Positions 1-64,000 of a stretch of 64,000 bases of DNA are shown here, in pieces. The DNA is taken from positions 62,001-126,000 of the forward strand of contig PYJD01000008.1 of assembly GCA_003635315.1 (NCBI GenBank). The letters run 5' to 3'. Positions within the stretch are counted from its first letter, which is position 1; the number at the start of each line of letters is the position of its first letter. The position numbers and the translations under genes are program-made. The stretch comes from Candidatus Poribacteria bacterium (GTDB taxonomy: Bacteria > Poribacteria > WGA-4E > WGA-3G). The notes below the pieces were generated by a model, which saw only the letters and a program-made list of their open reading frames with translations, was not told the origin of the DNA and ran no database searches.

Positions 1-33
1 GTAACTACTGATGAATATTTAGTATTTAAAACA

Positions 34-2139
34 ATGAAAGCAACACTTGCGACATGTAACCTCAATCAGTGGGCACTCGACTTCGATGGAAATTATAATC
101 GTATAATTGAATCGATTAAACAAGCCAAGGCAGAAGGTGCACGATACCGTCTTGGGTCTGAGCTTGAAATAACAGGTTATTCTTGCGAAGATCATTTTCT
201 TGAAGAAGATACTCTACAACATAGTTGGGAATCACTGAAAAGAATTATAAGCAATGGACATACAGATGACATTCTCTGTGATATCGGTATGCCAGTGATG
301 TACAAAAGTGTTCGATATAATTGTCGCGTTTTCATCTGTAATGGAGAAATACTTCTTATACGTCCCAAAATAGTCTTAGCCACAGAAGGAAATTATCGTG
401 AACCCAGATGGTTTGTACCTTGGCAGAAAGGATGGACAACTGAAGACTATCGATTGCCGTCAGATTTACAGGAAATTACTAAGCAGAATATAGTTCCAAT
501 AGGATGTGCAGTAATTGAAACACAGGATACAATCATTGCATCAGAAACATGTGAAGAGTTGTTCGCTCCATTTTCCCCCCATATTCAATTGGCATCTAAC
601 GGTGTAGAGATAATATCAAACGGATCAGGATCGCATCACGAACTACGTAAACTTGATACACGGCTATCTTTAATTCGAAATGCTACAGAAAAATGTGGTG
701 GTGTCTATCTGTATGCAAATCAACAGGGATGTGACGGAGGTAGACTCTACTTTGATGGATGTGCATCTATTGCTCAAAATGGAGATATACTTGCACAAGG
801 GTCTCAGTTTTCTATTAATGAAATAGAAGTTGTCACTGCTACAGTAAATTTATCAGATGTTCGATCATATCGTGGTTCACGCATGAGTGGTGCTGTCCAA
901 ACAAGTCGTGCACCTACAATACCACGCATTTTTGCAGATTTTAGAATCTCAGATACTAAAGAACGCAATATCACTATTCCAAAAACGAAACTAAAAACAC
1001 ACATTCCTGAAGAAGAAATTGCCTTTGGTCCAGCTTGTTGGTTATGGGATTATTTAAGGAGATCAGAAGCTGCCGGTTTCTTCATTCCTTTATCGGGGGG
1101 ATCCGATAGTGGTGCCGTTGCAACTATAGTTGGGTCGATGTGTCAACTCGTTGCAAAGGCTATCCATGATGATGTTCCACATGTTACACAGGATGTTCAG
1201 CGGATGTTGGGTGATGAATGTTTAGAGAAAATTAAGACAGAATTTCAGGATGTATTGCAAGCATCACAATATATAGCAAAACACCTATTATATACCTGCT
1301 ACATGGGAACGACAAACAGTTCAAAAGAAACTCGTCAACGTGCCAAACTATTAGCAAGTGAAATTGGAAGTTATCATCTGAATATAGATATAGATTCTTT
1401 GGTAAGTAATCTTAGAAAAATGTTTAGTAATATTACTGGCAAGACACCACGATTTAAAACTGAAGGTGGTAGTTTAGTAGAAAATCAAGCACTTCAAAAT
1501 ATACAAGCACGTCTGCGTATGGTAATAAGTTACCTCTTTGCTCAAACATTACCCTGGGTACGAAATAGAAAAGGAACATTACTTGTTCTTGGGACAGGAA
1601 ATGTTGATGAAGCATTAAGAGGATACTTAACAAAATATGATTGTAGTAGTGCAGATATAAATCCAATTGGTGGGATCAGTAAGACGGACCTACGTAGTTT
1701 TTTACGGTGGGCACAGGAGAATTTAAGCTATCCAAGTCTTGAGAGTATTCTTGATGCACCACCCACTGCTGAATTGGAACCTATTACTGAAACATATACA
1801 CAAACAGATGAAGAGGATATGGGGATGACCTATGATGAGTTAAGTAGGTTCGGTCAACTTCGAAAAGTTGATAGATGTGGTCCAGTGAGTATGTTTGAGA
1901 AACTCGTTGAGGAATGGAATCATCTACCTCCATCTGAAGTGGCAGATAAGGTAAAATACTTCTTCAGAAATTACTCTATTAATCGGCATAAAATGACTAC
2001 ATTAACCCCTTCTTACCATGCGGAATCTTATTCACCAGATGATAACCGATTTGATCTGCGACAATTCTTATATAATACGCGTTGGAAACGACAATTCAAT
2101 AACATTGACCAACGGGTTAAGGAGATTGAGGAGAAATGA
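34..2139 (+). CDS. nadE: Glutamine-dependent NAD+ synthetase, eukaryotic-type
   Basis: Makes NAD+ from deamido-NAD+, ATP and glutamine, the last step of NAD synthesis, in the cytoplasm. The N-terminal nitrilase-type glutaminase domain (about residues 1-270) shows the Glu-Lys-Cys triad at E45 (ELEITGY), K112 (IRPK) and C173 (SETCEEL). The C-terminal synthetase domain has the ATP-pyrophosphatase loop SGGSDSG at 354-360 and the block ADINPIGGISKTDLR. The length of 701 aa and blocks such as RYNCRV, EDMGMTY and SPDDNRFDL are very close to my memory of human NADSYN1 and differ from the shorter common bacterial forms. The loop has Ser where SGGVDS is usual. The stop overlaps the next start (ATGA). 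The promoter would lie outside the window. Confidence 0.95.
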   Translation: MKATLATCNLNQWALDFDGNYNRIIESIKQAKAEGARYRLGSELEITGYSCEDHFLEEDTLQHSWESLKRIISNGHTDDILCDIGMPVMYKSVRYNCRVFICNGEILLIRPKIVLATEGNYREPRWFVPWQKGWTTEDYRLPSDLQEITKQNIVPIGCAVIETQDTIIASETCEELFAPFSPHIQLASNGVEIISNGSGSHHELRKLDTRLSLIRNATEKCGGVYLYANQQGCDGGRLYFDGCASIAQNGDILAQGSQFSINEIEVVTATVNLSDVRSYRGSRMSGAVQTSRAPTIPRIFADFRISDTKERNITIPKTKLKTHIPEEEIAFGPACWLWDYLRRSEAAGFFIPLSGGSDSGAVATIVGSMCQLVAKAIHDDVPHVTQDVQRMLGDECLEKIKTEFQDVLQASQYIAKHLLYTCYMGTTNSSKETRQRAKLLASEIGSYHLNIDIDSLVSNLRKMFSNITGKTPRFKTEGGSLVENQALQNIQARLRMVISYLFAQTLPWVRNRKGTLLVLGTGNVDEALRGYLTKYDCSSADINPIGGISKTDLRSFLRWAQENLSYPSLESILDAPPTAELEPITETYTQTDEEDMGMTYDELSRFGQLRKVDRCGPVSMFEKLVEEWNHLPPSEVADKVKYFFRNYSINRHKMTTLTPSYHAESYSPDDNRFDLRQFLYNTRWKRQFNNIDQRVKEIEEK

Positions 2140-3776
2140 AATCCTACAATCTCTATAATAACAGTATTCACTTTTTAATAATTGCCTGTGGTTTCATCAC
2201 CCTATTTCTAATACCGAACATCATTAATGCAGTACCAAATCCACCTATGGATTTACAGGGATGGGTATTGGATACACTTGCAAAACTTGAAGTATCAGGT
2301 ATTACAAAAGGTTTCCATAGACACTCTCTACCACTATCCCGTTATGATATAGCTAAGATAATCGACCAATCACAGATGAAAATCAATTCAGGAGAAGTCA
2401 CCTTAACTCAAATTGATCGGAAATTATTGGAAAAACTAAAACGGGAATTCAGTAGTGAATTATCCCACATTAACAGAATCAATAAAGGATCTACCACTAT
2501 ACATAAGTCAGACCTTAGGATTGATGGACAAATTCGAGGAACAGATGAGTCCATTGCTCCCGGTTTACAGACCGGTTTTTATTATACAGTAGGCAATAAA
2601 AATAACAAACTCAACGTTTATTCCGAATTGGAAGTATCGAATTTTAAACAGACACAGGATTTTGTAGATAGTTTTTTTCTACCAAAGCCACCACCACTTT
2701 TAAAATCCGCTGATCAAAGATATGAAAGATGGCATGCCGATTATGTGGTTGACTTCAAACGGAGTTATATTCAATACATAGTATCAGCGTTTGAAAAAAC
2801 TGAATTTGATCTTTTAGTTGGTAGAGATTACATCTATTGGGGAGCAAGTCCTTTTCAATCCGTACTAATTTCAGACAACTCACCTCCCTTTGAACTCATT
2901 AGATTAACAGGAACAATTCCATGTGTTATAGGTACACTGAAAGCAACCTCATTTACTTCTCAACTCAATTCAACTTGGTATGACGATGGAACTAACCGAT
3001 ATCTTGCCAAACGATATTTAAGTGCCCATAGATTAGATTACCATTTCAAAGATTGGCTTGAACTTGGTATATCAGAATCCGTGTTATACGGTGGAGATGC
3101 ACAGACTGTAGATTGGCACTATCTAAATCCAATAATACCTTATTATGCAGTGCAATATAATGCGGTTAAGGATGACAATCTTATGTTAGGTTTTGATGGA
3201 TCTGTAAAACCCATCGTCGGTTTACGTCTTTATGCAGAGTGGCTTGCAGATGATTTTCAGTATCAAAGTGATTCTAACGATCCACATGCAGTATCTTGGC
3301 TCACAGGATTTGAATGGTATCCACGACTGTTGAAAAGACAATTAGGCATAAATTCTGAATATGTTCGGGTAAATCGATGGGCATATACACATTTGATACC
3401 AGATAACGAATTTACACATTTCGGCACAATGATAGGACATCCAATTGGAACTGATGCAGATATATTCACATTTAGTATATCCTATGATCTAACATCTTCA
3501 GCACGTCTAATTACCCGTTTTAATCATCAAAGGAATGGAGAGGCTGATATAACGGATCGTTTTTTCGGTGAGGAATATCTGAATATACCCTTCCCTTCAG
3601 GTGTCGTCGAAAAATTGTCTGAGTTACGAATTGGTTGGAAGTATAGACCTAATTCAACAATCTATGGTTCTATCGATTATTCATGGAGAAATATACAGAA
3701 TGCCGAACATTTGAAAAACAAAGTGAAACAACAACATCGTATTGTCTTAATGATTGCATATGTATGGAGAAATTAA
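2136..3776 (+). CDS. Wzi-like capsule-assembly outer-membrane protein
   Basis: A 546-aa exported protein. A signal peptide of about 30 residues (hydrophobic FLIIACGFITLFLIPNIINA) is followed by an SLH-like or helical N-terminal segment (LDTLAKLEVSGITKG). After that comes a long region of alternating aromatic/polar strands (YIYWGAS, LDYHFKDWLELGISE, GFEWYP) that ends in a terminal aromatic strand (IVLMIAYVWRN), as expected of an outer-membrane beta-barrel. This matches the Wzi capsule-assembly family, whose members bind surface polysaccharide. It starts inside the nadE stop (4-nt overlap) and is followed 15 nt later by a lytic transglycosylase gene, so the three are probably co-transcribed. 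The family call rests on architecture rather than a unique motif. Confidence 0.7.
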   Translation: MKSYNLYNNSIHFLIIACGFITLFLIPNIINAVPNPPMDLQGWVLDTLAKLEVSGITKGFHRHSLPLSRYDIAKIIDQSQMKINSGEVTLTQIDRKLLEKLKREFSSELSHINRINKGSTTIHKSDLRIDGQIRGTDESIAPGLQTGFYYTVGNKNNKLNVYSELEVSNFKQTQDFVDSFFLPKPPPLLKSADQRYERWHADYVVDFKRSYIQYIVSAFEKTEFDLLVGRDYIYWGASPFQSVLISDNSPPFELIRLTGTIPCVIGTLKATSFTSQLNSTWYDDGTNRYLAKRYLSAHRLDYHFKDWLELGISESVLYGGDAQTVDWHYLNPIIPYYAVQYNAVKDDNLMLGFDGSVKPIVGLRLYAEWLADDFQYQSDSNDPHAVSWLTGFEWYPRLLKRQLGINSEYVRVNRWAYTHLIPDNEFTHFGTMIGHPIGTDADIFTFSISYDLTSSARLITRFNHQRNGEADITDRFFGEEYLNIPFPSGVVEKLSELRIGWKYRPNSTIYGSIDYSWRNIQNAEHLKNKVKQQHRIVLMIAYVWRN

Positions 3777-3791
3777 GGTGGATAACTTGGT

Positions 3792-4481
3792 ATGTACAAA
3801 ATCTCCAAACGTGTTTTTATACGTGTCTTAATTAGCCTATTTCTATTATTGGGATTCACTCTCTTGGTTCGTGATTGGGTCGGATTACGTCTACTAACCT
3901 CTACACCCAAGATCCTTAAGTATCGTCCAGTAATTCAAAAACACGCATCCGAACAAAGCCTGGATTGGCGGTTGATCACAGCCTTAATAATTCAAGAGTC
4001 TGGATTTAAGGAAACAGCCGTAAGTTCAGCTGGGGCACAAGGCTTAGCACAACTTATGCCTGAAACAGCAAAAGAACTTGGGATATCTGATCCGTTTCAT
4101 TCAGAAAAAAGTATTGAAGGCGGATCACGTTATCTGCGAAAACTATACGACTTATATCCAGATAGTACGCATTCAGATCGAATACGAATTGCTTTAGCAA
4201 GTTATAATGGTGGACGAGGTCATATTCTGGATGCTCAGAAAATTGCTACTTATCAACAGGATAATCCGCATACTTGGAGTTCTCTTAGTAGTTGTATAAG
4301 CTTACTATCTAAGAAAAATAGAGATCTACATAGAAAAATCTGGAGAGAAGGCATACCGCCGCATGGCTATTTTGAGGGTTTTCGTGAGACACAATCCTAT
4401 GTTCATAAGGTTATGATGTACTATGACAGACTCTGTTATCTATCTAATGTGATAAATAAATTAAGATTTACTTCAACCTAA
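3792..4481 (+). CDS. Membrane-anchored lytic transglycosylase (SLT domain)
   Basis: Cleaves the MurNAc-GlcNAc bond of peptidoglycan. There is one N-terminal membrane segment (about residues 10-27), then a compact SLT domain. The catalytic Glu69 sits in IIQESGF, followed by the family blocks SSAGAQGLAQLMPETA and ALASYNGG. At 229 aa it is a minimal form like MltE or the catalytic half of MltF. It follows the Wzi-like gene by 15 nt, with an AAGGTGG sequence about 10 nt before the ATG. That placement suggests opening the wall for envelope or capsule assembly, which is inference. Its end overlaps the convergent gene at 4478-5602 by four bases. Confidence 0.88.
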   Translation: MYKISKRVFIRVLISLFLLLGFTLLVRDWVGLRLLTSTPKILKYRPVIQKHASEQSLDWRLITALIIQESGFKETAVSSAGAQGLAQLMPETAKELGISDPFHSEKSIEGGSRYLRKLYDLYPDSTHSDRIRIALASYNGGRGHILDAQKIATYQQDNPHTWSSLSSCISLLSKKNRDLHRKIWREGIPPHGYFEGFRETQSYVHKVMMYYDRLCYLSNVINKLRFTST

Positions 4482-5602
4482 CTTTCCTCAATCGTTTCTA
4501 CATTCGCTCGTGGTAGGGTTGTAAATAAGCCATCTTCCAATTCAACCTGTAATACTCGTACTTCAGCTTCTGTTTCCAACTTCTGTAATTCAATCGGTAA
4601 TTTTATGACACGACCCAATTTCCCAAAATATGGTTCTCTGATTACTCTCACAGGACTTCCGATCTCTAATGTACCAGCACTATTATCATCTTGAATATCT
4701 TCACCTTGTGAATCATAGGGTATTAGAACCTCAGGACGAACAACTCCTGCGCGTATTTGCGTTGCTCCATTTATTGAAGATTTCATTCCTTCACGCGACT
4801 TGAGTATTGCAAATGTTCGTTCTGCCATTGCAATAGTTCCAAAACCTTCTGTGATAACAAGTGTAATTCCAAGTTCTTCAGATCCAGTTATCGCAACACC
4901 AAGTTCATAACCGAGTAGTTTTCGTAAATCACCATCATCTATACCACCTGCAATGAGACCTTTAACACCTATTTCAACAGCTTTCATGATAGTTTCATTA
5001 GATACCAATGAACCACCTACAAGAATCTTATTCTTGTGTTCGGGTCGTATATCTTCAGACTTTAGAATCTCATTAGGTGCATTAACTACAATTGCTAAGT
5101 TCCCAATAGTCTCCCCTCCAACACCAAAAATACCTTGAATATAGGTGCCGTAAGTCTCAACAGTAACCCCTTCATTAGGTTTAGTTTCAATGACTTTTCC
5201 ATCCAAGTAGGCTTTTACTTCAACTGGTATAGGTGGTTCACGAAGGATTACCTGACCTGTAACATCAGAGATTGATTCGATGACTCCATCAATAGGCGAT
5301 CGTGCATGCGATTTGAATAAACCGAATAGTCCTTTAGTTGATGCGATAATCTCATCTTTTGAAACAGTATCACCATTGGATTTAATCATATTTTCTTCAA
5401 TTTCGTCTGGTGTAACACTCAGAAGATTTGCTATATTCACCAATTGCACATTACCGGGTAAATCAGCTTTTGCCACAACATCCTCAGCCATGACAATCGA
5501 ACCTGTTTCAACTACTACCTCCCCCTCAAGTGGAAGACGTCGTTCTTTTTGAATTATTATTCCTTCTGTAACCTTTAGTCCTGGTGTGTATGCATGTGCC
5601 AT
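4478..5602 (-). CDS. Conserved protein of unknown function with barrel-sandwich-like and KOW-like segments
   Basis: I do not recognise a named function. The 374-aa protein has no signal peptide or membrane segment and is rich in glycine and valine. Residues about 95-150 (SPIDGVIESISDVTGQVILREPP) look like a barrel-sandwich or lipoyl-type hybrid fold. Residues 190-290 form a Gly-rich alternating section (GVKGLIAGGIDDGDLRKLLG). The C-terminus (GSPVRVIREPYFGKLGRVIKLP) resembles a KOW beta-barrel as in NusG or ribosomal proteins. The start is supported by GAGG about 8 nt upstream of the ATG. It is transcribed alone, convergent with the transglycosylase gene. Such a chain could bind nucleic acid or serve in a complex, but nothing here decides that. 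Confidence 0.75.
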   Translation of the reverse strand: MAHAYTPGLKVTEGIIIQKERRLPLEGEVVVETGSIVMAEDVVAKADLPGNVQLVNIANLLSVTPDEIEENMIKSNGDTVSKDEIIASTKGLFGLFKSHARSPIDGVIESISDVTGQVILREPPIPVEVKAYLDGKVIETKPNEGVTVETYGTYIQGIFGVGGETIGNLAIVVNAPNEILKSEDIRPEHKNKILVGGSLVSNETIMKAVEIGVKGLIAGGIDDGDLRKLLGYELGVAITGSEELGITLVITEGFGTIAMAERTFAILKSREGMKSSINGATQIRAGVVRPEVLIPYDSQGEDIQDDNSAGTLEIGSPVRVIREPYFGKLGRVIKLPIELQKLETEAEVRVLQVELEDGLFTTLPRANVETIEES

Positions 5603-5745
5603 TAAATAACCTCGATATTACTTTTAAAATTCAATGTATATGTTGATATCTATAAATGCTATCCTATTATAACACTATATTAATTCATTCTGTAATTGTT
5701 TTTATTTTATGGTAAGATATATCAAAATCATTATTCAGGTAAATT

Positions 5746-6594
5746 ATGTCAACACAAAGAAAACTGTATAAAACAGATAAAGTAATGCCTACACAAGAAG
5801 AACTTGATAGAATAGGGCGTGTTCTAAAATTCTTTCCAAGTGTCAGTAAACATCCAAACACACTGACACTACAGCAGGTGTGGGAATTCAACAATTTAGG
5901 GTATATAAGTGGAATTACTATTTTTAATGAAACAGAGATGCGTCAACACCGTAAATACTTTGATTCTTTATTAGAAGATGTCCTTTCTCAAGGTGGAAGT
6001 AGTTATTCAATAATTTCTGCTCATATGAAGTATGGGAAAGTCTTCGATCTACTGAATCATCCCAAAATAGTATCCTGTGTAAGTGATATACTCGGTGAAG
6101 ATGTGATAGGTTGGGGAGCACATTATTTTTGTAAAATGCCTTATGATACTAAAATTGTGGGTTGGCATCAAGATGCAGGTTACTGGCCTTTAACACCATC
6201 AAAAACAATTACAGTCTGGTTGGCTATTGATGATGCAACAGTTGAGAATGGAGCGATGCGTTTTGTTGCTGGATCTCACCTCTTAGGACATATAACATCC
6301 AGACAGAGCAAGCCAGATGAGAATAGTATTTTGAGTCAAATTGTTGAAGATGTTAACCAGTATGGAGACATTGTTGATAATGAATTGCAGGCAGGAGAAA
6401 TTTCAATTCATACTGATTTACTCTTGCATGGATCGAATGCAAATCCATCACCCAATCGTCGTTGTGGACTTACTTTACGGTATTGTACACCTGATGTGAT
6501 TGCCTCATATAAGTGGGATAGAGAAGGTGTGGTCGTGAGCGGTATTGATAAAGATGGTCATTGGGGTAATCCTTCACGTCCATATAAAGACTAA
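5746..6594 (+). CDS. Phytanoyl-CoA dioxygenase (PhyH) family protein
   Basis: A predicted Fe(II)/2-oxoglutarate-dependent oxygenase of 282 aa. The double-stranded beta-helix core shows the iron-binding HxD in VGWHQDAGYWPL and the distal histidine in LLLHGSNANPSPNRR. The Arg that follows is suited to hold the 2-oxoglutarate carboxylate. Family members hydroxylate many small molecules, so the substrate cannot be told from sequence. The gene is transcribed alone on the + strand and converges on a second PhyH gene (6631-7425). The two are only distantly alike, so this is not a recent duplication. No convincing ribosome-binding site is visible before the ATG. Confidence 0.9.
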   Translation: MSTQRKLYKTDKVMPTQEELDRIGRVLKFFPSVSKHPNTLTLQQVWEFNNLGYISGITIFNETEMRQHRKYFDSLLEDVLSQGGSSYSIISAHMKYGKVFDLLNHPKIVSCVSDILGEDVIGWGAHYFCKMPYDTKIVGWHQDAGYWPLTPSKTITVWLAIDDATVENGAMRFVAGSHLLGHITSRQSKPDENSILSQIVEDVNQYGDIVDNELQAGEISIHTDLLLHGSNANPSPNRRCGLTLRYCTPDVIASYKWDREGVVVSGIDKDGHWGNPSRPYKD

Positions 6595-6630
6595 TCAGTG
6601 TAATAATTCTTGTATTAGTAAGGATACAGT

Positions 6631-7425
6631 CTATTCAGTTTCACAAAATCCTAACTCAGTTAGTCGATTAATCCAATACTCTCGCTTTTTACTACCTGAT
6701 GGATTTGCTATCCAATCTGGATGGTATATGGGATTATCTAACAGATTAAATTGTTTGGGAGTATTGGCACTGCTTTTAGCTCTATTCCGTGTAGCAGCTT
6801 CCTCTTCTAAGGTCATTGGATTGCTGTAATACACAATAGTGCACATCCTTCGATCCTCCATACCTCCCCAACTTGCATGCCAACACCGTAAATCAAAAGC
6901 AACCACATCTCCCGGATTAGAACTACATACATAACTTGGTACATTACAGATGTCTAACCCAAACTGACTCATATTTTCATGTAGATCATTATGTAATGGA
7001 TTCTTATGGGATCCAGGGATTATTCGTAATGCACCTGTTTCAGAATTTACCTGTTCAAGGTAGTATGCGAACTTTACACCAAAACAATCTTTCTTTGGAT
7101 CTGCATTATGGTCTGGATGCCATCCAGTATTTCCAACATATCTATTAGCATCAGATACTATACAATAGACATCATTGCCATACAACTGCTCAGCCACATT
7201 ACAAAAACGCGGATCTTCTGGTAAATTCGAGAAGAATGGTGTTTCAGAACTCATCATTGGTAACCAATGTCGACGACTCCCGTCAAATGGATCGTGATTA
7301 TATGCTGAATCCATTGCCAATTCAAATTCATCATTAATTTTCTTTAATTCATCCTGATTGAATACATTACGAAAGACAAGAAATCCGAATGTATGAAATT
7401 GATTGATTTGCTGATTGGATAACAT
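6631..7425 (-). CDS. Phytanoyl-CoA dioxygenase (PhyH) family protein
   Basis: A 264-aa Fe(II)/2-oxoglutarate oxygenase with HxD in TGWHPDHNADPK and the distal His in RCWHASWGGMEDRR, followed by the conserved Arg. It is the last gene of a reverse-strand run: its ATG lies 5 nt after the stop of the hydroxyacid dehydrogenase, and its AAGG ribosome-binding site overlaps that stop. With the solute-binding protein and dehydrogenase upstream, it probably belongs to an uptake-and-oxidation unit for an organic substrate. The substrate is not identifiable. Confidence 0.9.
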   Translation of the reverse strand: MLSNQQINQFHTFGFLVFRNVFNQDELKKINDEFELAMDSAYNHDPFDGSRRHWLPMMSSETPFFSNLPEDPRFCNVAEQLYGNDVYCIVSDANRYVGNTGWHPDHNADPKKDCFGVKFAYYLEQVNSETGALRIIPGSHKNPLHNDLHENMSQFGLDICNVPSYVCSSNPGDVVAFDLRCWHASWGGMEDRRMCTIVYYSNPMTLEEEAATRNRAKSSANTPKQFNLLDNPIYHPDWIANPSGSKKREYWINRLTELGFCETE

Positions 7426-7430
7426 GTGGT

Positions 7431-8447
7431 TTACCTTAACTTCATTTTCAATTTTGGACTGTCAATCACTTCCCTATTTACAATCCACTGTGGTAATTCA
7501 CCGGATGCTGCATTGATGATACTCTGACAGGCACTTTTGCCATTTCCCTCAAAACACTCATCAGTCCAACAGATACTATGTGGGGTAACAATGACATTAT
7601 CTAAAGCTAAGAGCGGATCATCATCGTCAATAGGTTCAAATTCGAAAACATCAAGACCAGCGCCTTGAATACGTCGGTTTACGAGTACATCCGTAAGAGC
7701 TTTTTGGTCGACAATAGGACCACGTGCAGTGTTTATAAGATATGCTGTTGGTTTCATCATGTTTAGATATTTTTCATTTATTAATCCTCGAGTATCATCA
7801 GTTAGTGGACAGCAGACACAAATGAAATCTGCAGTGGACATCAATGTTTCCAAGTCCACTAATTCAGCATTTACCTCAGCTGCCTCATTCGGATTAACAA
7901 ACGGATCGTAGGTAATATGATTCATTCCAAAAGGTTTTGCAAGTTTGAATGTCTCTTTCCCAATATTACCCATCCCAACAAGACCAAGAGTTCTCCCCAT
8001 TAAACCCATGCCCATATAATCTTGTTTTTCCTCCCATAGACCAGCCCGGGTTAGTCGATCCTTTATCAATAATTGATGGCTTAAAGAAAGAACGAATGTT
8101 AGTATAGAAGTTGCTACTGGTCTTCTCACACCATCAGGTGCAATAGTAAGAAGAACTCCATTTTCAGTACATGCCTCTACATCAACTTTATCATAACCTA
8201 CCCCAAATCTTGCAATAATACTTAACTTATTTACATTAACAAATGTATGAGATGTAATAGCTGCACCTAAGACAAGAAGAGCATCATATTCTTTTATCTG
8301 TTCTCCTATTAATTCGGAAGTATTCTCTGGTATATATTCCCATTCTAATCCTGCATCATGAAATAGTGGTTTAACAATGTTATCTAAATCAGAACTTCCA
8401 TCTGGTTTCATAAAGTCACGAGTAATACCAACTTTAAAATTCCTCAT
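7431..8447 (-). CDS. D-2-hydroxyacid dehydrogenase (phosphoglycerate dehydrogenase-like)
   Basis: An NAD(P)-dependent oxidoreductase of 338 aa in the D-isomer-specific 2-hydroxyacid dehydrogenase family. The Rossmann motif GLVGMGNIGKETF lies near residues 154-166. The catalytic residues are visible as Arg in INTARGPIVDQ, Glu in DVFEFEP and His in VTPHSICW. It lacks the ACT domain of many SerA proteins, so glyoxylate, hydroxypyruvate or another 2-oxoacid is as likely a substrate as phosphohydroxypyruvate. It lies 44 nt after the solute-binding protein gene and 5 nt before a PhyH gene on the same strand. Confidence 0.9.
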   Translation of the reverse strand: MRNFKVGITRDFMKPDGSSDLDNIVKPLFHDAGLEWEYIPENTSELIGEQIKEYDALLVLGAAITSHTFVNVNKLSIIARFGVGYDKVDVEACTENGVLLTIAPDGVRRPVATSILTFVLSLSHQLLIKDRLTRAGLWEEKQDYMGMGLMGRTLGLVGMGNIGKETFKLAKPFGMNHITYDPFVNPNEAAEVNAELVDLETLMSTADFICVCCPLTDDTRGLINEKYLNMMKPTAYLINTARGPIVDQKALTDVLVNRRIQGAGLDVFEFEPIDDDDPLLALDNVIVTPHSICWTDECFEGNGKSACQSIINAASGELPQWIVNREVIDSPKLKMKLR

Positions 8448-8491
8448 TTCTATTAATTACACCTTGTAATAATTCTATATCATTATCATAT

Positions 8492-10141
8492 TTACTTTTC
8501 TAAAGTTACATTTCGGAAGTATTTCCAATTCAATGGATGAAGTTTAAGGTTCTTAACTTTTTTATTTATGACTAACACACGTTGTGCATGTGCTAATGGA
8601 ACCCATGGAATATCTTGATGGAATACATTTTGAGCTTTCTTATATAGTGTTATACGTTCCTCCTTATCTGATATGCTGCGAGCTTTTTCTAATAATTGTT
8701 GCATTTCATCGCTCTTATAGAATGCGATATTTCCTGCTGGTTTCTCTGCTGAAGATTTACTTAGTAAGAAATAGAGAAAATTATCCGGATCACCAAAGTC
8801 TGCACTCCATCCTAACATTGCCATATCATGGTCACCATATTTCGTTTTATCAAGATATGTACCCCAGTCATATGTAACAATATTAGTCTTAATTCCAATT
8901 TCTCGTAGTTCAGATTGAATGACTTCAGCGAGTGCTCTTCCATCAGGAATGTATGGACGTGGAACGGGTAATGCCCACAATGTTGTCTCAAAACCCTCCG
9001 GATATCCTGCCAGAGACATGAGCTCTTTGGCAAGTTTAGGATTATAATCGTAATCTTCAATTGAATCGTCATAACTCCATAATGTTGGGGGAATTGGATT
9101 TTTGGCAGGAATTCCTAAACCTTGATAAAGGTGTTTAATAATAACAGCTTTATTGATGGCATGATTTATCGCCAAACGAACGTTAAGGTTGTCGAACGGA
9201 GGTTTTTCCATATTCATAGCTAAATATCCGATATTCATACCGGGTTGTGCTATCAAATCAAGTGATTCATCATCACGTATCTGTTGTAAATCATCGGGAT
9301 TTGGAAATTCCATAGCATGTAAATTGCCTTGCTGCATTTCAATGAGTCTAACGGAGTTATCAGGAATAGATAAGAATATTACCCTATCCACATTTGGTCG
9401 ACCACCCCAATAATTTTCATTCGCTTTTAATACAATTTTGTCTCCTCTATCCCATTGTTGAAAAATAAATGGACCTGTTCCGATAGGATGATTTGAAAAA
9501 TTATTTCCATTCTCAATTACAGCAGTTGGACTGACAATTGAGAATGGTGTGATAGCAATTGCATAAAGAAATGGCGCATAGGGTGATTTCAATGTAATTT
9601 TTACAGTATATTCATCAATGGCAATAATCTTGTCAACAATTTCAGCTAATCCTGTTGCTACCCAATAAGTATAAGATCCTTCAACATTGTGATAGGGATG
9701 ACCTTTATCATGCTGTCTATTCAGACTAAATAGTACAGCCTCAGAATTAAAAGGAGTACCATCGTGAAATTGTACACCTCTTCTTAATGTAAATGTCCAC
9801 GATAGTCCATCTTCTGAGCTCTCCCATTGCGTAGCCAATCCAGGTTCAATTTCAGAACTACCATCTTTGTAATGTATTAATGTGTCATAGATATTATCAC
9901 ATACCTTGAATGATTCACCATCTTCTTCAAGTGCAGGATCTAATCCTACCGAATCCCCTCCTCTTCCAAAAAGAAAAGTGCCACCGGACTGATGTGAATC
10001 TGCAATAGCATAATTTGTAGATAAGGTGAAAATTAATATATAAAATAAAAATAAGGAAAATTGCATGAAATATTTAGCAAACTCAAGCAAATTTATATTT
10101 ATCGTTTTCTTTTCTTCTGATTCAATGTATCTGGTATACAT
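8492..10141 (-). CDS. ABC transporter substrate-binding protein, family 5 (peptide/oligosaccharide type)
   Basis: A periplasmic binding protein of the DppA/OppA class, 549 aa. The mature part begins near GGTFLFGRGGDSVGLDPAL and contains the family signature LTTW-like segment WTFTLRRGVQFHDGTPFNSEAV and the C-terminal blocks typical of SBP_bac_5. The first ATG has AGGAGA six nt upstream, so it is preferred. This gives an unusually long 47-residue leader; an internal Met27 would give a normal 21-residue signal peptide. No permease or ATPase genes lie near it, so it must work with components encoded elsewhere. It heads the operon with the dehydrogenase and PhyH genes. Confidence 0.92.
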   Translation of the reverse strand: MYTRYIESEEKKTININLLEFAKYFMQFSLFLFYILIFTLSTNYAIADSHQSGGTFLFGRGGDSVGLDPALEEDGESFKVCDNIYDTLIHYKDGSSEIEPGLATQWESSEDGLSWTFTLRRGVQFHDGTPFNSEAVLFSLNRQHDKGHPYHNVEGSYTYWVATGLAEIVDKIIAIDEYTVKITLKSPYAPFLYAIAITPFSIVSPTAVIENGNNFSNHPIGTGPFIFQQWDRGDKIVLKANENYWGGRPNVDRVIFLSIPDNSVRLIEMQQGNLHAMEFPNPDDLQQIRDDESLDLIAQPGMNIGYLAMNMEKPPFDNLNVRLAINHAINKAVIIKHLYQGLGIPAKNPIPPTLWSYDDSIEDYDYNPKLAKELMSLAGYPEGFETTLWALPVPRPYIPDGRALAEVIQSELREIGIKTNIVTYDWGTYLDKTKYGDHDMAMLGWSADFGDPDNFLYFLLSKSSAEKPAGNIAFYKSDEMQQLLEKARSISDKEERITLYKKAQNVFHQDIPWVPLAHAQRVLVINKKVKNLKLHPLNWKYFRNVTLEK

Positions 10142-10176
10142 ATTTCTCCTAAATTTCTGTACGAAAATGAATAGTA

Positions 10177-10205
10177 ATATTATCTTTTAAAATATGGTCT
10201 GTCAA
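10177..10205 (-). promoter_or_regulatory. Sigma-70-like promoter for the solute-binding-protein operon
   Basis: On the minus strand TTGACA (10205-10200) and TAATAT (10182-10177) are separated by 17 nt. They lie about 36 nt upstream of the ATG at 10141. The elements and spacing are near consensus. Confidence 0.6.
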
Positions 10206-10419
10206 GTCAATTCTATGAGAGAAACACATGGTTTGACAACAGAGAGATTTGATAGAATTGTTGGTATAGAGATGTATCCATTTAAGATGTATCAGTTCAA
10301 TGATTAATTTCGTTAATTTAATGCTGAGTTATACACAAACTGAATTCTTTTTATTAAAATGTTTTAGTGAATTAATTATTATTTCAGTTTAAAATTCAGT
10401 ACAAATTAATAACTATATT

Positions 10420-12321
10420 ATGTCTTCTATAGAACAACTTGCAAATATAATCACCGATTCAACGCAACCTATTACCTCCCGTCGAGCTGCTGTTATTCAA
10501 CTTGCTGAGATGAGTAGCGTTGAAGCTTTATCAATTCTATCTCAAGCATTATCTGATACTGCCCCAGGTGTCAGACGTGAGGCAGCTACTGCTTTATTAA
10601 ATTATAATGACAATGAAGTGTCAGAAATACTAACCAATAGTCTTAGGATTGAAGAAAATGACCTAACACTTTGGACCATCATAGAAATATTAGGCGTTAA
10701 AGGTACAGAAATCGCTATACCGTATTTAAAGGATCTATTAGACTCCTCAATATCTCCATTAACTCGAAGAGAACTACAGAAAAGTATTCAATTAATTGAG
10801 AACAGAATTCCTACAGCAAAGACACCAGATGAGCGAAATATAAAAATTGACGAAGATAGAAAAAGTAGTAAACATGATTTGCCACAGCAGTCTATCATTA
10901 ATAAAGAAAATATAGAATCCGAATCTGATGACGAAGTTGACAATGTAGAAGAGCTGATTACAGAACAACTCGACAATCCAGAGGAAAATAATACTGCTAA
11001 GGATTTTGATTCAGATATAATTCAATTTGAAGGAGAAGACACTTCAATTGATAAAGATCAAGATTCAATTATTGATATCTCTATTGAGAATGATTTACAG
11101 AAAGAAGGTCCGAATACTGAAGAGACAGGTACATCTCCACATCCAAAGGATAGTGATGTCACCACTGATTTTATCTATGAATCTCAGCAGAATTCAAATA
11201 ATGAAAAGGAAAACAATAGTAGGGATACTACTTCACCGGCACTTCCAGTTTTAGTACCAAATACTTCAGTAGTAATCTATGAACAACAAGACCAAATATA
11301 TCAACCAAATATATTCGATTTAGTATTACGACCTAATGAATATCTATCAAAAAGATGGGTGTCACGAACACGCCTCTATTTAGTTGTATTTTGTCTACTA
11401 ATTGCCTCAACAATAGCATTAGTCTATTCCCAGGTTCAAAGACAACCTCATTCCCCATATTCATCACCATCAAAATTTGCATTTATTACTGATCCTAAAC
11501 CCTATTTTGAAGATGGAAGCCTATTCCTTCAACAAGGAGATTTTCGTAGGGCAATTGATACTTATGAATTGATACGATATACCGACAACTTAGACCAATC
11601 GGTTTATCCAATCTTATATAGAAATTTAGGTTATGCCTATTACCAAGAGAACCGTTATGGTGCAGCAATAGAAGCATATGAGGATTATCTAAAGACAAGT
11701 AAGTTCAATACTCAAACTCCTTTTTCTACAGAATACGCATATGCATCAAGTATTGATTCATCTCTTGAAAATGATACATCTGATTACATGACATATATTT
11801 ATCTTGGCAAAGCATATAATAACTTAGGATCAATTAATGATGCGCGGTTGACATTTGAAAAAGCAATTAAAATTGCACCGAATGAAGCAGAAGCCTATAG
11901 TAATTTGGCTCTCGTATATTCAAAAGACTATCAACAGCAGAATCTACTTGCAGAAGCATTAGGATATGCAGCAATTAAGTTAAATCCAAACATAGCTGCA
12001 TATCAAGATACTTTAGGAAGTATACTTGTCCAGAATGGACGTTTAAACAAAGCAACTGATTTATTAGAATATGCTGTTAGATTACAAAGTGACTATTATC
12101 CTTCTCATTACCATTTATCAATGTTAGCAAGGGAGTCGAAAGACCCTAACCAGACTTTAGATATTCTTAAAAGGAATCTAATAAGAAATACACAACAATC
12201 AGATCAGTCACGTTCTGCAATGTTAGGTTTACTTACATATATCTATGAGAATAAAGTAAAAGAAATGAATAGGTTTATCCCATCCCTTTATCGTCTACGA
12301 GGCATTAAGAAGCGTTACTGA
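10420..12321 (+). CDS. HEAT-repeat / transmembrane / TPR protein
   Basis: A 633-aa protein of three parts. Residues 1-130 are alpha-helical HEAT (PBS-lyase-like) repeats (SRRAAVIQLAEMSSVEALSILSQAL, then DTAPGVRREAATALL). Residues about 135-290 are an acidic, low-complexity linker rich in Asp, Glu, Ser and Asn. A single membrane helix follows at about 316-336 (LYLVVFCLLIASTIALVY), then five or so TPR units to the C-terminus (AYYQENRYGAAIEAYEDYL, AYNNLGSINDARLTFEKAI). This is a scaffold that would hold partners on both faces of the inner membrane; no enzyme motif is present. It is transcribed alone, with no clear ribosome-binding site and no recognisable partner beside it. Confidence 0.8.
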   Translation: MSSIEQLANIITDSTQPITSRRAAVIQLAEMSSVEALSILSQALSDTAPGVRREAATALLNYNDNEVSEILTNSLRIEENDLTLWTIIEILGVKGTEIAIPYLKDLLDSSISPLTRRELQKSIQLIENRIPTAKTPDERNIKIDEDRKSSKHDLPQQSIINKENIESESDDEVDNVEELITEQLDNPEENNTAKDFDSDIIQFEGEDTSIDKDQDSIIDISIENDLQKEGPNTEETGTSPHPKDSDVTTDFIYESQQNSNNEKENNSRDTTSPALPVLVPNTSVVIYEQQDQIYQPNIFDLVLRPNEYLSKRWVSRTRLYLVVFCLLIASTIALVYSQVQRQPHSPYSSPSKFAFITDPKPYFEDGSLFLQQGDFRRAIDTYELIRYTDNLDQSVYPILYRNLGYAYYQENRYGAAIEAYEDYLKTSKFNTQTPFSTEYAYASSIDSSLENDTSDYMTYIYLGKAYNNLGSINDARLTFEKAIKIAPNEAEAYSNLALVYSKDYQQQNLLAEALGYAAIKLNPNIAAYQDTLGSILVQNGRLNKATDLLEYAVRLQSDYYPSHYHLSMLARESKDPNQTLDILKRNLIRNTQQSDQSRSAMLGLLTYIYENKVKEMNRFIPSLYRLRGIKKRY

Positions 12322-12374
12322 GATCCTTAATATCCACTAAAACAATAGATTATGTAATCAGATTGTTAGATATA

Positions 12375-15300
12375 TCACCTTAAAACAGACACCTTCCCTA
12401 CTTTTCGTCCATTATTATGTTCAATTATATAGACGTATATCCCATTACTAATATCATCTAACATCCATACTCTTTTACATCTATCACCATTTAAATTACT
12501 TTTTTCAGAGAGAAAAGTCTTAATTAGATTTCCTGTTATATTATAAATGGAAATATTTGCTCCAGAAGGTAACTTATCAAATGTGATTTGATTACCATCT
12601 GCAGGATTTGGATATACTATCATATCAATGTTGGAGTATGATCCGACTTCTACTGGATAGAATCTTGAAGAATCTAATACACCCATACCATTCTTATCAA
12701 TAAGATCTATGGATTCAATCCTATATTTATTAACTTCATTAATAGTATCACTCATAAAAGTTAATACAACCCGTGAATGGGATTGATCAAGAATTGCTGA
12801 AATTGGCACATACTTTACAGTAGAATTTGTAGTACTATTAGAATCAAGAGAAGAATCACTAACCTGATGCAATTTGTATCTTGCTGGATTTGCAGCTGAA
12901 ATATCCATTGGTCTATTGAATTTAATAATTAGCTGATTGGGTGGAAAATATTTTGCTGAAACAACTTCCACAGGGAAATTGGGTATACCTTCAATTTTTT
13001 CAGATAGTTTGGAGTGTTTACCTGTACCACTCACAGATTTAATTGCATACCAATAAGATTGACCTATATTGAGATTAGTATCTGTGAAGGTCATTTCCTT
13101 TACATTCGTATGTATTTGTTTTAGACTATCAATTGTGTTACCCCTATATATAATATGATATTTCGTGTTTTTTGATGTTTGCCAATTCAATCTGATCGTG
13201 TTTCTATCTATTGGTTTGGCAATAATATTCCAAGGTGATGCTATAAATTCTATTTTACCTATAGAATCTATACTTTGGTAACTCTTTAAGATATTATCAG
13301 AATTAAATATTAGCTCATTCAGGTTATCATTATCCAAATCCGCAACAATAGGTGTAAATGTTTCAGTTGCTGGGTGGTGCCAAATCGGTCGATAGGTCGA
13401 TCCATCATACCTAATTAGATACATGTTCGGGGAAACTGCAATGCATAATTCATTTAATCCATCATGATTCACATCAGAAATGGTTATCCCACTATCGGCA
13501 TCTCGTAATTCGCGTATACGTTGTTCCCATACTCTAACATAGCTATTATTTCCATTAGCGGAATATATTGATATTAACCAGTGTTGCCTTGGTAGGTCGA
13601 ATTGTGTTGTCCATACCTTTGAACCAATAACAAACTCTGGTATTCTATCACCATCTAAATCACCGGATGCAAAAAGTTGTGGAATACCCTTATTGACATT
13701 GCTACTCCATGATAAAACAAAGTGGTTATCACTCATGTTTTCATAAATATAGACATCCCCATCCACATCTCCAGCAACTATCTCTATTCTTCCATCACCA
13801 TCATGATCTCCAGTTGCGAACCGTGTACCGATGGTATTTATACCTTCAGTTGGGTTTACAAGTTTCGCAACCAATCTGTAATTGCTGTTAGTAGAATATT
13901 CATGAACCCAAATACTATTAGATGCATCATGACGAGAAAAAACTTCTGGTATACCATCCAAGTCAGCATCTACTATAATTCCACCCCAAATCCCCTTCAA
14001 ATTCCAGACTATCTTGTTTGGAAATTCACCAATCTTAGATTGTTCAAGTAAAAAAGTCGTATCTATTTCATTACAAAGTAATTCAATCAGACCATCATTG
14101 TCAGTATCTGCAGTTGCCCAAATACGTGAAACTGTATGTTCAAGAGAATCAGTCATTATGAGATTTTCATTTTCCTTCTCGTATATTAATGGGATGGATT
14201 GACCGTTTATGCCAATTTTTAATCCAATAATCTCTAATTTTCCGTTCCCATCTAAATCTTTTGGAGAAACTATTCCATGCATTCCAATGTCTGCAGATGA
14301 AGAATGTTGTAAATAAAATGGTTCAATATAATTGTTCGTAATAGTCAGAGGATAAAATTGCCCAGCATTGTCATCAATACGTAATTTTCCATTTCGGTTA
14401 AGTGCCTTAAGTCTATAATTATAGTCACCTGTTGATAAACCTAAGGCAGATAAATTCACAAGATGCTGCAAATTGACAGAATCTGATGTGACTATCCGTA
14501 GAAAAGAATTTACAATTTGTTTGGAATTTATGTCTGCATTATATAACTCTAATGAACTACTGGATAAGACATCTGTTTTCCATATTACAATCGTATCCAA
14601 TTTATCACCATTAAGCCAGATTCCAGCTTCATGCTGAGAGATCACAGGTGGAGAGTGTCGTATTTCAATTACACTATTATCTCTGATCGTTCTATCAACA
14701 CCTTTTACACTTAATCTAAGTGTGTAAATTCCTTCATTTAATAATGATGTCTCCCACTTCTGAAGTAATGAACTATGTATTTGCTTTGTTTGAGGGAAAC
14801 CGATTGGATACCATAGATCTGGTATTTCCGATTCACCATATTCTAACCTGTAATGAATAAATTCTTTCCCTTCAGCTGTACCGTTTATATCAATTACACC
14901 ATTTTCATTAGGATCTGAAGTGAATGATATTCTTGCATTCAGTTGTAGTCGATTGGTTAATATTCGATAGGCATCTACGACTCCTGCGCCAACTAAATTC
15001 GATATAGATAATTCCTGTGCAGAGGATTTGAGCCATTGTTGAATTTGTAAGTTATCACATGAAGGATTAGCGGAAATAAGGAGTGCGATAACACCGGATA
15101 CATGAGCAGTAGCCATTGATGTCCCAGAGCGGATACGGTAGCCAGCATGGTTTACAATCCCCTGTAGATTAAAATCAGTACTGATAATATCTTCACCAGG
15201 TGCAGCAATATCAACAGAGGAACCAAAATTAGAGTTTCCCAATTGTAAATTGTTATCTAATGAAGCTACAGAAATCACATCCTTTAAAGCAGCGGGATAA

Positions 15301-16403
15301 TATGCCCCCGGTTCAGGAGAATTTCCAGCAGCAGCCACAAGAACACAGCCACGAAGATATGCATATTCGACTGCTGCTTGAATTAGAAAAGCATTCACTG
15401 TGTCACCTAAACTAAGATTAATCACTTGTGCTCCATTATCGGCTGCATATACAATTGCAGCAGCGACATCGTCATTTTGAAGGAATGCCCCTAAACCGAT
15501 ACGAAATCCTGCTCTCAATGTCATGATTTTACAATTACTTGCAATTCCTGCTATACCTATCCCGTTATCTGTTTCTGCGGCAATTATTCCAGATACATGA
15601 GATCCATGTCCTGTTTCATCATCTGGAGAATTGTCACGATTTACCCAATCCCCTTGACCGGGGAGGGTTGGGGCATCACTAAAATCCCAACCATATAAAT
15701 CATCCACATAACCATTATTGTCATCATCAATCCCATTATTAGGTATTTCATCTGAATTATTCCATAATTGATTGATTAAATCGGGATGATTTATGATGAC
15801 TCCACTATCCACAACTCCAACGATAACCGATGGATTTCCTTGTTCAATTTTCCATGCTTCTGGAATATTTATCACACTAAGATTCCACTGTTTAGAATAG
15901 TTTGGATCAGAAACTTCAGTTTCAGAACAAAATCTTTTAAGATAATTCAACTCTACAGATTCAACATGTATATTGTCAACACAAGCTTTTAGTTTCCGTT
16001 CAATCTTAATATCTTTTGCAAATCTAAGGATGTATATATCTTTTAGTAATGGATGTCGTCCAGCTGGCGTATTTGGAGAAAAAACAGTTGAAATCGTTTC
16101 AACATGGTTTTTCTCACAAAATGACTTAATTTGTGAAAACGGGGTATTAGACCTAAAGCGAATGATCAACTCTTGAGGTGAATAAGGAATCTTAGAACTA
16201 TATCCATTAAATTCAGAATTAGACTCAAAAGAAGGTTGATCTGATAGGGCTGGGTAAACACTTATGGTAATAAATATGAAAGAATATAATAATAATAAAT
16301 GAATACGCATTAGATAGAATAGAGTCTTCGTAAATTGAGATAGTTTCATAAATGTAGAGCGAATCTCATAAATCTGATATTTCAGTGTTCTTTGTTTTTT
16401 CAT
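12375..16403 (-). CDS. Giant secreted subtilisin-like protease with FG-GAP repeats and C-terminal sorting domain
   Basis: A 1342-aa exported serine peptidase of family S8. The catalytic triad is D199 (GVVDSGV), H266 (TGHGSHVSG) and S429 (SGTSMATAHVSG). The hydrophobic leader lies at about residues 32-55, so a shorter start (Met19 or Met32) is possible; no ribosome-binding site decides. Before the peptidase there is a propeptide-like segment. Residues about 700-1060 hold repeated FG-GAP/VCBS-type calcium motifs (DLDGNGKLEI, DTDNDGLIELLC, DHDGDGRIEIVAG) of a beta-propeller. A fibronectin-like domain follows. The last 85 residues (YPNPADGNQ ... GKVSVLR) match the type IX-secretion-like C-terminal sorting domain. 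Element copy 1 lies upstream. It probably degrades extracellular protein. Confidence 0.92.
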   Translation of the reverse strand: MKKQRTLKYQIYEIRSTFMKLSQFTKTLFYLMRIHLLLLYSFIFITISVYPALSDQPSFESNSEFNGYSSKIPYSPQELIIRFRSNTPFSQIKSFCEKNHVETISTVFSPNTPAGRHPLLKDIYILRFAKDIKIERKLKACVDNIHVESVELNYLKRFCSETEVSDPNYSKQWNLSVINIPEAWKIEQGNPSVIVGVVDSGVIINHPDLINQLWNNSDEIPNNGIDDDNNGYVDDLYGWDFSDAPTLPGQGDWVNRDNSPDDETGHGSHVSGIIAAETDNGIGIAGIASNCKIMTLRAGFRIGLGAFLQNDDVAAAIVYAADNGAQVINLSLGDTVNAFLIQAAVEYAYLRGCVLVAAAGNSPEPGAYYPAALKDVISVASLDNNLQLGNSNFGSSVDIAAPGEDIISTDFNLQGIVNHAGYRIRSGTSMATAHVSGVIALLISANPSCDNLQIQQWLKSSAQELSISNLVGAGVVDAYRILTNRLQLNARISFTSDPNENGVIDINGTAEGKEFIHYRLEYGESEIPDLWYPIGFPQTKQIHSSLLQKWETSLLNEGIYTLRLSVKGVDRTIRDNSVIEIRHSPPVISQHEAGIWLNGDKLDTIVIWKTDVLSSSSLELYNADINSKQIVNSFLRIVTSDSVNLQHLVNLSALGLSTGDYNYRLKALNRNGKLRIDDNAGQFYPLTITNNYIEPFYLQHSSSADIGMHGIVSPKDLDGNGKLEIIGLKIGINGQSIPLIYEKENENLIMTDSLEHTVSRIWATADTDNDGLIELLCNEIDTTFLLEQSKIGEFPNKIVWNLKGIWGGIIVDADLDGIPEVFSRHDASNSIWVHEYSTNSNYRLVAKLVNPTEGINTIGTRFATGDHDGDGRIEIVAGDVDGDVYIYENMSDNHFVLSWSSNVNKGIPQLFASGDLDGDRIPEFVIGSKVWTTQFDLPRQHWLISIYSANGNNSYVRVWEQRIRELRDADSGITISDVNHDGLNELCIAVSPNMYLIRYDGSTYRPIWHHPATETFTPIVADLDNDNLNELIFNSDNILKSYQSIDSIGKIEFIASPWNIIAKPIDRNTIRLNWQTSKNTKYHIIYRGNTIDSLKQIHTNVKEMTFTDTNLNIGQSYWYAIKSVSGTGKHSKLSEKIEGIPNFPVEVVSAKYFPPNQLIIKFNRPMDISAANPARYKLHQVSDSSLDSNSTTNSTVKYVPISAILDQSHSRVVLTFMSDTINEVNKYRIESIDLIDKNGMGVLDSSRFYPVEVGSYSNIDMIVYPNPADGNQITFDKLPSGANISIYNITGNLIKTFLSEKSNLNGDRCKRVWMLDDISNGIYVYIIEHNNGRKVGKVSVLR

Positions 16404-16599
16404 ATTTTAGTCGTATGGGGAAATCCTACCACTACGAAAAATTTACATGAATGTGAACAAATTGTTTTACATGATAAAGAATGATGATGCATTACAGGTT
16501 TATTTTGATGTCATCTTATACTACATAATCTTAAGGTTAGTCAAAATAAAGAGACATTTTCAATTAGAAATAGTATCAGAACTCATAGTCGTAGATTTA

Positions 16600-17105
16600 A
16601 CTTTTAATCCTAATATACGACAACTTAATAAGGTGCAAAAACAGGTCTTTAATCCTAAATTCCCAGATGATAAATCGTGAAAATGTTGAAATTTTTAATT
16701 CGTCGAAAGAGTGAAAAAAGTTACACTTTTTCCTACATTCTGTAGGATTGAAATTGGTGTAAATTACCCCTCTAACCGATGTCATAGCCTGACTTCACTC
16801 CACCTTGAATAGACTTTATAAGAATTCCCAAAAAGTGTGTTTTTTTTTTGACATTGAATTTTGACAATTACAGCCTGCATAATATAGTTGATTTTTCGAC
16901 ATAAAGATTTTTGTATTTAGGATCATTTTTGTAAATAGTCATCATTTAATCTCTAATTATATACTTCCCATAAAAGTACGGAATTGGAAGATTGGAAGGA
17001 TGGAACTGTGTATGGTGGGTTCAATCCTTACCTACCTTAAAGTGGCTTCTGGTAATGTTAGTTTTTTGAAAAGGTTATTTTCTTCATTTTATTTTACTTT
17101 TATTG
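16600..17105 (+). repeat. Dispersed intergenic element, copy 1
   Basis: About 500 bp that aligns with 47457-48058 and with the reverse complement of 52580-53093. The core (16600-16950) is closest. It contains two TTTAATCCTAA direct repeats (16603-16613 and 16648-16658), hairpin A (16715-16731, AAAAAGT/ACTTTTT), hairpin B directly after it (16732-16746, CCTACA/TGTAGG), and shared blocks such as GAAATTGGTGTAAATTAC and TGTATTTAGGATCATTTTTG. It begins about 196 bp upstream of the subtilase start, pointing away from it. The outer third is weaker but shares an AT-rich TTCTTCATTTTATTTT-like block. Confidence 0.85.
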
Positions 17106-17164
17106 AAAAAGGGTGTAATAAGTGTCATTTTTGCAGTTAACAAAAGTAATATTAATAATTCTTA

Positions 17165-17240
17165 TATGTTTAAAATGTTACACTTTTTGACACATATTGT
17201 GACATTGGTAAAACCGCTGTCCCCTCTGTCACAGTCTTTG
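17165..17240 (+). repeat. Degenerate partial copy of the dispersed element
   Basis: GTTACACTTTTTGACACA and the following imperfect hairpin resemble the hairpin A/B region of the element, closest to copy 3. A CCCCTCTGTCACAG-like segment then echoes the next block of the element. It may be an internal duplication or a fourth, decayed copy. Confidence 0.45.
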
Positions 17241-17412
17241 TTCAAGCGTGTTTTTTTACAATTTTAAAAATTTTGGATTTGTGCGATTTGGTCTCTTACT
17301 TCACCTTTTCTGAAGAATATCAAATACAGACTTTTGTAGGTTAAGCTTTCTTGTTTTTTGTATGATATTGCATGTATTTGATAGTTAGTTAATAGTATAT
17401 TATTGTTATTTG

Positions 17413-17438
17413 AAAAAGTTACGAAATCGTAACTTTTT
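17413..17438. terminator. Hairpin with 11-bp stem, terminator-like on either strand
   Basis: AAAAAGTTACG and CGTAACTTTTT form a perfect stem around an AAAT loop, with an extra T after the right arm. The stem is AT-rich, so it may be a weak terminator or a protein-binding palindrome. The GTTAC...TTTTT sequence echoes hairpin A of the dispersed element. Confidence 0.45.
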
Positions 17439-17767
17439 TCTGTCACCCCAAATTTAGTAACTTGTCTATTAGGTAAGTAGGCACCTATGTTTACAGCCAA
17501 TTTACGAATTTGTAAAAAAAAAATAAAAAAGTGTTCTTGATGGAATCGATAACCCTGAATTCTCCGTTAAGATGTGAGTAAATAGTGATATTTTTATAAT
17601 TTTGTATATAAATTCTTTATTCATAGCTTAGGTATTAGTATAAGTATTGTGATAATTCTCTATCTGTTATTGTAACGTATGTTTTTACTAATGTCAACTA
17701 TTTTACGTATATGTGATATTTGATCTTTCAAATTTCTTCAATTAATTTTGTGTGCTATTTATAAATA

Positions 17768-17825
17768 TGCTACAACCGGCACAATCTAACAGAATGTGCT
17801 ACATCCGGCACAATCTAACAGAATG
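17768..17825. repeat. Tandem direct repeat, 2 x 29 bp
   Basis: Two head-to-tail 29-bp units starting TGCTACAACCGGCACAATC differ at one base (A/T at unit position 8). The unit is much richer in GC than its surroundings. There is no spacer between units, so it is not a CRISPR. Confidence 0.85.
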
Positions 17826-18057
17826 TCTATTATTGGCGAAGGTATTGTATTTTATCTTTATTTTCATTAGAATTGCAATTTTGGATTTAATTTGTTATAG
17901 TTTATCAGTTCGAATTATTTAAAATTTTAGATCTATAATTAGTTCTGTATAGTTTTATTTTAAAGTATACACAAAATATTACATTATTTCAGTAGTATAG
18001 AATCAATGATCTATACAAACAATATACAATCAATATACAATGAGTTAGGAGAAATAA

Positions 18058-19695
18058 ATGAAAGCATCAGAACTGATGGTTAAATGTTTGGAAAATGAAG
18101 ATGTCCAATATATATTCGGTATTCCCGGTGAAGAGAATCTGGATCTGATGGATGCGTTACTTGAATCCGAGATTGAATTCATTCAGACACGAGATGAACG
18201 TGGTGCTGCATTTATGGCGGATGTGTATGGTCGGTTAACGGGTTTGGCAGGCGTATGTCTTGCTACCCTTGGTCCTGGTGCAATGAATCTTGTTACAGGT
18301 GTGGCAGATGCAAACATGGATAGAGCTCCACTTGTCGCTATAACGGGTCAAGCAAGTTTAGATAGGATGCATAAGGAATCACACCAATACCTGGATGTTG
18401 TATCTGTATTTAAGCCGATGACGAAATGGAATACACTCATCCATCTACCTGAGATAATCCCAGAATCAATTAGTAAGGCATTCAAAACTGCAGTGAGTGA
18501 AAAACCTGGTGCAACACATATAGATTTTCCAGAAGATGTAGCGAGTATGCAGATTGATTCAGAACCCATGCGGCATGACTTTCCGAGTGAAGCTGAACCG
18601 GTAGAAGCATGTCTTAAACGTGCTGCCCATCTAATAAATGAAGCCAAACAACCGATTATTCTTGCTGGAAATGGAGCAGTAAGACAAGATGCATCACGTA
18701 TTTTAACCCAATTTGCTGAATTAACAAATATTCCGGTTGCCCATACATTTATGGGAAAGGGGTGTATACCTTGGACCCATAGACTTTCTTTATTGAGTGT
18801 TGGGTTACAAGCACATGATTATGTTTCTTGTGGTTTTGATAGGGCTGATCTCGTGATTGCAGTTGGGTATGATATTGTAGAATACCATCCTCGACTTTGG
18901 AACCCTAATCAAGATAAAAAAATAATACACATTGATACTCAACCCAGTGAGAGTGATTCTTCCTATATCACGGATGTAGAAATGGTTGGTAATATAAAAC
19001 AAAGTCTTAGACATCTGATGAGAGAGGAGATTTATCCGAAAGACTCTGATTATGCATCAAATACTTTAAGAAAGATAATTCTCGATCAATTATCTGATTA
19101 CAGAGAAGATAAAGAATTTCCAATAAAACCACAAAAGATCTTAAGTGATATACGTTCTGTACTTGCAGAAGATGATATTCTAATTTCTGATGTTGGTGCA
19201 CATAAAATGTGGATAGCCAGGATGTATCCTTGCTACCAACCAAATACATGCATTATTTCAAATGGGTTTGCTTCGATGGGAATAGCAGTCCCTGGTGCAT
19301 TTGTTGCTAAACTAATTTATCCTGACCGAAAATGTTTGGCAGTTTGTGGTGATGGGGGATTTCTCATGAACTCTCAAGAGATTGAAACTGCGACCCGTGT
19401 TGGTGTTCCATTTGTCACACTCATTTTCAACGATGAAGCGTACGGACTCATTGAATGGAAACAGATGAATGGTTTTGGCAGACCAGCCCATATAGACTTC
19501 ACCAACCCAGATTTTGTAAAGTATGCTGAGGCGTTTGGTGCAAAGGGTTATCGGGTAGAAGGGAGTGATGAATTGATTCCAATTTTAAATGATGCTTTTC
19601 AACAAAATGTACCCTCTGTCATCGATTGTCCTGTTAATTATGCTGAGAATTTGAGATTGACAGATGAATTAGGACAGCTGACTTGTCCTATATGA
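18058..19695 (+). CDS. Acetolactate synthase-like thiamine-diphosphate enzyme
   Basis: A 545-aa ThDP-dependent enzyme of the acetolactate synthase / AlsS type, expected to condense pyruvate to 2-acetolactate. The three ThDP domains are present. The N-terminal pyrimidine domain has the activating Glu47 (RDERGAAFM). A central domain follows, then the C-terminal diphosphate domain with GDGGFLMNSQEIETA and NDEAYGL (the Asp replaces the usual second Asn). It has no adjacent small regulatory subunit or other ilv genes, so a catabolic AlsS-like role or another ThDP reaction (such as glyoxylate carboligation) fits as well as branched-chain amino-acid synthesis. TTAGGAG seven nt upstream supports the start. 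Confidence 0.85.
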   Translation: MKASELMVKCLENEDVQYIFGIPGEENLDLMDALLESEIEFIQTRDERGAAFMADVYGRLTGLAGVCLATLGPGAMNLVTGVADANMDRAPLVAITGQASLDRMHKESHQYLDVVSVFKPMTKWNTLIHLPEIIPESISKAFKTAVSEKPGATHIDFPEDVASMQIDSEPMRHDFPSEAEPVEACLKRAAHLINEAKQPIILAGNGAVRQDASRILTQFAELTNIPVAHTFMGKGCIPWTHRLSLLSVGLQAHDYVSCGFDRADLVIAVGYDIVEYHPRLWNPNQDKKIIHIDTQPSESDSSYITDVEMVGNIKQSLRHLMREEIYPKDSDYASNTLRKIILDQLSDYREDKEFPIKPQKILSDIRSVLAEDDILISDVGAHKMWIARMYPCYQPNTCIISNGFASMGIAVPGAFVAKLIYPDRKCLAVCGDGGFLMNSQEIETATRVGVPFVTLIFNDEAYGLIEWKQMNGFGRPAHIDFTNPDFVKYAEAFGAKGYRVEGSDELIPILNDAFQQNVPSVIDCPVNYAENLRLTDELGQLTCPI

Positions 19696-19791
19696 ATTGG
19701 ATATCTAAATGAAATGACCCAAATTTAGTAGAATCTGGGTATTATCCGAACATAACCGATATAAATAATTTTTGAAAGGTGATAAACTGAA

Positions 19792-20832
19792 ATGGCTTTT
19801 TCAACAATAGAATGGGATAATGGAAGGATTAAATTGATTGATCAGACATTATTACCAAATGAGTTCAAACATATTTATTGTGAAGATCTCCCATCTATAT
19901 GGGAAGCAATTAAATCTTTACGTGTTCGAGGTGCACCGGCAATTGGGATTGCGGGAGCACTTGGTGCAGTACTCGGTATATGGAATTCATCTGCGGATAC
20001 TTATGAAGCATTTTCATCCGAATTAAAAAAAGCAACGGACTACCTTGCAACATCAAGACCAACTGCAGTTAATTTATTCTGGGCGCTTGATAGAATTACA
20101 CGAACAGCAGAAGAGAATAGTAAGTTATCTATTCCAAAAATAAAGAATATACTTTTGGCAGAAGCACAAGCTATTATAGAAGAAGATAAAGCAATGTGTC
20201 GTGCCATTGGTAAACATGGCATGGCATTACTCAATGAAAATGATACAATTCTAACACATTGTAATGCAGGAGGATTAGCAACATCTGATTATGGAACAGC
20301 CTTGGCAGTTATGTTTAGTGCCCATGAAGCCGGTAAAAAGATAAGTGTTTTTGCTGATGAAACTCGACCATTATTGCAAGGTGCTCGACTCACTACGTGG
20401 GAATTAATGCAAGCAGGTATTGATGTTACACTGATATGTGATAATATGGCAGCCCAAGTAATGAAAGAAGGTAAAATCCAGAATGTAATTGTAGGAGCAG
20501 ACAGAATTGCAGCAAATGGAGACACTGCAAATAAAATTGGGACATATAATGTTGCTATCCTTGCCGAAGTACATGAGATCCCATTTTATGTTGCAGCACC
20601 AACTTCAACACTTGATTTTAATCTTAAGACTGGTGCAGAAATTCCAATTGAACAACGTTCCTCTGAAGAAGTAACGGAAGGGTTTGGTCAGGTAACAGCC
20701 CCAGAAGGGGTGAAAGTTTATAGTCCTGCTTTTGATGTTACCCCTGCTTCCTTAGTCACAGCCATTATAACGGAGAAAGGAGTTGCACACCCACCATTTA
20801 CTGAGAGTCTTAGGTTAATGTGTCAACAATAG
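19792..20832 (+). CDS. mtnA: Methylthioribose-1-phosphate isomerase
   Basis: Converts S-methyl-5-thioribose 1-phosphate to methylthioribulose 1-phosphate in the methionine salvage pathway. At 346 aa it is of normal length. Visible signatures are VRGAPAIGIAGALG, the catalytic Cys157 in HCNAGGLAT, DETRPLLQGARLT, and the catalytic Asp237 in VGADRIAANGDTANKIGT. A GAAAGGTGAT sequence lies upstream of the ATG. It follows the acetolactate-synthase-like gene by 96 nt and converges on the amidohydrolase gene 15 nt beyond its stop. No other mtn genes are present in the window. Confidence 0.95.
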   Translation: MAFSTIEWDNGRIKLIDQTLLPNEFKHIYCEDLPSIWEAIKSLRVRGAPAIGIAGALGAVLGIWNSSADTYEAFSSELKKATDYLATSRPTAVNLFWALDRITRTAEENSKLSIPKIKNILLAEAQAIIEEDKAMCRAIGKHGMALLNENDTILTHCNAGGLATSDYGTALAVMFSAHEAGKKISVFADETRPLLQGARLTTWELMQAGIDVTLICDNMAAQVMKEGKIQNVIVGADRIAANGDTANKIGTYNVAILAEVHEIPFYVAAPTSTLDFNLKTGAEIPIEQRSSEEVTEGFGQVTAPEGVKVYSPAFDVTPASLVTAIITEKGVAHPPFTESLRLMCQQ

Positions 20833-20847
20833 TATGACATTATTAAC

Positions 20848-22137
20848 TTAAGCTGCTTTTGCAATATTTGACCGTGTGCCCTCAATATCGAAACATTCAT
20901 ATTGGTTCTTATTCATAATACGATTTGCAAATGTGATGGCTTGTTTCTCAGTCATATATCCGTCCTGAATTTCCTCTTCAAGTGCACGTCGAATTTCGTT
21001 TCTTGCCTGAATGGCATATGCCATAGCACTTGTGGGCCAACCCGTGTCACCACCGAATGCAAACAACTTATTTGAAGGCACAGCATGAATGCACCTACGA
21101 AGGAAATCACGTGAGCTATATGGATCGATACTCCATGCCCAACAAAAATCAACCCATATATTACGATAATGTTTTGCCAAAGCTACCAACTCATCATTAT
21201 ATGGATATGAGATATGCATTAGTACAAATTTTGCATCTAAGTAACGGCTAAATAATGCACACATATTTCCAGCAGGAATTCGACTAACAGGCATACGATT
21301 ATTCCCAGCATAATAACCTGTATGGATTTTAAATGGTAGGTTATGTTCTATAGTTAGTTCTACACCTCGTGCCCAACACCAATCCCCAAGACACAGACGT
21401 GTTTCTACATCAATTTCTTCACCAGAATTAGTTAAAACTTTTTGTAAAGCTGCTGATGCTTCTTCATCAGAACGTTCTACCCAATTGAGAGTTCGATTAT
21501 AGGCATGTTGTGATTTTACAGCAATAGCATTTGGACCATGCTTAGCAAAAAGTGCATCCATACCTGATTTAAGTGAAGAGAGATCATTCACATCAATACC
21601 CACTTCTGCATGAATACTCTTCTGATCTATTTGTCCATTACAGAAGGTTGCCCATGATAAATCATATAAGAAGAAGTCTGGACCAGAAGTATCAGGATCA
21701 CAATTCCAACTAAAATCATCCGTTTGAATATGATCAAGATTTGCCATATCATGTAATATTTCAAGACGTTTCCCAGGAGTTTGTATTTTTTTCACTTTTT
21801 GCTGTGCAGCAGTAAGATCTTTACCAGTAAGTTCATCAAGTCCATAGATATGTTTAGCAATTAGACTAACAGCTTCACCATAACCAGTAAATTGAGTTGC
21901 TTCCCATGCGTCCCGTATTCCTTCAAACCTGGAATCGATGTCTTTAGTAGTATCCATTAGGTTACTCATTGCTTCAGGTGAAGCCCCAGCAGTAATTAGA
22001 TCAGCGGGAACATAATTACCGAATAAATCTTGAAGGATGTCTGGACCGTTTTCAACCCAATCATTTTCACGGCGCATATGTTCATGGGTATCAACTAAAG
22101 GTATAGATTGAATATGGTGAGTTAAATCCGTAGGCAT
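20848..22137 (-). CDS. Amidohydrolase-family TIM-barrel metal enzyme
   Basis: A 429-aa protein of the amidohydrolase-related superfamily. It has the metal-binding HxH near the N-terminus (LVDTHEHM), further histidines in FKIHTGYY and LMHISYPY, and the late aspartate in FGGDTGWP. The mix of features recalls uronate isomerase-like and Amidohydro_2 decarboxylase or hydrolase families, so the reaction is open. AAGGAG lies about 7 nt before the ATG. It is a single-gene unit, convergent with mtnA. Confidence 0.8.
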   Translation of the reverse strand: MPTDLTHHIQSIPLVDTHEHMRRENDWVENGPDILQDLFGNYVPADLITAGASPEAMSNLMDTTKDIDSRFEGIRDAWEATQFTGYGEAVSLIAKHIYGLDELTGKDLTAAQQKVKKIQTPGKRLEILHDMANLDHIQTDDFSWNCDPDTSGPDFFLYDLSWATFCNGQIDQKSIHAEVGIDVNDLSSLKSGMDALFAKHGPNAIAVKSQHAYNRTLNWVERSDEEASAALQKVLTNSGEEIDVETRLCLGDWCWARGVELTIEHNLPFKIHTGYYAGNNRMPVSRIPAGNMCALFSRYLDAKFVLMHISYPYNDELVALAKHYRNIWVDFCWAWSIDPYSSRDFLRRCIHAVPSNKLFAFGGDTGWPTSAMAYAIQARNEIRRALEEEIQDGYMTEKQAITFANRIMNKNQYECFDIEGTRSNIAKAA

Positions 22138-22262
22138 TTGTCTACTCCTTATTATCCTGTTATGAAGAATATCAATTGGGTGTCAATTAATTTGCGTAAT
22201 TATAAGTACTCAAATAAATGGAATATTGTTATGATTAAATTGATTGAAATAGAAATTCAACC

Positions 22263-22292
22263 TTGACAAATGAACTTAGTATAATGTACTAT
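22263..22292 (+). promoter_or_regulatory. Sigma-70-like promoter upstream of the cold-shock/Hfq-like fusion gene
   Basis: TTGACA at 22263-22268, an 18-nt spacer and TACTAT at 22287-22292. An overlapping TATAAT lies at 22290-22295. It would start a leader of about 235 nt. Confidence 0.5.
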
Positions 22293-22298
22293 AATAAC

Positions 22299-22534
22299 CA
22301 TTGTAAATGTAATAACATTAATTTTCTATATTCTTTGAATATGTGTATAGGTGTTTGTATATTGGTATTTTTATATTCAAGTTTGATTTTATTCTATTAT
22401 AGGTAATATCTTTTGTTGTGTCAAAAGAAACATGTAACATATTAAAAAAATGAACAACTTCCATCTTTTCCCTCCACCAATTAACATTAACTTTAGACAT
22501 CTTCCCAATTTCAAGAAAGACGCAGGAGCATAAA
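22299..22534 (+). other. Long untranslated leader of the cold-shock/Hfq-like fusion gene
   Basis: About 235 nt lie between the likely promoter and the ATG with no plausible coding frame on the + strand. It ends in a strong AGGAG site. Long structured leaders are known for cspA-type mRNAs, where they give temperature control. I see AT-rich, possibly foldable sequence here but no specific conserved box. Confidence 0.4.
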
Positions 22535-23458
22535 ATGCCTACAGGACGGATTAAGTACTACAATCCGGATAAAGGATTTGGATTTATAGCTCAAGATAGT
22601 AGTGATGAGGATGTATTTTTACATAGCTCTGCGATTAAACATGCAGAATATGAAGAACTTCGAGTAGGACAACGTGTAAAATATAAAATAGTTGAAGGTG
22701 ATAAAGGGTTAGTTGCCAAGAATGTCGAAGTTTTACTGACACCGACTGAACGTAGATGGTTACGACAGGGAAAGACGATTATCCCACGGGGTTACTCTGG
22801 TTTTCCTTCTCAAAATCAAGATCAGTATTTTGACAGCGATACAGAAATTTCAAAAGATACTGATAGTGGCAATATAAATAACTACCCCTATACGGGTACA
22901 GATGAAAATAAAGAGAAAGGACCTTCTACAGAACGAACTCTACCTACTAATGTAGGCAAAGAACATACCTCCAGACAATTAAGTTTTGGTGATCTGTATA
23001 TTCTCAAACAGATTAACTTTGAAACACCTATGTTCTTCTCTTTATTTGATCATTTACAGTTACCCGCCATTGTATTACAGATGACACTTTCTGGTTTGAC
23101 AGTAAATTCAAATGGTAAGGAGATGATAATACCGAAAAAAGATATAAAATATTGCTATAAGGATATTGATGCAGAAAATGTCCATGCCTTATTAATCTAT
23201 AAAGAAGATATTAAATCCCAACAACTTAAACCTATTGAATCTTCTGAGGATATTTATGTTATTGATTCAGAAATGATCCGTCGTGCAAGGAAGGATGGAA
23301 TTTCAATCGAAGTAATTCTTAGAGAAGGTGAGATATTTCAAGGAACAGTTGACTGGATCAGTCCTTATGAGATAAAAATGGTCTTGAAGAATGGATCGAA
23401 GGTTGTAGTATTCCGACATGCAATTTGTGCTTTTTCAGTTATAGACGGGGAGATGTAA
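22535..23458 (+). CDS. Cold-shock-domain protein with C-terminal Hfq/LSm-like domains
   Basis: A 307-aa predicted RNA-binding fusion. Residues 1-70 are a full cold-shock domain with RNP1 (KGFGFI) and RNP2 (DVFLH). A Ser/Asn/Asp-rich linker (about 85-145) follows. Residues about 150-210 (ILKQINFETPMFFSL, then LSGLTVNSNGKEMIIPKKDIKY) and about 248-303 (ISIEVILREGEIFQGTVDW, then VVVFRHAICAF) look like two Sm-fold domains. The last closely resembles Hfq, with its Sm1-like strand pattern and the KHAI-type Sm2 end. AGGAG supports the start. The YkgJ-type gene follows after one base, so the two are co-translated. Single-copy Hfq is normally a separate protein of about 80-100 aa. Confidence 0.75.
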   Translation: MPTGRIKYYNPDKGFGFIAQDSSDEDVFLHSSAIKHAEYEELRVGQRVKYKIVEGDKGLVAKNVEVLLTPTERRWLRQGKTIIPRGYSGFPSQNQDQYFDSDTEISKDTDSGNINNYPYTGTDENKEKGPSTERTLPTNVGKEHTSRQLSFGDLYILKQINFETPMFFSLFDHLQLPAIVLQMTLSGLTVNSNGKEMIIPKKDIKYCYKDIDAENVHALLIYKEDIKSQQLKPIESSEDIYVIDSEMIRRARKDGISIEVILREGEIFQGTVDWISPYEIKMVLKNGSKVVVFRHAICAFSVIDGEM

Positions 23459-23459
23459 G

Positions 23460-24056
23460 ATGGCTATTGAACCTGATCAGGTCATGACAAAATATAACCA
23501 ACTTGTTTCTGACATCAATGAGGATATAGACAGAATCCGTAATGAATATGGTAAGTATCCCTGTCCAACAGATTGTTTTCAATGTTGCAATAATACTTCA
23601 ACTATTCCAATAAGTGAAGTTGAGGCAAGAGACTTAAAAATTGCATTAGATTCCCTGCCTAAAGAGATCAGGCTACGTATACGTGAAAAGGCATTACGGA
23701 CTATCAATGTATTAGAGAAAAAAGGTTTTACATTAGATTCGCTGGTAAAAGATTCTGGGATGGATGCAATTGAATTTATAAAAGGACAATCCTTTGGACA
23801 GTGTCCTATGTTAATAGGTGGGGTTTGTTCTGTTTATGAACATCGTCCGGTTATCTGTCGTGTATGGGGATATCCAATTGATAATGGAAAAGAATTGGCT
23901 TGTTGTAAGAAGACATTTATAGGACAACGCAGGGATTACAATCCTGTAAAATACTCTCTATATTGGCAGAAATGTAAGACATTAAGCGAAGATTTGGGTG
24001 TGTTCAAGAAGACACCATGCTGTTATTTAGTTTCACAGTTGATTGAAGAACAGTAA
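23460..24056 (+). CDS. YkgJ-type cysteine-cluster protein
   Basis: A 198-aa protein of the zinc/iron-chelating CxxxCxxCC family. Visible metal ligands are CPTDCFQCC near residues 36-44, GQCPMLIGGVCSVYEHRPVICRVWG at about 118-142, and later CCKK, KC and CCYL. Family members are small Fe-S or Zn proteins of unknown activity. It starts one base after the stop of the cold-shock/Hfq-like gene, so coupled expression with an RNA-binding protein is the main clue to its role. Confidence 0.85.
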   Translation: MAIEPDQVMTKYNQLVSDINEDIDRIRNEYGKYPCPTDCFQCCNNTSTIPISEVEARDLKIALDSLPKEIRLRIREKALRTINVLEKKGFTLDSLVKDSGMDAIEFIKGQSFGQCPMLIGGVCSVYEHRPVICRVWGYPIDNGKELACCKKTFIGQRRDYNPVKYSLYWQKCKTLSEDLGVFKKTPCCYLVSQLIEEQ

Positions 24057-24098
24057 GTAAGATTGATTTCAATCACTATCTTCTGTTTAATTTAGAAG

Positions 24099-24116
24099 GA
24101 TTGCCTTTAGGCAATC
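24099..24116. terminator. Bidirectional terminator hairpin between convergent genes
   Basis: GATTGCC and GGCAATC form a perfect 7-bp stem around TTTA, followed by GTTTA. It lies between the YkgJ-type gene stop and the DUF971 gene stop. Confidence 0.6.
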
Positions 24117-24118
24117 GT

Positions 24119-24424
24119 TTATAATTCAATTAATTCACGCAAGAAATCGTAGGTATATATTCCAGTTTTGTGTCCGTCGCTCCACTGAATTCGAATAGCA
24201 TATTTTCCTACCTTCTGTATATTCACGATTTGAAGTTCTTCCCAATATTCCTCTGACGGTAATATCTGTAGAGGATTTTTTTCAATTCTTAATGCATCAC
24301 ATCTGGCACAAGGACAATTTTGTCTTAATATTCGATAGGTGCATTCTGATTCAATTCCATCTTTCCATTGAATAAATAAACTATTCGACAGCCGTCTGAT
24401 TTCAACTGGTTGATATTCATTCAT
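24119..24424 (-). CDS. DUF971 (gamma-butyrobetaine hydroxylase-like N-terminal domain) protein
   Basis: A 101-aa single-domain protein. The pattern of two strands around a CxCxxC motif (NCPCARCDALR) and the closing IQWSDGHKTGIYTYDFLREL are typical of DUF971, which in eukaryotes forms the small zinc-type domain of gamma-butyrobetaine hydroxylase. In bacteria it often lies beside iron-sulfur genes, and here a ferredoxin gene is 45 nt upstream on the same strand, so an Fe-S related role is plausible but unproven. Confidence 0.88.
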   Translation of the reverse strand: MNEYQPVEIRRLSNSLFIQWKDGIESECTYRILRQNCPCARCDALRIEKNPLQILPSEEYWEELQIVNIQKVGKYAIRIQWSDGHKTGIYTYDFLRELIEL

Positions 24425-24469
24425 TTTAATTTAATGTATGCCGATCTGAAGAACGCTGTTTAGAATCCT

Positions 24470-24733
24470 TTATAGGAAGTAATCAGCGTTCATTTGCGTG
24501 TAATGCTCCCATTCATCTGGAACATCTTCTTCCATGAAAATAGCCTCGACAGGACACTCAGGTTCACACACACCACAATCTATACATTCTTGAGGATCAA
24601 TAAAGAGTTGATTTACCAATTGATATTCCTCTGGATTATCAATTGGATTGGGTTGTATACAATCTACAGGACAAACATCTATACATGCATTGTCTTTTAG
24701 ATCAATACAAGGCTCACATATTACATAGGTCAT
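24470..24733 (-). CDS. Seven- or eight-iron ferredoxin (two 4Fe-4S-type motifs)
   Basis: An 87-aa electron-transfer protein. The first cluster motif is ICEPC...ACIDVCPVDCIQP and the second is ECIDCGVCEPECPVEAIF. The uneven first motif, with extra residues between the cysteines, matches FdxA-type 7Fe ferredoxins of Thermus and mycobacteria, where that site holds a 3Fe-4S cluster. GGAAGAG lies just upstream of the ATG. It is probably co-transcribed with the DUF971 gene. Confidence 0.92.
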   Translation of the reverse strand: MTYVICEPCIDLKDNACIDVCPVDCIQPNPIDNPEEYQLVNQLFIDPQECIDCGVCEPECPVEAIFMEEDVPDEWEHYTQMNADYFL

Positions 24734-24913
24734 ATTTTCTCTTCCTTCACAATAGCGTCTGGACTTTATGATCTATGTGAAACTACATTCCTAATATTAG
24801 CATATTAGGAGAGTAATATCAATTCTTACAAGAACCTAATTTCATAGTATCTTCAAATGTGTTATTCTAAAATCTTTTTATTGGTTCATGTAAGATCAAG
24901 TTATACAGATTAA

Positions 24914-25726
24914 TTAATCTACAGCAACAATAGAGATTTTCCAGTGTTCTGCTTGTTGATAAAGAGTATCGGGTTCCATAATAAAAGTTCGGTTTGCTTC
25001 TACTGCTAATACACTCCCTTTGATAGCGTGAATAGCCTTTAATGTTTCCATACCTACGGTTGGGACGTCAATACGAAAGTCATGTTCTTTTGATGCAGCC
25101 TTAACAACAGTAACCCCTTTACCACCCAACTCACCACCTCTACAGATTGTATGGTCTGTACCTTCAATAGCTTCAACAGCCAAAACGATCTGATTTTTAA
25201 TGACCACAGTCTGTCCAATCTCAAGATTTGCAACACCTCTGGCAATATTCATACCTAAATTTATATCTTCCCATTGTGGAGTGGTAGGTTTACGTTTCGT
25301 GAGTATACCTGGTTCTGGTAACAAATGTGTCAGATAATAATCTTGGTTTAAGATAGAGAATCCTGACTGTTGAAAGTGCATGAGAATAGCAGATACGATA
25401 GATGAAGGTTTCTTTCGATGCTGTGCTAATAGTCTAATTGCGGTTGTATCAATCTTTAGAGGACTTAATAATATACTTGGGTCGACTTTTCCAATGAGAA
25501 TCAAATGTGTAACATTATGGTCTAAGAGTTTTTGAGTAATTTTTCCGATCTGCCCAACACCATATTCATAAGTTTTACATTGTAGATCTTGGTAAGGAGG
25601 TTGTTCATCCTTAGAAAGCTTAATGATAACTGGGAACTGACCTTTTTCAATTGCACACTTTGCGACAAGGAATGGTAGATCTCCAATACCAGCGATAATA
25701 CCCAATTTATCAACTTCATTTTTCAT
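24914..25726 (-). CDS. lpxI: UDP-2,3-diacylglucosamine pyrophosphatase
   Basis: Hydrolyses UDP-2,3-diacylglucosamine to lipid X in lipid A synthesis, at the inner face of the cytoplasmic membrane. The 270-aa protein has the two-domain LpxI layout. The N-terminal domain begins LGIIAGIGDLPFLVAKCA. The C-terminal domain has EAIEGTDHTICRGG, KAASKEHDFRIDVPTVG and the end block AVEANRTFIMEPDTL. Its presence shows that the organism makes lipopolysaccharide-type lipid A. It stands 46 nt after a permease gene on the same strand; no other lpx genes are in the window. Confidence 0.93.
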   Translation of the reverse strand: MKNEVDKLGIIAGIGDLPFLVAKCAIEKGQFPVIIKLSKDEQPPYQDLQCKTYEYGVGQIGKITQKLLDHNVTHLILIGKVDPSILLSPLKIDTTAIRLLAQHRKKPSSIVSAILMHFQQSGFSILNQDYYLTHLLPEPGILTKRKPTTPQWEDINLGMNIARGVANLEIGQTVVIKNQIVLAVEAIEGTDHTICRGGELGGKGVTVVKAASKEHDFRIDVPTVGMETLKAIHAIKGSVLAVEANRTFIMEPDTLYQQAEHWKISIVAVD

Positions 25727-25772
25727 AGAGTGATGGTTAGAATTATTACATTTTTCCTAACCAGCTTAGGAA

Positions 25773-27014
25773 CTAAGTATGTCTAATTGCATCAATTGGA
25801 GCAAGTTTGGCTGCCTGACTTGCAGGATAATAGCCGAAGAAGATTCCCACCGCTGTCCCTGCAGCCACCGATGTGAGAACCGATTTTATAGTAATAACGG
25901 ATGGCCATCCAACTACACCATTCATGAATTTATTAACTGCCCATGAAAAACCTTGCCCGACGAAGGCACCCAATACTATACCGAGTATACTTCCAATTAG
26001 ACATAACAATATAGATTCTGTGAGAAATTGGAATCGAATATGGTATTTCTTTGCCCCTACAGCTTTTCTCAATCCGATTTCAGGAATTCTTTCAGTAACA
26101 GAAACAAGCATTATATTAAGAATACCTATCCCGCCGACAATCAGTGAAACAGAAGCGATTATAACTAACACCATTTCAATAATAAAAATTGTCTTTTTTG
26201 CGCTTTCAATACCTTTTTGTGCTTGCCATGTCCTAAAGAATGTATCATCTCCGCCATGGTTACGTCTGATGATGGTTTGAACTTCCTTAACAGCCTGATC
26301 GACCAATAATGGACTCTTTGCACGGACCATTATATGACCTACATTGTTATGTCCCCAGAATCTTGTTTGTGCGGTTGTAATTGGAATGAAAATCATATTG
26401 TCATCACTCTTGCCAGCCTCTAATCCTGGTCCTCGACTTTCCATCACCCCAATTACATTGTAGCGTTTTCTATTAATCGATATTTCTTTACCAATAGGAT
26501 CCATGCCTTTGAATTGTTCTTTCCAAACTTGTGAACCGATCACACAAACTTTATTCCATAAGTCCATATCAGTATCAGCCAGAAATCTACCATACTGCGT
26601 ATGCCATTGACGAACAGCTTGGTATTCTACAGTAGTTGCACGCATGTATGTTTTCTGATGTTTCCCCTGTACCTCCAGATCAATGTAATAACTCCCCTCA
26701 ACCGTTGCAACTTCCACGGATGGACACTGTTCTAACACATCTCTTAAATCATCCATATTTAAGTAGTTTGGACTTGTATTTCGTTGCCATCGATTATTTT
26801 TTCGGATATATCCTGGTCTATAGACTCCAAACATACTTGGACCACCAATCTTTTCAAATTCTAACAGAATGAGTTTTTCCGCCCCCGCCCCAAGGGACAT
26901 CATGGCAATGACCCCTGCAATACCGATAGTAATTCCCAATAATGTAAGAATAGTCCGTATTTTACTGGCTTTTAATGCAGAAAGAGCTGTAATAAGATTC
27001 TCTAAAATTCTCAT
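25773..27014 (-). CDS. MacB/FtsX-type ABC transporter permease
   Basis: A 413-aa inner-membrane protein. One N-terminal membrane helix (IRTILTLLGITIGIAGVIAMM) is followed by a large periplasmic MacB-type domain (about 45-260) and three C-terminal helices with the conserved ERIPEIGLRKAVGAK loop. Family members move lipoproteins, peptides or signals with a separate ATPase, which is not encoded next to it. An upstream in-frame TTG at 27023 exists; the ATG at 27014 fits family N-termini better. It precedes lpxI by 46 nt, so an envelope role is likely. Confidence 0.88.
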   Translation of the reverse strand: MRILENLITALSALKASKIRTILTLLGITIGIAGVIAMMSLGAGAEKLILLEFEKIGGPSMFGVYRPGYIRKNNRWQRNTSPNYLNMDDLRDVLEQCPSVEVATVEGSYYIDLEVQGKHQKTYMRATTVEYQAVRQWHTQYGRFLADTDMDLWNKVCVIGSQVWKEQFKGMDPIGKEISINRKRYNVIGVMESRGPGLEAGKSDDNMIFIPITTAQTRFWGHNNVGHIMVRAKSPLLVDQAVKEVQTIIRRNHGGDDTFFRTWQAQKGIESAKKTIFIIEMVLVIIASVSLIVGGIGILNIMLVSVTERIPEIGLRKAVGAKKYHIRFQFLTESILLCLIGSILGIVLGAFVGQGFSWAVNKFMNGVVGWPSVITIKSVLTSVAAGTAVGIFFGYYPASQAAKLAPIDAIRHT

Positions 27015-27065
27015 AGTCGTCAATTATCATCAATGAAGTACATTTATAGTTGTAGTTTATACCTA

Positions 27066-27094
27066 TTGTGATTCCAAAATACTGATGGTATAAT
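27066..27094 (+). promoter_or_regulatory. Sigma-70-like promoter for the glycoside-hydrolase-like gene
   Basis: TTGTGA (27066-27071), a 17-nt spacer and TATAAT (27089-27094), 83 nt before the GTG start. Confidence 0.5.
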
Positions 27095-27177
27095 GAACAT
27101 TAATTTTTCTATTCTATTGTTGTAAAGTATACTACAAAGTATCTATATAATGCAACCGTCTTCATGTATTCAATTCA

Positions 27178-29025
27178 GTGAAAAACAAAAGATCAAATAA
27201 TTCTCTTAATACATTCTTAGAATATCCCAAAACAGATGGTTCTAAACAACATCTGTCAGCATTACAAAAAATAGCAGAGATTGGGAATAAAGTCTGGATT
27301 CAATTACCAAATAATCTCATCAGAACACGCTATTATTTGAATGTAATCGAATTTAACTTTAATGAATTCGATACAGCAGAAATAATAAGAAGAGAATTAT
27401 TAAATGTTCCTACAGGATCTAATAGAGAGACAAATGAACAGTCTATAAGTGGTTTTTTTCTGGTTGGTAATTCCCCTAATCGCGGATTATTTTATTGCAT
27501 AACAGAATATTTACAGGACTGTATTAATACGGATACTCACGTTTTTGATAGACTTCGCGGAAGAACGGTTCTATACATATATATTACTGATGAAGGTAAT
27601 AAGGACTTATTATCTGATTCTGGCGTAAGTGAATTCATAGATGAAATCCTTAATAACTATGTTGAGTCCTATGGTACAGATTTAATACTTGGTTTCTCAG
27701 TTGAATTACCTGAATTCTTATCAATCTTAGCACATAATGGTTTAACACTCCCTTGGACACAATCATTTTATGATGATATTCAGAATAATATACATTTAGA
27801 TGAAACTGACTTATCGTCTGAGTATAGTTTAAGTTTATTACCGTCACTTTTTTATGAAACCCATAACTCACCTATCATTAGAGGTATTTTCTGGCAAAAT
27901 TTAACATCACAATTTACAAATTGCTTTCTTAGTTCTGTGAAATCATATTGTATTGAAAAGAATATTCATTTTGCTGTAACTCTACCTGAAAGTGCAAGAT
28001 GGTTACAGTATGACTTGGGGACATTATTGTGTAGTATAGATTACCCGATTTTAATACCGGATGAATCAGATACAACACGGCGTTTTGTTGTAGCCAAATC
28101 AATATGCAGTAATTCAAAAAGAGCATGTGTAGTAAGAAAAGAAGAACAGACCTTACATCTTTCTCTGAATGATGCATCAAAAGGATTTAATGAATGGTTA
28201 AGTCCCGATTATCATTCTTCTCAAACTAAAGGTAGTAAGAATAGATATATCCATGAAAACCTAATTGATGGTTATCCCATAAGACCTATAGTTATTTTAA
28301 CACCTATACAAAGTCTTTGGATGGAGCCTGATCAGAAAAAATGGAATAATATTACAAAGGCATTTGCATGGCTATGTGATATTGTTTGGAAATTGGGTTA
28401 TGACTTTGATATTGTTTCAGAAAAACAGTTGTCTACTGCAGTATTTAATAGTTCAAATGGAACAATAACTATCAATGGTTACATATACCAACTTGTTCTA
28501 CTACCATCGTGTATATCCCTACATGAGAATTCTGTCCGACGATTAACAGAATATACAAAATATAAAGGTAGAATAATTGCTGATTCCCCTACCCCTTATC
28601 TTCTTAACGGAAAAATAGGATTAGCACCATATCAATTAGAAAGGTTAATTTATGGAAGATCAACTTATCTATTAGATGGCACACAAAGTGAAAGAGAAGA
28701 AACACTAGGAAGATATTTGAAGAAATGGATTAAATTAGGGATTCGTGTATATTATTCTAATGAGGAAAATACAGCAGATGAAATAAAAGTTCATCAAAGA
28801 AAAATAGAAAATGGAGATATATTCTATCTGTTTAATTCGGGTAGTAAAAATCTACATACTCTTGTTGAGATATTGGGTGAAGACAAAGATATAATAGAAA
28901 TTGATCTATCCTCTGGAGAGGTAATTAGACCTGAATTCTGGAAGGCAAATAAGAACATTTATCATGATTGTAAATTTTCACCTAAACAAGCCCGTCTATT
29001 CATAGTTAAAAACTTTGACATATAA
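27178..29025 (+). CDS. Divergent glycoside-hydrolase-like protein (GH106/GH42-style layout)
   Basis: A 615-aa cytoplasmic protein without a signal peptide. The middle (about 140-300) has the run seen in GH106/GH42-like TIM-barrel proteins: a strand with an acidic residue (ILGFSVELPEF), a long helix region, then FLSSVKSYCIEKNIHFAVTLPES. Residues about 370-500 have a class I GATase-like fold (LVLLPSCISLHENSVRRLTEYTKYKGRIIADS) as found beneath such barrels. The catalytic acids cannot be placed with certainty and the chain is shorter than most GH106 enzymes, so it may be inactive. It starts at GTG. It is a single gene between divergent and co-directional neighbours. The family call is tentative. 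Confidence 0.45.
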   Translation: MKNKRSNNSLNTFLEYPKTDGSKQHLSALQKIAEIGNKVWIQLPNNLIRTRYYLNVIEFNFNEFDTAEIIRRELLNVPTGSNRETNEQSISGFFLVGNSPNRGLFYCITEYLQDCINTDTHVFDRLRGRTVLYIYITDEGNKDLLSDSGVSEFIDEILNNYVESYGTDLILGFSVELPEFLSILAHNGLTLPWTQSFYDDIQNNIHLDETDLSSEYSLSLLPSLFYETHNSPIIRGIFWQNLTSQFTNCFLSSVKSYCIEKNIHFAVTLPESARWLQYDLGTLLCSIDYPILIPDESDTTRRFVVAKSICSNSKRACVVRKEEQTLHLSLNDASKGFNEWLSPDYHSSQTKGSKNRYIHENLIDGYPIRPIVILTPIQSLWMEPDQKKWNNITKAFAWLCDIVWKLGYDFDIVSEKQLSTAVFNSSNGTITINGYIYQLVLLPSCISLHENSVRRLTEYTKYKGRIIADSPTPYLLNGKIGLAPYQLERLIYGRSTYLLDGTQSEREETLGRYLKKWIKLGIRVYYSNEENTADEIKVHQRKIENGDIFYLFNSGSKNLHTLVEILGEDKDIIEIDLSSGEVIRPEFWKANKNIYHDCKFSPKQARLFIVKNFDI

Positions 29026-29077
29026 CATCTTCATTTTAAATAAATATAAGCAAAGGTCATTATTTCTTCTGATATGA

Positions 29078-29106
29078 TTGATAATCGATCCATTGATTGA
29101 TATAAT
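29078..29106 (+). promoter_or_regulatory. Possible sigma-70 promoter upstream of the Gfo/Idh/MocA gene
   Basis: TTGATA (29078-29083), a 17-nt spacer and TATAAT (29101-29106). It lies 251 nt before the ATG, so the cloverleaf palindrome at 29210-29277 would be in the leader. Confidence 0.45.
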
Positions 29107-29209
29107 ATCATGTAGAATTTATGATTGTTTTGTCAATATACTATAATCCACAGTCATATGTGGAATAGTAACCTTTATGGTGAAATATTGACTTAATTAT
29201 ACACATCAC

Positions 29210-29277
29210 TTGTAGGAGCGATCTCTGAATCGCGATCAAACCCTTTGATAATCGGGAATTGGAATTCCCTCCTACAA
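29210..29277. repeat. REP-like cloverleaf palindrome
   Basis: A 68-bp element closed by a perfect 9-bp stem (TTGTAGGAG / CTCCTACAA). Inside are three further perfect hairpins: GCGAT/ATCGC (29218-29233), ATCAAA/TTTGAT (29235-29249) and GGGAATT/AATTCCC (29254-29269). It is richer in GC than its flanks. The four-stem plan resembles dispersed REP/BIME or MITE-like elements. It lies within the 332-bp gap between the glycoside-hydrolase-like gene and the oxidoreductase gene. Confidence 0.85.
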
Positions 29278-29357
29278 ATCAGAATGTAGAATAAATTGTA
29301 TATTCTACCATAAGAATATAATTGTTTAAACTGTATGATTATCTGAAGGACTTTATA

Positions 29358-30437
29358 ATGAAGATTGGTATAATTGGTTGTGGTACAATCAGTGGAGCGT
29401 ATTTTGAAGGAGCGAAAAAAACAGATATATTAGAGATTAAAGCTTGCGCGGATATAAGACAGAATGCTGCGATATCACAAGCAGAAAAATACAATTGTAA
29501 ATCATTAACTGTTGAAGAATTACTTGCAGATTCAGAGATTGAGCTTGTTGTGAATCTCACTATCCCGAGAGTACATGTTGATGTTGGAATTCAGGTATTA
29601 AATGCCGGTAAGCACGTTTACAGTGAAAAACCTTTGGGAGTGGATATTGAAAGTGGTAAAGAACTTATTAATACCGCAGCAGAAAAAGGACTACGCGTAG
29701 GATCAGCACCTGACACATTTCTCGGTGGAGGCATTCAAACATCAAGACTTGCCATTGATACAGTGAAAATTGGGAAACCACTTGCAGGAACAGCATTCAT
29801 GTGTGGACATGGTCCAGAAAGTTGGCATCCGAATCCCGCTTTTTATTATGATATAGGTGGAGGACCGATGCTTGATATGGGACCATATTACATTACAGCC
29901 CTTGTGAACTTACTCGGTCCAGTAAAACGTGTTGCAGCCATAACAACAAAGGCATTTGAAGAACGGATAGCTACAAGTCAAGCTGTAAATGGATTAAGAA
30001 TACCAGTAAATACCACCACTCATTTAACCGGAGTAATTGAATTTGAAAATGGAGTGATAATCACCATGATCATGAGTTTCGATATGTGGAGACATAGTCT
30101 ACCTTGTATTGAAATCTATGGAGAAACAGGATCACTTCGTGTACCTGATCCAAATACTTTTGGGGGACCCGTTGCAATTTGTCCAGCAGGAGGCGATTGG
30201 GAGGATGTGCCAATCACTTTTCCGAACAACGCACGTATGATAGGTGTGATTGATATGGTTTCCGCTATTCAATCGGATCGTATTCATCGAGCTAATGGAG
30301 ATTTAGCCTATCATGTACTTGATGTAATGTTAGCATTCGACAAGTCATCAGAATCAGGGGAACATGTTTGGATAGAAAGTACTACAGAACGACCTGCTCC
30401 ATTATCCAGTGGCTTAAGTGAGTGGGAAATTGACTGA
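29358..30437 (+). CDS. Gfo/Idh/MocA-family oxidoreductase
   Basis: An NAD(P)-dependent sugar or polyol oxidoreductase of 359 aa. The Rossmann motif GIIGCGTISGAYFEG is at the N-terminus, the catalytic-type EKP is in YSEKPLGVD, and a typical C-terminal alpha/beta substrate domain includes GGGPMLDMGPYYITAL. An upstream in-frame TTG exists, but the ATG at 29358 has AAGGA eight nt before it and begins right at the Rossmann strand. The substrate is not evident. It is apparently a single-gene unit. Confidence 0.9.
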   Translation: MKIGIIGCGTISGAYFEGAKKTDILEIKACADIRQNAAISQAEKYNCKSLTVEELLADSEIELVVNLTIPRVHVDVGIQVLNAGKHVYSEKPLGVDIESGKELINTAAEKGLRVGSAPDTFLGGGIQTSRLAIDTVKIGKPLAGTAFMCGHGPESWHPNPAFYYDIGGGPMLDMGPYYITALVNLLGPVKRVAAITTKAFEERIATSQAVNGLRIPVNTTTHLTGVIEFENGVIITMIMSFDMWRHSLPCIEIYGETGSLRVPDPNTFGGPVAICPAGGDWEDVPITFPNNARMIGVIDMVSAIQSDRIHRANGDLAYHVLDVMLAFDKSSESGEHVWIESTTERPAPLSSGLSEWEID

Positions 30438-30476
30438 ATTCTGTTATCGGAAGTAAAAGGATGTTATGAATAATAA

Positions 30477-30504
30477 TTGACAAATTATTCCTGATGTGTA
30501 AAAT
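30477..30504 (+). promoter_or_regulatory. Sigma-70-like promoter for the LON-N gene
   Basis: TTGACA (30477-30482), a 16-nt spacer and TAAAAT (30499-30504), 80 nt before the ATG at 30584. Confidence 0.5.
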
Positions 30505-30583
30505 GATACTACACCCTTAATTCACATCCAGATACTTGATTTCTTGTAAATTGAAAGTTAATTTTAACGTTGTGGAGATTCTT

Positions 30584-31237
30584 ATGGAATTAGAAACAAA
30601 CAGTATTAATGAAAAAGAACTCCCAATTTTTCCATTAAATGTTGTACTGTTTCCTGGTGGTTACCTGCCACTTCATGTTTTTGAACAACGATATCGTGAG
30701 ATGATAAAACATTGTATCAGAGATGAATCATCGTTTGGTGTGGTTATGATAAAAGAGGGTGAGGAGACTGGAAATTCCGCGATACCATGTAAAATCGGTA
30801 CAGAAGTAGATTTAGTAGATGTAAATAGATTTCCTGATGGTCGTATGAATATTATGACTTCTGGTCATTCGCGTTTTGAAATTCTTGAAGTGAATGAAGA
30901 TATGCCGTATTTAGTGGCACGTGTTCGTATATTAGATTCATTTGAGGCAGATGCTGATCCCAATCTGGCAGATGTTGCAGCAGAAACCTTGGAGGTATAT
31001 AAGGAATATGAAACTTTATCAAGTTTCCTAATGTTTAGTTGGCAGCCTCCAGACGAGAATCCAGAACATCCTCAACAATTAGCCTATCAAATAGGTTCAC
31101 GTCTACGTTTACCACTTAAGGAGAAACAAGAATTACTTGAGTTAGAATCATTCGACCAACTCCTTAGGAAAGAAATTAAGATTCTGAAACACCTAAATCA
31201 ACAAATTGCTTTCCAGTTGACAGCACGTAATAACTAA
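30584..31237 (+). CDS. Stand-alone LON N-terminal substrate-binding domain protein
   Basis: A 217-aa protein consisting of the LON-N (PUA-like plus helical) domain without the AAA+ or protease domains. It opens with LPIFPLNVVLFPGGYLPLHVFEQRYREMI, the family hallmark, and continues with GTEVDLVDVNRFPDGRMNI and a helical C-terminus. Family members are of unknown function and may bind peptides or damaged proteins. GGAG seven nt before the ATG supports this start over an upstream TTG. It precedes the phosphatidyltransferase gene by 76 nt. Confidence 0.92.
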   Translation: MELETNSINEKELPIFPLNVVLFPGGYLPLHVFEQRYREMIKHCIRDESSFGVVMIKEGEETGNSAIPCKIGTEVDLVDVNRFPDGRMNIMTSGHSRFEILEVNEDMPYLVARVRILDSFEADADPNLADVAAETLEVYKEYETLSSFLMFSWQPPDENPEHPQQLAYQIGSRLRLPLKEKQELLELESFDQLLRKEIKILKHLNQQIAFQLTARNN

Positions 31238-31313
31238 AGTATATCCAATTTTTTCTATGTGTTTATGATATTATTTTGAACATAAACTCTGACTGATTAA
31301 TGCAATAGCATCG

Positions 31314-31931
31314 ATGGTATTTAAAGCACCCATACACCAGTTTACTGATACTCAAGAGATAAATATCACCCCACAACAATTTTTGTATGTTAGCAATATA
31401 CTATCAGCATTTAGGCTGGTAATAGTTCCATTACTATTTATGTTAATATATCAAAAAAAGTATACTTTAGCGGTAATTTTTGGGTGCATAGCAGTAATTT
31501 CTGACATATTAGATGGATTTTTTGCACGTTTACTCAATCAACATTCTGAATTAGGCTACATATTAGATCCTATCGCAGATAAGTGTGCCATTGGTGCAGG
31601 GATATTTGCACTAATTTTATCCAGTCCCAACTTAGAATTTCCAATTTGGGCATTTTTTGCAATAATATTACGAGATTCTGCAATAGTAATAGGTAATGTG
31701 ATACTTGCGATAAAAGCAAAAATGATTACACGATCTAACTTATGGGGGAAATGTACAAGTTTTTCTTTATCAATTACGGTGATAGTCTACTTAGTATCCT
31801 CTTTAGAATATCCCTTAGTTAATAGTATAAAGATATATCTATTGTATATATCTTTAGTATTTGTAGTGATTTCATTTATAAGTTATTTCCGACATATGCT
31901 TAGGGCACTTAATCAGGTTAAAGTTATTTAA
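31314..31931 (+). CDS. CDP-alcohol phosphatidyltransferase (PgsA-like)
   Basis: An integral membrane enzyme of 205 aa that joins CDP-diacylglycerol to an alcohol such as glycerol 3-phosphate. The family active-site pattern DGx2ARx8Gx3Dx3D is seen in ILDGFFARLLNQHSELGYILDPIADK. About five or six membrane helices follow. It resembles PgsA and cardiolipin-type synthases; the exact acceptor alcohol cannot be decided. It is followed by two small genes of unknown function on the same strand (31999 and 32559). Confidence 0.9.
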   Translation: MVFKAPIHQFTDTQEINITPQQFLYVSNILSAFRLVIVPLLFMLIYQKKYTLAVIFGCIAVISDILDGFFARLLNQHSELGYILDPIADKCAIGAGIFALILSSPNLEFPIWAFFAIILRDSAIVIGNVILAIKAKMITRSNLWGKCTSFSLSITVIVYLVSSLEYPLVNSIKIYLLYISLVFVVISFISYFRHMLRALNQVKVI

Positions 31932-31998
31932 CTGTTCCAATTTACCCATTATGAATCATTCTTTCAAATCATCCAATCTATATTAGTAGGATAGTTGA

Positions 31999-32427
31999 AT
32001 GGATCTTTATTTAAACCCATCGGATGTAGCAGAGGTAATCGGTGTTGATGAAGAGATAATTAAGCAAGTATTAGAACGAAAAACACCTGAAATTGAACCT
32101 TATTTAAGAGTAAGGTCAGGTAGATCAGGGACCGAATCAGAGGCTGAAGCAGTTCTCCAATTACGAATTGATGGTTTGGCACCGTTGATTACACAATTAA
32201 GTTATAATATCCCTACAAACGATATAATAGAGAATCTTATATGTCAGATTGTTCATATAGCATATTTAAATGAAACAATTGAAAAGTTGGAATCAGAAAA
32301 GATCGAACTTAACAACATTGTGCAAACATTACAACATGAGAACTCAGACTTACGAATTGAGATTAACCGATTGCAAGATGAAATACCTAAAAATTGGAAA
32401 GAACATATTAGACAAATGTTTAAATAG
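31999..32427 (+). CDS. Small unknown protein with possible HTH and C-terminal coiled coil
   Basis: Not recognised. Of 142 aa, the first 35 (LNPSDVAEVIGVDEEIIKQVLERK) could form a helix-turn-helix or MerR-like N-terminal unit. The C-terminal half (LNETIEKLESEKIELNNI and the residues after it) is a clear heptad-type coiled coil. It has no signal peptide or membrane segment. A TAGGAT sequence lies before the ATG. It sits between two membrane-protein genes. A DNA-binding or scaffold role is possible, but nothing shows it directly. Confidence 0.6.
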   Translation: MDLYLNPSDVAEVIGVDEEIIKQVLERKTPEIEPYLRVRSGRSGTESEAEAVLQLRIDGLAPLITQLSYNIPTNDIIENLICQIVHIAYLNETIEKLESEKIELNNIVQTLQHENSDLRIEINRLQDEIPKNWKEHIRQMFK

Positions 32428-32558
32428 ATGAAAATTTAACAATCTCCACTATTTCTTCTTGTCTACAGATATTTTGAAATCCAACAATCATTCTCAAGAA
32501 TCTAATATCAATAATTCTGTAAATCTGTTTGTATGCAACAAACGACTTGTGTCATAGA

Positions 32559-33182
32559 ATGCAATTAAATCGGAATAAATTACTCTCAATAATAGGTTTA
32601 TTATTAGGTTTTTTATTCCTATATTTTGATCTAAATAAGTTTTTATATAATTCTACTACGTATAGTCAACTTGATATCTTACTTAAGGGTATTGCTTTTA
32701 TATTGTTATGCATTTCGACTATACTTATGTCTGTTGCATTTCAAAATACACTTGGCGTAAACATCATATCATCACTTGGTCTATTAATAGGTATTATTTT
32801 CTTAGTCTTACCAGTACCACAAGTATTCCGTAGTTCTTCATTTCATTTATTATTCTGTTTCTCAATTCCATTTGGACTCTCAACTAAAACAATTAGAACT
32901 ACTACAATTATATCTATCCTTTGTATAATTTTAGGAACAATTTTTCTTTATCTCAATCCACTTTTGGATTTAGAAATTCCTACCCTCCATATTCTCCTAC
33001 CAGGAATGATCTTATTCTGTATTATCTTTTCTAAAATTACATGGTGTGAAAGCGTATCAATTGGACTGATAGTTCTCGGCTTGATTTCCCTTTGTCAACC
33101 CTTTCTAATTATATTCTATCAAACAGGATTTCAATTGCTGCTTGCAGGATTGACAGGCTTTATTGTGGTGGCACATAGATAA
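32559..33182 (+). CDS. Polytopic membrane protein of unknown function
   Basis: A 207-aa very hydrophobic protein with six or seven predicted membrane helices (LLSIIGLLLGFLFLYF, NIISSLGLLIGIIFLVLPV, TIISILCIILGTIFLYL and others). No family motif or charged catalytic residue stands out. An earlier in-frame TTG at 32529 is possible; the ATG at 32559 was chosen because the hydrophobic run begins soon after. The translation lacks stops and has normal composition for a membrane protein, but expression is not otherwise supported. Confidence 0.6.
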   Translation: MQLNRNKLLSIIGLLLGFLFLYFDLNKFLYNSTTYSQLDILLKGIAFILLCISTILMSVAFQNTLGVNIISSLGLLIGIIFLVLPVPQVFRSSSFHLLFCFSIPFGLSTKTIRTTTIISILCIILGTIFLYLNPLLDLEIPTLHILLPGMILFCIIFSKITWCESVSIGLIVLGLISLCQPFLIIFYQTGFQLLLAGLTGFIVVAHR

Positions 33183-33258
33183 TTTACATCATAAAATTAT
33201 TCAGAATTCCCGTCATTAATGTAATTATAGTGAATTGGATTTAGATAGGTATCAATAT

Positions 33259-34383
33259 ATGTCATCAGGAAAAACCACAAACATAGTAATTGTTGGAGCA
33301 GGTATTATTGGAATATCTATAGCCTATAAACTGTCTCATAGAAAGAATACTTCAATAACAGTTCTTGATAGTGAAATTCCTGGATGCGGAGCAACTGCTC
33401 ATTCATTTGCATGGGTAAATGCATTTGGAAAAGACCCGCGGAACTACCATACACTAAATCGTCGTTCATTAGATATGTGGTATCGTTTATCAGAACAATT
33501 AGATGGGGACATCGGTATGCATCTTGGTGGTGAATTACGCTGGGAGAACACACAACGTGGTGCAAAAGTACTAAAAGATAGGGTTTGTCAACTTCAAGCG
33601 TGGGGATACCTTTGTCGAATAATATCAAAAGAGGAATTATTGACATTTGAGCCTGAACTTACCCCTGGTCATGTGTTAGCTTGCTCATACGCTGAGGCAG
33701 ATTTCCATATTGAAACAGACAAATTCATATCGGTATGTTTGAACAAAGCAATAGAAAATGGCGTATCAATACAGTCAAACACACCAGTGATAGACTTTAG
33801 TCATAATAAAGGAAGGGTTAACTCAGTCATCACATCGAAATCTGAATATCCTTGTGATATTGTTATATTATCGGCAGGTGTTAATACTACACATTTGGCA
33901 GCTATTGTTGACGTCCATATTCCACAGCAATGCAGTCCAGGGATAGTCATTAGCACAACTAAGAGTAAGAAAGTCTTGCATCATGCTGCAGTAATTCATG
34001 CTCCATCTAAGAATGAAAAGCACCAACACATTCACTTGAGACAACTTGCTGATGGAACGCTAAGGATAGGACAAGGAACACAAGAAGGAATTAATACGGA
34101 CGATTCACAGGAACATGCAGATACATTATTAGAAAACACCAAGAGATTTCTTCCCTCAATTGGAGATGTATCAGCGATAACAAATCCAGTTGGTTATCGA
34201 CCTATGCCTATTGATGGATACCCTATAATTGGGTTCACAGAATCTATTTCAAATCTATATATTACATTCATGCATAGTGGAGTAACATTAGCCCCCTTAG
34301 TAAGTGAAATGGCTACTATTGAAATAATGGATGGGGTAAGTGTTGATTGGTTTACTCCATATCGTCATAGTAGATTCTGCTAA
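33259..34383 (+). CDS. FAD-dependent oxidoreductase (DAO / glycine oxidase-like)
   Basis: A 374-aa flavoprotein of the DAO family, which oxidises amines or amino acids. The dinucleotide-binding motif IVIVGAGIIGISIAYKL is at residues 8-24. The C-terminal FAD-closing block is GYRPMPIDGYPIIGFTESISNLYI and MHSGVTLAP. The loop SFAWVNAFGKDPRNYHTLNRRS is typical of the subfamily. The ATG at 33259 is preferred over an in-frame TTG at 33235. It converges on the solute-binding-protein gene 23 bp away. Confidence 0.9.
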   Translation: MSSGKTTNIVIVGAGIIGISIAYKLSHRKNTSITVLDSEIPGCGATAHSFAWVNAFGKDPRNYHTLNRRSLDMWYRLSEQLDGDIGMHLGGELRWENTQRGAKVLKDRVCQLQAWGYLCRIISKEELLTFEPELTPGHVLACSYAEADFHIETDKFISVCLNKAIENGVSIQSNTPVIDFSHNKGRVNSVITSKSEYPCDIVILSAGVNTTHLAAIVDVHIPQQCSPGIVISTTKSKKVLHHAAVIHAPSKNEKHQHIHLRQLADGTLRIGQGTQEGINTDDSQEHADTLLENTKRFLPSIGDVSAITNPVGYRPMPIDGYPIIGFTESISNLYITFMHSGVTLAPLVSEMATIEIMDGVSVDWFTPYRHSRFC

Positions 34384-34406
34384 ACAAATATAATTAAGAA
34401 TACCGT

Positions 34407-35558
34407 TTATTCAAATAGTACCAAACTCCCATCTTTGACTATCAGTACTTGAGGATCATAGACAGCATCCCCATCTTGATTGAAAGAAAATTTACCTACT
34501 ATGGTCTCTAATCCCGTAATATTTGCAAGTGCATCACGAATTGACATAGCATCTTTTGTAGATGCATTAGCAAGAGCTTCAGCTAAGACATATAGTGCGA
34601 CATATGAACGTGCGGAATAGTTATTTGGAAGAGTACCATACTTCTCATGATAATTCTTAACAAATTCTTGATTCAAAGGGTTATCAACTGCTGTTCCCCA
34701 TCCTGTGAAAGTAATGGTTCCTTCTGCTGCCTCTCCTGCTGCTTCAACATCAGCTTCGGTTAAGGTTCGTAATACAAACCGAGCTGTAATACCCAGATCA
34801 CGACTTTGTTTAAGTATACTTGCCTTTTCTGGTGGTAATGAGGAAACAAATACCACATCAGGCTGTTCCATTTCTATTCGTGTCAACTGTTCTGAGAAAT
34901 CTTCATCATTAGCCTGAAAGGTTTCTGTTGCAACCACTTCAATACCTTTTTGATTAAAAACTTCCAGTAGAGCTTTTTCACTATCTACTGAAAAAACATC
35001 GCTTTTATCATATAGAGTAGCAACTTTTGAAAAATTATACTTTGTAAGAATTGCATCAACTCCATTAGGAACTAATACATCAGTAGTTAGTGCTATACGA
35101 AATACATAATCACCCAATGCACTTAACCCACGTGCTGCTGATGTTGAACTGATTGCTACAACTTTATTCATTTGTGCTATAGGAAATACCTCTTTTGCGG
35201 CAGATGATGTAACTGGACCAAGAATCACTGATAGTCCATCTTCTATAAATTTATTATATGCAGTAATCGCTCCATCAGCTGTAGCCATATCATCCATTAT
35301 AATAAAGTTAATAGTAAAATTATTCTCTGGATTCTCATTGATTTCATCCTTAGCTAATTGCAAAGCGTTGTAAATTGGTTCACCAAACGTTGAACCTAAT
35401 CTGCCAGTTAATGGTAAAACTAACCCAATTGAGATCTCTTCCCTTTCAATCTCTATAGGTTCAATAACCTGTTGGATTCTTTCACATCCCAATATGGAGA
35501 AAATTGAAAAACAAAATACAACAATATAAACAAAATTCGATTTAGTCTTTTTGAACAT
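34407..35558 (-). CDS. ABC transporter substrate-binding lipoprotein, branched-chain amino-acid (LivJ) type
   Basis: A periplasmic binding protein of 383 aa. A lipoprotein signal ends in the lipobox SILGC (about residues 21-25). The mature domain starts ISIGLVLPLTGRLGSTFGEPIYNALQLA and has the fold-type I binding pattern (VILGPVTSSAAKEVFPIAQ, VVFVSSLPPEKASILKQSRDLG). GAGG lies seven nt before the ATG. The permease and ATPase genes are elsewhere. The ligand could be an amino acid, amide or urea. Confidence 0.92.
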   Translation of the reverse strand: MFKKTKSNFVYIVVFCFSIFSILGCERIQQVIEPIEIEREEISIGLVLPLTGRLGSTFGEPIYNALQLAKDEINENPENNFTINFIIMDDMATADGAITAYNKFIEDGLSVILGPVTSSAAKEVFPIAQMNKVVAISSTSAARGLSALGDYVFRIALTTDVLVPNGVDAILTKYNFSKVATLYDKSDVFSVDSEKALLEVFNQKGIEVVATETFQANDEDFSEQLTRIEMEQPDVVFVSSLPPEKASILKQSRDLGITARFVLRTLTEADVEAAGEAAEGTITFTGWGTAVDNPLNQEFVKNYHEKYGTLPNNYSARSYVALYVLAEALANASTKDAMSIRDALANITGLETIVGKFSFNQDGDAVYDPQVLIVKDGSLVLFE

Positions 35559-35679
35559 TTAGATCCTCATTAAAATAAAATTTTTGATATTTTAAGAATT
35601 TGACTTGTCAAACTCACGTTATTATATACTGTATAGGATTGATGTCAATATCAAACTAAATATCCCCAATCACTAATAC

Positions 35680-35708
35680 TTGACCTCTTACCTATAATGA
35701 AGTATAGT
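35680..35708 (+). promoter_or_regulatory. Sigma-70-like promoter for the second Gfo/Idh/MocA gene
   Basis: TTGACC (35680-35685), a 17-nt spacer and TATAGT (35703-35708), 42 nt before the ATG at 35751. Confidence 0.55.
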
Positions 35709-35750
35709 ATGCTTTAATTATTTTAATGAATACAATTAGATATATCCATT

Positions 35751-36743
35751 ATGAAACCAGAATTCAAACCACCTATTAAGTGGGGTATACTCAGTACAGC
35801 AAATATAGCCAAAAAAGTTAGTAAAGCTATAAATCATGCTAATAATGCTGAATTAGTAGCAATAGCCAGTAGAACTGAAGAACGTGCTACTTCGTGGGCA
35901 AAAGAACATAATATCCCAAAAGCATACGGTAGCTATGATGCACTCATTTCCGATCCTTCCATAGATGTAATTTATATTCCTCTTCCCCCATCCATGCATG
36001 CAGAATGGACAATCAAGGCTGCTGAACAAGGGAAACATGTATTGTGTGAAAAACCTTTGTCTGCTAATGCTGCTGAGGCGAAAGTGATGGCTATAGCATG
36101 TCAACAGAATGGTGTTCAATTAATGGATGGTGTAATGTGGGTACACCATGATAGAACTGAAGAGATGAAGAAACACATTCAGACCTTGGGGAAATTACGG
36201 AGGGTTACTACTGCATTTACATTCAGTTGGGATAAGATTCCTTACAATAATATTCGTGCAAAACCGGAACTTGCGGGTGGTAGTCTTGGAGATCTTGGTT
36301 ATTACTGTGTTCGGGCAATTTTATGGGGATTTGAAGCGACACCTACTCAAGTTTTCGCTACTGCCCGATACACGAATGGTGTGGACTTTAATTTATCAGG
36401 TATTCTCTGGTTTGAAGATGACCGAATTGCAACAATGGATTGTGGTTTTGATACAGCCCTCAGAAAGTGGTTTGAAATTGCTGGAACAAAAGCATCTCTG
36501 GTTTGTGATGATTTTACTGTACCTACATCCGAAGAATCCTCACGATTTTGGATTCATGGTACTAATAATGAAAAGCATGAAATTGGACAGTGTATACAAG
36601 AAATTAATATGATAGAACACTTTTCCAACATTGTCATTAACGGTGCACTTGAACCCTATTGGTCCGATATAGCAGTGAAGACAATGATAATATGTGATGC
36701 CCTTCAAGAATCTGCTCGGACAAAAAAAGTGGTTGTACTTTAA
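35751..36743 (+). CDS. Gfo/Idh/MocA-family oxidoreductase (dihydrodiol dehydrogenase-like)
   Basis: A 330-aa NAD(P)-dependent dehydrogenase. The Rossmann start is WGILSTANIAKKV, the catalytic lysine is in CEKPLSANAAEAK, and GGSLGDLGYYCVRAILWGF belongs to the substrate domain. The opening KWGILSTANIA is characteristic of the dimeric dihydrodiol / xylose dehydrogenase-like branch. It differs clearly from the paralogue at 29358-30437. A hairpin terminator follows, so it is probably a single-gene unit. Confidence 0.9.
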   Translation: MKPEFKPPIKWGILSTANIAKKVSKAINHANNAELVAIASRTEERATSWAKEHNIPKAYGSYDALISDPSIDVIYIPLPPSMHAEWTIKAAEQGKHVLCEKPLSANAAEAKVMAIACQQNGVQLMDGVMWVHHDRTEEMKKHIQTLGKLRRVTTAFTFSWDKIPYNNIRAKPELAGGSLGDLGYYCVRAILWGFEATPTQVFATARYTNGVDFNLSGILWFEDDRIATMDCGFDTALRKWFEIAGTKASLVCDDFTVPTSEESSRFWIHGTNNEKHEIGQCIQEINMIEHFSNIVINGALEPYWSDIAVKTMIICDALQESARTKKVVVL

Positions 36744-36755
36744 TAAGAAAAATCT

Positions 36756-36776
36756 TTGTCTAATTTCCTTAGACAA
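36756..36776. terminator. Terminator-like hairpin after the oxidoreductase gene
   Basis: TTGTCTAA and TTAGACAA form a perfect 8-bp stem around TTTCC, 13 nt after the stop codon. There is no strong T-run, so efficiency is uncertain. Confidence 0.45.
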
Positions 36777-36802
36777 GACCAATTTATCCGTACTTAATTA
36801 TT

Positions 36803-37990
36803 ATGAAGATTACTAACATTGAAAGTTTTGTTGTAGATGGTGGATGGCGTCCATGGATCTTTGTTAAAATGGAAACTGACGAAGGTGTTACTGGATATGG
36901 AGAATGCAGTGATGGTAGAAATCCAAATGGTATTGTAGGTTGTATAAGAGATTTAACCCCATTGTTAATTGACCAAGATCCACGTCCCTACGAAATGCGT
37001 TTCTGGGATATGATACGAGGATCAAGACAAAGCCCAGGAGGAATAATAGCCAAAGCAATTGCAGGTATTGAATGTGCCCTAATTGATATCAAGGCAAAGG
37101 CATTAGGTATATCTGTCGTTGAACTGTTTGGGGGACCTACACGTGAGAATGTTAGGGTGTATTGGTCCCATTGTGGTAGTTCTCGTGTGAACAATTTCGA
37201 GTTGCTGGGTGTCCGCCCGTTGTTATCGATGAATGATATTTCACTCTTGGGTCGAGAAGTGATTTCAAAAGGGTTTACAGCCCTTAAAACGAACATAATC
37301 ATTCCTGGTAATCCAGCATCTGTCTATTTTCCGGGGTTTGGTTCTGGACCAGGAACAACTGACGGAAATGTATCGAACCGTCTGTTACGTCATATCGAGG
37401 AATTAATTGGAACTTTCCGGCAAGCAGTAGGGAAGGATGTAGACATTAATCTTGATCTCAACTTTAACTTCAAACCTGAAGCTTGTATGCGAATTGCAAA
37501 AGTGTTAGAACAGTTTGACTTATTATGGTTAGAAATTGATATGTATGACCATGAAGCTATCCGTCAAATCAAAGATTCTACTTCAACGAAAATCTGTACA
37601 GGTGAGAATTTATATTATATGCATGACTACCTTCCATATTTTAATTCCCGTGCAGCAGATGTGTTTATGATAGATGTACCATGGAATGGATTCTCACAAT
37701 CTAAGAAAATAGGTGATTTAGCTGATGTGTATCAACTGAATGTTGCCCCACATAATTACTATAGCCATTTGGCAACATTTATGAGTGCCAGTCTATGTGC
37801 AGTACTCCCTAATGTAAGAATAATGGAAGTAGACATAGATGATGTTCCATGGAAGGAAGAAATAACAACGAACGCACCGGAAATCTCTGATGGTTATATG
37901 AAAGTTCCAACTGAACCCGGATGGGGTACAGATTTGAATGAAGAGGTTGTAAAAGCACACTTATGGAAGAATACAAGAGGTGATTGGTAG
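36803..37990 (+). CDS. Enolase-superfamily (mandelate racemase / muconate lactonizing) enzyme
   Basis: A 395-aa Mg-dependent enzyme that abstracts a proton alpha to a carboxylate, often a sugar-acid dehydratase. The N-terminal capping domain precedes the barrel. Visible elements are ALIDIKAKALGISVVELFGG, the catalytic-type lysine in ALKTNII, metal ligands in DINLDLNFNF, EIDMYD and TGENLYY, and the His base in APHNYYSH. The pattern is close to D-galactonate/gluconate dehydratase-like members. It lies 22 nt upstream of the large helicase gene on the same strand, a spacing that suggests read-through, although the functions look unrelated. Confidence 0.88.
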   Translation: MKITNIESFVVDGGWRPWIFVKMETDEGVTGYGECSDGRNPNGIVGCIRDLTPLLIDQDPRPYEMRFWDMIRGSRQSPGGIIAKAIAGIECALIDIKAKALGISVVELFGGPTRENVRVYWSHCGSSRVNNFELLGVRPLLSMNDISLLGREVISKGFTALKTNIIIPGNPASVYFPGFGSGPGTTDGNVSNRLLRHIEELIGTFRQAVGKDVDINLDLNFNFKPEACMRIAKVLEQFDLLWLEIDMYDHEAIRQIKDSTSTKICTGENLYYMHDYLPYFNSRAADVFMIDVPWNGFSQSKKIGDLADVYQLNVAPHNYYSHLATFMSASLCAVLPNVRIMEVDIDDVPWKEEITTNAPEISDGYMKVPTEPGWGTDLNEEVVKAHLWKNTRGDW

Positions 37991-38012
37991 TATGAAGGAG
38001 AAAACCCAATAG

Positions 38013-41000
38013 ATGAATAGTGATAACCCCAGTATTAGACAAGAACTTCATGCTGCTCGTGAGAAATTACTTGATCTAACATTACGAAACAAACTCCTAA
38101 ATTATAGAACGAGTAAGCTAAGAACAATTCAGGTGGTTGATGAGATTCCAAAGGAGATATTTGATATTCTTGTTCTAAATGAACATGGAATGCATTTTAA
38201 ACATAGAGACAAAAATGAAATAGATTCTACTTTCGAATCTCCTGAAGAAAATGAAAATGTTAAAATGCCATGGTTATATGTTGAAGATGTATCAACCCAT
38301 CAGACCGACAAACTTCTTCAAACTGATTTACCAATAGAGGATCTTCAGAAACGTCTATATTATATTCATCAACAAGCACGTTCAGTGTTTGAGGAGCAGG
38401 GATATTCTGTATTACATCTTGCTCTTGGATTCCTCAAATGGTTTGATCGAGAAAATACCGAAAAAGAAAATATTGCCCCCCTTCTATTAATCCCAGTAGA
38501 ACTTGAACGTGGTAGGAATCGATCGCAATTTACATTGAAATGGAGTCAAGCGGATCTTGTGCCCAATCTATCGCTTGAAGCCAAACTTGCTGATCAAGGC
38601 ATTTCACTACCTATATTTGATAATCCCGAAGAAAAGAATGAAATCGATGATTATTTTCATGCTGTAGGTGATACAGTATCAAATTACAGTAATTGGCAGG
38701 TAATACCAGATATATTCCTGGATTTCTTCAGCTTTACTAAATTTGTGATGTACAAGGATTTAGAACCTGGTTTATGGGATGTGAGTGATCATCCTTTACT
38801 GGGTAGCGTATTAGGTGGTGGAGAAAATGGAACAGTTAATGAGGATTTTAATGCAGATGAAGTAGATAAAATCTTGTCAAGTGAGAATGTCTATCATGTT
38901 ATGGATGCTGACTCATCTCAAATTGCAGCAATTGAAGAGATAAAAAGCGGGAGAAATCTGGTGGTTGAGGGACCACCAGGAACAGGAAAATCACAAACAA
39001 TAACGAATATAATTGCTGAGCTGCTATCTATGGGTAAGAAGGTATTATTTGTTAGTGAAAAAATGGCAGCACTTGAGGTGGTAAAACATCGACTGGATAA
39101 TGTTGGATTAGGTGAATTCTGTTTAGAGCTACATAGTCATAAGTCAAATAAGAGAGAAGTATTGCAGGAATTAGAACGGACTATGTCAGCACAAATTAAA
39201 GCCAGTAATGGAGAGATAGATACGTTTAGACAACTTGACCTGTTAAAGACAGATTTAAATGGCTATGTAAGTGGCATACATTCTCCTATAGGACATACCC
39301 AAAAATCTTTGTTGTCAGCTTTTATTATACGCGAAGAAGCAAAGGAACATTTTAGTAGTAATAACAGAGAACTACCGAGTATAAGATTTCCTGACCCAAG
39401 CGAATCAGATCTGAGTGCTTGGGATGAAGCAATAAGACAATTAGAAAAAATCTCAGCCATAATGCCGCGTGTTTCGCCTATCTCAGAACATACATGGCGA
39501 GGTTGTTTAACAGGGATTATAACACCAGAAAAAGAGGAACTGATATATAAACATATTATAGATTTACAAGATGCTTGTAATAAAGTATATACAGTTTTTT
39601 CTCATTTAGAAACTGAATATGGTATTCGTTCACCCAAAAACCTTGAATCCATTAAACATCATCTCATGGCTGCAGATATTGTAGATAATTCATTTTCGGT
39701 AAAACCTGAAGTATTATTAAACCAAAAGTGGGATACATTTCATGAAGAAGCAAAAGATCTAATTCAAAAAGTAGAGATAATTGCCGAAGCAAAGAAAAAA
39801 TTTATGGCATGGACTTTGGAAACTGATCCAAGATTGAAACTTGATACTGATTATATAATGAAACTTGCTGAAGAATATGAGAAGTATTATTACCTTCCTC
39901 GATTGAAAAGATTCCTAAGTTGGCGTTATAGGAAAGAGATAAAGTCCCCAATCAAGAGTTATTTTAAACAATCTATGCCAAAAGAACCGGATACTCTTAG
40001 AGCTGACCTAAGAGAATTATCGGATTGTATAAATATGATGGATCAGATGGAATGGGAAATGGCTGCGACTCAAAAAGGTCCATCACTTTTTGGTAAACAG
40101 TGGAAAGACGATGATAGTGATCCAGAAGAGTTAATAAAATTCGGAGAATGGATTGTTACATTTCGGCAGTTTCTCCGAGATGGAACATTTACTGAAGAAT
40201 CTGTAAATATCGTGAGTAAAGGAACATTCGAAACTCCACTGAGATCTATAAAAGACTATTTGGATTTGGCAATTAATGAATTTAAAAAGCACCGTGATCT
40301 ATTATATGAATGTTTAGGAACGGATTCCCAATCCATCTTTGACACAGATCCTGAGTTAGTCTTCTTTAGTGATCTTGATTGTCGACTTGAATTATGGCAA
40401 AAGGAAAGGGGTAAATTACATACTTGGGGACAATTTTCAGAATTAATGATTGGTTGTAAGAATACGATTGCAGTACAAATGCTTGAAAATATTCATAAAC
40501 TAAATCCTGAAGACCTTGTTCCATGTTTTAAGGCAAACTATACAGAATCCCTCCTACACGATTCTATTTTAAAGAACCAGTCATTGAGAGAATTTGTTAC
40601 AGAGATACATGAGAAAAAGATTACAGATTTTCAACACCTTGATACTACCAGTCTTGATTTAAATAGAATTAGACTTATTGCAGAACTACAGCAACAACGA
40701 CCACGGTTATTCACCGGAGCATCAAAAGAATCTGAAATTGGAATCCTGCAAGGGCAATTCAACCGAAAACGTGGTCATATGCCAATTAGAAAATTGCTAT
40801 CTGTTGTGGGAGGGTTGGTACAACGAATCAAACCGTGTTTTATGATGAGTCCACTGTCTGTTGCCCAATTTTGTGATCCTGTTAATATTGATTTTGATGT
40901 TATTGTTTTTGATGAAGCAAGTCAAATAAGACCTGAAGACGCACTTGGTGCAATGTTAAGAGCAAAACAGTCTGTTGTATTAGGAGATACAAGACAACTA

Positions 41001-42764
41001 CCCCCAACCCGGTTCTTTGATAGTATTGTTGAGGATGCCAGTCAGGATGATGATGAAGATTACAACACGACGATAAAGGATGTTGAGAGTATATTGCATC
41101 AATGTAGACAGAGTTTCCCGGTTAAACAGTTAAAATGGCACTATAGAAGTAGACATGAATCTTTGATAGCCATATCAAATCAAGAATTCTATGAGAATGA
41201 TTTATTAATATTTCCTTCCCCATTTGATAATACGGAACACTTAGGGCTTAAGTTTGTGCATATACCAGAGTCAGTCTATAGTAGAGGGGGAAGTTCAGCA
41301 AATATAATTGAAGCTGAAGCAGTTGTTCAAGCTGCAATTGCGCATTATCGAAATTATCCTGATAAGAGTATGGGGATAGGCACTTTTAATATGAGCCAAC
41401 AGCAGACAATACTTGATGAAGTAGAACGTCAATTACATTTCAACCCGGAAATGAATGAGTTTTTTGCAAGAACACGTGATGAACACTTCTTTGTCAAAAA
41501 CCTTGAAACAATACAAGGTGATGAACGTGATACAATATTTCTTAGTATTGGTTATGGTAAAGATGAAAATGGTAAGTTATATAGAAATTTTGGTCCATTG
41601 AATCATGAAGGAGGAGAACGTCGATTAAATGTCCTTATTACGCGTGCTCGTGAAAAATGTGTGGTTTTCTGTAATTTTCGTGCAAGTGATCTTCAATTAG
41701 ATGCTAATGCCCCATTTGGCACAAGAGCATTGAAGATGTTTCTTGACTATGCTGAAAATAGAAACAGTGTAAGCAGTAGCAATTATGAGAGTGAGATGGA
41801 TGCCCCATTTGAGGATGCCGTCTATGAGTATATTCAGAGTCATGGATATGACATGCGTAAACAGGTTGGATGTGCGGGGTATAGAATTGACCTTGGCATA
41901 ATAGATCCAAATTCTCCTGATCGTTACTTAATTGGTATTGAGTGTGATGGTAAACAGTATTTTAATGCACCGGTTGCAAGAGACAGAGACCGGTTACGTC
42001 AACAGGTCTTAACAGGGTTAGGTTGGAAATTACATAGAGTATGGTCAATGGAGTGGTACCAAGACCGTGAGAATACAAAGCAACGATTGTTGACAGCAAT
42101 TGAAAAAGCAAAAGTCTCTACCCCTCCAGAACTCTTCCCAACCCCTGAATCAGGGGATGTAGAGATAAAGGTTGAGAGTGAGTCTGAGATTGAGAGTGAA
42201 TCTGTTGTTCTAACGAATCCTGAACCATCTATTCCTGACTATATCGAATGTGATGATTTGGGTATACCAATCTATGGGGAATTGCATCTACAGGATGGAA
42301 TTAATATTGCTGAGGCAGTATCAAATGTGGTAAATGTAGAGAGTCCAGTACATTTAGATCAGGTAGTTATTCGTATACGTACTCTATGGGGGTTAGCAAA
42401 AGCAGGAAATAGAATTAGAATGGCTATTGAAAATGGGGTTTATATTGCAGAAAAAGCCAATCTCATACAAAGAAGAGGAGCTTTTCTTTGGTCTGTGAAT
42501 CATGAAGATATACAGGTACGGAAACGTGAAAAACCTAAAATAGAATGGATTTGTGAAGAAGAAATATATGAGGCACTTACACTGGTATTAACATTACAAG
42601 GAGCAATTACACTGGAATCACTCATTTCTGAAGGAGTGAAATCATTTGGATATAAAGCGACAAGCAATTCCGTTGCCGCGTGTGTGAAGGACATTGTTAA
42701 TGAGCGAATTAAAGATGGTGATTTAGAACAAATCGGAAATGGGATGATACAATCATCCCGTTAA
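38013..42764 (+). CDS. DUF4011 superfamily 1 helicase with Vsr/MTES-type nuclease domain; probable defence protein
   Basis: A 1583-aa multidomain protein. Residues 5-30 (AAREKLLDLTLRNKLLNYR) are the DUF4011 signature. The SF1 helicase core has Walker A GPPGTGKS at 320-327, Walker B DEAS at 967-970, GDTRQLPPTRFF, and the late motifs TIQGDERDTIFLSIGYG and RRLNVLITRAREK. Next comes a PD-(D/E)xK nuclease of the MTES_1575/Vsr-like type with D1293 and ECDGK at 1310-1314. The C-terminal 250 residues hold DUF3320-like winged-helix segments. DUF4011-helicase-Vsr proteins (Hhe) are reported antiphage factors. AAGGAG lies 12 nt before the ATG. It is alone, with no methylase beside it. The defence role is inferred from the family. 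Confidence 0.9.
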   Translation: MNSDNPSIRQELHAAREKLLDLTLRNKLLNYRTSKLRTIQVVDEIPKEIFDILVLNEHGMHFKHRDKNEIDSTFESPEENENVKMPWLYVEDVSTHQTDKLLQTDLPIEDLQKRLYYIHQQARSVFEEQGYSVLHLALGFLKWFDRENTEKENIAPLLLIPVELERGRNRSQFTLKWSQADLVPNLSLEAKLADQGISLPIFDNPEEKNEIDDYFHAVGDTVSNYSNWQVIPDIFLDFFSFTKFVMYKDLEPGLWDVSDHPLLGSVLGGGENGTVNEDFNADEVDKILSSENVYHVMDADSSQIAAIEEIKSGRNLVVEGPPGTGKSQTITNIIAELLSMGKKVLFVSEKMAALEVVKHRLDNVGLGEFCLELHSHKSNKREVLQELERTMSAQIKASNGEIDTFRQLDLLKTDLNGYVSGIHSPIGHTQKSLLSAFIIREEAKEHFSSNNRELPSIRFPDPSESDLSAWDEAIRQLEKISAIMPRVSPISEHTWRGCLTGIITPEKEELIYKHIIDLQDACNKVYTVFSHLETEYGIRSPKNLESIKHHLMAADIVDNSFSVKPEVLLNQKWDTFHEEAKDLIQKVEIIAEAKKKFMAWTLETDPRLKLDTDYIMKLAEEYEKYYYLPRLKRFLSWRYRKEIKSPIKSYFKQSMPKEPDTLRADLRELSDCINMMDQMEWEMAATQKGPSLFGKQWKDDDSDPEELIKFGEWIVTFRQFLRDGTFTEESVNIVSKGTFETPLRSIKDYLDLAINEFKKHRDLLYECLGTDSQSIFDTDPELVFFSDLDCRLELWQKERGKLHTWGQFSELMIGCKNTIAVQMLENIHKLNPEDLVPCFKANYTESLLHDSILKNQSLREFVTEIHEKKITDFQHLDTTSLDLNRIRLIAELQQQRPRLFTGASKESEIGILQGQFNRKRGHMPIRKLLSVVGGLVQRIKPCFMMSPLSVAQFCDPVNIDFDVIVFDEASQIRPEDALGAMLRAKQSVVLGDTRQLPPTRFFDSIVEDASQDDDEDYNTTIKDVESILHQCRQSFPVKQLKWHYRSRHESLIAISNQEFYENDLLIFPSPFDNTEHLGLKFVHIPESVYSRGGSSANIIEAEAVVQAAIAHYRNYPDKSMGIGTFNMSQQQTILDEVERQLHFNPEMNEFFARTRDEHFFVKNLETIQGDERDTIFLSIGYGKDENGKLYRNFGPLNHEGGERRLNVLITRAREKCVVFCNFRASDLQLDANAPFGTRALKMFLDYAENRNSVSSSNYESEMDAPFEDAVYEYIQSHGYDMRKQVGCAGYRIDLGIIDPNSPDRYLIGIECDGKQYFNAPVARDRDRLRQQVLTGLGWKLHRVWSMEWYQDRENTKQRLLTAIEKAKVSTPPELFPTPESGDVEIKVESESEIESESVVLTNPEPSIPDYIECDDLGIPIYGELHLQDGINIAEAVSNVVNVESPVHLDQVVIRIRTLWGLAKAGNRIRMAIENGVYIAEKANLIQRRGAFLWSVNHEDIQVRKREKPKIEWICEEEIYEALTLVLTLQGAITLESLISEGVKSFGYKATSNSVAACVKDIVNERIKDGDLEQIGNGMIQSSR
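42741..42759. terminator. Strong hairpin at the 3' end of the helicase gene
   Basis: GGGATGAT and ATCATCCC form a perfect 8-bp stem around ACA. It lies within the last codons, five nt before the end of the stop codon, and is followed by GTTAAAAC. It sits in the short gap between convergent genes and could stop transcription from either side. Confidence 0.5.
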
Positions 42765-42786
42765 AACTTATGAGATTGATAGTGAA

Positions 42787-43635
42787 TTAAGAAGCCACTG
42801 CATCTCCACCTATATTCTCTTGTATCCATGCTCTAAGTGGTACATCCTTATCTCCGGGTGATGTATACCCCATCCCACCAGTACTCTTACCAAGGATTTG
42901 TTGTCGAATTGGATCAGACTTATCCATATAATGTTCTACAGTCATGTTATCACGGGGTTGTAGCCATCTATAACTATATCCGTAGAACAACACTTTTCGC
43001 GTAATATCTGATGTATTACGACCCACCGCATGCCACAATCTACGATCAAAAAAGACAGCGGTTCCAGGCTTTGCATAAACAGGCTTTGCATTTGCAGGAT
43101 CTGTTCTATCATCAGCAGGCATTTGTAAACTATTCAATTTCTGACTACCCGGTATGACACTAAAATTCCCGCGACCTGGCACAGATGTATCTGTCAGAAA
43201 GTATGCAACTTTAAGTGAAACCCGTGGACGAGGATTACCTTCAAGTTCAATATTTAGTCGTCCACTATCCTGATGCCATCCGAGTCGTCTTTTTTTCTCT
43301 CTTTCTTCTTCAGGCATAGGTGGTAATGCGATCAGATGTGAATGATAGAGTTTTATATTCCATCCTAAAATACCCCATACCTTTGGAAAAGTCTTATACC
43401 AATCCAACAATTCTATGAAAATCTCATCTCTACCGACAAAGTCAAGAATATTAAAACTGGCATCAGATGGTAATTCGTCCTTTCCAAGATGTTCTGCACC
43501 CACACGATCAAATGCAGCTATCAACTTCTCAACCTTATCTTCAGGTATAGCATCTTCTACTATAATGAAACCATTGTCTTCAAATTTCTGTTTTTCATCT
43601 TCTGTTAAACAGTATTCTAAACATTGGATATCCAT
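42787..43635 (-). CDS. Phytanoyl-CoA dioxygenase (PhyH) family protein
   Basis: A 282-aa Fe(II)/2-oxoglutarate oxygenase. HxD is in LGWHQDSGRLNIE and the distal His is in LWHAVGRNTSDITRK, with the nearby Arg for 2-oxoglutarate. The clear segment FFLTDT-like (VAYFLTDTSVPGRGNFSVIPGSQ) is typical of the family. GGAG eight nt upstream supports the start. It is the end of a reverse-strand run, 22 nt after the SUMF1-like gene. This is the third PhyH-family gene in the window, and the three differ strongly from one another. Confidence 0.9.
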   Translation of the reverse strand: MDIQCLEYCLTEDEKQKFEDNGFIIVEDAIPEDKVEKLIAAFDRVGAEHLGKDELPSDASFNILDFVGRDEIFIELLDWYKTFPKVWGILGWNIKLYHSHLIALPPMPEEEREKKRRLGWHQDSGRLNIELEGNPRPRVSLKVAYFLTDTSVPGRGNFSVIPGSQKLNSLQMPADDRTDPANAKPVYAKPGTAVFFDRRLWHAVGRNTSDITRKVLFYGYSYRWLQPRDNMTVEHYMDKSDPIRQQILGKSTGGMGYTSPGDKDVPLRAWIQENIGGDAVAS

Positions 43636-43657
43636 AAGTCACTCCTATTCAACGATG

Positions 43658-44797
43658 TTAGAATGGATTATACTTAGAGGTAGGTTTGCCTTCGATTTTT
43701 CTTAGAGAATCTAATTCATTTGCCTGAGAATTCCGTTTAAGTCTTTTTGAGTAAAACTGTCTGATTCTATTCATAGAAAACCATAATCTCCAATAATTCA
43801 CCCCAGCAGTAAACAGAAAACCCAGTCCTATAATTCCGAATGTAATACCACCGAAAATCCATTCAGGTTTTCTGATACTGCCCCATACTGAAGAAAGAAT
43901 TAAGAATAGAGCAATTAATGTATCTATAACACTGTTCTTTCTCGACCGTTTTTTTATGACATGAAGGTTGTTTTGTTTTTTCTTCTGTATGTATTCTTCA
44001 ACTTGTTCTATTTTAATCTGAACCGGATTCGGTGAACTGACTTCAATATCTTGAACACATCTGAAGCCGATGTTATCTCCCATATAATCGGGTGGTGAAT
44101 ATAAACGATTAGCACACCGATAGTATCGTTCTGCAGTTCCATCACGTGCCTCTAACCATGAACCACCTCTTAATACCAGATCATTTGAAATATTATCATC
44201 TTGTGATCTATTATTATTAGAATCAGGATAGGATTGATATGCATCTGATGTCCATTCCCATACGCTACCGACAACATCACACACACCATACGGACTAATA
44301 TTCTTATCGTATGTTCCTATAGGTGTTAATTCAGTTGAAAAATAGTTAGAATCCTCAGTTAATGTAAATCTGGATTTAGGAACATCAGGATTAAAAATAT
44401 CTCCCCATGGATAGATTCTTCCGTCTGGACCTCGTGCAGCTTTTTCCCATTCAGCTTCAGTTGGTAATCTTTTCCCTATCCATTCTGCATAAGACTGACA
44501 ATCGAACCAATTCACCTGTACCACAGGTTTATTTTCATCTTTTGGTGATATCTCCCCTTTTATCCAATGTGAAGGTGGTGGATGACCTGTTTCTCTAACA
44601 AACACAGCATACTCGGCATTAGTAACAGGATATTTGTCTATACAGTATGCCTCTAAATGTCGTGCATGGATAGGTGCTTCATCTGGTTTTGCATATCTAC
44701 ACTGTTTTAAAATAGTGCCATAGAACGATTCAAAATCTGTCCCCATAATAAATGCACCGGCAGGAATAAGAACAGTGGAGTTGTTTGTTTCAACCAT
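43658..44797 (-). CDS. SUMF1-like (formylglycine-generating fold) protein with C-terminal membrane anchor
   Basis: A 379-aa protein. Residues 8-255 form the FGE-sulfatase / C-type-lectin-like fold: IPAGAFIMGTD, RLPTEAEWEKAARGPDGRIYPWGD, GSVWEWTSD, LVLRGGSW and the closing GFRCVQ. After a basic linker, residues about 288-345 contain two hydrophobic helices (LIALFLILSSVWG and IFGGITFGIIGLGFLFTAG), so it is membrane-attached. The LC...YC pair that forms the active site of true formylglycine-generating enzymes after RGGS is replaced by LEARDGTAERYYRC, so it probably does not make formylglycine. No sulfatase is nearby. It is co-directional with PhyH and the lipoyl-ligase gene. Confidence 0.85.
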   Translation of the reverse strand: MVETNNSTVLIPAGAFIMGTDFESFYGTILKQCRYAKPDEAPIHARHLEAYCIDKYPVTNAEYAVFVRETGHPPPSHWIKGEISPKDENKPVVQVNWFDCQSYAEWIGKRLPTEAEWEKAARGPDGRIYPWGDIFNPDVPKSRFTLTEDSNYFSTELTPIGTYDKNISPYGVCDVVGSVWEWTSDAYQSYPDSNNNRSQDDNISNDLVLRGGSWLEARDGTAERYYRCANRLYSPPDYMGDNIGFRCVQDIEVSSPNPVQIKIEQVEEYIQKKKQNNLHVIKKRSRKNSVIDTLIALFLILSSVWGSIRKPEWIFGGITFGIIGLGFLFTAGVNYWRLWFSMNRIRQFYSKRLKRNSQANELDSLRKIEGKPTSKYNPF

Positions 44798-44814
44798 TAA
44801 GTATTACAACCAGT

Positions 44815-45594
44815 TTACATATTGAAGTTCCATGCATTGGTACTATATTTTGAGTCAGCTAAATCACGTGCTTTTTTAATTTCTATATCTGTAAGTTCAT
44901 CATCATTAAATTCCATATCAAAATCCAATGTATTTGAAATTACGGTTATCAGATCCTCTCTTTGGATGGATCTCCCATTTTTATTAATTGCAGATGATTC
45001 GTCTAATAATTGCCCTTGAACGATAGAATCCTTTGATGCATTTCTAAGCATTATATCTGTGGGTATATCTAATGAGATATATCCCTGAAACAGAAATCCA
45101 TTTCTATTTCGTCTAACAGATACACCTGCAACTTTATTCCCATCACATGTGACATCATGCTCTGCAATGTTGATTAGACAATTATTCTGGGATGAAGTAT
45201 CCCTATTGGTTAAATTAATATCTGTTTGAATTCTTAACTTACTTAATGCTAATTTTAGATCCCGACCAATAGATTGATATATTTCGGAGATTCGCATCTC
45301 ACTGTTTTCTCGAGGAAGAATTAATGTGTAGGTGAGATCCCAGCCATGTATTACAGTTCCTCCACCTGTCATCCTTTTAACTAACTCTATACCTTCAGTG
45401 AAACACAAGTCAACATCAACTTCCGAATGAATATCTTGGAAATACCCAAAACTATATGCTGGAGATTCCCAATCATAAAATCTAAGTGTAGGATTTGGGT
45501 GATTGAACTGTGCCATCATGATTGACTCATCAATAGCCATATTCATAGCAGCACAATTCTTACCCATTCTCAGAAGTCGTCCGATTCTTTTCAT
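44815..45594 (-). CDS. Lipoate-protein ligase / octanoyltransferase family protein (LplA/LipM-like)
   Basis: A 259-aa member of the biotin/lipoate-protein ligase fold, which attaches lipoate or octanoate to carrier domains. Visible motifs are NMAIDESIM, LRFYDWESPAYSFGYFQ, the nucleotide/acyl loop RMTGGGTVIHGWDLTYTLI, and KVAGVSVRRNRNGFLFQGYI with the conserved Lys. The short length and lack of a C-terminal accessory domain leave LipM or small LplA equally possible. The ATG overlaps the preceding stop by one base (TAATG), arguing for this start over an upstream GTG and for translational coupling. Confidence 0.88.
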   Translation of the reverse strand: MKRIGRLLRMGKNCAAMNMAIDESIMMAQFNHPNPTLRFYDWESPAYSFGYFQDIHSEVDVDLCFTEGIELVKRMTGGGTVIHGWDLTYTLILPRENSEMRISEIYQSIGRDLKLALSKLRIQTDINLTNRDTSSQNNCLINIAEHDVTCDGNKVAGVSVRRNRNGFLFQGYISLDIPTDIMLRNASKDSIVQGQLLDESSAINKNGRSIQREDLITVISNTLDFDMEFNDDELTDIEIKKARDLADSKYSTNAWNFNM

Positions 45595-46226
45595 TAGGAT
45601 AATGGAACACGACACACAGCAGTTGAATGTGCATCACAATACCAGAAATACCCATCCCAATATGTCATTCCATGAGGTTCGGGGTGTGGTTCAGGAATAT
45701 CTATTTTTCCAAGTTTAGATCCATCCTCAGGATTGAGACGATAGATAGCACGGTGATTTGTTTCAATACACCAAAGATCATCATCCACCCAAGCCAACCC
45801 GTGTGGTCTGTCATCAGGGGCGGGTATGGTATGAATAACCTTAAAATCGTCTTCCACATCTACTTGATATATTGTGGCTGTTGGAGGTACAGCAACCCAT
45901 AATTTGTTATCTCGCCATTCAAGTCCATGTGCACCCGTCTCACCTGCCCCTGGTGTTTCATAGGTGTCGATTGTTTCTCCATTTTCAGGGTTAGCAGATA
46001 GAATTTGACAGCTATAGGTAGAAGCTAACCAGAGTGTATCTCCTGTATCTGTGATGCCACTTCCTCGATCTGAATCCGTATCGAAGGCTTTCTTTACTTC
46101 ACCATCAAACGAAACCAAATGAACTTCATTACTATGTTGATCAATTATCCACAATCCATCTTCAGTAGCCTGCATACCATTTGGATGGGGTCCGGGTGAG
46201 TCAAACAGTCTTTCTACTTTTGACAT
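45594..46226 (-). CDS. Beta-propeller protein (virginiamycin B lyase / SMP-30-like)
   Basis: A 210-aa cytoplasmic-type protein built of repeated blades such as GLWIIDQHSNEVHLVSFDG, DTLWLASTYSCQILSAN, NKLWVAVPPTATIYQVD, DDLWCIETNHRAIYRLN and YFWYCDAHSTAVCRV. Short propellers of this type include glutaminyl-cyclase-like and Vgb-like proteins; no catalytic set is certain. GGAG eight nt before the ATG at 46226 supports this start over an upstream TTG. It overlaps the lipoyl-ligase gene by one base. Confidence 0.75.
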   Translation of the reverse strand: MSKVERLFDSPGPHPNGMQATEDGLWIIDQHSNEVHLVSFDGEVKKAFDTDSDRGSGITDTGDTLWLASTYSCQILSANPENGETIDTYETPGAGETGAHGLEWRDNKLWVAVPPTATIYQVDVEDDFKVIHTIPAPDDRPHGLAWVDDDLWCIETNHRAIYRLNPEDGSKLGKIDIPEPHPEPHGMTYWDGYFWYCDAHSTAVCRVPLS

Positions 46227-46390
46227 AATACTACTCCATATTAGAATTTTAGGGAATTGTAAGTACAATAAAAAAATGTGTCAAGTTATTTTGATCTCAA
46301 GTAGATTCCCTGAACAGCAGCAGTGTGAGTAGACCTTGGGGCTTAAATTAAGCGGATGACAGCTCTGTAAAAATAGAATAGTGTGGGTAA

Positions 46391-47302
46391 TTATCTTTTT
46401 TTCAACGTACCCCAGACCGTAGTCAACTTATCTTTATGTTCCACAGCGAGACCTGTATTAGATTGATAATTTTGATTGATTTCTGCTTCAGTTAGGGGTC
46501 GATCGTAAATGCGGACTTCATCAATTATCCCGTTAAAAAAGCCTTCGGCTTTACCACGATTATTTCCAGCACCAAGATACACAGGATCAGTGAATGGCAC
46601 ATATTTGTATTGAGCATTTTTAACTAATGGATTAAACACTGAAATCCGATTCAGAGTTCCATCAATAAAAAACGCGCGTTCAGTCTGTTCTGCCCCGTTC
46701 TTATCTACAGGTTTAGTCGTATAGACGAGGTGATGCCATTCACCATCTGAAATTGGATATTCACCCCTAAGAAAGGAAAGTGAACACCCATTTTTATTTT
46801 TAAAAAGAGATGGCAAATAAAGTTGAATGAAATCCTCTGTAAAAATAATCCGAGGACCAAAAGGATCGAGCTTAAGATCTTCGAGATCAACCATCTTTCT
46901 GTTAATATCTATTCCCCATATCATAACCGATTTATCACAGTTGCTGCCTATAGTTTTGATAATTGTTGACCAATTGTCTTTGTAATCGGTTTTAATCCAT
47001 GCTTCAAACGTAGAATGATCGAGTTTAGCACCAAAATCGCCAAGCGTCGTGAGATTCACATAATCTTTGATACCATCAAATTTAAGGGCATCTTTCAGGT
47101 GTCCTTTGACAATTGATGGGTTTCCTACGATGGTTGCATTGTTTTCACCCCACACGTCTTTGACTGTATTATCAACAATATCACTTTGATCAAAGGTCCA
47201 ATAACTTATAAGTCCATCGGTTACGATATTCTCCGCGACTGTAATGCCACCCAACCCAACAATAAATACAGCGAGTGTCAAAACAATGATGAGTGATTTC
47301 AT
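46391..47302 (-). CDS. Exported LamG / concanavalin A-like lectin protein
   Basis: A 303-aa exported protein. A signal peptide (MKSLIIVLTLAVFIVGLGGITVA) is followed by a LamG jelly-roll: LISYWTFDQSDI, GKHLKDALKFDG-like block, STFEAWIKTD, DGEWHHLVYTT and the closing GIIDEVRIYDRPLTEAEI. Such domains bind carbohydrates or serve as adhesion modules. The ATG at 47302 has AAGGA eight nt upstream, so an earlier in-frame TTG is rejected. Element copy 2 begins about 155 bp upstream. There is no sorting domain at the C-terminus. Confidence 0.88.
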   Translation of the reverse strand: MKSLIIVLTLAVFIVGLGGITVAENIVTDGLISYWTFDQSDIVDNTVKDVWGENNATIVGNPSIVKGHLKDALKFDGIKDYVNLTTLGDFGAKLDHSTFEAWIKTDYKDNWSTIIKTIGSNCDKSVMIWGIDINRKMVDLEDLKLDPFGPRIIFTEDFIQLYLPSLFKNKNGCSLSFLRGEYPISDGEWHHLVYTTKPVDKNGAEQTERAFFIDGTLNRISVFNPLVKNAQYKYVPFTDPVYLGAGNNRGKAEGFFNGIIDEVRIYDRPLTEAEINQNYQSNTGLAVEHKDKLTTVWGTLKKR

Positions 47303-47456
47303 AACAATTTTCCTTGTCATATACGGTAAAAGGTTGATGCTCAAAAAGTGTTGAGTGAATTTATAACATACTAACGTTTCAAATTCTACTTAAAAAATAT
47401 ATGAATACATACCTAAATTTCTAGAAATAGCATTAGATCTAATGGTCATAAATTGA
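47303..47456. other. Spacer between the LamG gene and element copy 2
   Basis: AT-rich stretch with no gene. It should hold the LamG gene's proximal 5' region, but I see no clear promoter boxes in it on the minus strand. Confidence 0.4.
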
Positions 47457-48058
47457 ATATTTAATCCTAATATCTCGACATCCTAATAGGGTGCAAAAAC
47501 AGACCTTTAATCCTAAATTCCCTGATGAAAAATTGTGAAAATGTTAAATTTTTCAATTCGCTGAAAAAGTGAAAAAAGTTACACTTTTTCCTACATTTTG
47601 TAGGATTGAAATTGGTGTAAATTACCCCTATAACCTCTGTCATAGACTGACTTTACTCCACTTTGAATTGACTTTTAAGAATTTTCAAAAAGTGTGATTT
47701 TGTGTTTTTGTTGTCCTTGCGAATTTTGACAATTTCAACATGGGTATTATAGTAGATTTTTTGACATAAATAAAGTTGTGGTATTTAGGATCGTTTTTAT
47801 AGATTTTCATCATTAATTCTCTTATTATTTCATTCTCATTAAGGTTATGATTTTGAAGTAGGATTTTCTCATATCATCTAAATATTATGATTCAATTTGT
47901 GCTATGTAATATATGTATGTTAACCTAATTTACCCCAATAAATTTTAATACTTGGAAACACTGTCTTAAATGAATATGCAGATGTTTTACAATATTATGT
48001 ATTGTTAGTTGAAAGATATTGAAATCTTCTTCATTTAATTTTCAACTTTTATTAAAGT
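47457..48058 (+). repeat. Dispersed intergenic element, copy 2
   Basis: About 600 bp aligning with copies 1 and 3. It has the paired direct repeats TTTAATCCTAA at 47460-47470 and 47506-47516, hairpin A at 47573-47589 and hairpin B at 47590-47604. It shares GAAATTGGTGTAAATTACC and TGTGTTTTTGTTGTCC with copy 3, and a distal block CATTAAGGTTATGATTTTGAA with copy 3 as well. It begins about 157 bp upstream of the LamG start, pointing away from it, and ends about 120 bp before the Hen1 promoter. Confidence 0.88.
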
Positions 48059-48176
48059 ATGTATGTAATCAGCATTTGGTAGGTTTTTTACTCATGTTAT
48101 TTAGCATTAATAATTACTGTGATAGAACTGTCTGAAAAACTAAGGCTAAATACCCCTGTATTGTAATAAGTAGCAC

Positions 48177-48205
48177 TTGACAGTATCAACTTAACTAAGT
48201 ATAAT
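48177..48205 (+). promoter_or_regulatory. Perfect consensus sigma-70 promoter of the hen1-pnkp operon
   Basis: TTGACA (48177-48182), exactly 17 nt, and TATAAT (48200-48205), 50 nt before the hen1 ATG. Both hexamers are full consensus, so strong constitutive transcription is expected unless a repressor acts. Confidence 0.75.
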
Positions 48206-48255
48206 GAAAGTCGGTAATGTATCAGTAATACCCTATCTAAGAATACCTGATCAGA

Positions 48256-49653
48256 ATGTTATTAACAATCACCACAACACACACCCCAGCTACAGACCTT
48301 GGATATCTCTTACATAAACATCCTGACAGATTTCAATCATTCAATATAAATTTTGGAAATGCGTATGTATACTATCCTGAAGCCAATGAGGATAGGTGCA
48401 CAGCGGCTTTTTTGCTTGATATTGACTCGGTAGGACTTGTCAGACGTAATCCGGGACAGAGTGTGGCAAATATTTCATTGGCTGAATATGTTAATGATAG
48501 ACCCTATGTTGCATCATCTTTTTTAAGTGTTGCAATTGCTAAGGTCTTTAGCTCTGCCCTATCTGGTAAATGTAAAGATCGACCTGAGCTTGTAGATAAA
48601 CCCCTTCCATTATCAGTAAGATTATCTATCCTACCGTGTAAGGGAGGAAAGAAATTTCTACACCGACTTTTTGAACCCTTGGGTTACAAGGTAATTTCAG
48701 AACGGCATCAACTTGATGAGAAATATCCACAATGGGGTGAAAGTCGATATTATACAGTGACTCTTGAAAATACTTGCAAACTTAACACTTTCCTCTCACA
48801 TCTGTATGTATTGATACCTGTACTTGATGACGAGAAACATTATTGGGTAGATGAAGCAGAAATTGAGAAACTGATTAGATATGGTCAAGATTGGTTAAGT
48901 GAACATCCTGACCATGAGATTATTGTGGGTCGATACTTAAAACATCAAGACAGACTCACCCGTCAAGCACTTACACAATTGGGTGATATTTCTGAAGAGG
49001 AAGATTCAGAAACTATCATTTCAAATGAAGAGCAGGTTGAGCAGAAGATAGGTTTAAATGAACAACGTTTAACAAAAGTTGTGGAAGTTCTAAAAGAATC
49101 AGGAGCACAACGGGTTATTGATTTAGGTTGCGGGGAGGGAAAACTTCTCAGAAAACTCCTATCGGAGAAACAGTTTACTGAAATAGTCGGGTTAGATGTG
49201 GCACATCAGACCTTAAAAATCGCGCATGAACGTCTACATATTGATAGAATGCCAGATAAACAGAAAGAACGTATAAATCTGATACACGGTTCACTAATCT
49301 ATAGAGATAAACGGTTAGAAGGTTATGATGGAGCAGCAATTGTTGAGGTAATAGAACACTTGGATCCATCACGTTTAAGAGCATTTGAGAGATGTATTTT
49401 TGAGTTTGCATCTCCTAAGACTATTGTCTTGACAACACCAAATTTCGAATATAATCAAAAATTTGAGAATCTTTCTGATGGTAAGTTCCGCCATAGAGAT
49501 CACCGTTTTGAATGGACACGCGATGAATTTAAGACATGGTCGTTTAGAATATGCAGTGAGTACAAGTATACTGTTGAATTTCATAATATTGGTGATATAG
49601 ATGAAACTCTTGGTTCACCTACTCAGATGGCAGTATTTACACGTAGTGAATAG
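48256..49653 (+). CDS. hen1: Bacterial Hen1, 3'-terminal RNA ribose 2'-O-methyltransferase
   Basis: Methylates the 2'-OH at the 3' end of cleaved RNA before sealing, which protects the repaired site from a second cut. The 465-aa protein has the bacterial N-terminal Hen1 domain (LLTITTTHTPATDLGYLLHKHP; about 1-245) that supports Pnkp ligation. The C-terminal methyltransferase has the SAM loop VIDLGCGEGKLLRKL and the Mn-binding cluster EVIEHLD plus the later HRDHRFEWTRDEF. It is followed three nt later by pnkp, as in known Pnkp-Hen1 operons. Confidence 0.96.
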   Translation: MLLTITTTHTPATDLGYLLHKHPDRFQSFNINFGNAYVYYPEANEDRCTAAFLLDIDSVGLVRRNPGQSVANISLAEYVNDRPYVASSFLSVAIAKVFSSALSGKCKDRPELVDKPLPLSVRLSILPCKGGKKFLHRLFEPLGYKVISERHQLDEKYPQWGESRYYTVTLENTCKLNTFLSHLYVLIPVLDDEKHYWVDEAEIEKLIRYGQDWLSEHPDHEIIVGRYLKHQDRLTRQALTQLGDISEEEDSETIISNEEQVEQKIGLNEQRLTKVVEVLKESGAQRVIDLGCGEGKLLRKLLSEKQFTEIVGLDVAHQTLKIAHERLHIDRMPDKQKERINLIHGSLIYRDKRLEGYDGAAIVEVIEHLDPSRLRAFERCIFEFASPKTIVLTTPNFEYNQKFENLSDGKFRHRDHRFEWTRDEFKTWSFRICSEYKYTVEFHNIGDIDETLGSPTQMAVFTRSE

Positions 49654-49656
49654 ATC

Positions 49657-52215
49657 ATGCAAATTAAAATACCCAACCCTTCTCTTGTAATACTCATAGG
49701 ACCTTCAGGTTCAGGGAAATCCACATTTGCAAAACAGCATTTTAAATCCACTGAGATTCTCTCATCAGATTTTTGTCGAGGGATTGTCTCTGATGACGAA
49801 AATGATCAATCTGCTACTGAAGATGCATTTGATGTCTTACACTATATCGCTGCAAAAAGACTTGCAGCTGGTAGGTTAACGGTAATTGATGCTACAAATG
49901 TACAAGTAGAAGCAAGAAAGAAATTACAGGATTTGGCACGTCAGTATCATTATCTTACTGTTGGTATAGTAATGAATATGCCTGCCAAACTATGCCAAGA
50001 GAGGAATGAGCATCGTGAGGATAGAAATTTTAAACCCTATGTCATACGCAAACAGATTAGTCAACTCCGTCGGTCAATCCGATCACTAAGACGTGAAGGT
50101 TTCCGTAACTTTGTATATATACTATCATCACCTGAAGAAGCAGAAAATGCAGAAATTGTAAGACAACCTTTATGGACTAATCTGAAAGAATATCACGGTC
50201 CATTCGATATAATTGGGGATGTTCATGGGTGTTATGATGAGCTCATTTTATTACTTGTAGAATTGGGTTATGAAATTCCATCAGAACAAGGAACACCTAT
50301 TTCACATCCAGATGGTAGAAAAGTCGTTTTTCTTGGTGATTATGTGGATAGAGGACCAAAGGTTGTCAATGTACTGAAGTTAGTTATGAAGATGCACCAA
50401 GATGGAATTGCATTCTGTGTTCCGGGGAATCATGATGTCAAACTTGCTCGTGCTTTGAGAGGTAAAAATGTTACGACTACCCACGGATTAGCAGAATCAC
50501 TATCACAATTAGAGAATGAGTCCGATGAATTTAGAGAACAAATTGCTGATTTCATAGAAGGATTGATTAGTCACTATGAACTTGATGATGGGAAATTAGT
50601 TGTTGCACATGCCGGCATGAAAAGAGAATACCAAGGTAGGGCTTCCGGTCGTGTTAGAGAATTTGCACTATATGGAGAAACCACAGGAGAGACAGATGAA
50701 TTTGGGTTACCCATTCGGCTGGACTGGGCAGAGGAATACCGAGGGGATGCAACTGTTGTCTATGGACACACACCCGTTAACGAACCACAATGGATTAACA
50801 GGACGATTAATATTGATACAGGATGTGTTTTTGGCGGAAACCTGACAGCATTACGATATCCAGAAAAAGAACTGATATCTATTGCTGCAGAAAAGACATA
50901 TTATGAACCAGCAAAACCGTTAATTGAAGATGATACCGTCCAAAGTTCACACGAATCGTATCTGAATGAAGGTGTATTAGATATAACCGATGTGTTAGGT
51001 AAACGAATCATCAATACAAGATTGTATCGTAGTATTACAATTAGAGAAGAAAATACTATACCCGCGTTGGAATCTATCAGTCGTTTTGCAGTTGATCCGA
51101 GATGGCTTATTTATCTCCCGCCTACAATGTCTCCTTCTGAAACAAGTTCAAAACCAGATTTTCTTGAACATCCATCTGATGCCTTCAATTATTATAGGAA
51201 TCAAGGTGTACCCAGCATAATTTGGCAAGAAAAACATATGGGTTCAAGGGCAATTGTCATTGTCTGTAAGGATCAAACAATTGTACAGAGACGTTTTGGT
51301 ATCCCATCAGAGTCTATTGGGGTATGTTATACACGTAATGGAAGACCATTTTTCGATGATATTGACCTTGAATCACAACTCCTAAAACAAATTAAACATG
51401 CAATAGATAAACTTGACTATTGGGAGAAATTGGATACAGATTGGATCTGTCTTGATTGTGAATTAATGCCGTGGTCAGTCAAGGCACAAGAACTGTTACG
51501 ACAACAATATGCACCTGTAGGAGTTGCTGGAAGTGTATCCATTTCAGATGCATTGGCTTCAATTGAAATGGCAAAGAACAGAGATATTGATACAGTTGAC
51601 ATGTTAGACGATTTTGTAAAACGCCAGAATGCAGTGAATGAATATATTAAATCGTATCAACAGTATTGTTGGGATGTTGAATCCATATCTGATATAAAAC
51701 TTGCACCTTTTCACTTATTAGCAACGGAAAGTAAAGTATATATCAATAAAGACCATTTGTGGCATATGGAAATGCTCCAGGAATTATGTGAAGCTGTTGA
51801 AGATGATATTCTATATTTAACTTCTTATGGATTAGTTACACTATCTGATGAAAACAGTGAGAATACTGCAATAGAAAAATGGGTAGAACTTACCAAAAAG
51901 GGTGGGGAAGGTTTTGTCGTAAAACCTTTGGATTTTATTACACAAGGAAAAAAAGGTATTGTTCAACCAGCAGTGAAATGTCGTGGCAGAGAATATCTAC
52001 GCATTATTTATGGACCAGAATACACTATGCCAAGATATTTAGAACGACTTCGTTCCAGGGGATTGTCTAAAAAACGGTCACTTGCGATACGAGAATTCAC
52101 TTTAGGTATTGAAGCACTGGAAAGATTTGTCAGAAATGAACCGTTTTCAAAAGTACATGAGTGTGTCTTTGGCATTTTAGCTTTGGAAAGTGAATCAGTA
52201 GATCCGAGGCTATAA
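49657..52215 (+). CDS. pnkp: Polynucleotide kinase-phosphatase-ligase of the Pnkp-Hen1 RNA repair system
   Basis: Heals and seals broken RNA. The 852-aa chain has the three known domains. The kinase (1-170) has the P-loop GPSGSGKS with K21 and S22, plus D38 and R41, the positions I recall as catalytic in the Clostridium thermocellum enzyme. The metallophosphatase (about 180-420) shows GDVHGC, GDYVDRG, GNHD and the late GHTP. The C-terminal adenylyltransferase/ligase (about 480-852) has the nucleotidyl lysine in EKHMGSRA and later GEGFVVKP. The length is close to the 870 aa of the model. It is coupled to hen1. Confidence 0.97.
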   Translation: MQIKIPNPSLVILIGPSGSGKSTFAKQHFKSTEILSSDFCRGIVSDDENDQSATEDAFDVLHYIAAKRLAAGRLTVIDATNVQVEARKKLQDLARQYHYLTVGIVMNMPAKLCQERNEHREDRNFKPYVIRKQISQLRRSIRSLRREGFRNFVYILSSPEEAENAEIVRQPLWTNLKEYHGPFDIIGDVHGCYDELILLLVELGYEIPSEQGTPISHPDGRKVVFLGDYVDRGPKVVNVLKLVMKMHQDGIAFCVPGNHDVKLARALRGKNVTTTHGLAESLSQLENESDEFREQIADFIEGLISHYELDDGKLVVAHAGMKREYQGRASGRVREFALYGETTGETDEFGLPIRLDWAEEYRGDATVVYGHTPVNEPQWINRTINIDTGCVFGGNLTALRYPEKELISIAAEKTYYEPAKPLIEDDTVQSSHESYLNEGVLDITDVLGKRIINTRLYRSITIREENTIPALESISRFAVDPRWLIYLPPTMSPSETSSKPDFLEHPSDAFNYYRNQGVPSIIWQEKHMGSRAIVIVCKDQTIVQRRFGIPSESIGVCYTRNGRPFFDDIDLESQLLKQIKHAIDKLDYWEKLDTDWICLDCELMPWSVKAQELLRQQYAPVGVAGSVSISDALASIEMAKNRDIDTVDMLDDFVKRQNAVNEYIKSYQQYCWDVESISDIKLAPFHLLATESKVYINKDHLWHMEMLQELCEAVEDDILYLTSYGLVTLSDENSENTAIEKWVELTKKGGEGFVVKPLDFITQGKKGIVQPAVKCRGREYLRIIYGPEYTMPRYLERLRSRGLSKKRSLAIREFTLGIEALERFVRNEPFSKVHECVFGILALESESVDPRL

Positions 52216-52579
52216 CCATGATTTAATTCTGTAAATTCAACATAGTTATAAAAAAATGAAGAAAAAATAATAAGACCCATCATACATTTAAAATTGTATT
52301 ACCATCGAAAATTAGACCACTACATAAGACAAGATTGTTATATATTCTCAGTCCAATTAGAAAGGGTAGTTTGAACGCAAAATCAAGAATCTTTATACAA
52401 TTATTTTAGCTGAAGTTGTTATGGAAGCAAATACTCGTAGTGGACAATTTATTCAACAGGTATATAACCAAAAACCATATTCGTCTAAAAAATTAATTGA
52501 CATCTATTGAATTTGAGATAACACACTTGTCTTAAGGTAATGAATTATGGTCAAAAAGACGATGACAGTTTCCATTTCT
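52216..52579. other. Gene-free stretch after pnkp
   Basis: AT-rich sequence with no open frame of note. TATAAC and GTTATA near 52214-52247 could form a weak, long-looped hairpin before an A-run after the pnkp stop. Nothing else is recognisable before element copy 3. Confidence 0.5.
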
Positions 52580-53093
52580 TAAAAAAATAAAATAAAATGA
52601 AGAAAATATATATACCTAACATCTAACATACATATTCTACAAAAGCACAATATCTATTTAAAGTTGTTTCCAGGATAATAGAAGATTTTGATTCAAAATC
52701 ATAACCTTAATGACAAATATCTAATATCAGAAAAATGATGAATATCTACAAAAATGATCCTAAATACAAAAATCTATTTATGTCAAAAAACTGTCCTAAT
52801 TTGCCAGTTGAAAATGTCAAAATCATGTAGGACAACAAAAACACAAAATACCATTTTTTGGAAATTCTTAAAAAGTCAATTCAAAGTACCGTAAAGTCTC
52901 TCTGGTACAGGGGTTATAGAGGTAATTTACACCAATTTCAATGACACACAATGTGTCAAAAAGTGTAACTTTTTTCAAATTTTTGACAAATTGATGAATA
53001 ATACATTGACACGATTTACCTTATGAGTATTTAGGATTAAATGCCTGTTTTTGCACCCCATTTCTTGACTGGATATTAGGATTAAATGTGTGT
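52580..53093 (-). repeat. Dispersed intergenic element, copy 3 (inverted)
   Basis: About 510 bp aligning in reverse with copies 1 and 2. On the + strand the direct repeats read TTAGGATTAAA at 53031-53041 and 53076-53086. Hairpin B (52943-52957) reads GACACA/TGTGTC, a different sequence from the other copies but fully paired. Hairpin A (52958-52974, AAAAAGT/ACTTTTT) is conserved. An extra 9-bp inverted repeat TGTCAAAAA (52954-52962) / TTTTTGACA (52980-52988) would compete with both. The element ends about 150 bp before the beta-helix lipoprotein gene. Confidence 0.88.
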
Positions 53094-53243
53094 TTTATAG
53101 ATATTCAACCGACATAAACCAACTTCTGGATTTGAGAAAAAGCAGTTTTCATAACTTTATGAAATTAGGGTCTAAAATTCGATGGCATAACACTAATCTA
53201 AAATCCTTTAATTACTTTCAATACTATATAAGTCCTGATTAAT

Positions 53244-54131
53244 ATGAAGAAAACATCACTCACTTTATTTCTTATTCAAAGTATTCTCTGTTTTATCATA
53301 TTTGGGTGTGGGGATGCAGATAAGTTAAATGGTGTTCCTGATAAAAAAGAGCAAGTCATCCTAAACGATCACACGCTATCAACAGATGAAACTTGGACAC
53401 CAGACCAAAGTTATACCGTAAACGGTGAGCTGCGTATACCTCCAACTGTAGTTTTGGAGATTTTACCCGGTACATCAGTGAAATTTGGTGTAGATGCGTA
53501 TGTTGTGGTTAGAGGAACAGTAAGAATTGGCACTCCATTAACCCAAGCAGTTCTGGATGAATTGGTCTACTTGTCATCGAATAGTGCCTCTCCAGATTCA
53601 GGAGATTGGCGTGGATTCCTGTTTGATCATACACATGACGTCGATAGTTTCTTCAGGGGTGTCGTCATACAACATGCTAAAATTGCAATGGATATTAAGA
53701 CAGCCTCCCCTATTATAATGGATAGTATATTACAACAAAATGAAACAGCAATAGCTTTAGATGGAAGTAATTCCGTTATTCAACATAATAGGATAATACA
53801 CAATGAAGTCGGTATATACACTATTGGTCGACAAACAAGACCTCGTATTGAGAAGAACAACATTCTTGAAAATGATTCAGGTATTATCTGTGAAAATGTG
53901 CAATCCATTATAAAGAATAATAACCTTGAAAGGAATGATTTCTCGCTTAGATTACAAGTAAAATTCGATCTTCATGTATCAAACAATTGGTGGGGTTCTA
54001 CAGCTGATAATATAATTGATGAAACAATACTTGATTCGCAGGACTCTAATCTCATTACAAAACCTGTAGGAACTGTTACCTATCAACCTATTTCTGCTTT
54101 TCAATTCCCTGACGCAGGACCTCGTGAGTAA
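53244..54131 (+). CDS. Right-handed parallel beta-helix lipoprotein
   Basis: A 295-aa lipoprotein: the signal peptide ends in the lipobox IIFGC (about residue 22). The mature chain opens with a segment common before beta-helix domains (TWTPDQSYTVNGELRIPPTVVLEILPGT). It then runs through short coils of the pectate-lyase/NosD type (SPIIMDSILQQNETAIAL, GSNSVIQHNRIIHNEVGIY, RPRIEKNNILENDSGII). Such proteins bind or cleave polysaccharides or act in adhesion; no catalytic set is evident. Element copy 3 lies upstream. A GT4 gene follows after six nt, so the two are probably co-transcribed. Confidence 0.85.
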   Translation: MKKTSLTLFLIQSILCFIIFGCGDADKLNGVPDKKEQVILNDHTLSTDETWTPDQSYTVNGELRIPPTVVLEILPGTSVKFGVDAYVVVRGTVRIGTPLTQAVLDELVYLSSNSASPDSGDWRGFLFDHTHDVDSFFRGVVIQHAKIAMDIKTASPIIMDSILQQNETAIALDGSNSVIQHNRIIHNEVGIYTIGRQTRPRIEKNNILENDSGIICENVQSIIKNNNLERNDFSLRLQVKFDLHVSNNWWGSTADNIIDETILDSQDSNLITKPVGTVTYQPISAFQFPDAGPRE

Positions 54132-54137
54132 TATTAA

Positions 54138-55340
54138 ATGTCAACTATCTTAAATATATCTCAAAATTATTATATTCGTGGCGGTTCTGACCGGTATTTC
54201 TTTACAATGGGAGAATTATTAGAAAAACACGGACATACAGTAATACCTTTCACAGCAGCAAATTCAAACAACGAACCATCTGAATGGGAGAAATATTTTC
54301 CACGGGCAGCAGATTTTGAGAATCCAAGTCCGTTTGACATAATTAGGTATATATATAATCCAAGTGCCTATAAATCTATTAGAAAACTCCTAATGGAAAC
54401 TAAGGTTGATATTGCACACTTTCACATCTATTATGGCAAATTGACAGCATCTATACTTAACAGTCTTAATAAAGCAGATATTCCAATGATTCAAACCCTT
54501 CATGAGTATAAATTGACATGTCCAGTCTATAGTCATTTATCGAATGACCAAATTTGTGAAGATTGTGAAGGTAAACACTTCTGGCGTGCCATACCTAAAA
54601 AATGCAATCGTGGTTCTACAGCCCGTACTGTATTGAGTGTTACAGAATCTTACGTCTCACGAATATTAGGGAATGTGGACAAGTTCGACCACTTTATCTC
54701 TGTTTCTCATTTTCATCGCAGAAAGATGATACAATACGGTATGCCAGAAGATAAGATCACTGCAATTCACAACTTTACAGATACCTCTCTGTTTGAACCT
54801 AATTATACACCTGGTGAATATGTACTTTATTTTGGAAGAGTTCATCAGAGTAAGGGGATTATTACCTTAATTAATGCAGCCCTCACTGTGAAAGATTTAC
54901 CACTCTATATTGTCGGAGATGGTGAGGCAATGCCGGTAATACAGAGATTAATTGAAGAAAACAATTGTGATCATATTCATATATTAGGATTCAAACAGGG
55001 TGATGAACTTAGAGAGTTAATACAAAATAGCATTTGTACTGTCCTACCCTCAGAATGGTATGAGAATTGTCCTATGTCTGTCTTAGAGTCCTATGCATAT
55101 GGGAAAGCAGTGATTGGAACAGATATTGGTGGTATACCTGAGTTAATTATAGATAAAGAAGATGGTTTTCTAATTCCGCCAACTGACGAAAACGCATTAA
55201 GAGAATGTCTTCAATGGGTCTCTGATAATAAAGATAAGGTCGTAGAAATGGGGAAATTTGGACGAAAAAAAATAGAAGAGGAATTTAATGCAGACATTCA
55301 TTACGAAAGAATTATGAATGTATATAATCAATTTCTATAA
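54138..55340 (+). CDS. Glycosyltransferase family 4 (GT-B fold)
   Basis: A 400-aa cytoplasmic, membrane-associated glycosyltransferase for surface polysaccharide. The N-terminal acceptor domain contains the glycine loop YIRGGSDRYFF and a Cys-rich insert (TCPVYSHLSNDQICEDCEG, then KKCNRGS) seen in a GT4 subset, probably metal-binding. The C-terminal nucleotide-sugar domain has YFGRVHQSKGI, LYIVGDGEAMP and the E-x7-E-type ENCPMSVLESYAYGKAVIG. The donor and acceptor are unknown. It starts six nt after the beta-helix gene stop. Confidence 0.93.
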   Translation: MSTILNISQNYYIRGGSDRYFFTMGELLEKHGHTVIPFTAANSNNEPSEWEKYFPRAADFENPSPFDIIRYIYNPSAYKSIRKLLMETKVDIAHFHIYYGKLTASILNSLNKADIPMIQTLHEYKLTCPVYSHLSNDQICEDCEGKHFWRAIPKKCNRGSTARTVLSVTESYVSRILGNVDKFDHFISVSHFHRRKMIQYGMPEDKITAIHNFTDTSLFEPNYTPGEYVLYFGRVHQSKGIITLINAALTVKDLPLYIVGDGEAMPVIQRLIEENNCDHIHILGFKQGDELRELIQNSICTVLPSEWYENCPMSVLESYAYGKAVIGTDIGGIPELIIDKEDGFLIPPTDENALRECLQWVSDNKDKVVEMGKFGRKKIEEEFNADIHYERIMNVYNQFL

Positions 55341-55411
55341 TTGTCACTTATCATGAAAGTAATTCAATAAAATATTGAACACATTGACAAAGTAAATCAC
55401 TACTTACATCT

Positions 55412-55440
55412 TTGAATATGTTCAGTATATATAGTATAAT
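55412..55440 (+). promoter_or_regulatory. Sigma-70-like promoter for the lamin-tail lipoprotein gene
   Basis: TTGAAT (55412-55417), a 17-nt spacer and TATAAT (55435-55440), 117 nt before the ATG. Confidence 0.55.
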
Positions 55441-55557
55441 AATTAGTTGTGTTAAGAAATGAAATAAACTCTAACCAATATTCTGTAGTAATATTGATAG
55501 TTTGTATAACTAAACTTTCATTGTATCAATAAGTTTAAATAATATTTAGGAGTGAAA

Positions 55558-56220
55558 ATGAATAAAAGTACCATATATCTATTAGTTGTATTGTTGTGTA
55601 GTATAGGTTTTATCTCATGTGAGCAGATACCTAAAATGACGGAAACAGTTATATCTGATGATGATATAATAGAAACACCTCAAGAGATGGATACGGTAAG
55701 TATGGTTGATACCGATGACAGTCAAGATATGGCTGATGAGGTATCCACGGATGATCCCTCAATGGTTCGGATACCTGTAGTCATTAACGAACTGATGGCA
55801 GACAATGATAATATTGTCGCTGATCCTCAAGGGGACTATGACGATTGGCTTGAATTGTATAACCCATCCGATAGTGCTATAATGCTAACTGGACTGTATC
55901 TCTCTGATAAGGAAGATAATCCAACGAAATGGCAATTTCCAGATAATACTGAGATTGGGGCGAATGGATATTTGATTGTATGGTTGGATGAAGACCATGA
56001 CAATGAAGAAGCAACAGAGGGATTACATGCAAACTTCAGACTATCAAAAAGTGGAGAACTCGTCCTATTCGTAGATAACGATACAGAGGGAAATGAAGTT
56101 CTGGATAGGGTTGAATTCGGTGCACAAGAGACTGATACAGCTTATGGACGTTTACCAGATGGTACAGGTGATTTCCAAATTGTAAAACCCACACCTGGTG
56201 CACCAAATATGGCTCAATAA
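55558..56220 (+). CDS. Lamin-tail-domain (LTD) lipoprotein
   Basis: A 220-aa lipoprotein. The signal peptide ends in GFISC (about residue 22). An acidic Asp/Met/Thr-rich spacer (about 30-72) leads to a complete LTD immunoglobulin-like fold: VVINELMADN, DDWLELYNPSDSAIMLTGLYLSD, WQFPDNTEIGANGYLIVWLD, FRLSKSGELVLFVD and the closing YGRLPDGTGDFQIVKPTPGAPN. In bacteria LTDs are extracellular, often attached to nucleases or adhesins; here the domain stands alone. TAGGAG before the ATG supports this start over a GTG six nt upstream. Confidence 0.9.
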   Translation: MNKSTIYLLVVLLCSIGFISCEQIPKMTETVISDDDIIETPQEMDTVSMVDTDDSQDMADEVSTDDPSMVRIPVVINELMADNDNIVADPQGDYDDWLELYNPSDSAIMLTGLYLSDKEDNPTKWQFPDNTEIGANGYLIVWLDEDHDNEEATEGLHANFRLSKSGELVLFVDNDTEGNEVLDRVEFGAQETDTAYGRLPDGTGDFQIVKPTPGAPNMAQ

Positions 56221-56305
56221 AACTCAAGATTCCATTTTATCACTTAATTTAATCTAACCCAAATTGCTATCATAATTTTTTATATATGGAAACGCTGTCT
56301 CAATT

Positions 56306-58447
56306 ATGAAAAATCCTTCCTATGCTGTTTCCAAACATCCTTATTCAAGTAAGAAGAGTTTGAAACAAAACACATACTTCGTCCTATTCCTGCTTTATTC
56401 TTTGGTAATATTGTCTTCAAAGTCTGTTATTGCACAGATTATTAATATTCCAGATCCAGAACTGCGTGCTGTACTTGAACTTGAACTTGGTAAAGAACCA
56501 GATGCAGATATAACTCAATCTGATTTTGATAGTCTTGAAGTATTAGTTGCTTTTGAATCTGGTATATCTAATTTGACAGGACTTGAGTTTGCTACCAACT
56601 TGAAAGAATTACATCTTGGCCTCAACGAAGTATCAGATATTTCACCGTTAAAAGGGTTAACGAACCTTGTCATTCTTGATCTACATCGGAATAATAGATT
56701 ATCAAATTTATTGCCGCTTAAGAGTCTGATTAATTTGCAATGGCTATCTCTGAGAGGGAATAGGATTACAAATTTGTCACCTCTCAGCGGATTAACAAAC
56801 CTGACCTTTCTACATGTTGCGTATAACGGAATATCAGATTTAACTCCCATCAGCAATTTGACGAATTTAACATATCTTGATGTGGAACAGAATAGGATTT
56901 CAGATTTATCTCCATTAAAAAGAATGACGAATCTAACATACTTAGATTTTGATAGTAACTTGGTTACGGATGTGTCTGCTCTGAAAGATTTGACTAATCT
57001 ATTGCATTTAGATGCAAGTGACAATTCAATATTAGATATTTCACCTTTCAGTGAAATGAGAGAGATGGATAATCTGGATATTGATAGTAACCAAATATCT
57101 GATCTTACACCTCTGATAAATATGAAGAAAATGATTATACTTGATGCTCATGAAAACCTGATCTCTGATGCATCCCCAATAAGTCATTTGACGGAATTGA
57201 GAAAATTGGACTTGGATGAGAACCAAATATCAGATCTCTCCCCGTTGAGGAATTTGATTTTTTTAGTGTTCCTTGATTTGGATGGAAACAATATCTCAGA
57301 CATTACTCCTTTGATGGGTTTGAATCGTCTGAGAGAATTGGATCTTGATGAAAACCGTGTGACAGACATTTCATCACTTGAATTTTTGTCAAGTTTGACA
57401 TTGTTAGATATCCATGACAATAATGTATCTGATATATCAATACTAAAAAACCTAACAAAGTTAACCTCATTAGATCTTGATGACAACCGCATTTCGGATA
57501 TTTCATCCCTTAGCTATTTAACAGAATTAACATTTCTGGATCTTGATGGTAACAATATATTTGATCTGACTCCACTCAGAAAGTTAAATAAACTGGTAGA
57601 TTTAGATTTACACGATAATAAGATAATAGATGTATCACCACTTAAAATGTTGACAAATCTTGTGATTCTGGATCTTAGTGAGAACCACATTTTAGATTTT
57701 AGTCCTATTGCCGAATTGAGTAGGAATTTAATGGAATACAACACAGATGATCAAACGGAACCTCCTACCAACTTGTCACAGATAGTGCATTACAATAGAT
57801 CAGATGTCAATCGTGATGGTATTGTAAATATTGTAGATCTTACAATAATTGCCTCCCACTTTCATAATCCTAATTTAGAGTTACTTGCGGAAATGAATAT
57901 ATATCCAGATGTGAATGTCGACGAAGTTGTGGATATTTTAGACTTGTTAATTACTGCATCGGAGATAGATATAGTATCTTCTGCTCCTGCACTCAGCGAG
58001 AATTCAGTCGAAACAGTAAATCTCAGTGTTAAAAACCTAACTGAGTGGATTCAACTTGCAAAAGAAATTAATGCAAGTCAACCGAAGTTACAACAAGGTA
58101 TTTCGTTGTTGACGGAACTTTTACAACTTCTCAGATCGATAGAGACATCTCCAATAGAGACAGTATTGCTACAAAACTATCCGAATCCATTTAACCCTGA
58201 GACTTGGTTTCCATTCCATCTTGCAGAACAAGCTAACGTTAGGATTTTGATATATTCTGCTGATTGGAAACTTATACGCATATTGGAATTAGGTACATTG
58301 TCCGCAGGAGTTTACAAACAGAAGTCGCGGGCAGCATATTGGGATGGAAAAAATGAAATCGGTGAATCCGTCGCCAGCGGAGTGTATTATTTTGTCCTTC
58401 AGACAGAAAGTTATTATGCTACTGGTAAAATGCTTATACAGAAGTAA
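56306..58447 (+). CDS. Secreted leucine-rich-repeat protein with dockerin-like and FlgD-like C-terminal domains
   Basis: A 713-aa exported protein. A signal region (FVLFLLYSLVILSSKSVIAQ) precedes a cap, then about 17 internalin-type repeats of 22 residues on the pattern SDLSPLxxLTNLxxLDLxxNxI (about 85-480). Two Asp-rich dockerin-like EF hands follow (DVNRDGIVNIVDLTIIA, DVNVDEVVDILDLLITA). The last 90 residues begin LLQNYPNPFNPETW and end GKMLIQK, the FlgD-like/type IX-like sorting domain. The repeats suggest a ligand-binding surface protein; the target is unknown. It shares its C-terminal plan with the next gene. Confidence 0.93.
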   Translation: MKNPSYAVSKHPYSSKKSLKQNTYFVLFLLYSLVILSSKSVIAQIINIPDPELRAVLELELGKEPDADITQSDFDSLEVLVAFESGISNLTGLEFATNLKELHLGLNEVSDISPLKGLTNLVILDLHRNNRLSNLLPLKSLINLQWLSLRGNRITNLSPLSGLTNLTFLHVAYNGISDLTPISNLTNLTYLDVEQNRISDLSPLKRMTNLTYLDFDSNLVTDVSALKDLTNLLHLDASDNSILDISPFSEMREMDNLDIDSNQISDLTPLINMKKMIILDAHENLISDASPISHLTELRKLDLDENQISDLSPLRNLIFLVFLDLDGNNISDITPLMGLNRLRELDLDENRVTDISSLEFLSSLTLLDIHDNNVSDISILKNLTKLTSLDLDDNRISDISSLSYLTELTFLDLDGNNIFDLTPLRKLNKLVDLDLHDNKIIDVSPLKMLTNLVILDLSENHILDFSPIAELSRNLMEYNTDDQTEPPTNLSQIVHYNRSDVNRDGIVNIVDLTIIASHFHNPNLELLAEMNIYPDVNVDEVVDILDLLITASEIDIVSSAPALSENSVETVNLSVKNLTEWIQLAKEINASQPKLQQGISLLTELLQLLRSIETSPIETVLLQNYPNPFNPETWFPFHLAEQANVRILIYSADWKLIRILELGTLSAGVYKQKSRAAYWDGKNEIGESVASGVYYFVLQTESYYATGKMLIQK

Positions 58448-58484
58448 CCTATCTATATCTAATATCTTATAAATCGGAGTCAAG

Positions 58485-61127
58485 ATGCGATTTTTAATAC
58501 TTTTATGGATTTTCTGTATATCGTCTACAGGATGGAGTGACATACAATTTGAAGATGTCTCACACCAAGCAGGGATCACGCGAGTTGGGGAGAGTTGGGG
58601 GAATGCATGGGGAGATTTTGATGGTGACGGATACTTAGACCTATGGGCAACAAACCATAAACATAAACCCAGTCTATATCGTAATAATCAAGATGGAACT
58701 TTTACGGATATTATTGATCAGGTATGGGATGCATATCCGTTTGCAGATACCCATGGAGTTGCATGGGCAGATTTTGACAATGATGGGGACCAAGATTTGG
58801 TTGTTCTCTGTGGTGGTGGCGGAGGAGTAAATCAATCAAACATAACACACTTTAATCATTTTTATGTCAATGAAAATGGCAGATTAATCGAAAGGGCATC
58901 TGCATTTGGGATTGATATGCCTTTACTTCGTGGAAGAACACCTCTATGGTTTGACTGGAATAATGATGGACACTTAGATCTGCTTTTGACCGGTATAAGT
59001 CAGAAGGATAATACATCCACGCTTGTTAAACCGTCAATATTTGCCCAAACCCAACAAGAATTTGAGAATGTTAATACACATGCTGGTTTTTGCATTGACA
59101 AGGGAGCAAACTTAGCACAACTTGGTGATATTACGAACGATGGGAATATGGATTTGTTTATAGGTAAGACTATCTATCCAGAACACATATTTGATATCTC
59201 AATATTGCCATTTAATGATATAACTGAATTGCTTTCATTCCCAAAAACATATAATGTACAAGATGCAACACTTGTCGATCTCAACGGGGATTTGCATATA
59301 GATGCATTTCTTGCTTGTGGTGTTTATAGATCATTCATAGATACTTCCAAAGCAGAATCTATACAAGAAATAGGAGATTATCCTTACAAAATAAAGTTAC
59401 ATGTATTAATTAATGTTGGTGAGAAAGGTCTCAGATTTAAAACAGATGGTGCTGTCAAGTTTGAGGTGCATTCGGATTGGGCATCTCAATTCCGTCATTT
59501 GGTTATTGGAAAACAGGGAAGCTATATAGATACTTTTGGTGGAGAATTTATCCAAACTGATCGTCAACGAAATGTATCGTCTTTTACATTTGTACTTGAT
59601 CCAACTGACACCCGAACTCATGGATTGGCAGATCGTCCTAAGATCGAGAAGTGGCGAACTTATGTGGGATACAACCCAGATACATTTCTATGGACAGTAT
59701 TATACCATACAATGCCATCATCAAATACAACTTGGACTGGATTTGAAGCACTCATATCATCAGATAACCCAATTTTAGATGTAGAGCCAATTAACTTTAC
59801 TTACTCTGATCTTATCTACCAACCGAATTCTGTATTATGTCTTGGGAATTCATCTAATCACATTAAGAAAATCGCTTTTCCCGATGCAGTTGAGGCACGT
59901 TCTATAGCAGCAGGAGATTTTGATAATGATATGGATGTCGACCTATACATAGTTCGGTCAAATAGTGCTATTAATCTTCCTAATCAGATGTATGAAAACC
60001 AAGGCAATGGTACATTCATAAAATTAATGGATGCAGGTGGTGCAATTGGAAGTAAAGATGGAAGGGGAATGAGTGTTACAATGGCGGATTATGACTTAGA
60101 TGGTTATTTAGACCTTTTTGTTACAAATGGAAGAGGTGTATACCCGTTTAACAATGGTCCTGATCAACTCTTTCGTAACTTGGGGAGTGGCAATAATTGG
60201 ATTCAAATAGATTTGCAGGGGACAGTTTCAAATAGAGATGGGATCGGTGCCAAAGTATTTGCTACGACACCAGATGGTAATACTCAGCTTCGCGAACGTA
60301 ATGGTGGCATTCATTGGGCACAACAAGATCAAAAACGTATACACTTTGGTCTTGCACAGAATCAGAAGGTGAGTGAATTAATCATCTATTGGCCAAGCGG
60401 TATCCTGCAGAAACTTAACGATATTCCAGTGAACCAAGTCCTTCTGGTCGTTGAAAAAGGTAATCAAAATCTATCCTCTGGCGATGTTAATTTGGATGGA
60501 AAAGTAGACATACTCGACCTACTTACAATCATTGCACATTTCAATTCAAAACTTCATTGGAATTATCAGTATGATCTTAACAGAGATGGAAGAGTCGACT
60601 TGGAAGATGTTGTTTATGTGATTGAAAAGATTGAAGAGCAACAAGCTGCGTCTGCCCCATCTGTAAACAGCAATACAAGAACTCTATCCAGAATTTATTC
60701 ATCCCTCTCTGAGGTTAAAATAGCATTACTTCATTCATTCTACGAAAAAATTGAAGAATTACCTGGGGATATTACACATAAGGTATTAATAAAGAAATTT
60801 ATTGAGAATCTATTAATGCCGAGTGATGGTCCTATGCTAACAGAACTATTGACAAACTATCCGAATCCGTTTAATCCAGAAACATGGATACCTTATCAAC
60901 TCTCTGAAGATGCGGAAATTTCCATAAAGATATACAATACTACTGGTGACTTGATAAATACAGTATTTTCTGGACATCGAGAGTCGGGGTATTATCTCAC
61001 TCGGGACCGTGCTGCACATTGGGATGGAAAAAATGATGTTGGTGAACCTGTGGCAAATGGGGTTTATATTTATGAACTAACAACGCCGACTTTTAATAAA
61101 ACAAGAAAAATGGTTATCCTTAAATAG
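58485..61127 (+). CDS. Secreted VCBS/ASPIC-UnbV protein with dockerin-like and FlgD-like domains
   Basis: An 880-aa exported protein of the CRTAC1 type. The signal peptide (FLILLWIFCISSTGWS) leads to an FG-GAP/VCBS beta-propeller with calcium loops such as DFDGDGYLDLW, DFDNDGDQDLVVL, DWNNDGHLDLLL and DYDLDGYLDLFVT. An ASPIC/UnbV domain follows at about 570-650 (RDGIGAKVFATTPDG, ERNGGIHWAQQDQKRIHFGL). Next come two dockerin-like EF hands (DVNLDGKVDILDLLTIIA, DLNRDGRVDLEDVVYV). It ends in NYPNPFNPETWIPYQL ... KMVILK, the sorting domain. CGGAG before the ATG supports the start. It lies 37 nt after the LRR gene. Confidence 0.92.
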   Translation: MRFLILLWIFCISSTGWSDIQFEDVSHQAGITRVGESWGNAWGDFDGDGYLDLWATNHKHKPSLYRNNQDGTFTDIIDQVWDAYPFADTHGVAWADFDNDGDQDLVVLCGGGGGVNQSNITHFNHFYVNENGRLIERASAFGIDMPLLRGRTPLWFDWNNDGHLDLLLTGISQKDNTSTLVKPSIFAQTQQEFENVNTHAGFCIDKGANLAQLGDITNDGNMDLFIGKTIYPEHIFDISILPFNDITELLSFPKTYNVQDATLVDLNGDLHIDAFLACGVYRSFIDTSKAESIQEIGDYPYKIKLHVLINVGEKGLRFKTDGAVKFEVHSDWASQFRHLVIGKQGSYIDTFGGEFIQTDRQRNVSSFTFVLDPTDTRTHGLADRPKIEKWRTYVGYNPDTFLWTVLYHTMPSSNTTWTGFEALISSDNPILDVEPINFTYSDLIYQPNSVLCLGNSSNHIKKIAFPDAVEARSIAAGDFDNDMDVDLYIVRSNSAINLPNQMYENQGNGTFIKLMDAGGAIGSKDGRGMSVTMADYDLDGYLDLFVTNGRGVYPFNNGPDQLFRNLGSGNNWIQIDLQGTVSNRDGIGAKVFATTPDGNTQLRERNGGIHWAQQDQKRIHFGLAQNQKVSELIIYWPSGILQKLNDIPVNQVLLVVEKGNQNLSSGDVNLDGKVDILDLLTIIAHFNSKLHWNYQYDLNRDGRVDLEDVVYVIEKIEEQQAASAPSVNSNTRTLSRIYSSLSEVKIALLHSFYEKIEELPGDITHKVLIKKFIENLLMPSDGPMLTELLTNYPNPFNPETWIPYQLSEDAEISIKIYNTTGDLINTVFSGHRESGYYLTRDRAAHWDGKNDVGEPVANGVYIYELTTPTFNKTRKMVILK

Positions 61128-61205
61128 GATGATTGATTTATGGCACTACTAAAGATAGGTTCAAACACATTAACAGAAAGACATTGTTAACCCATAGGTA
61201 TTTTA

Positions 61206-62201
61206 ATGCAAATCTTAGTTCTTGATATAGGTTGTTCATTTACAAAAGGCTATTTATTTAACAAAGAGTTAGATATAATTGCTGAGTATAAATTGTCTAC
61301 CGATATGTCCTCACCCGATGCGCTTGAATTAGGAGTTAGAAATGTAATGTCTGAATTTGACAATTACACATATCAGGCGATTTTTCCTCTTAGTTTTGGT
61401 GAAGGGGTTGTATATGATAATGTCCTGTATGAACCAACTCATAATCGCGAATCACTTACAGAGGATTATTATCTATTAACAGGCACCCCAACAGATGTAT
61501 TGCGTGATATTGGTTCTGCTTTTCATTCCGTCTTAACATTCCCATCATATTCTAAAGGTCCAGCTTTACCTGTCTCAACTTATATCGCATCACAACTTTC
61601 AAATACAGAAATATATACGTGGGACTTAACTCATGCAGGTAATAGTGGTATGTTAGATTTTTCACAACGCCAATGGGCTCTGAAGCTTCTAAATAATAAT
61701 AAATGTGATCCATTGCCATTCTCAGAAGAATTCATCAGTCCAGCAACAATCGTAGGAAATACTGAAAATGGCATACCTGTTTTTGCTGGAGGACACGATC
61801 ACAGTTGTATCTCTGTTTTTAATCCAAGGACTATTATAATTGCTGGAACTTGGGTTGTTCTCAGTCACCCTGAAATTGCTTATCTACCAAATCCGGATGA
61901 ACAGAAAGAAGGAATCCGCTGGACAATTACGGCAAATGGTAGTTTTCATAAGCAGATAGTCAAGAAAGTCTCTAATCCAGTAACCCTTTCTGAAATGAAG
62001 CACATCATTTATATTTTTGAGAAAATGGGTGTATCAAAGAATACTGAGATATTCGCCATTGGAGGGTTTGGTGAGAAGCTTGCACCAGAATTGGATGGCG
62101 TTAAGAGCACTTATCGGTTTACAGCACCCCCAGACGCTGAAGTATATCAACATAGACAAACGGCAAAATACGCCTTCAGAGCATTGGAGCTTCAAACATG
62201 A
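61206..62201 (+). CDS. Short FGGY-like carbohydrate kinase
   Basis: A 331-aa protein of the actin/hexokinase/FGGY fold. The first phosphate loop is VLDIGCSFTKGYLF, PVFAGGHDHSC carries the usual catalytic Asp, IIIAGTWVVLS is the second phosphate loop, and IFAIGGFGE is the adenosine-type loop. Typical FGGY kinases have about 480 residues, so large parts of the substrate domain are reduced. Its stop overlaps the start of a nucleotidyltransferase gene by four bases, so the pair probably phosphorylates and then nucleotidylates one sugar or polyol. Confidence 0.75.
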   Translation: MQILVLDIGCSFTKGYLFNKELDIIAEYKLSTDMSSPDALELGVRNVMSEFDNYTYQAIFPLSFGEGVVYDNVLYEPTHNRESLTEDYYLLTGTPTDVLRDIGSAFHSVLTFPSYSKGPALPVSTYIASQLSNTEIYTWDLTHAGNSGMLDFSQRQWALKLLNNNKCDPLPFSEEFISPATIVGNTENGIPVFAGGHDHSCISVFNPRTIIIAGTWVVLSHPEIAYLPNPDEQKEGIRWTITANGSFHKQIVKKVSNPVTLSEMKHIIYIFEKMGVSKNTEIFAIGGFGEKLAPELDGVKSTYRFTAPPDAEVYQHRQTAKYAFRALELQT

Positions 62202-62617
62202 AAAAGGTTTTGGTAACAGGATGTTTTGATCTATTCCATTATGGACATCTAAAGTTTCTTGAAGCTGCGGCTGCATGTGGTGACTACCTTATCGTCGGTG
62301 TCGCTGAAGATGATACTGTAAGACGTGTAAAAGGTGAAAATCGACCTATATATCCACTTGAGCACAGAATAGCATTATTGGAAGCATGTCGACATGTTAC
62401 TTCAGTGGAAGTATTCTCCCTTGAGTCTCAACTTGATTTAGTAGATAAAGTATCCCCTGATATATGTGTTGAGGGAGCAGATGGTAACGCAAGATTGAGA
62501 GAAATACTTGATGAATTAAAATTAAATACACCTGTACAAACGGTTTATACGGATTATATTCATACAACAGATATTGTTGAGAAAATTCTCAATTGTAAAT
62601 CTACTAAGAATAATTAG
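62198..62617 (+). CDS. RfaE2/TagD-type cytidylyltransferase-like nucleotidyltransferase
   Basis: A 139-aa single-domain enzyme. GCFDLFHYGHLKFLEAA has the HxGH catalytic motif. VRRVKGENRPIYPLEHRIALLEA and TDIVEKI near the C-terminus resemble the ADP-heptose synthase nucleotidyltransferase (RfaE2/HldE C-terminal domain) more than glycerol-3-phosphate cytidylyltransferase. It would make an NDP-sugar for surface polysaccharide, using the product of the overlapping FGGY-like kinase. The sugar and nucleotide are not determined. Confidence 0.88.
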   Translation: MKKVLVTGCFDLFHYGHLKFLEAAAACGDYLIVGVAEDDTVRRVKGENRPIYPLEHRIALLEACRHVTSVEVFSLESQLDLVDKVSPDICVEGADGNARLREILDELKLNTPVQTVYTDYIHTTDIVEKILNCKSTKNN

Positions 62618-62698
62618 ACTTGAACCGAAGTAAACCAGGAAGATTCTAAGATCCAAAATATATTTCAAAAATTAATCAACCCCACCACCTATTGGGTA

Positions 62699-63982
62699 AT
62701 GTTAATTACTTTTGTTGGTATGGGGTTGAGTCTTTTATTTCATATATTAATCCCAAGATTTTTTGGGGTAAGTGAAACTGCAGACGCTTTTATTTCTGCG
62801 ATCAAAGTCGTTCTATTGGTTGACATAATTTTCAGAGAGGGGGCAAAATTTAGTCTTGTTCCGTTCTTTGTAGAAAAGGAGAAAACACAAGATAAGCTTG
62901 TTTTTCAAAGTCTTACTAATGAAATTCTAACTATAGGCATACTTATTGGTTCTATATTCCTGATCCTTATAGAAATATCGGCAACCTGGATTTCAACAAT
63001 GTTATTGCCGAATATTGCATTAGTTGCACGATCTGAAATGGCATTCTATCTTAGAATAGGTTCCCCTTTATTAATATTTGGATGTGGAAGTACAATGTTG
63101 GGGGCATTTCTAAATAGTCAAAAATGCTTCAAATTCGTGGCTTTACGAAATGTCTTACCACATGGAATTGCAATCTTAGGTTTCCTTCTACTTTATGGAA
63201 GAGACAATCTTGCTGAATTGATAACAATTGCCTATGTTATAGGGTTCTCGGTTTATTTCCTCTTACTACTAATCAGATATTTTAGATTAGGTTATAAATA
63301 TACACCACACAAGATTTCATTAGAATCCTTAAGTATTTTGAGAAACACCTTATCCCTTCCAACACTTGGATTTGCAATCAGGCAGATGACTGTCCGTATA
63401 ATAATAGAGGTATTATTGGTTGGTAAGCTTGGTAAAGGAGCAATAACACTATACAATAGTGCATTTCGTATATTCTCAGCTATACAAACACTTATAGGGA
63501 ATACTATTGCGACAATTGGTCTGCCAGATATGACAGTGAAAGATAATAAAGACAATAAAAAAGACCTGAAAAACTCTCTCTCACGTAATATCCGTTCAGT
63601 TTTATATATCGCTGTTCCAATTACAGTTATTTTATTGTTAGGTTCATCTATAATAATAGAGTTGATATTTGGTAATGACAAATTTGACAATCAATCACTA
63701 CATCAGATATCTCAGATCCTTTTCTGGTTAGGCTGTGGCATTGTCTTTTCCTGTATGATACCTGTTTTAAACGCTGGACTTTATGCACAAATGGCATATC
63801 GGTTGATTTTTAGAAATATGGTTACAATGGCAATTCTAAACTTTATAATCGCAGTGACATTATTTTTCTACTTGAAACTAAATGGACTCGCTATAGCAAT
63901 ATCCATAACAGCTATTATTGCAACAGTAAATTTGACATATCTTCTTAGAAAAACGGGTGTTTTTCTATTTCAAAAAGAATGA
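62699..63982 (+). CDS. MurJ/MviN-like polysaccharide or lipid II flippase
   Basis: A 427-aa inner-membrane protein of the MOP superfamily with about 12 helices. Visible family features are the amphipathic start FHILIPRFFGVSETADAFISAIKV, FREGAKFSLVPFF, and a helix with FLNSQKCFKFVALRNVLPHG. It flips undecaprenyl-linked saccharide. It is shorter than MurJ (about 510), so a capsule or O-antigen flippase is possible. The frame remains open for another 25 codons upstream with membrane-protein-like content, and an AGGA lies near 62637, but no ATG, GTG or TTG exists there. The true start may be a rare codon (for example ATC at 62651). Next gene overlaps its stop. Confidence 0.85.
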   Translation: MLITFVGMGLSLLFHILIPRFFGVSETADAFISAIKVVLLVDIIFREGAKFSLVPFFVEKEKTQDKLVFQSLTNEILTIGILIGSIFLILIEISATWISTMLLPNIALVARSEMAFYLRIGSPLLIFGCGSTMLGAFLNSQKCFKFVALRNVLPHGIAILGFLLLYGRDNLAELITIAYVIGFSVYFLLLLIRYFRLGYKYTPHKISLESLSILRNTLSLPTLGFAIRQMTVRIIIEVLLVGKLGKGAITLYNSAFRIFSAIQTLIGNTIATIGLPDMTVKDNKDNKKDLKNSLSRNIRSVLYIAVPITVILLLGSSIIIELIFGNDKFDNQSLHQISQILFWLGCGIVFSCMIPVLNAGLYAQMAYRLIFRNMVTMAILNFIIAVTLFFYLKLNGLAIAISITAIIATVNLTYLLRKTGVFLFQKE

Positions 63983-64000
63983 AAATCTTATACATCTCTC
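63979..64000 (+). CDS. Start of a gene cut by the window edge
   Basis: An ATG overlaps the flippase stop (ATGA) and begins MKILYIS, a start common in GT4 glycosyltransferases. Only seven codons are visible, so the identity is a guess from context. Confidence 0.4.

What the first reader, a model, noticed from the sequence alone, without database searches (positions are those of the whole stretch)
16600..53093. A 500-600-bp non-coding element occurs three times, each placed the same way upstream of an exported-protein gene
16600-17105, 47457-48058 and (inverted) 52580-53093 align over most of their length. Each begins 150-196 bp upstream of the start of an exported-protein gene (subtilase, LamG protein, beta-helix lipoprotein) and has the same orientation relative to that gene. 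All three hold the same ordered features: two TTAGGATTAAA direct repeats 45-46 bp apart (gene sense), a GGTGCAAAAACAG-like block between them, hairpins A and B, and a GTAAATTTACACC-type block. The copies differ at many bases, so they are old and the shared parts are probably kept by selection. It could be a common regulatory leader for surface proteins or a non-autonomous mobile element that carries such genes. I know of no described element that matches.
Basis: partly seen in the sequence, partly recalled or inferred. Interest (0 to 1): 0.8.

Follow-up and report, generated by a model that had tools for sequence, protein, structure and literature searches.

The report
One-way mobile repeats upstream of promoters
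A Poribacteria-type bacterium carries well over a hundred copies of a non-coding DNA element that sit, nearly always facing the same way, just in front of the switches of unrelated genes, which suggests a mobile sequence that targets promoters or acts on them.

Summary
The three window copies belong to a family with 69 close copies ("class I") in the 4.33-Mb genome. A wider core pattern, spanning classes I-III, has 137 hits here, 91 in one sister species (MAG SB0202) and 0-2 in each of 95 other relatives.

The placement rule holds. Elements lie between the neighbouring gene's own promoter region and the next gene, in one orientation: tandem gaps 39 to 1 (class I) and 34 to 4 (II/III), SB0202 35 of 36. 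The exported-protein link does not hold: targets include rpsB, rpsL, ileS, lepA and purD.

The family moves or is turned over. Two empty orthologous sites exist, six orthologous promoters carry different classes in the two species, and none of 13 class-I-like sister loci is shared.

In copies about 10% diverged, only four short boxes stay near-invariant, and a palindrome changes both arms together, independently of the rest. No Rfam match, common terminal inverted repeat or mobilising enzyme was found. Best reading: a mobile promoter-upstream module acting in cis. Close rival: a selfish element whose insertion is steered by promoters.

The parts
16603..17002 (+). class I copy 1, constant ~400-bp part; faces the subtilase gene 12375-16403 (-)
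   Evidence: model hit C8:78603-78773, 195.9 bits; repeat edges -128 to +1243, the right side including the class III copy
16603..16613 (+). box 1, TTTAATCCTAA
   Evidence: near-invariant in 68 copies
16648..16658 (+). box 2, TTTAATCCTAA
16720..16731 (+). T-box GTTACACTTTTT
   Evidence: least variable run in classes I, II and III
16732..16746 (+). two-state palindrome, CCT/AGG version
16915..16924 (+). box 3, ATTTAGGATC (inverted)
17150..17500 (+). class III copy directly beyond copy 1, same orientation (T-box 17177-17188); ends not determined, end given as the part read
   Evidence: model hit C8:79150-79203, 27.4 bits
17413..17438 (.). perfect 12-bp inverted repeat AAAAAGTTACGA..TCGTAACTTTTT, terminator-like, shared by class III copies
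47416..48081 (+). class I copy 2 with repeat edges; faces the LamG gene 46391-47344 (-)
   Evidence: model hit C8:109460-109631, 196.2 bits; edges -44 to +621
47460..47470 (+). box 1 of copy 2
47506..47516 (+). box 2 of copy 2
47578..47589 (+). T-box of copy 2
47590..47604 (+). two-state palindrome of copy 2, CCT/AGG version
47783..47792 (+). box 3 of copy 2 (inverted)
52573..53099 (-). class I copy 3 with repeat edges; faces the beta-helix gene 53244-54131 (+)
   Evidence: model hit C8:114916-115086 (-), 184.3 bits; edges -13 to +513
53076..53086 (-). box 1 of copy 3
53031..53041 (-). box 2 of copy 3
52958..52969 (-). T-box of copy 3
52943..52957 (-). two-state palindrome of copy 3, GAC/GTC version
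52756..52765 (-). box 3 of copy 3 (inverted)

Best explanation
The copies belong to a dispersed, non-coding, mobile element superfamily that lodges just upstream of existing promoters in one fixed orientation. Shown by sequence comparison: copy number, restriction to two sister species among those searched, empty orthologous sites, different classes at the same orthologous promoters, orientation lock, native promoter-like sites beside many copies, and strong constraint on four short boxes in copies that otherwise differ by about 10%. Inferred: the boxes (two direct and one inverted TTTAGGAT motif, and the T-box with its palindrome) are sites for proteins or, for the palindrome, a hairpin. The element then acts in cis on the adjacent promoter as a portable upstream control or insulating module, which is why one orientation persists. 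How copies are made is not known.
For: Tandem-gap orientation 39:1 and 34:4, p=7e-11 and 6e-7, repeated in the sister species, 35 of 36. Control: repeats in relative G009 are not locked, 23 vs 15 pairs. Promoter-like sites between element edge and start codon 19/51 in gene sense vs 2/51 on the other strand. Box sites 0.34% divergence against ~11% elsewhere, and private variants 0.19 vs 0.58 per site, p=6e-5. Six orthologous promoters with an element in both species but of different class.
Against: No functional coherence of target genes. No class-I-like insertion shared between the sister species, 0 of 13, so no single gene seems to need it. Two orthologous sites lack it altogether. 32 of 51 testable copies have no strong promoter-like site outside the element. 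Sites exchange over short tracts, so conservation could reflect the active population rather than resident copies. No expression data.
Confidence: 0.42

Rival explanations
1. A selfish non-autonomous mobile element whose integration machinery is steered to promoters (bound polymerase, or the melted or supercoiled DNA beside it) and so inserts in one orientation just upstream. The boxes are then sites for the mobilising enzyme, and there is no host function.
For: Empty sites and complete turnover between sister species; unrelated targets including essential genes; same-orientation stacks of different classes at one locus; restriction to two species; two direct and one inverted box, like subterminal enzyme sites.
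Against: Boxes stay intact in copies that share at most 92% identity with any other copy, where a resident dead copy should decay. No mobilising enzyme found: Y1 transposases and tyrosine recombinases are not special to the two carriers and those inspected are not flanked by the element. No target duplication or sharp common ends resolved.
Confidence: 0.3
2. A small RNA gene transcribed away from the neighbouring gene: the T-box domain folds as RNA and the GTTACGAAATCGTAAC-T6 inverted repeat is its terminator.
For: Folding z about -2 to -2.8 for the T-box domain in classes I and II, near 0 in neighbouring parts (12 copies each); coordinated pair changes, 23 cells vs 5.9 in shuffles; terminator-like repeat in classes II and III; a rightward promoter-like site at +206 in 36 of 69 class I copies.
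Against: Folding z is similar on both strands and only about -1 in class III. Pair changes rest mainly on two haplotypes, and 5 of 68 class I copies have a mismatched arm position. In class I the rightward promoter-like site lies downstream of the folded domain. No Rfam match in the window. Mismatches that would tell the strand are uninformative, 3 vs 2.
Confidence: 0.13
3. Ordinary miniature transposons tolerated wherever they do no harm, with the placement produced only by lack of space elsewhere.
For: Intergenic regions here are rich in other repeats; in tandem gaps the room between the upstream gene and the promoter is the only neutral place (inference).
Against: Lack of space does not set orientation: 39:1 and 34:4 in tandem gaps, while repeats in relative G009 are unlocked. 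Convergent gaps, where such repeats accumulate in pneumococcus (PMC3049150, passages), hold an element in 1 of 16 cases (sample biased towards element regions).
Confidence: 0.06
4. A common regulatory leader for exported or surface proteins.
For: All three window genes look exported; class I targets 29/66 vs 131/392.
Against: p=0.12, or 0.059 without plain membrane anchors, with a crude predictor; class III targets 5/33; targets include ribosomal proteins and a tRNA synthetase.
Confidence: 0.03

Closest known systems
Pneumococcal BOX, RUP and SPRITE repeats (PMC3049150, passages seen)
   Same: About 100 modular, AT-rich, hairpin-bearing intergenic copies per genome; mosaic; possible effects on neighbouring genes
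   Different: Those are over-represented between convergent genes and shorter (mostly <200 bp); these avoid convergent gaps in the sample, face promoters one way and are 400-900 bp
REPINs with RAYT transposases (PMC3116915, outline and abstract seen)
   Same: Dispersed non-autonomous extragenic sequences with hairpins, copied within a lineage
   Different: REPIN doublets are reported as randomly distributed in extragenic space; no specific Y1 transposase was found here
Mobile promoters / promoter propagation (recalled; a full-text search for 'putative mobile promoters' gave 0 papers; other hits seen as listings only)
   Same: Repeated upstream regions in front of unrelated genes
   Different: Where testable the native promoter is kept and the element lies upstream of it
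Activation by insertion sequences such as IS5 upstream of fucAO (PMC11894529, listing and start of abstract seen)
   Same: A mobile element upstream of an operon can change its expression
   Different: Single event with a coding element; not an orientation-locked family of >100 copies
Yeast Ty1/Ty3 upstream of Pol III genes (recalled)
   Same: Insertion directed to the region just upstream of start sites
   Different: Eukaryotic, coding, reverse-transcribing elements; no such machinery identified here

Membership tests
MITE | terminal inverted repeats shared by the copies | tested here: not met
   Ends are ragged and no inverted repeat is common to the family. Some class I copies carry a flanking module with ATACCATTTCT..AGAAATGGTAT ends, and boxes 1-2 vs 3 are inverted copies.
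MITE | target-site duplication | tested here: inconclusive
   Best empty site (C7 vs L357) leaves 22 unaligned bases, so the junction cannot be fixed.
MITE | non-coding, multi-copy, insertion polymorphism | tested here: met
   69 class I copies; present/absent orthologous sites.
MITE | autonomous partner with the same ends | tested here: inconclusive
   Only Y1_Tnp and Phage_integrase families were searched; no partner found in the loci inspected.
REPIN | specific RAYT (Y1) transposase | tested here: not met
   4 Y1 matches each in the two carriers, 0-6 in 16 non-carriers; no T-box or TTTAATCC pair beside the G000 copies inspected.
Known RNA family or riboswitch leader | match to an Rfam model | tested here: not met
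   0 matches at gathering threshold over the 64-kb window; the other loci were not scanned.
Mobile promoter | the copied unit supplies the promoter of the gene | tested here: inconclusive
   Native promoter kept at ileS and rpsB; strong sites outside the element in 19/51; class II carries a conserved gene-sense promoter-like pair in 15/25 copies.
Exported-protein leader | target genes enriched for signal peptides | tested here: not met
   29/66 vs 131/392, p=0.12; 27/66 vs 112/392, p=0.059; simple hydrophobicity rule.

The most novel reading that the evidence does not exclude
A bacterial mobile element class that takes promoters themselves as its integration target, in a fixed orientation just upstream of the polymerase footprint, and carries a two-state palindrome whose arms are exchanged as a unit between copies: a bacterial counterpart of promoter-targeted retrotransposons, and a spreading upstream control module for more than 100 genes.
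Probability: 0.25. Interest if true: 0.88.

Novelty: new variant of a known kind. Interest (0 to 1): 0.66.

Why it matters
Dispersed bacterial repeats are usually found where they do least harm. A family locked in orientation upstream of promoters of unrelated genes, some of them ribosomal, that turns over between sister species, would be either a promoter-seeking mobile element or a fast-spreading regulatory layer. Both readings can be tested with reporter fusions and strain genomes, and either would change how intergenic repeats of uncultured bacteria are read.

Tried and rejected
Rejected or led nowhere. Rfam RNA: no match in the window. Viral origin: the 9 IMG/VR stretches with the paired 11-mer lack the T-box and box 3 nearby. 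Exported-protein regulon. Common ancestry of target genes: among 299 left- and right-neighbour proteins some form clusters, but many element-bearing genes have no homologue in the set, and apart from rpsB (94%) left-gene matches between the two species are at most 33% identical. Coding function: open frames of up to 198 aa inside class III were read but not tested for coding signal. Ends from a profile trained on copies plus flanks were useless because it fitted the AT-rich flanks; replaced by pairwise-coverage edges. Strand of a possible RNA from mismatches: uninformative, 3 vs 2. Mobilising enzyme: Y1 transposases and tyrosine recombinases. Literature: nine searches listed nothing that I recognised as this element; these were listings, and two papers were opened (PMC3049150 passages; PMC3116915 outline and abstract).

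Limits. Genes come from my own ORF script, not an annotation pipeline. Class II/III counts are lower bounds (150 of 3578 first-look candidates were scored). I examined 70 of the 72 weaker model matches; two were not fetched. One class I copy (C36:79472) was dropped before the divergence counts (68 of 69). The model came from copies found by the 11-mer pair, but the score gap between 166 and 114 bits makes a loss of mutated copies unlikely. The element-bearing gap counts come from regions fetched because of elements, so they are biased. Pfam tallies used 105 of 112 left genes.
Full report
OBSERVATION. The three window stretches align and share the ordered features described. The paired 11-mer TTTAATCCTAA-N20-50-TTTAATCCTAA has 62 exact matches in the genome and none for the reversed control. 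A covariance model from 29 copies finds 69 strong copies (113.8-208.6 bits) and 72 weaker matches down to 22.9 bits, with 150 of 3578 candidates scored. I fetched the surroundings of the 69 and of 70 of the 72.

SUPERFAMILY. The weaker matches fall into two further classes (25 class II, 45 class III) with different outer sequence. They share a core with class I: AAAAnGTTACACTTTTT, a palindrome nnnACATTnTGTnnn, and, less regularly, a following GTAA and a second palindrome (CCAGT..ACTGG in class II and part of class III). A loose core pattern gives 137 hits in this genome, 91 in G011 and 0-2 in each of the other 95 genomes searched; the reversed control gives 0-2. With the class I model, 16 of 17 other genomes of the genus have no match at E<=0.01 and G011 has 25. 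G011 is very probably this MAG: contig G011:C51 and SB0202 contig JAGFCA010000067.1 are both 78,283 bases. So the window's genome belongs to the same genus as a named Poribacterium. SB0202 copies have the same core with their own variants, the commonest of which I call type IV.

PLACEMENT. With the element read from TTTAATCC to TTACAC, the left neighbour is transcribed away from it in 66 of 69 class I copies, while the right neighbour is minus in 40 and plus in 29. In classes II and III the left neighbour is minus in 20 of 24 and 41 of 45 callable cases. Divergent gaps cannot show orientation, so tandem gaps are the test: 39 to 1 in class I and 34 to 4 in II/III (ORFs of 100 aa or more; p=7e-11 and 6e-7). 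In SB0202, 35 of 36 sites with a callable left gene agree; these include one chance match inside a gene (L324 +1658) and a second T-box within one copy (L333). Different classes stack in the same orientation at several loci. Of gaps of 300 bp or more in the fetched regions, 70 of 148 tandem, 41 of 70 divergent and 1 of 16 convergent hold an element (a biased sample). Control: repeats of 60 bp or more shared by tandem gaps in 400 kb of the one-contig relative G009 are not locked, 23 vs 15 pairs; the G000 stretches give 1769 vs 336 pairs, which are not independent.

TARGET GENES. Pfam scanning of 105 left genes gives 205 families, the commonest (Laminin_G_3) in 6 members. Verified targets include rpsB, rpsL, ileS, lepA and purD. 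Signal-peptide-like N-termini are 29/66 in class I, 3/13 in II and 5/33 in III, against 131/392 in other genes. The class I excess is not significant (p=0.12, or 0.059 without plain membrane anchors).

PROMOTERS. Between element edge and start codon, 19 of 51 testable class I copies have a promoter-like pair of 9 bits or more in gene sense, against 2 of 51 on the other strand. In 11 of the 19 the -35 lies within -6 to 52 bp of the edge, in the other 8 at 86-162 bp. The remaining 32 have no such site outside the element. For ileS the two species are 86% alike through the gene and a TTGACA..TATCAT-like promoter and diverge just upstream of it, where the repeat begins in this genome. For rpsB the 88% similarity ends within a few bases of the sister's element. 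Inside the elements, class II has a conserved gene-sense promoter-like pair in 15 of 25 copies and class I a rightward one in 36 of 69; neither is explained.

MOBILITY AND TURNOVER. At C7, 776 bp with a class I copy correspond to 22 unaligned bases in SB0202, between two divergent promoter-like sites. At C23, about 1040 bp correspond to about 81 bp. The reverse occurs too: SB0202 has elements where this genome has none (L316 vs L159, L300 vs L133). At six genes both species have an element of different class: rpsB and ileS, and the genes in L225/L291, L233/L340, L176/L318 and L231/L351, where the sister copies are type IV. None of 13 class-I-like G011 loci with a callable left gene has its orthologue among the class I targets here.

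CONSTRAINT. Class I copies are a median 9.9% from their consensus (range 6.4-20.2%); mean pairwise identity is 84.1%, and no pair exceeds 92.3%. A tree puts 86% of its length in terminal branches. But association between sites falls from r2 0.29 at 3 bp or less to 0.02-0.03 beyond 30 bp, so short-tract exchange or local multi-base change is likely and the tree must be read with care. The only runs of 7 or more bases below 2% divergence are TTAATCCTAATAT, TTTAATCCTAAAT, GTTACACTTTTT and ATTTAGGATC. Box sites carry 0.19 private variants per site against 0.58 elsewhere (p=6e-5). GTTACACTTTTT is also the least variable long run in classes II and III.

TWO-STATE PALINDROME. Of 68 class I copies, 43 have a GAC-type left arm (one of them GGC) and 25 have CCT. 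CCT is always matched by its own right arm and never found with the GAC-type one, or the reverse; 5 of the 43 have one mismatched middle position. The state is not associated with other sites: 13 of 221 tests below 0.05, about 11 expected, and within- and between-group identity 0.787, 0.787 and 0.786. Both versions occur in classes II and III, and G011 adds GTC/GAC. Pair counting on 29 sequences gives 23 cells changed on both sides against 5.9 in shuffles, on three pairs; since these are essentially two haplotypes, the evidence for a hairpin is modest. The T-box domain folds better than shuffled sequence in classes I and II on both strands (mean z -2.0 to -2.8), less so in class III (-1.0 to -1.4), 12 copies each.

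INTERPRETATION. Turnover, orientation lock and promoter-upstream position rest on sequence comparison. That the boxes bind something, and that the element acts on the adjacent promoter, is inference. A selfish element steered to promoters explains the turnover as well or better but explains box conservation in long-resident copies less well. Which is right turns on whether new insertions are themselves one-way. Y1 transposases and tyrosine recombinases are not special to the two carriers, and the C43, C30, C149 and C184 regions inspected show no T-box beside them; other enzyme families were not searched.

Noticed in passing
left of many class I copies (e.g. window 16475-16600); inverted inside class III (+130 to +300): A ~115-bp module with ATACCATTTCT..AGAAATGGTAT-like ends occurs on the left of 23 class I-type sites and in opposite orientation beside 28 other sites, so these intergenic regions are mosaics that include inversions.
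   Followed up: partly
L061/L111 (G011:C58, about 42130-42289): A sister copy breaks off right after GTTACACTTTTT and is followed by an open frame that looks, by eye, like a sigma-factor-type helix-turn-helix.
   Followed up: no
L393 (G000:C43, about 41000-44500) and L395 (G011:C149): A small tyrosine recombinase gene lies near a Y1 transposase gene in both species; in L393 they are set among many copies of a ~25-bp repeat of the type GGGGATTCCGATCCCCGATCTTC.
   Followed up: partly
G010 (same genus): 17 tyrosine recombinase matches in a 73% complete genome, against 0-6 in the other 17 genomes.
   Followed up: no
G009:C1:1000001-1400000 (L361-L380): 40 intergenic regions in this 400 kb form one cluster linked by shared short repeats (alignments of about 60-230 bp), in both orientations relative to genes.
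   Followed up: partly
class III elements, e.g. L211 and L216: Gene-sense open frames of up to 198 aa run through class III copies; they look like translated repeat DNA but were not tested for coding signal.
   Followed up: no

Follow-up and report, generated by a model that had tools for sequence, protein, structure and literature searches.

An element shared by three genes in the window

The window, the whole 64,000-nucleotide stretch of contig PYJD01000008.1 analysed here, contains three copies of a sequence termed element A, each upstream of a different open reading frame (ORF). The ORFs lie at 12375–16403 (− strand, 1342 aa), 46391–47344 (− strand, 317 aa) and 53244–54131 (+ strand, 295 aa), and their names (subtilase, LamG and beta-helix lipoprotein, respectively) are those given in the first-pass annotation. 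The three copies were located by alignment and with an nhmmer profile built from 32 copies, the window copies among them. Copy 1 (16535–17003, − strand, E = 3.1e-135) is upstream of the subtilase-like ORF, copy 2 (47411–47925, − strand, E = 8.8e-149) of the LamG-like ORF and copy 3 (52627–53130, + strand, E = 1.2e-116) of the lipoprotein-like ORF. The first-pass annotation had described three aligned non-coding copies placed upstream of, and in the same sense as, a gene. The copies are real, with all profile matches at 1.2e-116 or better, and the placement holds for 3/3.

The ordered features that had been ascribed to the copies are also all present. A direct-repeat pair, TTAGGATTAAA, lies at the gene-proximal edge of the core in copy 1 (16603–16658, − strand, repeat starts 16603 and 16648) and recurs in copy 2 (47460–47516, − strand, starts 47460 and 47506) and copy 3 (53031–53086, + strand, starts 53031 and 53076). 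This motif has six exact matches in the whole window, all within the three copies, with a pair spacing of 45–46 bp. The order of the GTAATTTACACC block, a hairpin and the CTGTTTTTGCACC block is identical across the aligned copies. The hairpin, placed from the alignment and pair counts, is of a CCT/AGG type in copy 1 (16721–16762, − strand) and copy 2 (47579–47620, − strand) and of a GAC/GTC type in copy 3 (52927–52968, + strand), and is followed in each by a T-run. A second hairpin module, carrying the AAAAAGTGTAAC signature, is found at 17172–17237 (− strand), approximately 430 bp upstream of copy 1 and in the same orientation; by eye it resembles family D (see below).

Rfam yielded 0 matches in the window at the gathering score. 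Among the titles listed from open-licence papers, none reports a comparable element in Poribacteria, and PMC3909097 contains no instance of 'intergenic', 'non-coding', 'repeat element' or 'palindrom'.

Element A is a non-coding, non-autonomous family

A 20-base core probe, allowing up to two mismatches, identified 69 places in the genome, every one with a long profile match; a reversed control pattern gave 1. At least 40 genome matches share 83–100% identity, as judged from the 40 of 167 candidates scored. Element A is roughly 700–800 bp long, with a core of about 340–400 bp that contains TTAGGAT-type sites, the covarying hairpin with its T-run and other invariant blocks. The GTGTAAC block is invariant in 69/69 copies. 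Divergence between copies is approximately 15%, and the most similar pair is 92.1% identical. Frames overlapping the core encode only 61–91 aa in all listed cases except L043, in which the long frame is the downstream gene read from too early a start. Element A is non-coding and non-autonomous.

Copies of element A are insertions

The element was absent from all orthologous regions examined in the sister genome (0/47, at E below 1e-3). Both flanks could be aligned in 36 regions, in which the median gap was 928 bp here and 122 bp in the sister, and the sister region was more than 400 bp shorter in 31 of these 36. None of 13 regions in three other congeners contained element A, and the family was detected in 1 of 58 relatives. 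Moreover, comparison of 22 sister loci showed that no gene downstream of them is orthologous to any downstream gene here. These data bear on whether the element could be a regulatory leader of strictly vertical descent that these genes had from the start and that has since diverged in the relatives. Such an origin would fit the fixed position and the shared ordered motifs, but it is contradicted by the empty and much shorter sister regions, and the other congeners and the lack of orthologous downstream genes also speak against it; we consider it extremely improbable.

Exact junctions on either side were read at two loci, L073 and L095; they bear imperfect terminal inverted repeats (TIRs), the left end being TACTATCTC or TACCATTTC and the right end GAGAATTGGTA or GAAATGGTA, and a TAA that is single in the sister is doubled here. 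TIRs and TAA at both ends were read at these two loci only, most other junctions being too diverged to read. By our own criterion the right TIR is in place in 17/69 copies, and the left arms fall by eye into at least three classes. The TIR pattern has 368 hits in the genome, as against 5 for a reversed control. Among ORFs of at least 200 codons lying between matching TIR pairs in approximately 0.9 Mb, no transposase was detected by Pfam; all seven ORFs, from six pairs, were scanned, and one had no Pfam family.

Element A is an insertion, present in multiple copies at places that differ between relatives (69 places, 0/47 shared with the sister). The empty sister sites, together with the TIRs and TAA duplication at two loci, support the earlier suggestion of a non-autonomous mobile element. 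The copies had also been called old, which suits their divergence of about 15%; however, because the 47 compared loci are empty in the sister genome, the insertions most likely postdate the split from that species.

Placement is upstream and in one orientation

Placement of element A is not random relative to genes. In 67/69 places the first ORF of 90 aa or more encountered on the gene-proximal side runs in the same direction as the element, and in same-direction intergenic regions, which provide a cleaner test, 39 copies are in the right orientation and 2 are reversed (p = 8e-10). Convergent regions account for 1/68 element A copies as against 24/233 background regions (p = 0.02). A few tightly spaced gene pairs have an insertion between their members (L093, L036 and L055). 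In the sister's own family the right neighbour is co-oriented in 22/25 match rows. Element A does not fit a plain miniature inverted-repeat transposable element (MITE) without a fixed relation to genes.

Hits that merely share the TIR are placed differently, with 5/39 intergenic hits in convergent regions (p = 0.02 against element A), and co-orientation drops to 12/17 cases in family D (p = 0.003 against element A). Because both are less biased than element A, the content of the element appears to matter to its placement.

The downstream genes themselves are of mixed character. They had been taken to encode mainly exported proteins; this fails, as the targets include the cytoplasmic enzymes PurD, ThiI, Dus and LepA and two tRNA synthetases. 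By a crude measure, an N-terminal hydrophobic stretch is present in 32/66 downstream proteins and 147/417 other ORFs (p = 0.04). Specificity for exported proteins is not supported by these observations, and a leader for exported proteins is unsupported because cytoplasmic enzymes are among the targets. Of the proposed regulatory leader for surface proteins, the surface restriction is unsupported, and a regulatory action may hold.

The core carries a conserved hairpin

In the alignment of the hairpin 98.4% of cells are paired, as against 15–45% in slid controls. Three stem pairs have changed on both sides in 25–26 of the 69 copies, these being counts in which one inherited change is counted in many copies. 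The covariation score was 0.222, compared with 0.087 in shuffles, while two of five covariation measures (double-change pairs and further pair types) were not above shuffles. A T-run of at least five follows the hairpin in 66/69 copies. The covariation and the T-run would suit a putative intrinsic terminator, but the folding energy is weak (approximately −11 kcal/mol, z = −1.9 and −2.4; −12.5 on the opposite strand) and no terminator was listed for copy 2 in a scan of the window.

The core is less divergent than the right arm (0.082 and 0.176, respectively, in the same 17 copies; p = 1.5e-14). Singleton changes per column, in contrast, are 0.74 at conserved and 0.34 at variable columns, and selection on each copy is not favoured because singletons are not rarer at conserved columns. 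The earlier view that the shared parts are kept by selection has support from the paired hairpin changes and from a core divergence half that of the right arm, and is opposed by the singleton rates.

These observations bear equally on a selfish MITE that has no regulatory role, in which the bias would stem from insertion targeting of AT-rich, melted or RNA polymerase-bound upstream DNA and the conserved blocks would serve mobilisation. The TIRs and TAA duplication, the abundance of the TIR pattern over its reversed control and the singleton rates are all in keeping with this explanation, as is a core that lacks a promoter directed toward the gene (see below). However, convergent regions are avoided by element A but not by hits that have the TIR in common with it, the core diverges less than the right arm, and there are no recent copies (no pair exceeds 92.1%), yet GTGTAAC is invariant and the hairpin pairing has been kept. 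We regard the selfish alternative as possible, though somewhat doubtful.

Forward sigma70-like boxes lie outside the element A core

No forward sigma70-like match was found in the element A core between −150 and +200 in any of the 69 copies, and so no outward promoter toward the gene is recognised there; three copies have a match from −200 to −150. In the gene-proximal flank, 200–400 bp past the core reference, sigma70-like boxes are forward in 24 and reverse in 6 of 69 (p = 0.001). A clustered core match is present on the reverse strand in 30/69 copies and faces in the direction opposite to the gene. It has a mixed −10 box, and in 14/24 sister sequences no such reverse match at 10 of 12 positions occurs anywhere; a reverse-strand core promoter was dropped on these grounds.

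Spread of a ready-made promoter to the downstream genes would offer another explanation for the family. In family C, which shares its hairpin with element A and with family D, TTGACA-(16–18)-TATAGT-like boxes with up to two mismatches follow the hairpin in 6/6 copies, and all six are co-oriented with the next gene. In addition, 11/69 element A copies have TTGACA-17-TACAAT over 200 bp from the core reference on its gene-distal side, and the gene downstream of each insertion within a tight gene pair may need a new promoter. The lack of forward matches in the element A core argues against a mobile promoter, as do the reverse direction of the clustered match, its mixed −10 box and its absence from 14/24 sister sequences, and promoter-like matches in the copy 2 region show no enrichment over shuffles (8 and 6.3). 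A mobile promoter is therefore judged unlikely for element A.

A model for element A and its relatives

The favoured reading, to which we assign a probability of about one half, is that element A is a lineage-specific, non-autonomous, MITE-like element with some 70 insertions, that its core influences how the following gene is transcribed, and that copies are kept only upstream and in one orientation. The insertions most likely arose after the split from the closest sequenced relative, and retained copies would sit immediately upstream of the gene's own promoter or start region. There the core may affect transcription of the following gene in an orientation-dependent manner, the candidate agents being a terminator-like insulator or attenuator hairpin and protein-binding sites. 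Insertions elsewhere or in reverse would have been lost, with the core now under purifying selection. In this model selection, not target choice, presumably made the position and orientation bias, the core is probably selected at each locus, and the hairpin, judged from its sequence features, probably acts on transcription.

The 142 hits of the hairpin signature in this one genome span families A, C and D. For the latter two, adjacent small ORFs were considered as a transposase, an idea dropped because by eye these frames consist of AT-rich sequence that belongs to the elements. A more tentative and rather improbable extension is that A, C and D form a superfamily of three large, non-coding mobile elements that spread a structured transcription-control module to promoters throughout the genome after speciation. 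With similar caution, that module could consist of the T-run, a AAAAAGTGTAAC block with almost no variation and a hairpin whose stem comes in two interchangeable 'codes'.

Relationship to known elements

Most descriptions of bacterial MITEs present them as scattered. The Correia/NEMIS, RUP and ERIC repeats, which can influence transcripts, are dispersed and intergenic like element A, and are shorter and less strictly oriented; element A is also larger than most of the non-coding, many-copy class considered below. Mobile promoters and horizontal regulatory transfer would resemble element A in the dispersal of upstream regulatory DNA. Family C fits a mobile promoter better than does element A, the core of which has no forward promoter. 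Members of the class reviewed in PMC2229807 are, like element A, non-coding, many-copy and intergenic, with TIRs and target duplication (both at two loci in element A); according to the abstract of that review, they can carry RNA structure motifs. Element A differs from the class in its near-absolute upstream, co-oriented placement, in a core less diverged than the arm and in the lack of a parent transposase among the ORFs between TIR pairs. Insertion sequences (PMC9208149) likewise insert near promoters, but convergent (18.3%), divergent (28.3%) and same-direction (26.5 and 26.9%) sites are all common there, unlike the 1/68 convergent copies of element A, which also has no transposase ORF.

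Overall, some 70 insertions occupy one position and orientation relative to genes, and none of the 47 tested is shared with the sister species, whose empty ancestral sites are available for comparison. If the core is functional, element A would offer a directly testable example of a bacterial regulon assembled by a transposable element. Were the superfamily reading true, it would represent recent, large-scale rewiring of a regulatory network in a bacterium by a transposable element, with housekeeping and surface genes alike under common, orientation-dependent control.

Element A is a genome-wide family oriented towards the next gene

The first-pass annotation described three copies of one non-coding element in the window, and this family (element A) is real, as alignment of the copies at 16535-17003 (-), 47411-47925 (-) and 52627-53130 (+) shows the same ordered blocks in each. 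All six exact TTAGGATTAAA sites in the window fall within these copies, 45-46 bp apart, and each copy lies upstream of an ORF and points at it. Rfam gave no match anywhere in the window. A DNA search of the same genome (4.33 Mb, 50 contigs) returned 40 matches at 83-100% identity, mostly ∼370 bp long (40 scored of 167 candidates). A 20-base core probe (≤ 2 mismatches) identified 69 places, compared with one for the reversed control pattern; this count is a minimum, as copies with more than two mismatches could escape the probe. For the resulting set of 66 fetched surrounding stretches and three window copies, a profile search gave a long match (∼330 to 560 bp) at 69/69 places, split at locus L059 and ending before the gene-proximal end at L061. 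No additional long copy was found around the 69 places, and short matches to the hairpin module occurred near element A copies.

The earlier claim that the element sits upstream of genes in a shared orientation holds genome-wide, and placement is not random. The next gene-proximal ORF (≥ 90 aa) is co-oriented with element A in 67/69 cases, the exceptions being L081 and L085, and in 58/69 at a cut-off of ≥ 60 aa, which includes many chance frames. The last TTAGGATTAAA lies 4 to 598 bp from this co-oriented ORF in 65/67, and the opposite-side neighbour shows no direction preference (39 plus, 30 minus). Because a divergent region yields a co-oriented neighbour whichever way element A points, a test by region type is cleaner. 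With ORFs ≥ 120 aa, same-direction regions contained 39 correctly oriented copies versus two reversed (p 8e-10), with 26 copies in divergent regions, one in a convergent region (L081) and one inside a frame. The reversed cases are L085 and L091, the latter having a co-oriented ORF of 111 aa, below the 120-aa limit; the in-frame case, L043, is a glycyl-tRNA synthetase with its start codon called too early, the alpha subunit domain starting at residue 122 (Pfam). Against background intergenic regions (24/233 convergent, 27/233 divergent), element A is depleted from convergent (p 0.02) and enriched in divergent regions (p 2e-6).

The proposal that the targets are exported-protein genes is not supported in this wider set. 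An N-terminal hydrophobic stretch is present in 32/66 downstream proteins versus 147/417 for the remaining ORFs (Fisher p 0.04, with a crude threshold), so any enrichment of exported proteins is mild at best. When ten downstream proteins picked for their housekeeping-like appearance were scanned against Pfam at E 1e-20, nine were assigned to a family (ABC transporter, glycyl-tRNA synthetase, PurD, cytochrome bd oxidase subunit I, LepA, apolipoprotein N-acyltransferase, class I tRNA synthetase, Dus and ThiI) and one was without a family at that threshold.

Orthologous sites compared in the sister genome lack the element

Upstream regions were fetched from the sister genome, G011, for 47/69 loci via orthologs of the element-bearing genes; for the remaining loci a good ortholog was lacking, the position was at the end of a contig, or the locus was not taken into the comparison. 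Element A was found in 0/47 of these regions at E < 1e-3, and in none of 13 regions from three other congeners at E < 1. At the 36 loci with both flanks alignable, the median gap is 928 bp here versus 122 bp in G011; the difference exceeds 400 bp in 31/36 and is 182-352 bp in 3/36, and the G011 gap is the longer in 2/36. At L093, L036 and L055 the G011 neighbour ORFs are separated by just 34-70 bp.

Junctions at most other loci were unreadable because of high divergence; L073 and L095 gave exact junctions, with inserts of 702 and 787 bp bounded by imperfect terminal repeats (left, TACTATCTC and TACCATTTC; right, GAGAATTGGTA and GAAATGGTA). At both loci a TAA that serves as the upstream ORF's stop codon flanks the insert on each side, and G011 has one TAA only. 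One family of short, palindromic, MITE-like repeats (ends resembling TATACCATTTCTAA / TTAGAAATGGTATA) is very abundant across the genome (e.g. L053, L095), and by eye the element A right arm appears to include one such unit. The terminal inverted repeat (TIR) pattern common to both gave 368 genome hits versus five for the reversed control.

When one copy was used as query against 58 relatives, matches occurred in G011 only, the 11 listed being 70-76% identical. G011 copies are more diverse than those here, and some are fragments. The right neighbour is co-oriented in 22/25 match rows (22 loci, after exclusion of eight repeating the same places), two being not co-oriented and one without a neighbour. 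In the sets compared, no G011 downstream gene is orthologous to any downstream gene here. One G011 copy lies upstream of RNase P RNA; at this locus (L097, 124-1660) two diverged element copies stand in tandem ahead of the RNase P RNA gene. A public pattern scan found a single stretch, from Ca. Poribacteria SB0202 (JAGFCA010000121.1), the displayed sequence of which is identical to L097, and for this reason G011 is probably the SB0202 genome.

The core carries a covarying hairpin and is less diverged than the right arm

Pairwise core identity has a median of 85% and a maximum of 92.1%, and therefore no copy is very recent. Among the 17 copies whose right TIR sits in place, divergence from consensus is 0.082 in the core part versus 0.176 in the right arm (p 1.5e-14), and invariant columns number 107/197 versus 18/140. 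Singleton changes are not rarer at conserved columns, which counts against selection on each copy.

The hairpin TTTACAC...GTGTAA (inner stem TGACACA/TGTGTCA) is paired in 98.4% of cells in an alignment of all 69 copies, versus 15-45% for slid versions. In 25-26 copies CCT/AGG takes the place of GAC/GTC at the three inner pairs. Two-sided changes occur in 77 cells, compared with 31 for shuffles, and the score for covariation is 0.222 versus 0.087; two other measures were not above shuffles. A T-run of ≥ 5 follows the hairpin in 66/69 copies. Predicted stability is modest, the opposite strand folds slightly better, and a simple terminator scan listed none in copy 2.

Variable sites more than ∼15 bp apart show almost no linkage across copies, and linkage between the two arms of the hairpin is tight (r2 0.94). 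The favoured reading of this pattern is that the copies stem from an old burst and have since changed independently of one another, with constraint that differs from site to site; much recombination among copies would also fit. Even on the favoured reading, the two states of the hairpin call for a pair of founder types or a degree of exchange. Stem columns 25-27 / 37-39 (alignment A2) hold the two main states with few intermediates, nearly unlinked to adjacent variable sites, and both states are found in family C too.

Orientation, promoters and a possible role in transcription

The hairpin signature ATGTNNNAAAAAGTGTAACNTTTT (≤ 1 mismatch) gave 142 hits in this genome and seven in G011; four other relatives had 3, 1, 1 and 1. 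From among the matches listed for this genome, 20 fetched stretches with 23 non-A signatures were sampled; these belong to large non-coding elements, families C and D (L193-L212). In family C (6 of 23), TTGACA-(16-18)-TATAGT (≤ 2 mismatches) follows the hairpin in 6/6, all co-oriented; in family D or similar (17 of 23), such boxes occur in 2/17 and co-orientation in 12/17, a weaker bias than that of A (p 0.003). Shared-TIR hits lie in convergent regions in 5/39 intergenic cases versus 1/68 for A (p 0.02). Element A may be a selfish element with its placement due to targeting. The weaker biases of D and of the shared-TIR hits suggest instead, in small numbers, that orientation is set by what A and C contain rather than by their ends, and hence by selection after insertion. 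As a further rival reading, element A may be a mobile promoter.

A further hairpin, GAAAAAGTTACGAAATCGTAACTTTTTTC, lies at window 17412-17440 upstream of a D-like module, and by eye GTTAC...GTAAC palindromes resembling it seem recurrent in families C and D. A separate GGAATTGGAAGATTGGAAGGATGGAACTGTG...-like repeat at window 16970-17050 recurs, by eye, beside the copies at L003, L019, L021 and L030.

On the gene-proximal side, the flank has forward sigma70-like boxes in 24/69 copies and reverse ones in 6/69 (p 0.001), and because most are forward, native promoters seem to remain in this flank with element A upstream of them. Boxes facing away from the gene are present within the core in 30/69 copies, 100-200 bp from the core reference towards the gene-distal side (in copy 2, TTGACA-16-TATAGT at window 47726-47753); no such match was found in 14/24 sister sequences.

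Element A is an inserted element that holds a fixed position, bears a covarying hairpin and has a core less diverged than its arm, and we infer that this core influences how the next gene is transcribed. Facing the gene, the hairpin and its T-run would insulate that gene from upstream-derived transcription, or would attenuate the gene where element A entered between close genes.
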